In this document: positions 1-36,262 of the stretch, piece by piece
How positions within the stretch are numbered: position 1 is the stretch's first letter
Layout of the letters: the number at the start of each line of letters is the position of its first letter
NCBI GenBank assembly: GCA_902784465.1
Contig: CACZUZ010000022.1
Coordinates: 1 to 36,262, forward strand
Source of the DNA: an uncultured Bacteroidota bacterium
Lineage (GTDB): Bacteria; Bacteroidota; Bacteroidia; Bacteroidales; P3
Length of the DNA stretch: 36,262 bases
Direction: 5' to 3'
The notes under the pieces: model-generated
The model's input: the letters and a program-made list of their open reading frames with translations, nothing else
Databases searched by the model: none
What the model was told of the DNA's origin: nothing
Translations under genes and position numbers: made by a program

Positions 1-1
1 G

Positions 2-403
2 GTGAGCGAGGAGATGATGGATGACGAGGATACACGTCGCATCGTTACCCGTCTGCTGAGTGCCGCGTCGGACAACCAAGTCAGGCACAGCATGAACATT
101 GAGGAAGAAATCTTCACCGCACTTGAAAACCGCGACACAGAAATAATGCTCTACAAGAAGGAGGCCTCGGATGCGAAGAAGGAAGCCTCAGATGCGAAGA
201 AAGTCATTAACAAGCAGTCGGAACAGCTGAGCAAGCAGTCGGAACAGCTGAGCAAGCAGTCGGAACAACTTAACAAGCAGTCGGAACAGCTTCAGGCAGC
301 AATCCGAATGCTTTACTCTAACGGCATGGACCGTGGGCAAATAGCCTCTGCCCTTGGAATAAGCGACAAGGAGGTGGATAGTCTGTTGCAATCTGACACC
401 TGA
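2..403 (+). CDS. C-terminal part of a probable PD-(D/E)XK nuclease-family transposase/Rpn-like protein (5' end outside window)
   Basis: Open from the left edge, so the N-terminal catalytic part is not in the window; the apparent GTG start at base 2 is probably not the true start. The visible 133 residues begin with an acidic helix, then a region reading SAASDNQVRHSMNIEEE. Next comes a coiled coil made of two EASDAKK repeats and four KQSEQLS-type repeats (about residues 56-98). The last 30 residues read as a small helix-turn-helix (GMDRGQIASALGISDKEVD). From memory, Bacteroidales PD-(D/E)XK nuclease/transposase proteins have this layout: nuclease domain, heptad linker, short C-terminal HTH. 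No catalytic residue is visible, so the family call is inference. An unrelated coiled-coil protein remains possible. Confidence 0.5.
   Translation: MSEEMMDDEDTRRIVTRLLSAASDNQVRHSMNIEEEIFTALENRDTEIMLYKKEASDAKKEASDAKKVINKQSEQLSKQSEQLSKQSEQLNKQSEQLQAAIRMLYSNGMDRGQIASALGISDKEVDSLLQSDT
212..295 (+). repeat. 21-bp in-frame repeat, four copies (coiled coil)
   Basis: Four consecutive 21-bp units begin AAGCAGTCGGAACA and encode KQSEQLS/N/Q. The first two units are identical and the last two differ near their 3' ends. A shorter pair of 21-bp units (EASDAKK) lies just upstream at about 161-202. Seven codons equal one coiled-coil heptad, so copy-number change would lengthen the coil without shifting phase. 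Confidence 0.85.
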
Positions 404-611
404 CACCATCGCTTGGCCGTTATTTCGTCAATCAGACAATCAATGACATGATGGGCAGCTCTTCCAGAGTCGTTGCCTGATACCGCCATGAGCCTGTGTG
501 CATAGCGCCACCCGATTACTGAGCGGCGACCGCGGGGCGGTAACAGAACACAAAGCAACTTTACAGGTCGCAAAGTTTTGAACCGGACGCAGCCGAATAG
601 AATTGCCGCAC
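404..611. other. Intergenic region without a recognisable gene
   Basis: After the TGA at 401-403 there is about 200 bp of mixed composition. I found no convincing start/ORF, promoter or RNA motif on either strand. It ends at the bidirectional terminator at 612-649. Confidence 0.5.
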
Positions 612-649
612 AAAAAAAGGAAGCATCCTCACGTGGATGCTTCCTTTTT
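612..649. terminator. Bidirectional intrinsic terminator
   Basis: Perfect 10-bp stem (GGAAGCATCC / GGATGCTTCC, 619-628 and 635-644) with a 6-nt loop, A7 on the left and T5 on the right, so it has a U-tract in both directions. It lies 18 bp beyond the stop of the minus-strand lipoprotein at 668-1249 and also faces the plus-strand gene at 2-403. Confidence 0.85.
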
Positions 650-667
650 GATGTATGAATTGCTGTT

Positions 668-1249
668 TTATTCGTTGCGGGCGAAGTTGAGCGGGAAGAC
701 GATGGTGTTGGTGTCGTCGACATCTTCAGGGTTTTCGCTTGCAAAGTAGAGATTGATATTGAAGGTGATGACGTCGGTGGCATCGTCGTAGGTGAACTGG
801 AGCTGTGTGGGGACCACATTGCCGTTATCATCCTCGGCGTTGCAGACCAAATAGCCGGTGTGGGTGGCTCCGTCGTAGGAGTACTGGTAGGAGAGACCGA
901 AGACCTGAACCAATTCGCTTTCGTCGGCGCTAGGACCGTAGGCCTCGATGTTCTCGGGGAAGGTGAAGTGGGCAAGGCTGTCGTTAAAGTTCAGACCCAA
1001 GTCGTAGGTTCCCTCCATAGGGGGCATGCAGGTGGTGTCGGCTCCCATGACATAGAGTATCTGGTTGAGGGTCATGCTGCAAGTCCAGTCGGTGTTGCGC
1101 AGGTCAGAGGTTGTCTTGACGCGAGCGTTGGAGTTGATTTCACCGCCATTGGGAGTAGAGTTGTTGACGGGAGCGATGGTTTCCTTCTGGCAGGAGGCCA
1201 AGGTGAGGACAAATGCTGCGATAGCGACGAAAAAGACGTTTTTCTTCAT
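668..1249 (-). CDS. Putative secreted lipoprotein, function unknown
   Basis: 193 residues. An SPII signal (MKKNVFFVAIAAFVLTLASC) places Cys20 as the lipidated residue, followed by charged QKE, so an exported lipoprotein is likely. The mature part is acidic and has several Tyr/Thr-rich strands (GTYDLGLNFN, YDGATHTGYL, YDDATDVITFNINLYF), suggesting a small beta-sandwich such as the lipocalin-like or DUF-type lipoproteins common in Bacteroidales; I do not recognise a specific family. It lies 109 bp downstream of another lipoprotein gene on the same strand and ends at the strong terminator at 612-649. It could be the last gene of the sigma-factor operon or a separate unit. Confidence 0.75.
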   Translation of the reverse strand: MKKNVFFVAIAAFVLTLASCQKETIAPVNNSTPNGGEINSNARVKTTSDLRNTDWTCSMTLNQILYVMGADTTCMPPMEGTYDLGLNFNDSLAHFTFPENIEAYGPSADESELVQVFGLSYQYSYDGATHTGYLVCNAEDDNGNVVPTQLQFTYDDATDVITFNINLYFASENPEDVDDTNTIVFPLNFARNE

Positions 1250-1358
1250 TTTTTTGATGTTTTTATTTGTTTATAAATTTGATTAATGATTTCTGATTTG
1301 TTTTCGATAATAAGAACGTAACTCGAAACCGAAAAACTACACTCGATGCAACTTTTTT

Positions 1359-2105
1359 TTAAAAACTTATCACATCTCCCTCATTTACATCGAGTTCCAA
1401 AGTCGAAAAAGTGTCACCATTCATATCGACAAAAGTGCTGACCATGCCTGTTATCGACACCTCGTAGCCATCAATCAGAGTGGAGGGCTCGGCCACTTCG
1501 CTAATCATCATCATTCCATGAACTGTGAAGATGAAGATTTCGTCATTGCTGCTTCGCAGAGCCAACACATAAACGGTCTCGGGATCCTCCATGATGGAGA
1601 TGGGGGTGATGACCAGTGCTCCATGGCATGTCATCTCCTGGGCGTCGCCGGCTTGCGGATTGAAACAAGCGTATGCAATGCCATGCCATGTGCCGGTGCC
1701 CTCGTCGAAGGTGACATTGACGGTCCTGCCGGCTTTCTCCATCTCTTTCATCCAGGCTTTCAGCTCCTCCCTGCTGATTGTAGTGATTGTGTTGGGGCTG
1801 CTGGAGCTTCCCTCTTTGGCTTTTTTGGTGCGGGTTGGATTGGCGTTGCAGAAAGTCACCTGGTCGCCGTCGCGTGTCATGTCGCAGAACTTGTCAAGCA
1901 ACGCATCCCATTCGGCCTCGTTGGAGACATGTGCCGTGGTGCCGGAAAAACTTGGCAGGCCTGCAATCTGTGAGACGGAGTAGAATATGTCGTGGCTGAG
2001 GATTTCCTCCTCCTGACCGGGGTTCTCAACAACAGGGGTTTTCTCGCAAGAGGCAAAACAGAGTATAGCTGCGAGCGTAGCAATAATTCTCGGGAAAGTC
2101 TTCAT
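1359..2105 (-). CDS. Putative lipoprotein, last gene of an ECF sigma operon
   Basis: 248 residues. An SPII signal ends in the lipobox FASC (Cys20), followed by EKTPVVENPGQEEE. The mature domain has no family I can name; it alternates hydrophobic strands and contains a PETVYVLALRSSNDEIFIFTV stretch typical of a beta-rich exported domain. The start ATG at 2103-2105 is 18 bp after the stop of the preceding lipoprotein gene (2124-2552). The whole series back to the sigma factor at 3340 is therefore probably one transcript. Its likely job is an envelope protein of that regulon; this is inferred from context only. Confidence 0.75.
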   Translation of the reverse strand: MKTFPRIIATLAAILCFASCEKTPVVENPGQEEEILSHDIFYSVSQIAGLPSFSGTTAHVSNEAEWDALLDKFCDMTRDGDQVTFCNANPTRTKKAKEGSSSSPNTITTISREELKAWMKEMEKAGRTVNVTFDEGTGTWHGIAYACFNPQAGDAQEMTCHGALVITPISIMEDPETVYVLALRSSNDEIFIFTVHGMMMISEVAEPSTLIDGYEVSITGMVSTFVDMNGDTFSTLELDVNEGDVISF

Positions 2106-2123
2106 TATTAGATGTATTATAGG

Positions 2124-2552
2124 TTAATATAAATTGTTCAACTGATAGTCCAACAGCGCATCGTACTCTGTCTCTGTTTCGATGCGATAAAGTCCTATGG
2201 ACTGTTTTTCATGCGATGCTGCGACACGCACCACCGGCTGTCCTTCCCATTTCACACGCATGGCGGGGTTCTCGACATCGCCCAGCCAGCTGGTGACACC
2301 GGCTGTGTCGTGGATGCCGAATTCCTCTACCATACGGCTCCATGCAGCATCGTCGTCGGCCTGCAAGAGCACCACGTCGATGGCCACCGAGTCGCAGAGC
2401 CGGAAGTCGCACACCTGCGCCACCGTCATGTCGGTGCGGGCGGCATAGCGCTTGTAAAGCATACTCTCTTGCGGGCCCTCCACCTCGCTACGGCAACCGA
2501 CCATGAGCAGTAAGGGCAGCAGCAGTGTGAATATTAATAGTATACGTTTCAT
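2124..2552 (-). CDS. Small lipoprotein in ECF sigma operon
   Basis: 142 residues from the ATG at 2550-2552. I prefer this start to an upstream one because it begins a clean SPII signal (MKRILLIFTLLLPLLLMVGC, Cys20) and leaves a 19-bp gap to the previous gene instead of an overlap. The mature part holds a DMTVAQVCDFRLCDSVAIDVVLLQ stretch split over several strands and an ETEYDALLDYQLN tail. No family recognised. The position directly after the anti-sigma-like gene suggests a regulon product or a periplasmic sensor partner. Confidence 0.7.
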   Translation of the reverse strand: MKRILLIFTLLLPLLLMVGCRSEVEGPQESMLYKRYAARTDMTVAQVCDFRLCDSVAIDVVLLQADDDAAWSRMVEEFGIHDTAGVTSWLGDVENPAMRVKWEGQPVVRVAASHEKQSIGLYRIETETEYDALLDYQLNNLY

Positions 2553-2571
2553 GTTAGCGACCATTGTATTA

Positions 2572-2841
2572 TTAACCCAAAAGTAACTCGTCGGCCAAGT
2601 CGACCCATTGCTGGTCGGCTGTGCCGGTGCGGTTACAATATACTTTAACAGAGGTATCGTCCGCTGCATTATGCGGCATCAAGACGGGTGTTGCCACGGC
2701 AACAGCCAGCGCCAGTCCCGTCAGCGTGCCTATAGTGCGGCGTCTCTTCGCACGCCATTGCGGGTATTCGGATGCAAGCCTCGAGGCATAGCCTTCGGCC
2801 TCTGCCCTACCCCATAGTTCATCAAATCTTTGTTCGTTCAT
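2572..2841 (-). CDS. Small single-TM protein, candidate anti-sigma factor
   Basis: 89 residues. The N-terminal 35 residues are charged and cytoplasmic in character (ELWGRAEAEGYASRLASEYP, then WRAKRRRR-like basic residues). A single TM segment follows (about 37-56, TLTGLALAVAVATPVLM), then a short exterior tail of about 30 residues. It is 25 bp downstream of the ECF sigma gene. Size, topology and position fit the minimal membrane anti-sigma/sensor proteins seen next to Bacteroidales ECF sigma factors, but there is no zinc-binding HxxxCxxC motif, so the anti-sigma role is inference. Confidence 0.65.
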   Translation of the reverse strand: MNEQRFDELWGRAEAEGYASRLASEYPQWRAKRRRTIGTLTGLALAVAVATPVLMPHNAADDTSVKVYCNRTGTADQQWVDLADELLLG

Positions 2842-2866
2842 GTCTCTCTTTGTTTATGTTGTGGTG

Positions 2867-3340
2867 TCATTCGGCGACACCCATCATCTTTTTCAGTTTT
2901 TCCTTTGTCCTCACCAGCCTTACGCTGACGTTCTTTTCTGTCATCCCCAACCTCGCACCAATCTCCTCGTAGCTATAGCCTTCCAGCTGCATCCTCACTA
3001 TCGAGCGGTCGGGTTCTTCCAGTTGGCTTATCATTTCGTGAAGTGCCTGAATCATAGAGCGGTCTTCGTCAACCTCATCGTGGTATTCGGGAATGGACTC
3101 GGTATCCTCTATGCGTCGCAAGGCATCTATCACCGCATTGCGGGCTATCTTCCATGTCAACGCTGCCTGTTGCACGCTTCCCAGAACCATCAGCCGGTCG
3201 CGGTTACGCCAGAGGGCTATCGAAGCCTCCTGAATAAGGTCTTCAGCATCCATCCCCCTGTGCCTGAAACGGTTGCAGAGGGTGAAAAGCATGCCGCGAT
3301 AGCGGTGTAGCAACTCCTCGAATGAATCTGTTTTTCTCAT
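2867..3340 (-). CDS. ECF-type RNA polymerase sigma factor
   Basis: 157 residues, the usual size for group 4 sigma factors. Region 2 spans about residues 8-75 (FEELLHRYRGMLFTLCNRF, then DAEDLIQEASIALWRNRDRL, the core-binding and -10 recognition helices). Region 4 spans about 100-150, with a helix-turn-helix GYSYEEIGARLGMTEKNVSV followed by RLVRTKEKLKK for -35 recognition. It heads an operon of sigma, one-TM protein and two lipoproteins with gaps of 18-25 bp, consistent with an envelope-responsive regulon. No FecR-type anti-sigma or TonB receptor is nearby, so it is not the usual polysaccharide-uptake arrangement. Confidence 0.92.
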   Translation of the reverse strand: MRKTDSFEELLHRYRGMLFTLCNRFRHRGMDAEDLIQEASIALWRNRDRLMVLGSVQQAALTWKIARNAVIDALRRIEDTESIPEYHDEVDEDRSMIQALHEMISQLEEPDRSIVRMQLEGYSYEEIGARLGMTEKNVSVRLVRTKEKLKKMMGVAE

Positions 3341-3461
3341 TTCGTCATTTCAATGAATAATAACGAAACAACTCGGTCAAAAACTACAGACGGGTGTGTT
3401 TTTTCTTTGGCTGTTGGCAGAAAACTGTGGCACACAGCGACTTCCGTCGTTCGATACTTGC

Positions 3462-3836
3462 TCAATGTTTCCAAAAAGCGAAAACCACAGCCAACAAGAT
3501 AAAAACAAAACTCACCAGATGGTTCCAGCGTATGGCCTCACCCTTGAAAACGGTAGCCACGATGACAGTGAAGACCACCAGCGAGATGGCTTCCTGTATG
3601 ATTTTCAACTGCATGAGTGAGAATGGGCCGCCATTTATCTGCGAGCCAATACGGTTGGCGGGTATCATGAACGAATATTCGAAAAAAGCCATCCCCCACG
3701 AGGTGAGGATGATGAGTATCAGCGGCCAGTCGACGTTGATCTTCATCTCGGTGAGCTTGAGATTGCCATACCATGCGAAGGTCATGAAGACATTGCTGAC
3801 AATGAGAAACAGTATAGTGATTAATCCTTTGGGCAT
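3462..3836 (-). CDS. DMT-superfamily small membrane protein (DUF486)
   Basis: 124 residues from the ATG at 3834-3836; a TTG two codons upstream is less likely. Four TM segments can be seen: about 5-24 (LITILFLIVSNVFMTFAWYG), 36-55, 78-97 and 103-122. Family signatures are SNVFMTFAWYGNLK, SWGMAFFEYSFMIPANRIG and GGPFSLMQLKIIQE, which I recognise from the DUF486/DMT proteins found as single genes in many Gram-negatives. It acts in the inner membrane; the substrate is unknown. Its upstream region is a block of heptamer repeats (3861-3995), so its promoter must lie in or beyond that block. Confidence 0.85.
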   Translation of the reverse strand: MPKGLITILFLIVSNVFMTFAWYGNLKLTEMKINVDWPLILIILTSWGMAFFEYSFMIPANRIGSQINGGPFSLMQLKIIQEAISLVVFTVIVATVFKGEAIRWNHLVSFVFILLAVVFAFWKH

Positions 3837-3860
3837 TAGCAAATTGAAAGATAAATTATT

Positions 3861-3995
3861 GTTTTACGTTTGACGTTTTGCGTTTTATGTATTATTTTTG
3901 ACGTTTTACGTTTTACGTTTTATGTTTCTCGCTCTCAGCTCATCACTAACACATTAACGCATTAACTCATTCCTCATTCCTCATTCCTCATTCCT
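3861..3995. repeat. Two short-period tandem arrays between cinA and the DUF486 gene (GTTTTAC heptamers; CATTCCT heptamers)
   Basis: At 3861-3888 and 3903-3930 there are eight 7-bp units of GTTTTAC or one- to two-base variants. After a short link with ACATTAAC-like octamers, 3968-3995 holds four perfect CATTCCT heptamers. The second array overlaps the 3' end of cinA and supplies its stop codon (3981-3983) and last residues NEE. Both periods are 7 bp although the sequences are unrelated. Confidence 0.8.
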
Positions 3996-5333
3996 CATCA
4001 TCCTCATCAGCATGGCGTAGGCCTGGTTGACAGAGCGGTCAATGTTTTGTTGGCGACGGTTGCCTCCGAACTGGAGCAGTTTAGCCACAGTCTTTTCGCG
4101 CGAAGCCACGGCAATCCAAACCGTTCCGACGGGCTTCTCGGGTGTTCCACCGTCAGGGCCGGCGACACCAGTGGTGGCGATGGCATAGTCGGTGTCCATA
4201 CGCTTGCGAACACCCTCAACCATCTCGCGGACAGTCTCCTCGCTGACAGCACCATGAGCGACGAGCGTCTCATGTCTTACGCCAAGTTGCGCCTCCTTGA
4301 CCTCGTTGCTGTAGGCCACCACGCCACCCTTGAAATAGTGCGAAGCGCCAGCATGTGCTGTCAGATGGCTTGCAATGGAACCACCGGTGCAACTCTCGGC
4401 TGTAGCAAGAGTCTTATCCATATCAATCAAGCGTTTATGCACCAGCTCGGCAAGGGTCTCGCAGTCTTCGCCGACAATGTATTTGCCAGCAATGCTGTAT
4501 AGGCCAGGCAGCAAAGAGGCAACCTGTTCATGAAGTGCTGGTTCGTCTTGCATAGTGCCGGCAACGGCGGTGAGTCTCAACTTGGTAAGCCCCGCCGAAG
4601 GCAGATAGGCAAGCTTTATGTTCTCTGGCAGGGCGAGTTCCCATGGCTCGATGAGGTCAGAAAGGAAACTCTCGCCAATGCCCTGCACAAGGATGTTCTT
4701 CGTAATGATTGCCCCCACCTTGAAATGCTCTTTCAGCTTGGGAATGACACGGTTACGCATCAGCCACTCCATCTCGAACGGCACCCCCGGCAACGAAACA
4801 AGCACGTTCTCCCCTCTCCGTTCTCCGTTCTCCGTTCCCCGTTCTCCGTTCTCCGTTCCCCGTTCTCCCCTCTCCGTTCCTCGTTCTCCGTTCTCCGTTC
4901 CCCATTCTCCGTTCCCAAACCACATGCACGGTGCTGTCCCCAGGTCGTTGTTCAACACCTCGCAGCATTCAGGCACCCACGCCTGCTGCCGGTTGACGGG
5001 TGTCAGCTCGTAGCCACGGCTCTCGAAAAGGCGCTTGACGTTTTGCAGAGCCATCTCGTTTTCAACCATCCTGCTGCCGAAGAACTCGCACAGCACCTTC
5101 TTCGTGACATCATCCTTAGTGGGACCCAACCCACCAGTGACAAGCACGGCATCCGAATGGCCCATCTGGCGACGTATGGCAGACATGATGGCATCGCGTT
5201 CATCGCCCACAACCATGGTCTCAATAACGTTCATTCCTGCGGCAAGAAGCATCTTCGACATCGCCGCAGCGTTGGTGTTCACTACCTGCCCGATAAGCAG
5301 CTCATCACCTATATTAATTATACTAACATTCAT
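3981..5333 (-). CDS. cinA: CinA: nicotinamide-nucleotide amidase / competence-damage protein
   Basis: 450 residues. The N-terminal MoCF-biosynthesis-like domain (about 1-200) shows IGDELLIGQVVNTN and VLVTGGLGPTKDDVT. The C-terminal PncC amidase domain (about 290-445) shows LATAESCTGGSIAS and the ATTGVAGPDGGT loop. The family deamidates NMN to nicotinate mononucleotide and has a pyrophosphatase-like N-domain. Usual length is about 410-420; the excess is a 35-residue GENGER-type insertion (residues 141-175). The insertion sits between APCMWF and VLVSLPGVPFEME, a surface loop, and is encoded by the heptamer array at 4809-4913. Reading frame and both domains remain intact. The gene is divergent from nadC, whose product is also nicotinate mononucleotide. 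Confidence 0.95.
   Translation of the reverse strand: MNVSIINIGDELLIGQVVNTNAAAMSKMLLAAGMNVIETMVVGDERDAIMSAIRRQMGHSDAVLVTGGLGPTKDDVTKKVLCEFFGSRMVENEMALQNVKRLFESRGYELTPVNRQQAWVPECCEVLNNDLGTAPCMWFGNGEWGTENGERGTERGERGTENGERGTENGERRGENVLVSLPGVPFEMEWLMRNRVIPKLKEHFKVGAIITKNILVQGIGESFLSDLIEPWELALPENIKLAYLPSAGLTKLRLTAVAGTMQDEPALHEQVASLLPGLYSIAGKYIVGEDCETLAELVHKRLIDMDKTLATAESCTGGSIASHLTAHAGASHYFKGGVVAYSNEVKEAQLGVRHETLVAHGAVSEETVREMVEGVRKRMDTDYAIATTGVAGPDGGTPEKPVGTVWIAVASREKTVAKLLQFGGNRRQQNIDRSVNQAYAMLMRMMRNEE
4809..4913 (-). repeat. 15-copy AACGGAG heptamer array inside cinA
   Basis: On the plus strand the units read CTCCGTT with variants CCCCGTT, CTCCCCT, CCTCGTT and CCCCATT. There are fifteen 7-bp units, 105 bp, exactly five 21-bp (7-codon) superunits, so the frame is kept. 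In cinA sense the unit is AACGGAG. The same heptamer, in the same sense relative to the gene and also 15 copies long, is in the beta-mannosidase at 28412-28516. Confidence 0.92.
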
Positions 5334-5377
5334 ATTAATAAATAATTACAGCAAAAACATAATTGCAAATTACGGTG

Positions 5378-5385
5378 CAAAAATA
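5378..5385 (-). promoter_or_regulatory. Bacteroidota-type -7 element for cinA
   Basis: Plus-strand CAAAAATA, read on the minus strand as TATTTTTG, matches TAnnTTTG and sits 45 bp upstream of the cinA ATG. Confidence 0.6.
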
Positions 5386-5436
5386 CAAAAACAAGACGAT
5401 TTATTGATTTTTTACATCTATTTCATTATTTCTTCG

Positions 5437-5444
5437 TACTTTTG
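5437..5444 (+). promoter_or_regulatory. Bacteroidota-type -7 element for nadC
   Basis: TACTTTTG matches TAnnTTTG, 33 bp upstream of the nadC ATG. With the cinA element it makes a divergent promoter pair in the 144-bp AT-rich gap. No clear TTTG -33 box. Confidence 0.6.
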
Positions 5445-5477
5445 CAAAATCATTTTTCACCAAGTTCTATTGACATC

Positions 5478-6323
5478 ATGACCAACATTCCCAACCTTGA
5501 CGAATTGATACAGATGGCCTTACGTGAGGACATTGGAGACGGCGACCACTCGACGTTGGCCTGCATTCCCCACGATGCCACAGGCACTGCCAAAATGGTA
5601 GCCAAGCAGGACGGCATACTTTGCGGAGCCGAAGTCGGCGAGCGCGTCTTCAAGCTCGTGGACCCGACACTGAAGGTCACACTCCTCATGCACGACGGCG
5701 ACTTCGTCAAGCGCGGCGACCAGCTGATGCTCGTCGAGGGGCACTCCGGCAGCATACTCACCGCCGAACGCACCGCACTCAACTACATGCAGCGTCTCAG
5801 CGGCATAGCCACCGAGACACACCGCATGGTGCAGATGCTCGACGGTCTCAACACCCGTCTGCTCGACACCCGCAAGACGACACCCAATATGCGCCTGCTG
5901 GAGAAATATGCTGTGGCTTGCGGCGGCGGAACCAACCACCGCATCGGACTTTACGACATGGTGATGCTCAAGGACAACCACATTGATTTCGCCGGCGGTA
6001 TCGAAGCAGCCATCGACCGCACCCACAACTACCTGAAAGAGAAAGGGAAAAACCTCCGCATAGAGATAGAGGTACGCAACCTCGACGAACTTGAGCGCGT
6101 CATGGCTCACGGCGGCGTCGACCGCATCATGCTCGACAACTTCGATGTCGACACGCTGCGCGAGGCTGTGAAACGCATAGGCGGCAAATACGAGACCGAG
6201 GCCAGCGGCGGCATCACCGACCAAACCCTGCGTAAGTATGCCGAGACTGGCGTCGACTTCATCTCCGTGGGCGCTCTCACCCATCACATCAAAAGTATGG
6301 ACATCAGTCTAATAAAAAAATAG
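5478..6323 (+). CDS. nadC: Nicotinate-nucleotide pyrophosphorylase (quinolinate phosphoribosyltransferase)
   Basis: 281 residues, normal length. It converts quinolinate and PRPP to nicotinate mononucleotide in de novo NAD synthesis. Signatures: LREDIGDGDHST at the N-terminus, AERTALNYMQRLSGIAT, the PRPP/quinolinate-binding LLDTRKTTPNMRLLEKYAV, then MLKDNHIDF and EVRNLDELE, and the C-terminal EASGGITDQTLRKYAETGVD. The ATG at 5478 is preferred over a start 36 bp upstream because homologs start close to it and the -7 element at 5437 leaves room only for this start. nadA and nadB are not in the window. The yihY-like gene follows after about 50 bp and may be co-transcribed. Confidence 0.96.
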   Translation: MTNIPNLDELIQMALREDIGDGDHSTLACIPHDATGTAKMVAKQDGILCGAEVGERVFKLVDPTLKVTLLMHDGDFVKRGDQLMLVEGHSGSILTAERTALNYMQRLSGIATETHRMVQMLDGLNTRLLDTRKTTPNMRLLEKYAVACGGGTNHRIGLYDMVMLKDNHIDFAGGIEAAIDRTHNYLKEKGKNLRIEIEVRNLDELERVMAHGGVDRIMLDNFDVDTLREAVKRIGGKYETEASGGITDQTLRKYAETGVDFISVGALTHHIKSMDISLIKK

Positions 6324-6374
6324 ACTCGCCTGCGACCACGCCACCTGGTGTGTACAGGTGTCGGCCTACACCTC

Positions 6375-7484
6375 ATGAACAGTATCTATCTTACACTGAA
6401 GAATAGCACGTTGGGCGTTTGGATATACCGGCGCTACCAGATGATTTTACGCATATGGAGCCTTCGCATAGTGCCTTTCGCCAACAAAATCGTGCTTCCT
6501 GGATGCTCCGGTGTACCGATGGTGCAGGTCTTCAAACACCTCTCTGACCGCGACCTTTGGCAGGGAGCCAAAGCACTGGCTTTCTCTTTCCTTATGGCTC
6601 TTCCGCCTCTCCTCATCTTCTTCTTCACCCTCATCCCCTATATGCCAATCGAGGGCATCCAGACTGAGTTGCTCAACCAGCTGGCTCTCATCCTGCCTGC
6701 GGGACTCTTCGAACGTGTCTCGGTAACCATCACCGATGTCATGAGCCATAAGCACAGCAGCCTGCTCTCTATAGGCTTTGCCACATCCATAATATTGGCT
6801 GCCAATGGCATACATGGGCTTCTACAATCGTTCAACTCGGTAAGCAAAAGCATCGAATGGCGTTCACTCATCCATCGCTACCTGCTTTGCCTTGTGCTGG
6901 TGGTCATCCTCAGCGTGCTGGTTGTAGCCATTTTGGCTCTTCTCATCGGGTACAAACTCCTCATCCAGCTGATGATAAGCCAGAACTTCATTGCCGAGAC
7001 CAAGCTCAGCCTCTTCGCCTTCAGTCTTGGTCGCTGGCTATTGCTCGTCTTCCTCACTCTGCTCACACTCAGCCTAATCTATTATATAGCACCCGTCAAA
7101 AAGCAACGAATCAACTTCCTGTCGATAGGCTCTGTCATCTCGACACTTATGATTTTCGGCCTTTCGTGGGCATTCCAGATTTACATCAACAACTTCAACA
7201 ATTACAACATCTTATATGGTTCGATAGGCACTCTGCTTGTATTGATGCTTTGGGTGTATGCCAACTGTGTGGTGATACTCTCCGGCTACGCCATCAACAT
7301 AGCCATTGCCGACGCACGCGAAGAGAGATACAATCCCTCGCGGAAACGCCGACGCGAGCAGAGACGCATGCTTAGAGAGCGTACACCCCACTACACCCTC
7401 AGTACCGAAAACCCCTACTTCCGCCAACCCCGTGGCTCCAACATATACCACAGTCCCTCAGGTATAGGCAAGTGGAGACTCTAA
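6375..7484 (+). CDS. YihY/BrkB-family inner-membrane protein
   Basis: 369 residues from the ATG at 6375; an in-frame ATG at 6348 is also possible. Six or so TM segments are visible, including ALAFSFLMALPPLLIFFFTL, LCLVLVVILSVLVVAILALL, LLLVFLTLLTLSLIYYIAP and LVLMLWVYANCVVILSGY. The family hallmark near the C-terminus, YGSIGTLLVLMLWVY followed by SGYAINIAIAD, is present. The C-terminal 50 residues are basic (RKRRREQRRMLRER) and cytoplasmic. The family was once called RNase BN by mistake; its transport or envelope role is unsettled. Overlap with the upstream part of the next ORF suggests a compact operon with the methyltransferase and queG. Confidence 0.88.
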   Translation: MNSIYLTLKNSTLGVWIYRRYQMILRIWSLRIVPFANKIVLPGCSGVPMVQVFKHLSDRDLWQGAKALAFSFLMALPPLLIFFFTLIPYMPIEGIQTELLNQLALILPAGLFERVSVTITDVMSHKHSSLLSIGFATSIILAANGIHGLLQSFNSVSKSIEWRSLIHRYLLCLVLVVILSVLVVAILALLIGYKLLIQLMISQNFIAETKLSLFAFSLGRWLLLVFLTLLTLSLIYYIAPVKKQRINFLSIGSVISTLMIFGLSWAFQIYINNFNNYNILYGSIGTLLVLMLWVYANCVVILSGYAINIAIADAREERYNPSRKRRREQRRMLRERTPHYTLSTENPYFRQPRGSNIYHSPSGIGKWRL

Positions 7485-7516
7485 TTCACAATTCACGATT
7501 CACCAATATCCAACCA

Positions 7517-8749
7517 ATGATTATCCAGAAAGCAGGCGGCAGAACATTGCCGACAGAAGAGAAAAAAAAGGAAACATTCAAGATGATAGCCAAGACGATG
7601 TTCGGTCTCGAGGAAATCCTCGCCGACGAACTTCGTGAATGCGGCGCCACCGAAGTGGAGCCCATCACGCGCGCCGTTGCCTTCGAAGGCGACATGCGTG
7701 TGCTCTACCGCGCCAACTATACCTGCCGCACCGCCCTGGCCATCCTCAAGCCTTTCGCCGAGTTTGAAGCCAACGACGACCAGGAACTCTACGACAACGT
7801 CTACAAAATCAAGTGGGAGAAAATCATCGATGTCGACGGCACATTCATGATCGACTCTACAACGTCGGGCGACATCTTCACCCATTCCTACTATGCAGCC
7901 CTCAAAACCAAGGACGCCATCGTAGACCGTCTTCGCCGCAACTTCGGTCACCGACCCAACATCGACACCGAGAACGCCGACTTCAAAATCAACCTCCACA
8001 TCAGCGACAACAAGGTGACGCTGCTGCTCAACTCGAGCGGCGAATCGCTCCACAAGCGTGGCTACCGCCAGGCCGTCGGCATCGCCCCCATCAACGAGGT
8101 GCTTGCCGCTGGCATGATTAAGCTCAGCGGATGGAAATGCGACACCAATTTCTACGACCCCATGTGCGGTAGCGGCACACTCCTCATAGAAGCCGCCATG
8201 ATTGCCAACAACATACCGGCACAATACTACCGCCACGAGAACTTCGCCTTCAAACGCTGGCGCGACTTCAACATCGCCGAGTGGAAGAGCGTCAAAGAGC
8301 AGGAAGACCGCAAGATTGGCGCCATCGACTTCGACTGCGAGATTTGGGGTAACGACATCGACATCGACGTCCTCCAGCAAGCCGAGGCCAACCTCCGCTA
8401 CGCTAAGCTCCACAAGGATGTGATGCTCTACAACGGCTCGTTCGAAGAGCAGGAGCCTCCAGAGGGCAAGACCATCATCGTCACCAACCCTCCCTACGGC
8501 GAACGCATCAAGGTAGAGGACCTCAACGAGCTCTACGCCAAGCTGGGCGACACCTTCAAGAACCTCTACGGCGAACGCTGCGAGGTGTGGCTCATCACCT
8601 CCGACTTCGAAGCCATGAAGCATATAGGATTACACCCATCGAGGAAAATCCAGCTCTTCAACGGTTCGCTCGACTGCCGGCTCCTCAAGTTCGAACTCTA
8701 CAGCGGAAGCAAGAAACAGGGATCGAACAGCACTACCGCAGCCGAGTAA
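7517..8749 (+). CDS. rlmL: THUMP-domain class I SAM-dependent rRNA (guanine-N2) methyltransferase, RlmL type
   Basis: 410 residues from the ATG at 7517; an internal ATG at 7583 (MIAKTMFGLEEIL) is the alternative, but homologs usually carry several residues before this motif. The N-terminal ferredoxin-like/THUMP region (about 25-180) contains MIAKTMFGLEEILADEL and GDIFTHSYYAALKTKDAIVD. The Rossmann methyltransferase domain shows the SAM motif DPMCGSGTLLIEAAM and the catalytic NPPY in IIVTNPPYGERI. These match the family that makes m2G2445 in 23S rRNA; E. coli RlmL carries an extra RlmK half absent here. queG starts 2 bp after its stop, so the two are co-translated. Confidence 0.9.
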   Translation: MIIQKAGGRTLPTEEKKKETFKMIAKTMFGLEEILADELRECGATEVEPITRAVAFEGDMRVLYRANYTCRTALAILKPFAEFEANDDQELYDNVYKIKWEKIIDVDGTFMIDSTTSGDIFTHSYYAALKTKDAIVDRLRRNFGHRPNIDTENADFKINLHISDNKVTLLLNSSGESLHKRGYRQAVGIAPINEVLAAGMIKLSGWKCDTNFYDPMCGSGTLLIEAAMIANNIPAQYYRHENFAFKRWRDFNIAEWKSVKEQEDRKIGAIDFDCEIWGNDIDIDVLQQAEANLRYAKLHKDVMLYNGSFEEQEPPEGKTIIVTNPPYGERIKVEDLNELYAKLGDTFKNLYGERCEVWLITSDFEAMKHIGLHPSRKIQLFNGSLDCRLLKFELYSGSKKQGSNSTTAAE

Positions 8750-8751
8750 TA

Positions 8752-9750
8752 ATGGTTGGCTCCTCCCTCATAAAGACCCTTGCAAAAGAAATAGGCTTCT
8801 CCGACTGCGGCACAGCCCAAGCCGACCGTCTGACAGAGGAAGAATACCCTCTCGACGCATGGCTCGCCGAGGGTTGTAATGCCGAGATGGCTTACATGGA
8901 ACGTAACAGAGGGATGCGCCGTGACCCACGGCTGCTCGTCGAGGGCGCGCGGAGTGTCATCTCGTTGGTCCTCGCCTACAAGCCAGACAGGCTCATGGAA
9001 GGACACTACAAGATTGCACAGTATGCCTACGGTGAGGACTACCACGAGCGGCTGAAACGCATGATGTACCAACTCATCGCTGCCATCAAAGAGCGTCACC
9101 CTGACTTCGAAGCCCGTCCATTTGTCGACACAGCCCCTATCAGCGACCGCCATTGGGCCGCACGCGCCGGCCTCGGCTGGATTGGCCGAAACAACCTTTT
9201 CATCCACCCCCTCCACGGCACCTACTGTTTCCTCGGCGAAATCGTCACCACCTCAGAGATAGACAATTACGACCAGCCATTAGCAGCCAAGCCTACCGTA
9301 ACGGACATCGTAGAGGACCCTGGCCGCATACCCGAACCGCACCATCATCCCACAGCAGCCAGCTCACTTTGCGGCGACTGCATGCTCTGCGTCAACGCAT
9401 GCCCCAACCATGCCATCGTCAGCCTCAAAAACGGCACCTACGTGGTAGATGCACGAAGATGCACCTCGTACAACACCATCGAGAACCGCAGCCCCGAATT
9501 GCCTGACCACCTCGACACCCGAGGCTACATCTTCGGCTGCGACATCTGCCAACTCGTCTGCCCCTACAACAAGGATGTCCCACCCTCCTTCCTGCTCACC
9601 GACGACCGCAAGCAAGAACTCGAGTCACTTGCCACCGCCGACGAACAAACCTTCCGCAAGATGGTCAAACACTCCCCCATCAACCGCATCAAGCACCCCC
9701 AACTCCTCCGCAACATAAACAAAGCCTCCTGCAACAAAGCCTCCTGCTGA
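8752..9750 (+). CDS. queG: Epoxyqueuosine reductase QueG
   Basis: 332 residues. It catalyses the last step of queuosine synthesis, reducing epoxyqueuosine in tRNA with a corrinoid and two [4Fe-4S] clusters. Motifs: SDCGTAQADRL, the DTAPISDRHWAARAGLGWIG segment of the cofactor site, and two cluster motifs CGDCMLCVNACPNHAI and CDICQLVCPYN. The start at 8752 is 2 bp after the previous stop and gives the family N-terminus; an ORF start 165 bp upstream is inside rlmL. The C-terminus carries a 15-bp tandem duplication (9718-9747) repeating NKASC, so the protein ends NKASCNKASC. The likely B12 dependence of QueG is interesting beside the B12 riboswitch at 19.2 kb, but the loci are separate. Confidence 0.95.
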   Translation: MVGSSLIKTLAKEIGFSDCGTAQADRLTEEEYPLDAWLAEGCNAEMAYMERNRGMRRDPRLLVEGARSVISLVLAYKPDRLMEGHYKIAQYAYGEDYHERLKRMMYQLIAAIKERHPDFEARPFVDTAPISDRHWAARAGLGWIGRNNLFIHPLHGTYCFLGEIVTTSEIDNYDQPLAAKPTVTDIVEDPGRIPEPHHHPTAASSLCGDCMLCVNACPNHAIVSLKNGTYVVDARRCTSYNTIENRSPELPDHLDTRGYIFGCDICQLVCPYNKDVPPSFLLTDDRKQELESLATADEQTFRKMVKHSPINRIKHPQLLRNINKASCNKASC

Positions 9751-9824
9751 GAATTTGTAGTGCTAAGTGTGGTGTGAATGTTAAGCTGATTGCGGATAGT
9801 TCTATCATTTTTTCAATATTTATT

Positions 9825-9901
9825 CTGTATAGCAGAACAAATATTCCAATTTTTATTCTACAGAACTGAATACTTTTCTGTATATTTGCATTCAGAAAAC
9901 A
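9825..9901 (+). promoter_or_regulatory. Orphan promoter with three TTCTG...CAGAA dyads
   Basis: A -7 element TATATTTG lies at 9881-9888. Around it are three spaced copies of a dyad TTCTG-n-CAGAA: about 9825-9839, about 9855-9868, and a longer arm pair TTTTCTG/CAGAAAA about 9876-9900. The dyads sit roughly 20-30 bp apart, overlapping and upstream of the promoter. This resembles the repeat-decorated promoters of the three ATPase genes in this window, but only a 26-codon remnant follows. Confidence 0.45.
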
Positions 9902-9909
9902 TACGATAT

Positions 9910-9990
9910 ATGATAGACAAAGAACTGGTGAAAAAAAACAGTCAATCAGATGAGGAAATCGAGATAATTGTCCGGAGTGATGACGGATAG
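9910..9990 (+). pseudogene. 26-codon remnant, possibly the start of a lost AAA+ ATPase gene
   Basis: ATG at 9910 begins MIDKELVKKNSQSDEEIE and stops after 26 codons, overlapping the 3' end of the minus-strand ATPase gene by 45 bp. From memory, one Bacteroidales AAA_14/DUF4143 ATPase subfamily starts with a similar M-I-x-K-E-L-[VI]-K sequence. A promoter with operator-like dyads lies 22 bp upstream. I read it as the start of a deleted ATPase gene; chance is a real alternative. Confidence 0.3.
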
Positions 9991-11076
9991 GGGAATGTTT
10001 CCATACCCTTTTGTGAACTCGCTTGGAGTTTTTATTGCGGCTTTTCGGGGGTTCCACTTCATCTCGAAAAGCTGGAACGTGCCACCGCTTTCTTCGATGA
10101 AGTCGATTTCCTGCTGCGTGGTGGTTCGCCAGAAATAGTAGTTGGCGCGGTGTCCACGGTTATGGTTGTACTTGAGGCGTTCGCTGACAATGAAATTCTC
10201 CCACAACACCCCTATGTCGTTGCGTAAAGACGGCGGGTTAAAGTTTTGTATGATGACATTGCGGATGCCATTGTCGTAAAAGTATATCTTTTTCCCCTTC
10301 TTAAGTTCGGTACGCATATTGCGACTGAGCGCAGGAAGACGGAATACGATGTAGCATTTCTCCAACAAGTCGACATATTTTTCGACCGTCTTTACATCGG
10401 AGCCTACAGCCTGTGACAATTCGTTGTAAGACACCTCACTTCCCACCTGTAATGCCAAGGCCACCAGCAGTTTTTCGATTAGCACCGGTTTACGCACCCC
10501 TTCCATCGACAGCAGGTCCTGATACATATAGCTGCCCGAGAGGTTGGCGAGAACATCGTCACTATCGTCAATATTGTTTATCACATCAGGATATGACCCA
10601 TATACGAGCCTTGACTCCAGCAGCTGACGTGTGCTTACATATCCCATATTGTCATTTATCTCCTGTGTGGAAAAGGGGAAGAGCTGATACTCAAATTTGC
10701 GTCCAGTGAGTGGTTCGTTCAACGTCCCTTGCAGGAGAAATGAGGATGAGCCAGTGATAAGAAGTTGCACATCGGGCATATTGTCGGTGATAAGTTTCAT
10801 TGTGAGTCCCGCACCGCGTAGCCGTTGGGCCTCGTCCACCATAACGATGCGGTGGCTGCCGACCAGCCTCCGGAGTTCACCAAGGTTTGCTCCTTCGAGA
10901 AGACCTCTCATCTCAGGATCGTCGCAGTTGAGGATCAGAACATCATCGTGTGAGGACAATATTTGACGGAAAAGGGTGCTTTTCCCAACTTGTCGGGCGC
11001 CAACAAGCACAATAGCCTTCCCACAGAACATTCGCTTCTCAATGATTTCCTGTAGCTTACGTTTCAATAATTCCAT
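9946..11076 (-). CDS. AAA+ ATPase with DUF4143 / PD-(D/E)XK-like C-terminus (ATPase 1)
   Basis: 376 residues from the ATG at 11074-11076; a longer reading begins upstream of the probable transcript start. N-terminal AAA_14 domain: Walker A VLVGARQVGKSTLF (about 30-43), Walker B HRIVMVDEAQRL, sensor-type QLLITGSSSFLLQG. The middle holds the winged-helix-like DUF4143 region. The C-terminus contains QQEIDFIEESGG followed by FQLFEMKWNPRK, the E-I-D ... E-x-K spacing of a PD-(D/E)XK fold. The family is widespread and multi-copy in Bacteroidales; its role is not established, with defence or DNA-processing suggestions only. Leader of about 17 nt, promoter at 11101, two 33-bp palindromic units at the -33 box. 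Confidence 0.88.
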   Translation of the reverse strand: MELLKRKLQEIIEKRMFCGKAIVLVGARQVGKSTLFRQILSSHDDVLILNCDDPEMRGLLEGANLGELRRLVGSHRIVMVDEAQRLRGAGLTMKLITDNMPDVQLLITGSSSFLLQGTLNEPLTGRKFEYQLFPFSTQEINDNMGYVSTRQLLESRLVYGSYPDVINNIDDSDDVLANLSGSYMYQDLLSMEGVRKPVLIEKLLVALALQVGSEVSYNELSQAVGSDVKTVEKYVDLLEKCYIVFRLPALSRNMRTELKKGKKIYFYDNGIRNVIIQNFNPPSLRNDIGVLWENFIVSERLKYNHNRGHRANYYFWRTTTQQEIDFIEESGGTFQLFEMKWNPRKAAIKTPSEFTKGYGNIPLSVITPDNYLDFLI

Positions 11077-11100
11077 AATAAGAGTATTTAAATCACAATG

Positions 11101-11108
11101 CAAAGATA
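11101..11108 (-). promoter_or_regulatory. -7 element of ATPase 1
   Basis: TATCTTTG on the minus strand, within the 13-bp string TTGTATCTTTGCA shared by all three ATPase promoters. A TTTG -33 box lies 18 bp upstream (11127-11130) and falls inside the palindromic repeat. The ATG is 24 bp downstream. Confidence 0.75.
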
Positions 11109-11121
11109 CAAAAAAAATGCC

Positions 11122-11187
11122 TAATCCAAAAAATCATATATATTTTTTGGATTATAATCCAAAAAATTATACCAATTTTATGGATTA
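11122..11187. repeat. Two tandem 33-bp palindromic units upstream of ATPase 1
   Basis: Units 11122-11154 and 11155-11187 each begin TAATCC and end GGATTA, separated by a 21-bp AT-rich core. In the first unit the arms extend to a 12-bp perfect inverted repeat (AATCCAAAAAAT). They abut head to tail with no spacer and overlap the -33 box. A 33-bp period is about three helical turns. Best read as a dimer-binding operator pair. Confidence 0.85.
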
Positions 11188-11398
11188 GCAAAAAACTGTT
11201 TGGTCAGAAAGGCAGCGCCGGCAGCAATGATTGTGCCGAGAAGTCCATCCACTCAAGAAGGCTGTCATCGTGACAAGAGACGAGGAGTCAACCATAAGTA
11301 AAGATGGATTGTCAATTGAGATAGTTCCAGTATGGAAATGGCTTTTGCTTCAACATTTCACAGGGATAGAGTAGAGCCAACTCATAATGCTGGTATTG
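11188..11398. other. Degenerate gene remnants, no intact gene
   Basis: On the minus strand several short stretches read like protein but are broken by stops: one gives YELALLYPCEMLKQKPFPYW, another GLLGTIIAAGAAFLTKQFF ending at the AT-rich repeats. No intact ORF, promoter or RNA is visible. This looks like decayed sequence downstream of the truncated phosphatase. Confidence 0.4.
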
Positions 11399-11557
11399 TC
11401 AACTTTCTAGCATGATGCCCGTGGCAAATGCGATCAACAGACGTGGGTACTCAAACCTCTCTCCCACCCCTGCTTCCTCCGCCATACGACGCATCACAAA
11501 CTCCGCCGTAACACTGCGACAGATATTGCCGTGGCAGACAAAAAGAATCTTCTTCAT
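11399..11557 (-). pseudogene. Truncated low-molecular-weight protein tyrosine phosphatase
   Basis: 52 codons starting MKKILFVCHGNICRSVTAEF. This is the N-terminus of LMW-PTP, including the complete P-loop C-x5-R-S (CHGNICRS, nucleophile Cys8, Arg14). After about 36 residues similarity ends and a stop follows, whereas the family is about 150-160 residues and needs a C-terminal catalytic Asp (DP motif), which is absent. The ATG abuts the TAA of the upstream lipoprotein gene (TAAATG), so the intact gene would have been translationally coupled to it. As it stands it should be inactive. Confidence 0.7.
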
Positions 11558-11992
11558 TTACTGCTTCAGAAGAGTCAGAATCTGGATTATGGAGGACACC
11601 GTCTGAGCTTTTTGCTGGATGTTGCTAGCGGTGACTCCATCTAATCCTGTAGCATTCAAGAGATTATTGGTAATCGTGGTTGCTGTGGCAGCTGATATGA
11701 GGCCTGCGCCCCCAGTCACCAGACCGGAGACGAAAGATTTTTTGTAGCGTGCATCACCATTGCTGGACTTCAGACCGTTGTAGGCAGTGATGACTACAAT
11801 CATGTTGCTCAAGTCGTTAGGGTTGGTGATGGCAAGTGTGCCAGCTTTCTTGCTTTTATTGAGGGCGATGAGGGCTTGTCCGCAGGCGGCTCCCGAAGCA
11901 GCGGCTGTAGTGTTGGTGGCACCGCCAGTCACTCCACATGATATCATTGCAAATGTGGCAACAAACATCATTACTAAACTGAATTTCTTCAT
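11558..11992 (-). CDS. Small lipoprotein, function unknown
   Basis: 144 residues from the ATG at 11990-11992, chosen because it starts an SPII signal (MKKFSLVMMFVATFAMISCG, Cys19). The mature part is rich in Ala, Thr and Asn (GVTGGATNTTAAASGAACGQ), then has a KKSFVSGLVTGGAGLISAAT segment that could be amphipathic or membrane-inserting, and a Gln/Leu-rich C-terminal helix. No family recognised. It has its own promoter at 12071-12078 and is directly followed by the truncated phosphatase. Confidence 0.75.
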   Translation of the reverse strand: MKKFSLVMMFVATFAMISCGVTGGATNTTAAASGAACGQALIALNKSKKAGTLAITNPNDLSNMIVVITAYNGLKSSNGDARYKKSFVSGLVTGGAGLISAATATTITNNLLNATGLDGVTASNIQQKAQTVSSIIQILTLLKQ

Positions 11993-12070
11993 AAAATCAA
12001 TTTTTTTGTTTATAACTTTTTTACTGTTTGTTAATTCAATACGTGCTGTCTGTTGATTCATAAGCAAAAG

Positions 12071-12078
12071 CAAATATA
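12071..12078 (-). promoter_or_regulatory. -7 element for the small lipoprotein
   Basis: Plus-strand CAAATATA, i.e. TATATTTG on the minus strand, 79 bp upstream of the lipoprotein ATG. Divergent from the pruA promoters. Confidence 0.55.
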
Positions 12079-12110
12079 CATTTTTTTTACAATATTTTTG
12101 AAAAAATGTG

Positions 12111-12156
12111 TAACTTTGCAACGCATTACAAAAGGTAACAACCTCTATTATCTTTG
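12111..12156 (+). promoter_or_regulatory. Candidate pruA promoters (two -7 elements)
   Basis: TAACTTTG at 12111-12118 and TATCTTTG at 12149-12156 both match TAnnTTTG. The second lies 45 bp before the pruA ATG. Neither has a perfectly spaced TTTG -33 box, so which one is used is open. Confidence 0.5.
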
Positions 12157-12200
12157 CAACAAACAAATAAACAATATTTTAAACAATAACTACTATTTTT

Positions 12201-13892
12201 ATGAACAACATTCTTTTTTCTTTTCCCAAACCTGAGAACGAACCCGTCCTCGGTTACGCTCCCGGCAGTCCCGAACGCGCCAAGATCCGCCAGGCCCTCG
12301 ACGAACTCTACAACATGGAGTATGAGATTTGCCCCATCATCGGCGGAAAGAAGGTGAAAACCAAAGATAGCGGCACCATCGTCATGCCTACCGAGAACAA
12401 GCACGTCCTCGCCAAATACTATAAGGTGGGTGAGAAAGAGGTCAAGATGGCTATCGAGGCCTCGATGAAAGCCCACGAGGAATGGGCCAACACCCCATGT
12501 ATGGAGCGTGCCAGCGTCATGCAGAAGATTGCCACCCTCATCGCCGGCAAATACCGCTGGAAAATCAACGCCGCCACCATGCTCGGCCAGGGAAAGACCA
12601 CCATGCAGGCCGAAATCGACTCCGCTTGCGAGCTCGTCGACTTCCTCCGCTACAACGCCTACTACGCATCACAGATATACAGCGACCAGCCCTGCAGCGA
12701 CAAGGGCACCCTCAACTATGTGACCTACCGTCCGCTCGAAGGCTTCGTCTTCGCCATCACCCCGTTCAACTTCACCTCTATCGCCAGCAACCTCTGCCTC
12801 AGCCCCGTGCTGATGGGCAACACCTGCATCTGGAAGCCCTCCACCACCGCCATGCTCTCCAACTATATCCTCATGGAGATTTACAAGGAGGCTGGTCTCC
12901 CCGACGGCGTAGTCAACTTCCTCCCAGGCAGCGGCGCCCTCATCGGCAAAGTGGCCTTCGCCGACAAGAACCTGGCCGGCGTCCACTTCACCGGCGGCAC
13001 CAAGACCTTCAACGGCTTCTGGAAATCCATCGGCGACAACGTTGCCAACTACCGCACCTATCCCAAGATTGTCGGCGAGACTGGCGGCAAGGACTTCATC
13101 TTCGCCCACAACAGCGCCAACCCCGCACAGGTTGCCACCGCCATTGTCCGCGGCGCCTTCGAGTTCCAGGGTCAGAAGTGCTCGGCAGCCTCACGCGCCT
13201 ACATCCCCAAATCGATGTGGCCCGAGGTTAAGGAGATTGTCGGCAAGATGCTCGACGAAATCAAGGTTGGCGACGTCCGCGACTTCAGCGCCTTCGTCAA
13301 CGCTGTCATCGACGAGGCCTCCTTCGACAACTGCATGAACTACATCGAACATGCCAAGAAGAGCAAAGACGCCGAAATCGTGTTCGGCGGCACTGGCGAC
13401 AAGAGCGTTGGCTGGTTCATCCAACCCACCGTCATCCTGGCCAAGAAGCCCGACTACAAGTCGATGTGCGAGGAGATCTTCGGCCCCATCATCACCATCT
13501 ATGTCTACGACGACAAGGACTATGAGAAGACCCTCCACCTCTGCGACGAGACATCGCCCTACGCCCTCACAGGTGCCATCTTCTCGAGCGACCGCAAGGC
13601 CCTGCACCTGGGTGCCGACATCCTCAAGTATGCTGCTGGCAACATCTACTACAACGACAAGCCCACCGGAGCCGTCGTCGGTCAGCAGCCCTTTGGCGGC
13701 GCCCGCGCCAGCGGCACCAACGACAAGGCCGGCAGCTACCTCAACCTCATCCGCTGGACCTCGCCGCAAGCCATCAAGGAGACCTTCGACCCCGCTTACA
13801 ACTACAGCTATCCCTTCGTAAGCAACGAGGACAACGCCTACGAAGCCCCCGCGGCAAAGAAAGCCCCTGCAAAAAAGGCAGCAAAAAAATAA
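12201..13892 (+). CDS. pruA: L-glutamate gamma-semialdehyde dehydrogenase (P5C dehydrogenase)
   Basis: 563 residues, full length for the single-function class. It oxidises glutamate-gamma-semialdehyde to glutamate with NAD+, the second step of proline catabolism (also reached from ornithine). NAD site: PFNFTSIASNLCLSPVLMGN and the FTGGTKTFNGFW region. General-base Glu is in VGETGGKDFIF and the nucleophilic Cys in EFQGQKCSAASRAY. The C-terminal Asn/Gly segment GQQPFGGARASGTNDKAG is conserved. The last residues form an Ala/Lys tail (PAAKKAPAKKAAKK), a low-complexity addition beyond the enzyme fold. No putA-type proline dehydrogenase gene is adjacent. Confidence 0.95.
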   Translation: MNNILFSFPKPENEPVLGYAPGSPERAKIRQALDELYNMEYEICPIIGGKKVKTKDSGTIVMPTENKHVLAKYYKVGEKEVKMAIEASMKAHEEWANTPCMERASVMQKIATLIAGKYRWKINAATMLGQGKTTMQAEIDSACELVDFLRYNAYYASQIYSDQPCSDKGTLNYVTYRPLEGFVFAITPFNFTSIASNLCLSPVLMGNTCIWKPSTTAMLSNYILMEIYKEAGLPDGVVNFLPGSGALIGKVAFADKNLAGVHFTGGTKTFNGFWKSIGDNVANYRTYPKIVGETGGKDFIFAHNSANPAQVATAIVRGAFEFQGQKCSAASRAYIPKSMWPEVKEIVGKMLDEIKVGDVRDFSAFVNAVIDEASFDNCMNYIEHAKKSKDAEIVFGGTGDKSVGWFIQPTVILAKKPDYKSMCEEIFGPIITIYVYDDKDYEKTLHLCDETSPYALTGAIFSSDRKALHLGADILKYAAGNIYYNDKPTGAVVGQQPFGGARASGTNDKAGSYLNLIRWTSPQAIKETFDPAYNYSYPFVSNEDNAYEAPAAKKAPAKKAAKK

Positions 13893-13913
13893 AAGTTGAA
13901 CATTAACATCTGA

Positions 13914-13969
13914 AAAGTGAGAGCAAAGACCAAGAACATCCTTCAAGGTCTGCTCTCACTTTCCTTTTT
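13914..13969 (+). terminator. Intrinsic terminator/attenuator between pruA and cotH-like gene
   Basis: Perfect 12-bp arms AAAGTGAGAGCA (13914-13925) and TGCTCTCACTTT (13951-13962), with an inner AGACC/GGTC extension, followed by CCTTTTT. It ends only 4 bp before the GTG start of the next gene, so the hairpin could also affect access to that start. Confidence 0.75.
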
Positions 13970-13972
13970 CCG

Positions 13973-15550
13973 GTGAAACACAAACTCTTTCTTTTCCTGC
14001 TGGCCTTTGCATCCTGTGCCGCCGCCCAGCAGCCTTTCTCGTCGAGCCTGCCCATAGTCATCATCGTCACCGACCAGGACTCGGCGACAGACTCCCCTAT
14101 CGCCATTAACGACAGCGTCAAGATTGGTGCCACGATGCAGATACTACAACCCAATGGCTCCGGCGTCGTCACCCTTGCCGACACAACCAATGCCGACCTC
14201 GTAAACTATAGTGGTCGCATCGCCATCAAGACCCGAGGCCATACCTCGTTGCTGAGCAACAAGAAGTCGTACCGCCTGGAGACACGCAAAGCCGACGATA
14301 TATCCAACAACAATGTGCCATTGATGGGAATGCCAAAGGAGAACGACTGGATTCTGAATGCTTTGTACAATGACCCAAGCTACATCCGCGATGCGCTGAC
14401 CTACAACCTTGGCCGTCGCACCGGCCGTTATGCACCACGCACACACCACTGCGAACTATTCCTCAACGGCGTCTATCAAGGCATATATATGCTCTCAGAA
14501 AGCATCAAGGTCGACAAGAACCGCGTGAACATCAAGAAGATGACTGCCGACGACACCAGCGGAGAGGCTCTGACCGGAGGCTACATCTTCAAGGCCGACC
14601 ACCCCGACAAGGATGAGCCCATAGCATGGAGTACCCCCTCGCTCGCAGGCGACGTTGAGGTCACCTACATCCACCATTACCCGAAACCGGAAGACATCAC
14701 ACAACAGCAGCATGACTATCTGTACGGCTATTTCTCTCACTTCCTGACCGCCATGCGGCACCGTGACACCGTGTCGCCCAACAACTACACCACCTTCATC
14801 GACCTCGAATCCTTCGCCGACTACATGCTGGTCAGCGAACTGGCCTCCAATTCCGACAGCTACCAGTACAGCACCTACTTTCACAAGAACCGGGGCGGCA
14901 AGATATGCGCCGGACCTCTCTGGGACTTCAACCAGGCCTACGGCAACGACCCCAAAGGGCGGGACGGATACGACGTATGGCAGTTCGACAACGGCAGCAA
15001 TACCGGAACCTCATTCTGGAAAGTACTCTTCTCTCGGCCGCCGCTTCATGACAGGATGGTAAACCGCTGGCAACAACTTACCGACAATGGTCCTTTGGCA
15101 CTCAACAGCATCATGACGCTCATCGACTCCCTGTCGGCCACTATTAGCGAAGCGGCATTACGCGACAAGGAGCGTTGGGGACACAATTCCGATTTCAGCC
15201 AGAGTATAGACTCGCTAAAGAACTGGTTGACCATGAGACACGCATGGATGGACAAACAACTGTCAAGCAGCAACTTCATCGGCCCTCAGTTGTCAGCCGA
15301 CGATTGCCAAGTCTCCTTTTATCCCAATCCCACTCGCGACCTGCTCCACATCGAGTTGAGCGAAGAGGCCGCGTCCAAGGGCTACTCTGTAGTTGTTGTC
15401 AATCCTGTCGGATCCAAGGTCATGAGCCTCACCAACTTGAAAAACAGCCTTACGATAGATCTCAGCCTGATGCCATCGGGAGTATACACGATGCGACTCA
15501 CCACCGCTGACGGTCCACAGTCCATCCACAAAATCATCAAAATAGACTGA
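13973..15550 (+). CDS. CotH kinase family protein with T9SS sorting domain
   Basis: 525 residues with a GTG start, since no ATG is better placed. Signal peptide about 1-18 (MKHKLFLFLLAFASCAAA). The CotH domain (about 60-370) contains GRIAIKTRGHTS, KKSYRLETRK, NDWILNALYNDPSYIRDAL, CELFLNGVYQGIYMLSE, and the metal-site-like GPLWDFNQAYGND. The last ~75 residues form a type A T9SS C-terminal domain starting SFYPNPTRDLLHIEL and ending SGVYTMRL...IHKIIKID, which targets the protein across the outer membrane. CotH proteins of spore coats are protein kinases; secreted bacterial homologs are often linked to cell-surface or polysaccharide functions. The substrate here is unknown. Confidence 0.88.
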   Translation: MKHKLFLFLLAFASCAAAQQPFSSSLPIVIIVTDQDSATDSPIAINDSVKIGATMQILQPNGSGVVTLADTTNADLVNYSGRIAIKTRGHTSLLSNKKSYRLETRKADDISNNNVPLMGMPKENDWILNALYNDPSYIRDALTYNLGRRTGRYAPRTHHCELFLNGVYQGIYMLSESIKVDKNRVNIKKMTADDTSGEALTGGYIFKADHPDKDEPIAWSTPSLAGDVEVTYIHHYPKPEDITQQQHDYLYGYFSHFLTAMRHRDTVSPNNYTTFIDLESFADYMLVSELASNSDSYQYSTYFHKNRGGKICAGPLWDFNQAYGNDPKGRDGYDVWQFDNGSNTGTSFWKVLFSRPPLHDRMVNRWQQLTDNGPLALNSIMTLIDSLSATISEAALRDKERWGHNSDFSQSIDSLKNWLTMRHAWMDKQLSSSNFIGPQLSADDCQVSFYPNPTRDLLHIELSEEAASKGYSVVVVNPVGSKVMSLTNLKNSLTIDLSLMPSGVYTMRLTTADGPQSIHKIIKID

Positions 15551-15558
15551 TGAAATAA

Positions 15559-16884
15559 CTACAGGAATTGTGTATGGTATACCGGCAGGCATGTCGTCTG
15601 TCCGTCCTGATGTTGATCCTTGGTGTAAAGAAGTATGCGTTGGCTGATACGTGAGGAGAACTTCTCGCAAAAAACATCTAGCGACTTGTGGGTGTTATAT
15701 CCGGACGATTTCACCTCGATTGGTACAATTTTATTGCCACGGGAGAGCAGAAAGTCTATCTCATAGCTGTGCTTATCATCTTTGGGGAATGTATAATAGA
15801 ACAATCGGTTTCCGCTCGCTGAGAGCATCTGGGCAATTAGATTCTCATATACATAGCCCAAGTTTGCTGCCAGCTTGTCACTAAGCAGTTGCTGATAGAT
15901 AATATTCTCTGTATAATCCTTGTTCCAAAAACTCAAAGTCACAAACAAACCGGTATCTGCCAGAAAAACCTTATATCGAGATACATCTCGGTTCAACGAC
16001 ATTCCAATATTAGGATCCGTGCAATGGTAACAAAACTGTGTAGTCTTACTTTCCGACAATATTTGCATCAGCTCGACTTTTTTGTCATTTGATACATCTC
16101 CAATGGCACTATATGGAACAAAACGTCCTACAGACCTACTCAACTGGGACGGAATAGACATAAAGAGTTGTCCTGCACCCCCAGACGGGTCGATTTTCAG
16201 GAAGTCTTCATCATACAAACGGATGATGTTTCTTTTGGTTTCATCAACCTTTTTGAAGTTGTTGGTAGACAAATAGGTGTCAACTGATTGAGGCATTCCT
16301 CCCACAAGCATATACAGGCGTAACTCTCTCATCTTTTGACGATGGACAGTTCCAAGCGGAATCTTTTTCTCATAGGACATTCTTAGCAGCGGCACAGAGG
16401 ACTCGTCTCCCAATGCCCATCGAAATTCCTCGTAATCCATGGGATGCATCATCACACGCTCCTCTTCGCTAGGGATTGTGATATTCTGTGTATTCTTCCT
16501 TATACTTATTAGCGACCCTGTCTCGATGTAGTCGTAACGTCCGTCGGCAACCAAGTATTTAATTGCTTGCCGAGCGTTAGGACATTTTTGAACCTCATCA
16601 AATACTATGAGCGACTTACGTTCGAAAAGCTGTACATTATATGTATTCTGCAAGGAGATGAACAGGTAATTCAAATCAGAAAGGTCGTCAAACAGGGCAA
16701 TTGTGGACGGGGATGCTCGGTTGAAATCTATAAGAATATACGATTTATACTCCTTCTTTGCGAAATTCTCTACAATTGTGGATTTACCCACACGTCGCGC
16801 ACCTTCAACCAAGATGGCGGTTCTCCCATTTTGCTCACTCTTCCATTCAAGCAATCTGTCATATAGTTTACGTTTGAATATCAT
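15559..16884 (-). CDS. AAA+ ATPase with DUF4143 / PD-(D/E)XK-like C-terminus (ATPase 2)
   Basis: 441 residues from the ATG at 16882-16884 (MIFKRKLYDRLLEW); an upstream alternative would start before the probable transcript. Walker A ILVEGARRVGKSTIV, Walker B KSLIVFDEVQKCP, then YIETGSLISI. DUF4143 helical region about 190-330. The C-terminus has YEIDFLLSRGNK and IVPIEVKSSGYN, a clear E-I-D ... E-V-K PD-(D/E)XK pattern that probably keeps metal ligands. Sequence differs strongly from ATPases 1 and 3, so these are not recent duplicates. It ends 8 bp from the convergent CotH gene. The promoter has the shared 13-bp core and a 32-bp repeat array. Confidence 0.88.
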   Translation of the reverse strand: MIFKRKLYDRLLEWKSEQNGRTAILVEGARRVGKSTIVENFAKKEYKSYILIDFNRASPSTIALFDDLSDLNYLFISLQNTYNVQLFERKSLIVFDEVQKCPNARQAIKYLVADGRYDYIETGSLISIRKNTQNITIPSEEERVMMHPMDYEEFRWALGDESSVPLLRMSYEKKIPLGTVHRQKMRELRLYMLVGGMPQSVDTYLSTNNFKKVDETKRNIIRLYDEDFLKIDPSGGAGQLFMSIPSQLSRSVGRFVPYSAIGDVSNDKKVELMQILSESKTTQFCYHCTDPNIGMSLNRDVSRYKVFLADTGLFVTLSFWNKDYTENIIYQQLLSDKLAANLGYVYENLIAQMLSASGNRLFYYTFPKDDKHSYEIDFLLSRGNKIVPIEVKSSGYNTHKSLDVFCEKFSSRISQRILLYTKDQHQDGQTTCLPVYHTQFL

Positions 16885-16909
16885 CGCATTTTTTATTTGA
16901 AAAACAGTG

Positions 16910-16917
16910 CAAAGATA
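16910..16917 (-). promoter_or_regulatory. -7 element of ATPase 2
   Basis: TATCTTTG on the minus strand inside TTGTATCTTTGCA; TTTG -33 box at 16937-16940 (19-bp spacing), which lies in the first repeat unit. The ATG is 25 bp downstream. Confidence 0.75.
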
Positions 16918-16927
16918 CAACTTTTTC

Positions 16928-17040
16928 CGAATCCCCCAAAATTTTTTTTGCGATTTTACCGATTCCCCCGAAATTTTTTTTGCGATTTTACCGAATTCCC
17001 CGAAATTTTTTTCGCCATTTTACCGAATCCCCCGAAATTC
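16928..17040. repeat. 32-bp direct repeats, 3.5 copies, upstream of ATPase 2
   Basis: Units at 16928-16959, 16960-16991, 16992-17023 and a half unit at 17024-17040. Each starts CGAATCCCCC (one or two changes), followed by GAAATTTTTTTT and GCGATTTTAC. No spacers; period 32 bp, close to three helical turns. The first unit covers the -33 box. The last half unit ends 21 bp short of the 3' end of the next gene (17062). Confidence 0.9.
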
Positions 17041-17061
17041 ACGAGTGTGGAGTGTACCGGT

Positions 17062-17967
17062 TTATTCCTTGTCGAACAGTGCGAAACGTTGACGGAGGAG
17101 TTGGATGGCTTCGATGTTGCGGGGCACCTGTAGGTCGAGGATGCCGTCGCGGAGGCCTATCATACGGCCATTTTTCACTGCGCTGAGCTTGTCGTAGGGC
17201 GATGCCTGGCAGAAACGTACACTATCCTCGGCGCGTATCAGTATGAAGTCGGGGTCCGACTGCATCAGGGCTTCGAGACTGTAGCTCCATCCCTCGCTGT
17301 CGGAAGCTATGTTGTAGCCGCCTGCCATATCGATAATCTCGTTGATGAACGTGTTGCCACCTGCCGTGAAGTTGCCACCGCTGCCGAAGCCGACGACATA
17401 ATATACCGTCGGACGCGACTCGTCGGGGATATAGTCCTGACCCTTCATCATCTCTTCCATCCTGCCGCGAAGCACAGCGTTGAGGCTGTCGGCACGGTCG
17501 GGTCTGCCTATCAAGCCACCTATCTTGGAAATGTTTTCATACAGTCCGTCGAAATGCGGCTTCTCGATGACGCATACCAGCGGCACACCCATGTCGGCAA
17601 ACTGTTTCACGACCTTCTGCGGCACCATCGAGCCACTGATGATAAGGTCGGGATTGCACGACAACACCTTCTCGATGTTGAGGTTACTGATGCCCCCGAT
17701 GTTCTCGATGCGGGCCGCCTCGGGCGGATAGACACAAAACTCGGTGCGTCCCACCAACAGGCTGTCGGCCCCGAGGGCGAAAATAATCTCTGTCACCGCC
17801 GGCGACAGGGAGACGACCCTTTGCGGATTGTCAGGCACCCTGACAACGACGCCGTAATCGTCGGTGTATTCTGTAGTGTTGTCAGACTTCTGGGATGTCG
17901 GGTTGTTGCAAGAGCTGAAGCACACCAGCAATGCCACAAACGCAACGGACAATATCTTTTTCATCAT
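17062..17967 (-). CDS. Periplasmic-binding-protein-type lipoprotein (BtuF/FecB-like metal-chelate receptor)
   Basis: 301 residues. An SPII signal ends FSSC (Cys21-22). The mature part shows the helical-backbone metal-receptor fold: RVVSLSPAVTEIIFALGADS near the start of lobe 1, VGRTEFCVYP, NIEKVLSCNPDLIISG, then the long backbone helix and lobe 2 (YYVVGFGSGGNFTAGGNTFI, MQSDPDFILIRAE). The family delivers cobalamin, siderophores or haem to BtuCD/FecCD transporters. No permease or ATPase gene is adjacent, so the partner is elsewhere. It is 1.2 kb from a divergent B12-riboswitch gene, which makes cobalamin the more attractive ligand; this is inference. Confidence 0.85.
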   Translation of the reverse strand: MMKKILSVAFVALLVCFSSCNNPTSQKSDNTTEYTDDYGVVVRVPDNPQRVVSLSPAVTEIIFALGADSLLVGRTEFCVYPPEAARIENIGGISNLNIEKVLSCNPDLIISGSMVPQKVVKQFADMGVPLVCVIEKPHFDGLYENISKIGGLIGRPDRADSLNAVLRGRMEEMMKGQDYIPDESRPTVYYVVGFGSGGNFTAGGNTFINEIIDMAGGYNIASDSEGWSYSLEALMQSDPDFILIRAEDSVRFCQASPYDKLSAVKNGRMIGLRDGILDLQVPRNIEAIQLLRQRFALFDKE

Positions 17968-17984
17968 CTTAATGTTTTACAGTA

Positions 17985-18016
17985 AAGAGGGGATGCCGCA
18001 GGCGACATCCCCTCTT
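17985..18016 (-). terminator. Hairpin between gapA and the binding-protein gene
   Basis: Perfect 11-bp stem AAGAGGGGATG (17985-17995) / CATCCCCTCTT (18006-18016) with a GC-rich 10-nt loop. The T-tract on the minus strand is weak, so it may be a partial terminator or an mRNA-stability hairpin between two co-directional genes. Confidence 0.6.
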
Positions 18017-18069
18017 GTGAGTTATTTGTTGTCTCCACAGTATGAGAAGACTTAGTGCTACCACAATGA

Positions 18070-19077
18070 TTAGAGCAGTTTTGCCAGCTTGGCGGCGAGG
18101 TCGCCGACGCGGGTGCTGTAGCCCTTCTCGTTGTCGTACCAGCTGACAATCTTGATGAAGTTGCCATCCATGACCTGGGTCAGGAGAGCGTCGAAGATGC
18201 TGCTGTGGGTGTTGTCGATGATGTCGATGCTGACGATGGGCTCTTCGACATACTGGAGGACACCCTTCATCGGGCCTTCAGCGGCCTCCTTGATGGCGGC
18301 GTTGACTTCCTCCTTGGTGACGTTGCGGTTGAGCTCGGCGGTGAGGTCAACGACAGAGCCGTCGGGAGTGGGGACGCGCATGGCGAAGCCATCGAGTTTG
18401 CCTTTCAGCTCGGGGATAACCAGACCCACAGCCTTGGCGGCGCCGGAGGAGGTGGGGATGATGCTGACGGCAGCGGCACGGGCACGACGGAGGTCGCTGT
18501 GCGGCTGGTCGAGAATCTTCTGGTCGTTGGTGTAGCTGTGAACGGTGTTCATCAGACCACGCTTGATGCCGAACTTGTCGTTCAGAACCTTGGCGACAGG
18601 AGCCAAGCAGTTGGTGGTGCAGCTGGCGTTGCTGACGAGCTGCATATCTTTGGTCAGCACATTGTCGTTGACACCCATAACCACAGTGGCGTCGACGTCG
18701 TCGGCCTTGCCAGCGGGAACGGTGAGGATGACCTTCTTGGCACCAGCGTTGATGTGCTTCATCATCTGCTCGCGTTTCTTGAAGAGACCGGTGGACTCGA
18801 CAACGATGTCAACACCAAGCTCCTTCCAGGGGAGGTTCTGCGGGTCGCGCTCGGCGTAGATTTTAACCTTCTTGCCGTTGACCACAAGGCAGTCGCCCTC
18901 AGCATGCACTTCACCGTCGAAGTTCTCATGGACAGAGTCATATTTGAACAGATATGCCAGGGTGTCGGCACTGGTGAGGTCATTGATTGCAACGATTTCG
19001 AGCTCGGGATGGGCGAGCATTGCGCGGAAAGACATTCTTCCGATTCGGCCAAAGCCGTTGATAGCTACTTTTGCCAT
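18070..19077 (-). CDS. gapA: Type I glyceraldehyde-3-phosphate dehydrogenase
   Basis: 335 residues, standard length. A glycolytic NAD-dependent enzyme oxidising glyceraldehyde-3-phosphate to 1,3-bisphosphoglycerate in the cytoplasm. N-terminal Rossmann motif INGFGRIGR; INDLTSADTLAYLFKYDS; active site SNASCTTNCLAP with Cys153, and His180 in NTVHSYTNDQ; C-terminal SWYDNEKGYSTRVGDL. A clear promoter lies upstream at 19131-19138. Confidence 0.98.
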   Translation of the reverse strand: MAKVAINGFGRIGRMSFRAMLAHPELEIVAINDLTSADTLAYLFKYDSVHENFDGEVHAEGDCLVVNGKKVKIYAERDPQNLPWKELGVDIVVESTGLFKKREQMMKHINAGAKKVILTVPAGKADDVDATVVMGVNDNVLTKDMQLVSNASCTTNCLAPVAKVLNDKFGIKRGLMNTVHSYTNDQKILDQPHSDLRRARAAAVSIIPTSSGAAKAVGLVIPELKGKLDGFAMRVPTPDGSVVDLTAELNRNVTKEEVNAAIKEAAEGPMKGVLQYVEEPIVSIDIIDNTHSSIFDALLTQVMDGNFIKIVSWYDNEKGYSTRVGDLAAKLAKLL

Positions 19078-19130
19078 ATTGAATTGTTATTTAATTAATT
19101 AATGTTAATTTTCCTTAAAGAATGGTTTTA

Positions 19131-19160
19131 CAAATATACGCACCTTTTTGATTCGGACAA
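19131..19160 (-). promoter_or_regulatory. gapA promoter
   Basis: -7 TATATTTG (19131-19138 on the minus strand) and -33 TTTG (19157-19160) with 19-bp spacing, 54 bp upstream of the gapA ATG. It is close to the divergent promoter of the riboswitch gene, about 30 bp away, so the two could interfere. Confidence 0.7.
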
Positions 19161-19189
19161 AAAAAAACTTGCAAAATATTTTTTTTGTG

Positions 19190-19197
19190 TATTTTTG
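19190..19197 (+). promoter_or_regulatory. -7 element of the B12-riboswitch transcript
   Basis: TATTTTTG matches TAnnTTTG. The expected start point falls at about 19200-19205, exactly where the riboswitch P1 stem begins. A weak -33 (CTTG, 19168-19171) has 18-bp spacing. Confidence 0.65.
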
Positions 19198-19199
19198 CA

Positions 19200-19382
19200 G
19201 CCGATTTGGTCGCCCCAAAAAGCGTCAAAAGGGAATCGGGTGAGAGTCCCGGACAGTCCCGCTGCTGTGAGTTCAATAACTTGCATGTCAACACAATAGC
19301 CACTGCATACCGCCACAGGTATATGGGAAGGCTGACAGGCAAGGAACGAGTCAGAAGACCTGCCAAATCTGAAAAAATCGGC
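19200..19382 (+). promoter_or_regulatory. Cobalamin (adenosyl/methylcobalamin) riboswitch aptamer
   Basis: Conserved strings in order: AATCGGGTGAGAGTCCCGG, ACAGTCCCGCTGCTGTGA, the B12-box region AGCCACTGCAT (19298-19308), GGGAAGGC, and GCAAGGAACGAGTCAGAAGA followed by CCTGCC. P1 is closed by GCCGATTT (19200-19207) with AAATCGGC (19375-19382). It should repress the downstream gene when cobalamin is abundant. Confidence 0.95.
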
Positions 19383-19412
19383 CCGCTTTCGAGGAAAAAG
19401 TAACCGATGGTC

Positions 19413-19466
19413 ATGAACTGTGTATCGAGAATTGAGAGCTTTGCGGTTCGTATTTCAACAGTTCAT
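19413..19466 (+). promoter_or_regulatory. Expression-platform hairpin of the riboswitch
   Basis: ATGAACTGT (19413-19421) pairs perfectly with ACAGTTCAT (19458-19466), 30 bp after the aptamer and 83 bp before the start codon. There is no T-tract after it, so control is more likely at translation or by a longer-range refolding than by simple termination. Confidence 0.5.
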
Positions 19467-19549
19467 CATTGCGATGCCATCCCACCTTTTCTTTTACGGC
19501 CTGCCGATACTTGTATTGATTGTCTAACCAATTTATAAAAGTATCAAAA

Positions 19550-21853
19550 ATGATGATTAAAAAACTATCTTATCTATTTGCCGCACTACTGTTTGCATCA
19601 GCAGCTACGGCTCAACCCCAGAAAACCATCTCCTTTCCGGCCAGCGACATCCAGTATTGGGTTGGATCTGGCAGCAATTCAGCTGTCGTCATCATAGCAT
19701 GGGACGACGTGGCGACACCCACGGCTTTGGCATGGGGTGTGCACTGGAATGGCAACGCCTCGGCTCTCGACCTCATCGACAGCATTCAGGCTTACGACAG
19801 CCGCTTCAGCAACGGTTCCTCAGCCACTGTTGCAAGTGCCACCTACAACGACGGGACGGTAACTCTCAGCTCCCCCACCAACTGGTGGTGCTATACCGTG
19901 AACGGCTCTTGGGCCGATGTGGGCTACACCGGTTACACGATGAGCAACGGCGACGTCATGGAGCTTAGCGCCGACTGCATGTTCGGCATGACCGAAGCAA
20001 CAGCAGCAACAAATCCCAACAATACGGGCGACATCCCCACCGAGGCCACCATTGCCGCCAGCGACATACTCTACTGGGTTGGCGAAGGCAGCAAACAGGT
20101 TGTTATGGCCGTCAACTGGGCCGACACCGCCCTCGCCTGGGGCTACCGCTTCAACGGCGACAAGACCGTCGCCGACATGATGAGCGACATCGCCGCCGCC
20201 GACCACCGCTTCAGCTATACCATGAACGGCGGCCTCCTCAGCGACATCAACTTCGTCGCCGGCAGCCGCACCCTCTCCATCACACCCGGCAACTACTGGG
20301 GCAGCACCAACAACGGCTTCATGGATATGGGTATGGGCCAGACTCTCAACAATGGTGACTTCGAGAAATGGGCCGACCCCGCCACCGGCGTCATCGTTGA
20401 CAGCACCTACGACGAGCAATATTCCTACTGGTGGTACACCTACGTCTACCCCATGACCATCTATCCCGTCAGCGTACCTGCACCCGTTGTCCCCGTCCCT
20501 GATGAAGCCACCATCGATGCTTCCGCCATCGAGTACTGGGTTGGCGAAGGCAGCAACCAGGTTGTTATGGCCGTCAACTGGGCCGACACCGCCCTTGCTT
20601 GGGGCTACCGCTTCAACGGCGACAAGACCGTCGCCGACATGATGAGCGACATCGCCGCCGCCGACCCACGTTTCAGCTACACCATGAACGGCGGCTACCT
20701 CGGCGACATCAACTTCGTCGCCGGCAACCGCACCCTCTCCATCACACCTGGCAACTACTGGAGCAGCACCAACAACGGCTTCATGGATATGGGTATGGGC
20801 CAGACCCTCAACAATGGTGACTTCGAGAAATGGGCCGACCCCGCCGCCGGCGTCATCGTCGACAGCACATACGACGAGCAATATTCCTACTGGTGGTACA
20901 CCTACGTCTATCCCATGACCATCTACGCTGCCGGCCAGCCTGAAGGCATGGGCCCCTTCTGCGGCATTGTTGGAACAGAGGGCTGCACTGCCGTCAAGTA
21001 TGACGACAGCCGCATCAAGGCCTGGGCTACCGCCTGCACCATCGTCCGCGGCTCGCAGAACCTCACCAACCCCGACGCTCCTGAAGTAACCTACGGCGAC
21101 GAAACGCAAGCTGTTGGTCCCTGCACAAGCAACAATTTGAACGTCGTCAGCCTCGGCGATGGCGGCTACGCCACCCTAACCTTCGAGAAGCCTATCGCCA
21201 ACGGCAACGGCTACGACTTCGCCGTCTTCGAGAACTCCTTCGACGACTACTTCCTCGAACTGGCTTTTGTCGAGGTCAGCTCCGACGGTCAGCGCTTCGT
21301 CCGCTTCCCCGCCACCAGCCTCACACAAACGGCTCGCCAGATTGTCAGCAGAGTCGATGCCACCTACATCAACAACCTCGCCGGCAAGTTCAAGACCGGT
21401 TTCGGCACTCCCTTCGACCTTGACGAACTGCGCGACAGCACCGCAATAGACATCAACAACATCACCCATGTACGCATCGTCGACGTTGTCGGCAGCATCG
21501 ACCCGCAGTATGCCACATACGACGCCTTTGGCCATATCGTCAACGACCCCTTCCCCACCATCAGCCATAGCGCCGGATTCGACCTCGACGGCATCGCTGT
21601 CATGAACCAGAAGAGCGAGGGCATAGACGATGTCGCAAGTCAGAACGTAATCGTCTTCCCCAACCCTGTCGTCAACGTGATGAACATCACCGTCAACGAG
21701 GAGATGACTGCTCAGCTGTTCGACATGTCGGGCCGCAACGTCATGACCGTCAGCCTCCACAATGGCAACAACAGCGTCAGCATGGAAGGCCTCAGCAATG
21801 GCGTCTACCTGCTCCGCACACCTGCCGGCGTGCAGAAGATTGTGAAAAGATAA
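19550..21853 (+). CDS. B12-riboswitch-controlled T9SS-secreted protein with three repeated domains
   Basis: 767 residues from the ATG at 19550; the adjacent ATG at 19553 is equivalent. Signal peptide 1-21 (AASAATAQ). Three tandem copies of a domain of about 130-155 residues follow, each opening YWVG[SE]GSxxxV and containing LAWGxxxxG...DxxxxIxAxDxRFS; copy 1 is diverged, copies 2 and 3 are almost identical. Next is a domain of about 230 residues (GPFCGIVGTEGCTAVKYDDS, LGDGGYATLTFEKPI, NGYDFAVFENSFDDYFLELA, VDVVGSIDPQYATYDAFG, FDLDGIAV) that I recall from cell-surface proteins near cobalamin-uptake genes. The final ~70 residues form a T9SS type A sorting domain (VIVFPNPVVNVMNITVN...GVYLLRT). 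Many Trp/Tyr residues suit a ring-stacking ligand. A secreted corrinoid-binding role is inferred from control and location, not proven. Confidence 0.8.
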   Translation: MMIKKLSYLFAALLFASAATAQPQKTISFPASDIQYWVGSGSNSAVVIIAWDDVATPTALAWGVHWNGNASALDLIDSIQAYDSRFSNGSSATVASATYNDGTVTLSSPTNWWCYTVNGSWADVGYTGYTMSNGDVMELSADCMFGMTEATAATNPNNTGDIPTEATIAASDILYWVGEGSKQVVMAVNWADTALAWGYRFNGDKTVADMMSDIAAADHRFSYTMNGGLLSDINFVAGSRTLSITPGNYWGSTNNGFMDMGMGQTLNNGDFEKWADPATGVIVDSTYDEQYSYWWYTYVYPMTIYPVSVPAPVVPVPDEATIDASAIEYWVGEGSNQVVMAVNWADTALAWGYRFNGDKTVADMMSDIAAADPRFSYTMNGGYLGDINFVAGNRTLSITPGNYWSSTNNGFMDMGMGQTLNNGDFEKWADPAAGVIVDSTYDEQYSYWWYTYVYPMTIYAAGQPEGMGPFCGIVGTEGCTAVKYDDSRIKAWATACTIVRGSQNLTNPDAPEVTYGDETQAVGPCTSNNLNVVSLGDGGYATLTFEKPIANGNGYDFAVFENSFDDYFLELAFVEVSSDGQRFVRFPATSLTQTARQIVSRVDATYINNLAGKFKTGFGTPFDLDELRDSTAIDINNITHVRIVDVVGSIDPQYATYDAFGHIVNDPFPTISHSAGFDLDGIAVMNQKSEGIDDVASQNVIVFPNPVVNVMNITVNEEMTAQLFDMSGRNVMTVSLHNGNNSVSMEGLSNGVYLLRTPAGVQKIVKR
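20072..20464 (+). repeat. First copy of near-identical 393-bp intragenic repeat
   Basis: Matches 20534-20926 at a constant offset of 462 bp with only scattered substitutions. It encodes domain copy 2 of the secreted protein. Confidence 0.9.
20534..20926 (+). repeat. Second copy of near-identical 393-bp intragenic repeat
   Basis: Domain copy 3. Differences from copy 2 are few and mostly conservative (for example KQ to NQ, HRFS to PRFS, GLLSD to GYLGD), pointing to a recent duplication or gene conversion. Confidence 0.9.
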
Positions 21854-21890
21854 CAATCTCTTTTTAATTAAACACTCATTATCAGTTCCC

Positions 21891-21930
21891 GAACTCCGAC
21901 TTCACCATGAGGTCGGAGTTCATTTTTTTT
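21891..21930 (+). terminator. Intrinsic terminator of the riboswitch gene
   Basis: Perfect 10-bp stem GAACTCCGAC (21891-21900) / GTCGGAGTTC (21912-21921), 11-nt loop, then A and eight T. It ends 5 bp before the convergent ATPase 3 gene. Confidence 0.92.
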
Positions 21931-21935
21931 AAAAA

Positions 21936-23129
21936 TCACAATAGGTTTTCCAAATCGCCGTTGAAGAACACCTCCAAAGGCATAGCAGGACCTCCCACAA
22001 TAAGGGAATGAGTAGGATGAAAGCGTTCTCTGAAGGTAGCCAGGCCACTGTTCATCTGGCGGCTACCGCTCTTCACTTCGATAGCCACAGTCTTGTCTCC
22101 ACGAGTAATCACAAAGTCCACTTCCTCGTTGTTCTCACGCCAATAATACAATTGGTATTCCAACTCATCTGCCTTGTCGAGCAAGTGACACCCCACAGCC
22201 GACTCCACCCATCTCCCCCACAACTGCGGATTGGTGTAAGCCTTCTCAAACGTCATACCTTCACTCATCACCGTCAGCAATGCATTGTTGTACACCTGCA
22301 ATTTGGGAATAGACTTGTATTTACGCGACATGCCAACCGTATATTTTTGCAAACCGGTAAGCAGCTTGCTTTCACCTAACACCTCCATGTAGTTCACCAA
22401 GGTAGTTGCATTTCCGGCATCCTGCAGCATGCCCAACATCTTGTTATACGCAAGCAATTCACCAGAATAGCCGCAGCCGAGTCTGAAAAGCTGGTGCATC
22501 AGTGCAGGCTTGTAGATGTAAGTTGTCTGTAACACATCTTTCTCGATGGCCGGTGCCACAATGGCTTCTCGCATATACCTCCGCCAACGGCTCTCGTTGG
22601 GCAGGTAGCCAGCACTCCCCGGATAACCACCGAAATAGACATACTGGTTGATGTCCCAGCCGAAAGCATCATGCATCTCCTTGAACGACCAATGTCCCAT
22701 CGGTATCAACTCGAAGCGTCCTGCCAATGACTCTGTCAGACCTTTTTTCAGCAGTAGTCTCGACGAACCAAGCAAAATCACCTTCAAATTCACATCGTTA
22801 AAGGTATCCGCATCCCATTCTTTCTTTACTTGCTCGCTCCAGTTGTCAATCTTATGCACCTCGTCGATAGCGAGTAGAAACTCTTTGCTACCAGAGAACC
22901 GCATACTCGACCGAGCTTCCTCCCACCGAGCGGCAATCCACTCGTTATCATCTGGAGTGACAGCGTCGGCATTAAAGTAAAGTGACGGCATCGAAACCTT
23001 CTCTAAGAGTTGTTTCACCACTGTTGTCTTTCCAATTTGACGGGGACCTGCAACCACTTGGATTGTCTTCCTCGGCTCTTGCAACCTGGAAATCAACTCG
23101 TTTATTTGTCCTCTTACTATCATAACCAT
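21936..23129 (-). CDS. AAA+ ATPase with DUF4143 / PD-(D/E)XK-like C-terminus (ATPase 3)
   Basis: 397 residues if started at the ATG at 23127-23129 (MVMIVRGQINELISRL); the ATG at 23121-23123 is equally possible. A longer reading to 23147 would overlap the -7 box and is rejected. Walker A QVVAGPRQIGKTTVV, Walker B EFLLAIDEVHKID, then VILLGSSRLLLKKGLTESLAGRFE, the typical AAA_14 arginine region. The C-terminus has NNEEVDFVITRGDK and VAIEVKSGSRQ, a PD-(D/E)XK pattern. The promoter has the shared 13-bp core, and a 22-bp repeat array starts 1 bp upstream of the -7 box. Function of the family unresolved; the gene stands alone. Confidence 0.88.
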   Translation of the reverse strand: MVMIVRGQINELISRLQEPRKTIQVVAGPRQIGKTTVVKQLLEKVSMPSLYFNADAVTPDDNEWIAARWEEARSSMRFSGSKEFLLAIDEVHKIDNWSEQVKKEWDADTFNDVNLKVILLGSSRLLLKKGLTESLAGRFELIPMGHWSFKEMHDAFGWDINQYVYFGGYPGSAGYLPNESRWRRYMREAIVAPAIEKDVLQTTYIYKPALMHQLFRLGCGYSGELLAYNKMLGMLQDAGNATTLVNYMEVLGESKLLTGLQKYTVGMSRKYKSIPKLQVYNNALLTVMSEGMTFEKAYTNPQLWGRWVESAVGCHLLDKADELEYQLYYWRENNEEVDFVITRGDKTVAIEVKSGSRQMNSGLATFRERFHPTHSLIVGGPAMPLEVFFNGDLENLL

Positions 23130-23144
23130 CTGTATTTCCGATTG

Positions 23145-23152
23145 CAAAGATA
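23145..23152 (-). promoter_or_regulatory. -7 element of ATPase 3
   Basis: TATCTTTG on the minus strand within TTGTATCTTTGCA, the same 13-bp core as at ATPases 1 and 2. The candidate -33 TTTG at 23175-23178 is 22 bp away. Only about 15-21 bp separate it from the start codon. Confidence 0.7.
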
Positions 23153-23153
23153 C

Positions 23154-23308
23154 AAAAAATCTTCAAATCTCCAACAAAAAATCTTCAAATCTTCAGAGAG
23201 AAATCTCCGATTCTTCATCTAAAAATCTTCAATTCTTCTTCATAAAATCTTCAAATTTCCGTCAGAAAATCTTCAAATCTTTCGAGAAAAATCTCCGATT
23301 CTTATTGC
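23154..23308. repeat. Seven 21-23-bp repeats upstream of ATPase 3
   Basis: Units of mean length 22 bp (23154-23308, 155 bp) fall into two types: A = AAAAATCTTCAAATCT-like, B = GAAATCTCCGATTCTT-like. The order is A A B A A A B. A 22-bp period is about two helical turns. The array starts 1 bp upstream of the -7 box and covers any -33 element. Confidence 0.85.
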
Positions 23309-23437
23309 AACAACCATATATTTACCACTGCCAAAATACAACAACCTCTCGATAATCCGTCGACAATGTTTCGACGGTGATGACTCTTCAATGCTTCTTC
23401 ATGGGGTCTATGTGGGTTCTCTTTTTCTCACATGAAA
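23309..23437. other. Short intergenic stretch with a 7-bp palindrome
   Basis: Contains CCGTCGA (23357-23363) and its inverted copy TCGACGG (23371-23377) around a 7-nt loop. No gene seen. Confidence 0.4.
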
Positions 23438-23656
23438 CTAGTCTCCCCAAAATCCATTACTATTTTCAGCGTTTTCGGCTGTCCAACTATCGTGTGTTAT
23501 ATAACTTTCCACTCCTTCAGCACCAGGTTCTCCCATATAATAGTCTGCTGAAAAATCCCATAATGATGTGAGAGCGCTTTGTGAATAACCTCTTTCCATG
23601 ATGAAACTTACTGATGTCAATTGAGGCGCAATATATGTCTTCTTACAAATTTTCAT
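23438..23656 (-). CDS. Small peptide gene of the Bacteroidales 'YIAPQL...ERGYSQS' type
   Basis: 72 residues, starting MKICKKTYIAPQLTSVSFIM and containing ERGYSQSALTSLWDF, then an acidic, Trp-rich tail ending NSNGFWGD. There is no signal peptide. From memory, small proteins with a K-T-Y-x-x-P ... F-x-x-E-x-G-[YF]-x-x-S start and a W-containing acidic end occur beside fimbrillin-like lipoproteins in many Prevotella/Bacteroides genomes, with no assigned function. The gene lies 37 bp downstream of such a lipoprotein gene on the same strand. The leader-like first 25 residues and variable tail recall a precursor peptide, but no processing gene is adjacent. Confidence 0.65.
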   Translation of the reverse strand: MKICKKTYIAPQLTSVSFIMERGYSQSALTSLWDFSADYYMGEPGAEGVESYITHDSWTAENAENSNGFWGD

Positions 23657-23693
23657 TGTTTTCTTGTTTTTTTCATTAAAAATAACAATTCAT

Positions 23694-24581
23694 TTAATCT
23701 ATATCGTAAAATGGCTCATTTGAAATAGTTGTATAGCTATTTGAACCCATTTCAACAGGAACATAGGCAAGTACTGCTCGATGCAGGGCTCCGGGTTGAG
23801 ACTGAGTACGTTGATATTTGTAATATGTTGTTTCAATCAAATCATTTGTATGCCCAATTACGGTAATGGTGAATAGATTGTCGTCTCCAACAGTATGAAC
23901 TGGGATAATATACGACCGAGATATGTCATCATTAGCGCTTATAACAGCAAACGCAGCATTTTCATCATGAAATTGCAAACTAACTTTATCTGATGTATTC
24001 ATAAGACCTGGGGCACCATAAATTTCAGCTATTGGCCAGTCGATAACACCCCAATCTCCATGGATAAGACTAAGGCAATATTTGTTACTTTTGACAATTA
24101 TACTATCCAATATTAAATTATGATGTAGCCGATTACTAATAGAAACTTCTAGCGCTCCCGCAAGATGCTGTAGTTCCATCCGTCCACCTGTACTGTATCC
24201 TTCCATTGGAGGTTTTAAAAGTTGGTTACCATTGCCATAATATTCGTATGTTCGTGGAAAAATTATCATGTCACTTGAATATTGAATGGTCGAAGGATAT
24301 AATCCATGATATTCATCACTTAAAGGTACACCTTCAATATATGCATGACCATCAGCAGGGCCAAACCAACTACCAGTCCTAACTGTTGTCACTCGATAGA
24401 TTACGTTATTAATAATAACGTAATCTAATGGTTCCCAAAAAAGATTATTTCCGCCAACTTCTAATTTTGTACCACCACCCATTGGTTCAGTTGTGATTTC
24501 TAGTCTACTTGTATCATCTTTTTTACAAGATACCAACATCGCACAACAAGTCAAAATTGCAATCAAATACTTTTTCTTCAT
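23694..24581 (-). CDS. Fimbrillin-like / cell-surface lipoprotein
   Basis: 295 residues. SPII signal MKKKYLIAILTCCAMLVSC (Cys19), then KKDDTSRLEITTEPMGG. Recognisable fimbrillin-family (FimA/Mfa1/BF2992-like) traits: an early FWEPLDYVIINN-type strand, then an LQHLAGALEVSISNRL motif typical of the first Ig-like domain (the 'a-x-L-E-V-x-x-x-N' strand), and a C-terminal domain with YIIPV and AVLAYVPVEMGS. It may be a minor fimbrial or adhesin subunit anchored in the outer membrane. Base composition is much more AT-rich than the core genes, suggesting acquisition or relaxed selection. A -7 element at 24928 would give a leader of about 340 nt containing the hairpin at 24691-24780. Confidence 0.7.
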   Translation of the reverse strand: MKKKYLIAILTCCAMLVSCKKDDTSRLEITTEPMGGGTKLEVGGNNLFWEPLDYVIINNVIYRVTTVRTGSWFGPADGHAYIEGVPLSDEYHGLYPSTIQYSSDMIIFPRTYEYYGNGNQLLKPPMEGYSTGGRMELQHLAGALEVSISNRLHHNLILDSIIVKSNKYCLSLIHGDWGVIDWPIAEIYGAPGLMNTSDKVSLQFHDENAAFAVISANDDISRSYIIPVHTVGDDNLFTITVIGHTNDLIETTYYKYQRTQSQPGALHRAVLAYVPVEMGSNSYTTISNEPFYDID

Positions 24582-24690
24582 TGTAGTGTTTTTTTATTTC
24601 GCCTACTCTGTAATGCAGTTTTCGGCCACCCTGCTTGTTTTCTTTATTAGCAAGAAGCTGTTGTCTGGTGAAATAAGGGGCATGAAGAAA

Positions 24691-24780
24691 GGCGTGATTC
24701 TTTCGTCAAAACTGCCTTATTAATACGCTGGGCGTCCGGAATTGCCCTGAAAGTTAATAAGTGCTACGAAAATTCACGCC
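24691..24780. other. Long interrupted inverted repeat in the lipoprotein leader
   Basis: Arms pair in register: GGCGTGA (24691) with TCACGCC (24774-24780), TTCGT with ACGAA, and CTTATTAA (24716-24723) with TTAATAAG (24754-24761). The apical part has a GGGC/GCCC hairpin (about 24730-24746). This gives a stem of three helices with internal loops, about 90 nt. It could be a regulatory RNA structure of the downstream operon or the remains of a small mobile element. Confidence 0.55.
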
Positions 24781-24927
24781 CCTGACGTGAACTATCCGCA
24801 ATCTTATTTCCACTTTCATTTAAGTTTTCCGGACTTAGAGCGTAAGGAAACAAGAGCGTTCAGCTCAATATATGTCTATGTTGTCTATTCTGTCTTTATC
24901 TCATTGTTTTGGTTTTATTTGCGACTG

Positions 24928-24935
24928 CAAATATA
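24928..24935 (-). promoter_or_regulatory. Possible -7 element for the lipoprotein-peptide operon
   Basis: TATATTTG on the minus strand, about 350 bp upstream of the lipoprotein ATG. No good -33 box; kept because no nearer match was seen. Confidence 0.35.
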
Positions 24936-25305
24936 CACATTTTTTTATATTGAGGCCTATTATGATATGGTTCAGATTGTAAATATGTATAAATAAAGGC
25001 CTTGGAGAGAGAAATCTTTAATTAATGATGTTGTTTTTTTGTAATTATGACATTTGCTTTTGGATAGAATTCTAAAAATTTGACGAGTTATTGACTAACT
25101 CTTCTCAAATACTTACCAAGCTATCCACGAGGACTTCACATACAAATCGTTCGTTTGAATGCATGTCAGATTAGTATACCTCCAAGAAACATCATGGAGC
25201 ATAAAGAAATGCTGATTTGGCATGAATAGACCTAAAAACCAAGACGCAATGGGAATGATCTCAAGTGATAACACATTCATTTAGAAAAAACAATCTAATG
25301 ACATC
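24936..25305. other. AT-rich intergenic region without recognisable genes
   Basis: Both strands are closed by frequent stops. An imperfect palindrome lies around 25139-25167 (ACATACAAATCG / CGTTTGAATGCATGT). Nothing else supported. Confidence 0.5.
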
Positions 25306-25449
25306 ATCACAATAACAGTATCACAATTAAATAATGATACCAATACACCCCTTTATATACTATATAACTAATTAATAATTAATAATATATATAAGAATAG
25401 TAAAGATTGATACCCATCAAAAAAGAAACTGTGATACTGTTATTGTGAT
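25306..25449. repeat. 144-bp AT-rich element with perfect 20-bp terminal inverted repeats
   Basis: ATCACAATAACAGTATCACA at 25306-25325 is the exact reverse complement of 25430-25449. The 104-bp interior is almost pure A/T with TATATA runs and no ORF. Size and ends fit a MITE-like non-autonomous element; a large cruciform regulatory site is the alternative. No clear target-site duplication flanks it. Confidence 0.75.
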
Positions 25450-25532
25450 TCTGAAAAACACAATTATTCATCTAAAAAGCAAAGAATCAATAAACAGTCG
25501 GTGCCCAAGATGCCGAACCTCGTAAAAAGGAT

Positions 25533-25682
25533 ATGATTGTTGATGAATCAAGAGCCTGGTTTTTAATTGGTATGGGTAACCACAGATACACTATCGGAAC
25601 CATAGCGCTACCATATACCGAGGCAAAAGGAAAACAGATGGATTACAATAGGGTGTGGGCAAAACCTAAAGAGCATTATTAA
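25533..25682 (+). CDS. Hypothetical 49-residue ORF, probably a gene remnant
   Basis: ATG at 25533; reads MIVDESRAWFLIGMGNHRYT and ends AKPKEHY. The open frame extends 13 codons further upstream (to a stop at 25491) without a start, so it may be the end of a longer lost gene. Its last 17 bp overlap the 3' end of the opposing small gene at 25666. No family recognised. Confidence 0.35.
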   Translation: MIVDESRAWFLIGMGNHRYTIGTIALPYTEAKGKQMDYNRVWAKPKEHY

Positions 25683-25881
25683 GCTCTTTCTCAAGGCTAT
25701 CGTAAAGATAAGCTGGGCTTTGGAAGTAGAGACCGGTCTTCGTGTTGCTCAAAGCATCGTAGGTCTTGGATTTGTATACAATATCCATTGCCTCACGCAT
25801 CGTCAGAGACCGTTCTTCCATTAGACGCGCAATCATTTCTCGCGTCAAGGTCTCAATCATAAAGGTTTCTTTTCCACTCAT
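25666..25881 (-). CDS. Small protein of a DUF3791/DUF3990-type locus
   Basis: 71 residues: TLTREMIARLMEERSLTMREAMDIVY, then SKTYDALSNTKTGLYFQSPA and YLYDSLEKEL. From memory, proteins with this 'x-x-T-G-L-Y-x-Q-S-x-x-Y-[VL]-Y-D-x-L' end are encoded between a DUF3791 gene and a DUF3990 gene (predicted toxin with an ADP-ribosyltransferase-like fold) in Bacteroidales. It lies 54 bp after the DUF3791-like gene on the same strand. No DUF3990 gene follows; the downstream sequence is unrelated. Probable antitoxin or accessory protein left without its toxin. Confidence 0.6.
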   Translation of the reverse strand: MSGKETFMIETLTREMIARLMEERSLTMREAMDIVYKSKTYDALSNTKTGLYFQSPAYLYDSLEKELNNAL

Positions 25882-25935
25882 ACTCGTTGCAATAGTTTAT
25901 TTGCAGGAATTCTGCATTTGTACCGTGATAGAGTT

Positions 25936-26160
25936 TCATACCAATGCCCCTCCCATTCGTTTGCAGTAGGCAGTCAAGTCTTCTACGGTATTGTCAAATG
26001 AAAATGTGTGTTCCACATCGTAATACTTTTCCACAAAATCCAATCCTTTGTATTTTTGCAGATATTCGTAGGCTTGAGAGGTGGAGATATGATGAGCCGC
26101 AGCGAACTCTGTAATCAGAGCCACAAGATAATTAATCCTATCAATAACCGACTTGCTCAT
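25936..26160 (-). CDS. DUF3791-like small protein (putative antitoxin component)
   Basis: 74 residues, mostly helical: DRINYLVALITEFAAAHHIS, TSQAYEYLQKYKGLDFVEKY, then YDVEHTFSFDNTVEDLTAYC. The pattern '[YF]-x-[VI]-x-H-T-x-[SG]-x-[DE]-x-x-[VI]-[ED]-D-[LI]' is that of DUF3791, usually paired with DUF3990. It is the first gene of the two-gene unit. The 375 bp upstream region (26161-26535) contains no gene. Confidence 0.65.
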   Translation of the reverse strand: MSKSVIDRINYLVALITEFAAAHHISTSQAYEYLQKYKGLDFVEKYYDVEHTFSFDNTVEDLTAYCKRMGGALV

Positions 26161-26358
26161 ATTTTTTTACCTTTAACGCAATTATTCTGTTTGTATTGTG
26201 CAAAGCACACAAAAATTGACAAAAAAACCGAATCTGACAGTTGACAGTTCTGACAATTTAAAAATGGATGACAATAATCCTTTCTTATTATTATATAATT
26301 ACTTAATATATAGATATATAGATAACAAATAAGGAAATTTGTCCTACTCAAAAAAACG

Positions 26359-26366
26359 TATCTTTG
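26359..26366 (+). promoter_or_regulatory. Promoter of the beta-mannosidase gene
   Basis: -7 TATCTTTG (26359-26366) with a TTTG -33 box at 26337-26340 (18-bp spacing), 170 bp upstream of the ATG. The leader contains the 11-bp repeats at 26404-26447. Confidence 0.65.
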
Positions 26367-26403
26367 CATCGTGAATACAGCATGCGATGTAGTGAGCGAT
26401 AGA

Positions 26404-26447
26404 GTCTAATGTAAGTCTAATGTAAGTCTAATGTAAGTCTAACTTTA
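26404..26447 (+). repeat. 11-bp tandem repeat in the mannosidase leader
   Basis: Three perfect GTCTAATGTAA units (26404-26436) and a diverged fourth (GTCTAACTTTA), followed by related CTCTAACCTTAACC. Period 11 bp, about one helical turn. Confidence 0.85.
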
Positions 26448-26535
26448 CTCTAACCTTAACCTTAGCGATAATCCCTAATGTAAGGCAATAAAAACGAACC
26501 ATATTCGTTTCACATAATTATATATCTCAGCGTCG

Positions 26536-28821
<2,286 letters not shown>

Positions 28822-28843
28822 GCCATACTCCGGAGCATGGCTG

Positions 28844-29467
28844 TTACTTCATCGGCATATAGATTACCTTCTTGGTCTCGAAATACTCCTCCTCGAAGAA
28901 GTCGCTGATGTCGAACAGACGTACCTTCTTCTTGAAAGGTGCTATCTCCTCCGTCAGGTCGCCGCCCTTGAGGTAGATAATGCCGTTGCGTAGCTTATGG
29001 TAGTGGATGTCGGAGACTTTGCCCCTCACCCAGCCCACAAACTGCGACAGGTCGGTGACGGCGCGCGACACTATGAAGTCGAAATCGCGCGTCACCTGCT
29101 CGGCACGTATCTGCTCGGCCTTGACATTCTTGAGCTGAAGCGACTCGGCAACATTCTGCACCACCTTTATCTTCTTGCCTATCGAGTCAACGAGGTAGAA
29201 ATTGGCGTCGGGGAACATGATGGCCAGAGGGATTCCCGGGAAACCGCCGCCGGTACCGAGGTCCATGATGTCGGCCATCGTCTTGAACTGTATTATCTTG
29301 GCTATGGCCAACGAATGGAGCACATGATGCTCCACGAAGTTGTCCATGTCCTTGCGCGAGATGACGTTGATTTTCGAGTTCCAGTCGCCATACAGTTCCG
29401 GCAACGCCGCGAACTGCTCTTTCTGACGCTCACTCAACTTTGGGAAATATTTAAGTATCAAATCCAT
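28844..29467 (-). CDS. rsmG: 16S rRNA (guanine527-N7)-methyltransferase RsmG
   Basis: 207 residues from the ATG at 29465-29467 (MDLILKYFPKLSERQKEQF); a TTG three codons upstream is less likely. Family signatures: LYGDWNSKINVISRKD, HHVLHSLAIAKI, the SAM-binding MDLGTGGGFPGIPLAIMFPD, LVDSIGKKI, and DFIVSRAVTDLSQFVGW. It methylates N7 of G527 in the 530 loop of 16S rRNA; loss gives low-level streptomycin resistance in other bacteria. It lies 75 bp downstream of purL on the same strand; the gap has short GC-rich palindromes (AGACCGCGGTCT). Confidence 0.96.
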   Translation of the reverse strand: MDLILKYFPKLSERQKEQFAALPELYGDWNSKINVISRKDMDNFVEHHVLHSLAIAKIIQFKTMADIMDLGTGGGFPGIPLAIMFPDANFYLVDSIGKKIKVVQNVAESLQLKNVKAEQIRAEQVTRDFDFIVSRAVTDLSQFVGWVRGKVSDIHYHKLRNGIIYLKGGDLTEEIAPFKKKVRLFDISDFFEEEYFETKKVIYMPMK

Positions 29468-29542
29468 ACAATACAACTAAAAAAACTAACCTTTTTTGTC
29501 AGACCGCGGTCTTATTGCCAGACGGGTGTCTGGATGGCAATC

Positions 29543-32500
29543 CTATCTGAAGTACTCGACACCGCTTTCGAAAATCTGCTGGTCGTCTTGGAAGTTGATA
29601 TTGAATGCGCTCCACTCGGTGCGGCGCTCGCTATGGGCCATCTTGCCGAAGACACGCCCGTCGGGGCTGGTGATGCCCTCTATGGCCATAAAGCTGCCGT
29701 TCATGTTGTACTCCTCATCCATCGTAGGCACACCGTCGAGGTCGCAGTACTGCGTAGCCACCTGACCGTTGGCGATGAGGCGGTCGAGCCACTCCTGCGG
29801 AGCCACAAAACGTCCCTCGCCGTGCGAGATGGGTATGGCATAAACACCGCCCAGCTCTGCCTGACGCAGCCACGGACTGAGGTTGCTGCTGACACGCGTG
29901 TAGGCCATCTTGCTCTGGTGGCGTCCGATAGTGTTGAAAGTCAGCGTGGGGGCATCCGCCGTCTGAGGACGTATCTCGCCGTAAGGCACCAGCCCCAGCT
30001 TGACGAGGGCCTGGAAGCCGTTGCAGATACCCAGCATCAAGCCGTCGCGCTTGCCGAGCATCTCCATCACGGCATCAGCTATCTCCGGGTTGCGGAAGAC
30101 GCTGGTGATGAACTTGGCGCTGCCTTCCGGCTCGTCGCCGGCACTGAATCCGCCGGGTATCATGACAATCTGACTGCGCTTAATAGCATCGACGTAGGCA
30201 TCCACGCTCTCGCGTATCTGCTGACCGTTCTGGTTGCGGAAGACGATAATCTCGCTCTCGGCACCGGCACGGTTGAAAGCACGGGCACTGTCGTACTCGC
30301 AGTTGGTTCCCGGGAATGCCGGAATGAAGACATGGGGCTTGGCCACCTTGTGCTTGCACTGATAGATGTCCTTATAGTCTTTGGTGTCGGCAGACACCTT
30401 GAGGTCTTCGAGTTTGTCGGCACCGGCGGTGCGGGTGGGGAAGACACCCTCTAGGGTTCCCTGCCATGCGGCTATGGCCTCTTCGAGGTCGATGCGCTCG
30501 TTGCCGACATAGATCACAGCCTCTTCGATGACAGTGCCTATCTCGCGACAGCGGAAAGGCAGCTGCTCTATCTCTACGCCCTTCTCTACCTCGATGACGA
30601 TGTTGCCATAATGGCGGGCGGTGAGCTCGTCGAGATTAGCACTCACCTCATCGTTAAGCTTGACGCCACGCTTGTTGCCGAAGGCCATCTTGCTGACAGC
30701 CTCGACAAGTCCGCCATAGCCGACGACGAAGGCGCTCAACAGCTGACCTTTGCAGATGGAGGCGCGGAGAGCCGCATACTGGGCCATCACGTCGTCGTAG
30801 ACCGGCATGCCATATTCATCCTCCTTGACGTCGAGCAGCACAAGGGTGCTGTTGATGCTCTTGAGCTCGGTGCTGAGCAGATGATGGACGTCGCCCAAGC
30901 CCACGGCGAAAGAGCATAGAGTCGGCGGCACATCGATGTCGTTGAAGGTGCCCGACATCGAGTCCTTGCCTCCTATGGCTGGCAGCTTGAGGCCCATCTG
31001 GGCGTTGTAGGCTCCCAGCAGGGCAGCGAAAGGCTCGCCCCAGCGGTATGGGTCGTTGCCAAGCTTCTTGAAATATTCCTGGAAGGTGAGGCGTACACGG
31101 CTGGCGTCGCCGCCGGCAGCGGCAATCTTGGCCACGCTGTTGACGACATTCCATGCGGCGCCGTGGAAAGGACTCCACGACATGAGGTAGGGGTCGAGAC
31201 CGTAGGACATGAAAGTGACGAGGTCGCAATGTCCGTCGAGCAGGGGCAGTGTGGCAGCCATCACCTGCGAGGGTGAGAGCTGGTAGTAGCCGCCGTAAGG
31301 CATGAAGACGCTGCGTGCGCCTATCGAGCTGTCGAACATCTCGACGAGGCCTTTCTGGGAGCAGACATTGAGGTCGGAAAGAGTCTTGAACCAGAGGGCT
31401 TTCAGGTCGGAAAGACTGTGCGGATTGGACGGACTGGACGGACTGGGCATCGCCACGCTCACCGTGGTCTCCTGATGGGCACCGTTGGTGTCGATGAAGC
31501 GGCGGCTGAGGTTGACAATCTCCTTGCCGCGCCAGCTGATGACCATGCGCGGCTCCTCGGTGACGGTGGCCACAACGGTGGCCTCGAGGTTCTCCTCGTC
31601 GGCATATTTCAGCATCTGCTCCACATCCTTGGGGTCGACGACGACAGCCATACGCTCCTGGCTCTCGCTGATGGCCAGCTCTGTGCCGTCGAGGCCGGCA
31701 TATTTCTTGGGCACGCGGTCGAGGTTGATCTGAAGGCCGTCGGCCAACTCGCCGATGGCGACACTGACACCGCCGGCGCCGAAGTCGTTGCATTTCTTGA
31801 TGAGGCTTGATACCTCCTCGCGACGGAACAGACGCTGGATTTTGCGTTCGGTGGGGGCGTTGCCCTTCTGCACCTCGGCGCCGCAGGTGGTCAGCGACTT
31901 GGTAGTGTGCGACTTGGAGGCGCCGGTGGCACCGCCTATACCGTCACGGCCAGTGCGGCCACCAAGCAGGATGATGATATCGCCGGGGTCGGAGGTGAGA
32001 CGTTTCACGGCACGGCGTGGAGCGGCGGCGATAACGGCGCCTATCTCCATGCGTTTGGCCACATAGTTGGGATGATATACCTCGTTGACCAACCCGGTGG
32101 CGAGACCTATCTGGTTGCCGTAGCTGCTATATCCGCGTGCGGCAGTGGTGACAATCTTGCGCTGCGGCAGCTTGCCGGGGAGTGTATCGCTGAGAGGCTT
32201 CGTGGGGTCGGCGGCACCGGTGACACGCATGGCCTGGTAGACGTAGGTGCGGCCAGAGAGCGGGTCGCGGATGCAGCCACCAAGACAGGTGGCGGCACCA
32301 CCGAAAGGCTCAATCTCGGTCGGGTGGTTGTGGGTCTCGTTCTTGAAGTTGATGAGCCACTCCTCCTCGTTGCCGTCGATGACGACAGGGACAACGATGG
32401 AGCAGGCGTTGATTTCGTCGCTGGGCTCCTGGTCGTCGAGGATGCCGGCTTTCTTGAGCCGCTTGGCGGCGAGGGTACCGATGTCCATAAGGCACACATA

Positions 32501-33310
32501 CTTGTCGTTGCGACCGGCATATTGCTCCTTATGGTCGGCGAGATACTGCTGGAAAGCCCCTTCGATGAGTGGACGATAGTAGCCATCGTCGAACTTCACA
32601 TCCTTCAGCTCGGTGGCGAAAGTGGTGTGGCGGCAGTGGTCGCTCCAGTAGGTGTCGAGGACACGTATCTCCGTCATCGTCGGGTCGCGGTGTTCCTCGT
32701 CGTGGAAATAGCGCTGGATATGCTTGAAGTCGGCAAAGGTCATGGCCAAACCGAGACTGTCGTAGAGTTCTTTCAGCTGCGCCTCGGCCATATCCTTGAA
32801 GCCGTCAAAGACGATGACATCGGCAGGTTCGTCGAAATGGTCGACAAGAGTTTCGGGCTTCACCTCGTCGGTGAGACGGCTGTCGACAGGGTTGATGCAG
32901 TGTTTCATCATCTCTGCCTTCTGAGTCTCAGTGAGGTTGCCACTGATGACATAAGTTGTCGCCGACTTGATGATGGGGCTCTCGTCGGAACGCAGTAGGC
33001 AGCAGCACTGCTCTGCCGAGTCGGCACGCTGGTCGAACTGCCCTGGCAGGTACTCTACAGAGAAGACAAAATCATTCTCTTCGTGAGGAAACTGCTCCTC
33101 ATAGACGTTGTCGACAGGAGGTTCAGAGAAGACGGTGACGAGAGCCTTTTTATAGGTCTCGTCAGTAAGATTTTCGATATCATAGCGTATCAGTACGCGG
33201 ACTTTATCTACTTTGATATTGAGATAGTTGAGCAGCTCCTCATGGAGTTCTTTGGCTTTAATGCTGTACTCGGGCTTTTTCTCAACATAGATTCGACGAA
33301 CAGGATTCAT
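29543..33310 (-). CDS. purL: Phosphoribosylformylglycinamidine synthase (single-chain PurL)
   Basis: 1255 residues from the ATG at 33308-33310 (MNPVRRIYVEKKPEYS). The frame stays open 59 codons further upstream, but that part is only translated octamer repeat (HPNIRTSE-type) and is rejected. The enzyme converts FGAR, glutamine and ATP to FGAM in purine synthesis. It has an N-terminal linker, two AIRS-like ATPase halves (NHPTEIEPFGGAATCLGGCI; LGGRTGRDGIGGATGASK; GGKDSMSGTF), and a C-terminal class I glutaminase with FPGTNCEYDSARAF, the nucleophile Cys in MLGICNGFQAL, and HGEGRF. Length and layout match the Gram-negative/Bacteroidota single-polypeptide form. Confidence 0.97.
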   Translation of the reverse strand: MNPVRRIYVEKKPEYSIKAKELHEELLNYLNIKVDKVRVLIRYDIENLTDETYKKALVTVFSEPPVDNVYEEQFPHEENDFVFSVEYLPGQFDQRADSAEQCCCLLRSDESPIIKSATTYVISGNLTETQKAEMMKHCINPVDSRLTDEVKPETLVDHFDEPADVIVFDGFKDMAEAQLKELYDSLGLAMTFADFKHIQRYFHDEEHRDPTMTEIRVLDTYWSDHCRHTTFATELKDVKFDDGYYRPLIEGAFQQYLADHKEQYAGRNDKYVCLMDIGTLAAKRLKKAGILDDQEPSDEINACSIVVPVVIDGNEEEWLINFKNETHNHPTEIEPFGGAATCLGGCIRDPLSGRTYVYQAMRVTGAADPTKPLSDTLPGKLPQRKIVTTAARGYSSYGNQIGLATGLVNEVYHPNYVAKRMEIGAVIAAAPRRAVKRLTSDPGDIIILLGGRTGRDGIGGATGASKSHTTKSLTTCGAEVQKGNAPTERKIQRLFRREEVSSLIKKCNDFGAGGVSVAIGELADGLQINLDRVPKKYAGLDGTELAISESQERMAVVVDPKDVEQMLKYADEENLEATVVATVTEEPRMVISWRGKEIVNLSRRFIDTNGAHQETTVSVAMPSPSSPSNPHSLSDLKALWFKTLSDLNVCSQKGLVEMFDSSIGARSVFMPYGGYYQLSPSQVMAATLPLLDGHCDLVTFMSYGLDPYLMSWSPFHGAAWNVVNSVAKIAAAGGDASRVRLTFQEYFKKLGNDPYRWGEPFAALLGAYNAQMGLKLPAIGGKDSMSGTFNDIDVPPTLCSFAVGLGDVHHLLSTELKSINSTLVLLDVKEDEYGMPVYDDVMAQYAALRASICKGQLLSAFVVGYGGLVEAVSKMAFGNKRGVKLNDEVSANLDELTARHYGNIVIEVEKGVEIEQLPFRCREIGTVIEEAVIYVGNERIDLEEAIAAWQGTLEGVFPTRTAGADKLEDLKVSADTKDYKDIYQCKHKVAKPHVFIPAFPGTNCEYDSARAFNRAGAESEIIVFRNQNGQQIRESVDAYVDAIKRSQIVMIPGGFSAGDEPEGSAKFITSVFRNPEIADAVMEMLGKRDGLMLGICNGFQALVKLGLVPYGEIRPQTADAPTLTFNTIGRHQSKMAYTRVSSNLSPWLRQAELGGVYAIPISHGEGRFVAPQEWLDRLIANGQVATQYCDLDGVPTMDEEYNMNGSFMAIEGITSPDGRVFGKMAHSERRTEWSAFNINFQDDQQIFESGVEYFR

Positions 33311-33311
33311 G

Positions 33312-33463
33312 ATATGGATATTTGGATGTTTGGATTTTCGGATGAACGGATTTTCGGATGTTCGGATTTTCGGATGTTCGGATGTTCGGATGTTTGGATG
33401 TTCGGATGTTTGGATTTTCGGATTTTCGGATGTTCGGATGTTCGGATGAACGGATTTTCGGAT
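33312..33463. repeat. TTCGGATG octamer array upstream of purL
   Basis: About 18-19 units of 8 bp: TTCGGATG, TTCGGATT, TTTGGATG, AACGGATT and similar. It begins immediately upstream of the purL ATG. The minus-strand reading is stop-free and joins the purL frame. Confidence 0.85.
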
Positions 33464-33590
33464 TAACACATTAACACATTCACTCATTTACACATTAACA
33501 CATTTACACATTAACACATTAACACATTAACACATTTACACATTAACACATTTACACATTTACACATTTACACATTTACACATTAACACT
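33464..33590. repeat. ACATTAAC/ACATTTAC octamer array at the plsC 3' end
   Basis: About 15-16 units of 8 bp directly following the first octamer array. It overlaps the last codons of the acyltransferase gene (stop at 33576-33578), so the final SVNV and the stop codon come from the array. Confidence 0.85.
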
Positions 33591-34169
33591 CTTATTATAG
33601 GTTTCTTTCAGGGCTTTGATATTCCAGCCTTCGGCGTTGCGGGGGGCTATATCGCTGTAAAAATCAAGTATCTTGCACATGTCGGAGTTGAAATCACCCG
33701 AAGGCTCTATCACTGGTCCGATGCCCATGTGGCGTGTCTTGTAGTTGATGTAGGTCACTGCTATTGGGACACCGGCCTTTGTGGCAATCTCATAGAAGCC
33801 ATGCTTGAAGCGGCGTACTGGCTTGCGTGTACCCTCCGGGGTTATGATGATAGTGATGTCCTCATTCTTCTTCAGTGCCTCCACGGCATGGTCGACGATG
33901 TGGTTGGCGCGGTTGCCCCGGTCGATAGGCAAGGCGCCGCAACGTTTCAGGAAACCTCGTATTGGGAAGAAGAAGAACTCCTTCTTGATGAAGAAACGTC
34001 CGTTGAGCCCCATCTTCCACACACAGGCAGCACCCAGCAGGAAGTCGTAGATGCTGGTGTGCGGAGCCTCGATAAGGACGCAATGGTGGACTCTCCTGAG
34101 GACTTCCTCGTCTGGCAAGTCGAACTTCCAGCCGAAGAGTCTTGCTATAGCTATCCATAGCCGTTTCAT
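33576..34169 (-). CDS. plsC: 1-acyl-sn-glycerol-3-phosphate acyltransferase family protein
   Basis: 197 residues. Acyltransferase motifs: APHTSIYD (H-x4-D catalytic motif I, about residues 36-41), the FFPIRGFLKRCGALPIDRG block (motif II), and IIITPEGTRKPV (motif III). Short PlsC-like proteins of this kind lack long TM segments and associate with the membrane through hydrophobic helices (FIKKEFFFFPIRGFL). Likely role: acyl transfer to lysophosphatidate or another lipid acceptor. It starts 1 bp after the stop of the upstream membrane glycosyltransferase gene, so the two are translationally coupled. The C-terminal residues run into the octamer array. Confidence 0.85.
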   Translation of the reverse strand: MKRLWIAIARLFGWKFDLPDEEVLRRVHHCVLIEAPHTSIYDFLLGAACVWKMGLNGRFFIKKEFFFFPIRGFLKRCGALPIDRGNRANHIVDHAVEALKKNEDITIIITPEGTRKPVRRFKHGFYEIATKAGVPIAVTYINYKTRHMGIGPVIEPSGDFNSDMCKILDFYSDIAPRNAEGWNIKALKETYNKSVNV

Positions 34170-34170
34170 G

Positions 34171-36262
34171 CTACCGTCCTCCTCTCATCTGTTTGCGCAG
34201 ATTTTCTGCCGCCGCCTTGTCGCCGCTCTTCTCCAAGCCGTTGGCATAGGCGTTATAGAAGGCGTAGGTGGCGGTGTTCTGGTCGACACCATTTCTTGCA
34301 CTTATCTGAACGTAGAGCTGCAGCGACTCCTGATCCATAAGGCCATGAGAGAGCATGTTGTTGATCTCTGCCAGTGCCGACGAGAGGTCACCCTGTCTGG
34401 CATACAGCTGTGCCGTGATGGTGAATGGGAAGGCAAACCGAGCCTCTTTCTTCAGCTTGTCGAGCAGAGCGGTGGCTTCCTGCTGGTGTCCGCCCTCGAG
34501 ATAGGCATATACGAGGAACTGGTTTGCCATCTGGTCGTCGGGGTCGACCTCGAGCATCTTGCCGCAATAGGCGATGACATCATCATACTGTCTGCGTTGC
34601 AGGCCGATGTTGGCAAGGTTGGAGAGGGCCGTGACGTTGTAGGGGTTGTCAACCAGCACCCTGTTGAACAGCACGACGGCACTGTCGGCATTGCCGCTCT
34701 TGAGCAGCTGGATGGCAGCGTAGTCATCCTTGGTCTGGCGTTTGAGTATCAACGCTATGGGCTTCCCGTCGACATCGATAGTGTGTACACAGTCCTTGGG
34801 TGGGAACTGCTTGCCGAGCAGGTAATCGCCGCTGATGCCGGTGAGGGGGAACACCAGGTAGTCCCAGTCGTACTCATAACGCTGTCCCCAGCGGACGAAA
34901 CGCACCTGGAAGCGGTTGGTGTCGCCATGAAGGAAATACTTGGTCGACTCGATATGCCATGAGCCGATGATGGTCTTGTCGCCGTTGGCGGGAGCCTCGG
35001 CATTGGCCATGACCCACTCGGTGGCTTCGCGCATGGAATGGTAGTAGTAGTCCAGCTCATAATGGCCGAAGGCTTTCTTCACGCCACCGCTCAACTCATT
35101 GAAATAGACATACTCGTATGGGTGATTCCTGACGGTGTGCAGTGCCGGCGGCAGCATCAGCAGCAGTGGCAGGGCAACACCCACAGCCTCCATCCAGCGT
35201 TTCTTGCTCTTCTCGCCCAGCCACGACGCAAAGACGTCGAATCCCAAGCCTGCGGCAATAGCCATCGGCGGATAGGTGAAGAGCGAATGACGCCAGCCTC
35301 CATAGACGTTGGCACCAGTGATGACAATCCAGCAGACGGGGAAGATGAAGCAGAAATAGAGCATGATGCCTTCCATGCGACGCTCCTTCTTGAAACCGCC
35401 GAAGAAAGGATAGAGAAGCCATCCAATGATAACAGCAACGGGTATAGTCATCAGCATGAACTTGGGCGTGTAGTACCACGGCAGCGCACCCGACATCACC
35501 ATCTCGCCCTCGAAGAGCTGACGCAGCTGCACGTCGAACTGCGACATCAGCTTGAAGCTCTCGATGCTGTTGGCAACGGGGTCCTGCATGGCGAAAGGCC
35601 ACAATACCAGACCTGCAAAGAAACCCGACAGGCAGACGGCTATGGCGGCAGCGACAGCCTTGCCGACAACGGCTCCGCTGAGCTGCTTGAAATAGCGTAT
35701 CAGCCACAACAGTCCCCACAACCCCATGTAGCCTACAACGATAAGGCCACCGATACGGTTGCTCACAGCGACGGCAAGCGATAGTGCCAGCATGGCAAGG
35801 GTCAATGGGTTGAATTTGGGTGTGTTCTTTATAAACATCGTCACCACCCACATCGCTACAATTATCAGTGTAAAGCCGATGCCGGCGGTCTTGAACATCA
35901 GTGGCAACGACAACACTATCAATACTATCGACAGAATGCGAGTGGTCTTTTCTGAAAAAGCAGGCTCAGGGAACACCGCTTTAGCCACTGACTTCTTGCC
36001 CTTTTCGGACACCTCCTCGACAACAGGTGTCAGCTGGCGGAAGAACATCATTATATAATAGATACACATAGTGATGCCGGCGGCAAGCGGAATATCTTTG
36101 GGGTTGTTGAACGAATGGCCCAGCAGTCGTGGTGAGAGGAAGAGCAGCAGCATGGCGAAGACTCCGGCACGCCAACCGCCGATGCGGTAGGCTATGAGTC
36201 CGCCAAACAGCACTATTATCCAACCCAGGAACGCGTTGCATATATGACGTGTACGTGCGATG
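34171..36262 (-). CDS. Multi-pass GT39/ArnT-like glycosyltransferase with C-terminal TPR repeats (5' end outside window)
   Basis: About 697 residues visible; the frame is open to the window edge (reading ARTRHICNAFLGWIIVLFGG before the first in-window start), so the N-terminus is missing. About 10 TM segments follow, with family-type motifs RIGGWRAGVFAMLLLFLSPR, LLGHSFNNPKDIPLA and VYGGWRHSLFTYPP. After residue ~420 comes a periplasmic region and then a TPR-like section (about 520-680: AIQLLKSGNADSAVVLFNRV, NVTALSNLANIGLQRRQYDD, DPDDQMANQFLVYAYLEGGH). I recognise this as the Bacteroidota dolichol-phosphate-mannose/ArnT-like superfamily with TPRs; donor and acceptor are unknown. Confidence 0.8.
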   Translation of the reverse strand, partial: IARTRHICNAFLGWIIVLFGGLIAYRIGGWRAGVFAMLLLFLSPRLLGHSFNNPKDIPLAAGITMCIYYIMMFFRQLTPVVEEVSEKGKKSVAKAVFPEPAFSEKTTRILSIVLIVLSLPLMFKTAGIGFTLIIVAMWVVTMFIKNTPKFNPLTLAMLALSLAVAVSNRIGGLIVVGYMGLWGLLWLIRYFKQLSGAVVGKAVAAAIAVCLSGFFAGLVLWPFAMQDPVANSIESFKLMSQFDVQLRQLFEGEMVMSGALPWYYTPKFMLMTIPVAVIIGWLLYPFFGGFKKERRMEGIMLYFCFIFPVCWIVITGANVYGGWRHSLFTYPPMAIAAGLGFDVFASWLGEKSKKRWMEAVGVALPLLLMLPPALHTVRNHPYEYVYFNELSGGVKKAFGHYELDYYYHSMREATEWVMANAEAPANGDKTIIGSWHIESTKYFLHGDTNRFQVRFVRWGQRYEYDWDYLVFPLTGISGDYLLGKQFPPKDCVHTIDVDGKPIALILKRQTKDDYAAIQLLKSGNADSAVVLFNRVLVDNPYNVTALSNLANIGLQRRQYDDVIAYCGKMLEVDPDDQMANQFLVYAYLEGGHQQEATALLDKLKKEARFAFPFTITAQLYARQGDLSSALAEINNMLSHGLMDQESLQLYVQISARNGVDQNTATYAFYNAYANGLEKSGDKAAAENLRKQMRGGR

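Follow-up and report, generated by a model that had tools for sequence, protein, structure and literature searches.

The stretch of DNA analysed here (the window: 36,262 nucleotides from an uncultured Bacteroidota bacterium) carries three unlinked AAA+/PD-(D/E)XK ATPase genes, each preceded by a different array of tandem repeats, which raises the question of whether such arrays are an accident of these promoters or a working part of the genes that they precede. An earlier note made from the letters alone had located the genes, their -7 boxes and their arrays, and all of these positions were confirmed in the sequence or with TRF (Table 1). Dinucleotide shuffling placed the repeats beyond chance (z = 11.7, 47.0 and 30.1 for arrays 1, 2 and 3, respectively). 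The consensus units of the three arrays were unrelated whichever strand was compared (z from -0.3 to 1.7), in agreement with the note's view that they have no sequence in common. Its further claim of a common promoter core was borne out in so far as TTGTATCTTTGCA occurs at all three genes, but TAnnTTTG, the generic Bacteroidetes -7 box, was not specific to them, being found between -90 and -8 in 81% of ATPase promoters and in 30% of background promoters.

Table 1. ATPase genes, -7 boxes and repeat arrays of the window
Feature	Position	Strand	Basis
ATPase1: AAA_14 + DUF4143, subfamily A, PDC-S01	9946..11076	(-)	Pfam; PADLOC PDLC04789, E=4e-153
ATPase1 -7 box, TATCTTTG	11101..11108	(-)	sequence
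Array 1: 2.0 x 33 bp, palindromic core GGATTATAATCC between A/T tracts	11122..11187	(-)	TRF, 84% match
ATPase2: AAA_14 + DUF4143, subfamily B, PDC-S01	15559..16884	(-)	Pfam; PADLOC PDLC04786, E=6e-95
ATPase2 -7 box, TATCTTTG	16910..16917	(-)	sequence
Array 2: 3.7 x 32 bp	16922..17039	(-)	TRF, 90% match
ATPase3: AAA_14 + DUF4143, subfamily C, PDC-S01	21936..23129	(-)	Pfam; PADLOC PDLC04791, E=9.5e-173
ATPase3 -7 box, TATCTTTG	23145..23152	(-)	sequence
Array 3: ~6-7 units of 22 bp, core TTGAAGATTTT	23153..23303	(-)	TRF 23153-23281 = 5.9 x 22 bp, 77%; visible to ~23303

The genes neighbouring the ATPases in the window are of housekeeping type. A search of the whole window against Rfam at the gathering threshold returned a cobalamin riboswitch (19190-19381) as its only match, the arrays corresponding to no known RNA element; simple repeats detected by TRF were frequent elsewhere in the window. 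As the -7 box lies 15-25 nt from the ATG at the three genes, there is no room for an antitoxin ORF at these sites, which speaks against a toxin-antitoxin operon with conditional cooperativity, where such an ORF would lie between operator and effector.

The family to which these ATPases belong had been missed by the earlier reader. All three proteins match profiles of PDC-S01, a phage-defence candidate, over their full length in PADLOC, with the same make-up of ATPase and PD-(D/E)XK domain. The excerpt of PMC12988326 describes this fusion as very common and notes that most candidates of this sort still await validation. None of eight nearby window proteins (0/8) matched PADLOC at 1e-5, and the window copies stand singly among genes that lack such matches; this still allows PDC-S01 membership, because PDC-S01 is called by its own profile. 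The PADLOC scan covered 23 of the 124 genes of the wider set described below, and the best match of the 20 additional members was PDC-S01 in 16 and the sibling PDC-S27 in 4, none of the latter being among the 72 array-bearing genes.

AF2 models of ATPase1 (pLDDT 87.6, pTM 0.88) and ATPase2 (pLDDT 90.5, pTM 0.90) predicted an AAA+ domain and a winged helix, an architecture like that of DNA-binding AAA+ proteins, together with a PD-(D/E)XK motif that is intact. Residues D325, E338 and K340, which from their pattern we take to be those of the PD-(D/E)XK motif, were invariant in 25 aligned subfamily-A proteins. A PDB sequence search with ATPase1 and ATPase3 found no relative below E=0.3. In Foldseek both models matched 2QEN best, and SSO1545 (2FNA) ranked third for ATPase1; both are archaeal ATPases, and we know of no array for either. 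Further matches included RuvB and Orc1/Cdc6 on origin DNA (2qby, 2v1u), the latter with E values of 1.5e-7 to 4e-6 but a low query TM of 0.26-0.32.

The generality of the arrays was assessed in 18 genomes of the order. Genes were selected with a profile built up from ATPase1, 2 and 3, rather than each by Pfam or PADLOC; 128 of the ORFs reached 300 aa, and the 124 of these with 200 nt or more of N-free upstream sequence were used. An array with a period of 22, 23, 32 or 33 bp was present upstream of 72/124 ATPase genes, compared with 11/261 background ORFs (Fisher p=3e-32). These background ORFs were unannotated, at least 150 aa long and preceded by 100 nt or more of free sequence, and are no random genome sample, since they came from the same, mostly ATPase-centred stretches; seven of the 11 array-bearing ones share their array with a divergent ATPase, and 4/244 remained once ORFs divergent from an ATPase were removed. 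Within the genome of the window itself the figures were 12/22 ATPase genes and 0/41 background ORFs, the 22 genes including 2 PDC-S27 but none of those that were fragmentary, broken or only weakly matched among 33 DUF4143 matches. No array with z>4 was found at 39/124 genes, some subfamilies being mostly bare. The earlier note's interpretation would have been refuted, on its own terms, had these repeats been no more common here than upstream of random genes; they are enriched, and the observation is real and general across these ATPase genes.

The note's remark that all periods lie near multiples of the helical repeat also extends far outside the window, lags of 22, 23, 32 or 33 bp accounting for 72/85 significant ATPase arrays as opposed to 4/41 significant background arrays (from ORFs whose intergenic region is not also that of a divergent ATPase). 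On a tree of 122 proteins of 330-520 aa, the period class was clustered, requiring 24 changes against a shuffled mean of 53.8, with 0/200 shuffles as low. Subfamily A has palindromic units of 32/33 bp, subfamily B non-palindromic units of 32/33 bp, and subfamilies C, D and E periods of ~22 or 23 bp; the recognition word varies within each of these array types, which refines the earlier picture of three separate arrays. Subfamily-A relatives from titled GTDB genomes (80 loci less L238, L256, L268, L280 and L284; the 'Bacteroidota' group includes L230, whose record is titled only 'Bacterium') had an array in 43/75 cases, with a lag of 32 in 38 and of 33 in 4.

Most arrays, not all, overlap their own promoter in a fixed register. 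In a set chosen among the subfamily-A members with a -7 box, the best dyad lay within 1.5 bp of -16, -32 or -48 from the box in 16/21 promoters, where a simple position count gives a chance of ~0.15, and the same register was seen in 28/50 of the GTDB-derived set (26/76 had no -7 box, hence 50 scored). Array 1 departs from the commonest register by 2 bp, its dyad (11/11 matches) having its centre 46 bp upstream of the -7 TA. For arrays of period 22-24 or 32-34, the -7 box was not recognised in 7/75; among the 68 with a box, the end of the array falls between -10 and +15 bp of the box in 41, lies over 20 bp beyond it in 14 and fails to reach it by over 15 bp in 13. This placement fits autoregulation.

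The units themselves are private to one paralog and alike mainly between close relatives, as seen in a comparison in which pairs below 25% identity were sampled at 15%; for array 2, a second match was absent from its own genome and one weak match was found among 20 relatives. When both members of a pair with a protein identity of at least 72% had an array, the arrays were alike in 39/39 pairs (z>=6.6), a set drawn from genes both having arrays; in further pairs of at least this identity, an array exceeded the threshold at one member only in 10 and at neither in 7. The upstream flanks were unrelated in 32 of the 39 pairs, and the arrays were still alike in 32/32, with a mean local identity of 0.78 compared with 0.41 at four-fold sites. 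The array is thus carried with its gene and is under constraint. Among unrelated pairs, z>6 occurred in 9/150, with a median local identity of 0.66; genes and pairs in these counts are not independent. A contrast between core and spacer inside the arrays was significant in just 8/34, and selection on core over spacer is for this reason no main argument here.

The suggestion that the array word covaries with the protein found some support in subfamily A, in which, at the level of domains, the winged helix followed unit similarity best (partial rank correlation of 0.43 given the nuclease and 0.40 given the AAA domain, against reverse values of 0.04 for the nuclease and 0.14 for the AAA domain given the winged helix). 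A sliding-window scan placed an AAA segment slightly above the winged helix (0.45 vs 0.41), so that the covariation is suggestive of the winged helix by domain, though not exclusive to it by window. In subfamily B all correlations were weak (rho 0.17-0.22). The proposed 'coded system' across paralogs is partly supported: the words are private and alike mainly among close relatives, and covariation is partial, and weak in B.

The arrays are probably promoter-registered operators, cooperatively bound by the product of the gene that they precede, with autorepression as the result and paralog-specific words limiting cross-talk. In such a mechanism, an operator array of its own would travel with most PDC-S01 genes, in register with the -7 box and usually over the -33 region, and the product, an AAA+ ATPase joined through a winged helix to a PD-(D/E)XK nuclease, would bind the units by means of the predicted winged helix. 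With a repeat length of two (22-23 bp) or three (32-33 bp) turns of the helix, the units would bring bound subunits to the same side of the DNA, where they could stack, and the palindromic unit of subfamily A would make dyads alternate every 16 bp. Such stacking may build a cooperative filament, probably dependent on ATP, from which RNA polymerase is shut out; autorepression of this cooperative kind would keep a potentially harmful nuclease scarce and could permit abrupt switching. The protein subfamily would set the spacing and symmetry of the units and the recognition word would drift between paralogs, so that many copies could reside in one genome without mutual repression, an insulation that may be the selective reason for the private words of these putative defence genes. 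A bolder form, which we regard as rather unlikely, would see in the PDC-S01 family a code of immune ATPases that bind DNA at an address of their own, each paralog polymerising on its private, helically phased array in a filament that both represses the gene and keeps the nuclease inactive; loss of the array or competition for it on infection would be the trigger, and diversified words would turn the copies into independent, non-interfering sensors.

It was also considered that the array might be an identity tag or tether, a place of assembly for inactive protein, from which array loss or competition during infection would free the nuclease, the private word marking self. This would suit the private word of each paralog, the presence of up to ~7 units, which is beyond the need of simple repression, the intact nuclease motif, and the occurrence of the STAND immune proteins Avs5, Avs3 and NRC4, together with Apaf-1, among the fold matches. 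A tether, however, has no need of the register with the -7 box that a promoter operator requires, and we consider this account unlikely. Operators of separate trans-acting repressors have a precedent in RptR, which, in the excerpt of PMC12255303, binds three direct repeats in a promoter and represses a defence island. An array that is private to its paralog and goes with the gene would nevertheless require one regulator per paralog, and the eight window proteins near the arrays included no Pfam regulator family and no PADLOC match, two having no Pfam match at all; such repressors are, in our judgement, likewise unlikely.

Autorepression may also be weighed against the fate of arrays whose gene has been lost. 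Relatives of ATPase3 with 93-98% identity occur in genomes G001, G004 and G010, array 3 being kept at each, and array 3 is present without ATPase3 in G008, G009, G000:C3 and G005. In G009, ATPase3 is gone and array 3 is joined at the shared -7 box to pheT, of whose promoter it forms the upstream part; this junction agrees with a promoter that can act when its ATPase is missing, and pheT could alternatively be transcribed by read-through from upstream. The position upstream of pheT is held by different PDC-S01 genes in G002, G004/G010 and G008. As to a possible insertion of ATPase2 beside its Peripla_BP_2 neighbour, there was no match to ATPase1, 2 or 3 at 11 loci of this neighbour in relatives. 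That the repeats are recombination or insertion sites for cassette movement, with regulation secondary, is suggested by the different genes upstream of pheT, by arrays that outlast their gene and by the IS-like ends adjoining the arrays of L006, L009 and L016; contigs end at these ends, and IS-driven movement was left aside on that ground. Nevertheless, in the only junction mapped with single-base precision it is two -7 boxes, and not array units, that are joined, and promoter register would be left without explanation, making this a very doubtful reading. Neutral duplication in tandem within AT-rich promoters, with which the frequent near identity of copies inside one array and the simple repeats of the window would agree, is scarcely credible given the rarity of these periods in background promoters of the same stretches, the tie of period to protein clade and conservation beyond synonymous sites in unrelated surroundings.

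The autorepression model resembles known systems in part. Iteron-Rep initiators of plasmid replication have ~22-bp tandem sites beside the gene of a winged-helix protein, which both binds these sites and acts as the repressor of its own gene. The PDC-S01 genes share tandem sites beside a gene for a predicted winged-helix protein, ~22 bp long in part of the family, but differ in being scattered singly among housekeeping genes, in their AAA+ and nuclease domains and in having periods of 32-33 bp as well; their gene neighbourhood gave no evidence of an origin or replicon. The likeness to Orc1/Cdc6 and Orc1-2 is one of fold, AAA+ plus winged helix, from which PDC-S01 differs by its added nuclease domain, and the window ATPases are not classed as Orc1/Cdc6 initiators. 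Orc1-2 is described in the excerpt of PMC9738581 as an archaeal non-initiator and transcription regulator, with specific DNA binding that involves the wH domain and an ATP switch, private per-paralog arrays being no part of that excerpt. Repeated operator sites in a defence promoter are shared with RptR (PMC12255303, excerpt), which is a separate protein of small size whose 6-bp site is conserved from genome to genome, whereas the candidate regulator of PDC-S01 would be the effector itself, with a private word. No mention of promoter arrays was found in the excerpts of the PDC-S01 literature.

According to excerpts of PMC12988326 and PMC13356809, PDC-S01 ranks fourth in frequency among defences over all prokaryotes and first among individual loci in rumen genomes. 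A paralog-specific promoter array provides a candidate DNA ligand for each protein, with a binding specificity that may be read from sequence, and the many related AAA+/winged-helix proteins with likely sites would form a natural set for learning winged-helix recognition. The arrays suggest self-regulation of the PDC-S01 candidate defence genes, and a lack of cross-reaction between their switches as the reason why many copies can coexist.

All three ATPase genes described in the earlier note, together with their -7 boxes and upstream repeat arrays (arrays 1, 2 and 3 for ATPases 1, 2 and 3), were found where it had placed them, in the sequence and with TRF. Array 1 comprises 2.0 units of 33 bp, array 2 3.7 units of 32 bp and array 3 5.9 units of 22 bp, with z scores against dinucleotide shuffles of 11.7, 47 and 30, respectively. 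The proposed lack of common sequence among them was confirmed, their consensus units showing no relationship in either orientation (z -0.3 to 1.7). The single promoter core held only in part: TTGTATCTTTGCA is common to all three genes but is not peculiar to them, being the generic Bacteroidetes -7 box. The motif TAnnTTTG was present at -90 to -8 in 81% of ATPase promoters versus 30% of background ORFs. The three proteins carry AAA_14 and DUF4143 domains (Pfam), and each aligns end to end with PDC-S01, a candidate phage-defence system in PADLOC.

Enrichment of repeats upstream of relatives, the check that the earlier note had suggested, was observed. A profile grown from ATPases 1-3 yielded a family set of 128 ORFs no shorter than 300 aa, drawn from 18 genomes, and the 250 nt upstream of 124 of these were subjected to ungapped autocorrelation (lags 10-60, 100 dinucleotide shuffles). 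An array of any period with z>4 was found at 85/124 family genes versus 51/261 background ORFs, and the contrast was sharper for lags of 22, 23, 32 or 33 (72/124 versus 11/261; Fisher p = 3e-32). Seven of these 11 background ORFs have a divergent ATPase on the same intergenic array; without such neighbours, the background count was 4/244. Within the genome of the window, these lags were seen at 12/22 family genes versus 0/41 background ORFs. PADLOC assigned 19 of 23 family ORFs to PDC-S01 and 4 to its sibling PDC-S27, and none of the latter four had an array of period 22, 23, 32 or 33. In one PDC-S27 gene (L118:7370-8689) the -7 box is followed immediately downstream by a twofold GTAACAGCGGTTAC dyad repeat, and regulation in this sibling may resemble that of PDC-S01. 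In a second set of 80 relatives in subfamily A (the subfamily of ATPase1) from titled GTDB genomes, arrays were found at 43 of the 75 tested (lag 32 in 38, 33 in 4 and 12 in 1), namely 40/60 in Bacteroidota, including one untitled bacterium, and 3/15 elsewhere (two Treponema, one KSB1).

Array anatomy follows the protein tree, on which labels of two-turn, three-turn or no array require 24 changes across 122 proteins versus a shuffled mean of 53.8. The units of subfamily A (ATPase1; 370-390 aa) are palindromes of 32/33 bp such as TTTTTTGGAATTGATTCCAAAAAA, which makes dyads alternate every 16 bp; dyads with at least 11/13 matches occur in 13/23 members versus 2.4% of shuffles. Units of subfamily B (ATPase2; ~430-450 aa) are also 32/33 bp long, non-palindromic and, by eye, often consist of a variable word followed by an A-rich stretch to TGTA that runs into the -7 box. 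The period is 22 bp in subfamily C (ATPase3) and mostly 23 bp in D and E. Measured from the TA of the -7 box, mean dyad score in the order set of subfamily A was highest at -16, -32 and -48, which places candidate operators over the -33 and -7 elements and in the gap between them. The best dyad lay no more than 1.5 bp from these positions in 16/21 promoters of that set and in 28/50 of the GTDB set (chance ~0.15); that of ATPase1, at -46, is 2 bp off. When all subfamilies are pooled, 68 arrays have a -7 box; 41 of them end -10 to +15 bp from it, 14 extend further downstream and 13 end further upstream.

The arrays are largely private. Array 2 was found across 21 genomes only at its own gene, plus one weak match elsewhere. 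Array 3 accompanied ATPase3 itself and close relatives of it in three genomes (G001, G004 and G010), stood without ATPase3 at four places (in G008, G009, G005 and contig C3 of the window's own genome) and gave two further weak matches in G015. Distantly related paralogs seldom had similar units, which became frequent only once protein identity exceeded ~60%; over successive identity bins from <20% to >90%, pairs with z>4 made up 0.01, 0.02, 0.05, 0.05, 0.14, 0.50, 0.67, 0.79 and 0.88 of the total. Among protein pairs of at least 72% identity in which both members had an array, the arrays were alike in 39/39 (z at least 6.6); on recount, 10 more pairs had an over-threshold array at one member only and 7 at neither. 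Control pairs with z>6 numbered 9/150 at <35% identity, 19/150 at 35-50% and 52/133 at 50-72%. Upstream flanks were unrelated in 32 of the 39 pairs, whose mean array local identity was 0.78 versus 0.41 at four-fold degenerate sites (median for unrelated arrays, 0.66). Together with the controls, these results indicate that the array goes with the gene and is kept beyond neutral sites.

Covariation of array and protein, also put forward in the earlier note, was seen by domain in subfamily A, where unit similarity among 19 proteins correlated with identity of the winged helix (0.57), AAA (0.46) and nuclease (0.41) domains. The winged helix retained partial correlations of 0.43 given the nuclease and 0.40 given AAA; given the winged helix, those of nuclease and AAA were 0.04 and 0.14. 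It was among the top windows of a 25-residue scan (0.41) but not the best, AAA residues 61-85 being slightly above (0.45), and correlations in subfamily B were low (winged helix 0.22, the other two domains 0.17 and 0.17). Tracking of the winged helix by the word, the unit sequence peculiar to one paralog, is thus suggestive, not proof. AlphaFold2 models were confident (pLDDT 87.6 for ATPase1 and 90.5 for ATPase2), and Foldseek matches, with low to moderate TM-scores, included 2qen, SSO1545 (for ATPase1), Orc1/Cdc6 on origin DNA, RuvB, Apaf-1 and Avs5. The presumed nuclease residues D325, E338 and K340 (ATPase1 numbering) were invariant in 25 aligned subfamily-A proteins.

Arrays, scars and other features of the window and of related genomes (G000, own genome; other G, relatives; L, locus; C after colon, contig)
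Feature	Location	Strand	Remarks
ATPase1; array 1	window 9946-11076; 11122-11187	-	
ATPase2; array 2	window 15559-16884; 16922-17039	-	
ATPase3; array 3	window 21936-23129; 23153-23303	-	
pheT-site loci	L157:7183-7372, L158:3320-3560, L179, L178, L177		
Upstream of pheT	G004, G010		array 3 + ATPase3
Upstream of pheT	G002		subfamily-A gene + own array
Upstream of pheT	G008		array-3 remnant, then subfamily-A array + gene
Upstream of pheT	G009		array 3 fused directly to pheT; ATPase gene gone
Short array-3 scar	L160:5320-5370 (G000:C3)		just before -7 box of small DUF5674 gene
Similar short array-3 scar	L162:4820-4880 (G005)		just before -7 box of small gene
Orphan 33-bp array	L159:5830-5980 (G005:C14)		subfamily-A-like word AAATTTGGGGATT
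Cobalamin riboswitch	window 19190-19381	+	Rfam RF00174; upstream of secreted-protein gene at 19520
462-bp internal duplication	window 20072-20925		95% matches; within gene 19520-21853
7-9 bp simple repeats	window 4805-4914, 27127-27203, 27719-27810, 28406-28520, 33316-33589		mostly inside reading frames
11/22-bp repeat array AGTCTAATGTA	window 26403-26453		~90 bp upstream of reading frame at 26536

The site upstream of pheT (Pfam) is a turnover hot spot for differing PDC-S01 genes. The G009 junction lies at TGTATCTTTGCA, common to both -7 boxes. Of the 5 DUF4143 matches in G009, the best 4 lie at other places and the fifth, below these, therefore scores more weakly than an intact subfamily-C gene would. 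As pheT is essential, array 3 in G009 is probably promoter-active without its ATPase, driving pheT as a repression operator would allow; pheT may alternatively be read through from upstream. The array-3 scars suggest former ATPase3 cassette sites, and no ATPase was found among the ORFs beside the orphan array. One sequence, resembling an IS3-type terminal repeat, adjoins three different arrays at contig ends (L006, L009 and L016, at the upstream ends of C38, C52 and C55 of the own genome) and recurs at the end of C21. The reading frame downstream of the AGTCTAATGTA array does not encode an AAA_14 + DUF4143 ATPase.

DUF4143 matches numbered 33 in the own genome (29 above cut-off), with at least one in 19/21 genomes in the search of relatives and presence in 33/61 of a phylum sample. 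Truncated or stop-containing copies adjoin longer ones at G000:C16 ~22000-29000 and G000:C39 ~14000-15600, as fast birth and death would produce. In published work, PDC-S01, an ATPase with a fused PD-(D/E)XK domain, is ranked fourth among defences for prevalence across prokaryotes, most such candidates awaiting validation (PMC12988326), and in rumen genomes no other individual locus is as frequent (PMC13356809); a Thermus AAA_14/DUF4143 gene downstream of a CRISPR locus is tabulated with a plasmid-DNA-dependent expression change (PMC4406477).

In literature covering few subscription papers or preprints, the portions consulted on DUF4143/PDC-S01 mentioned no promoter arrays, and searches for tandem repeats upstream of DUF4143 genes in this group, or for repeats at the promoters of paralogous AAA ATPases in Bacteroidetes, found no paper. 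Arrays of operators are in themselves well established. The observations are most simply explained by cooperative autorepression on a promoter-registered array, in which the gene's own winged-helix ATPase would bind its array, cooperatively, and the bound array would repress the gene's promoter. The array may instead act as a tether or identity mark. Under autorepression, drift of the word would allow many paralogs of these putative defence genes to coexist, insulated from each other.
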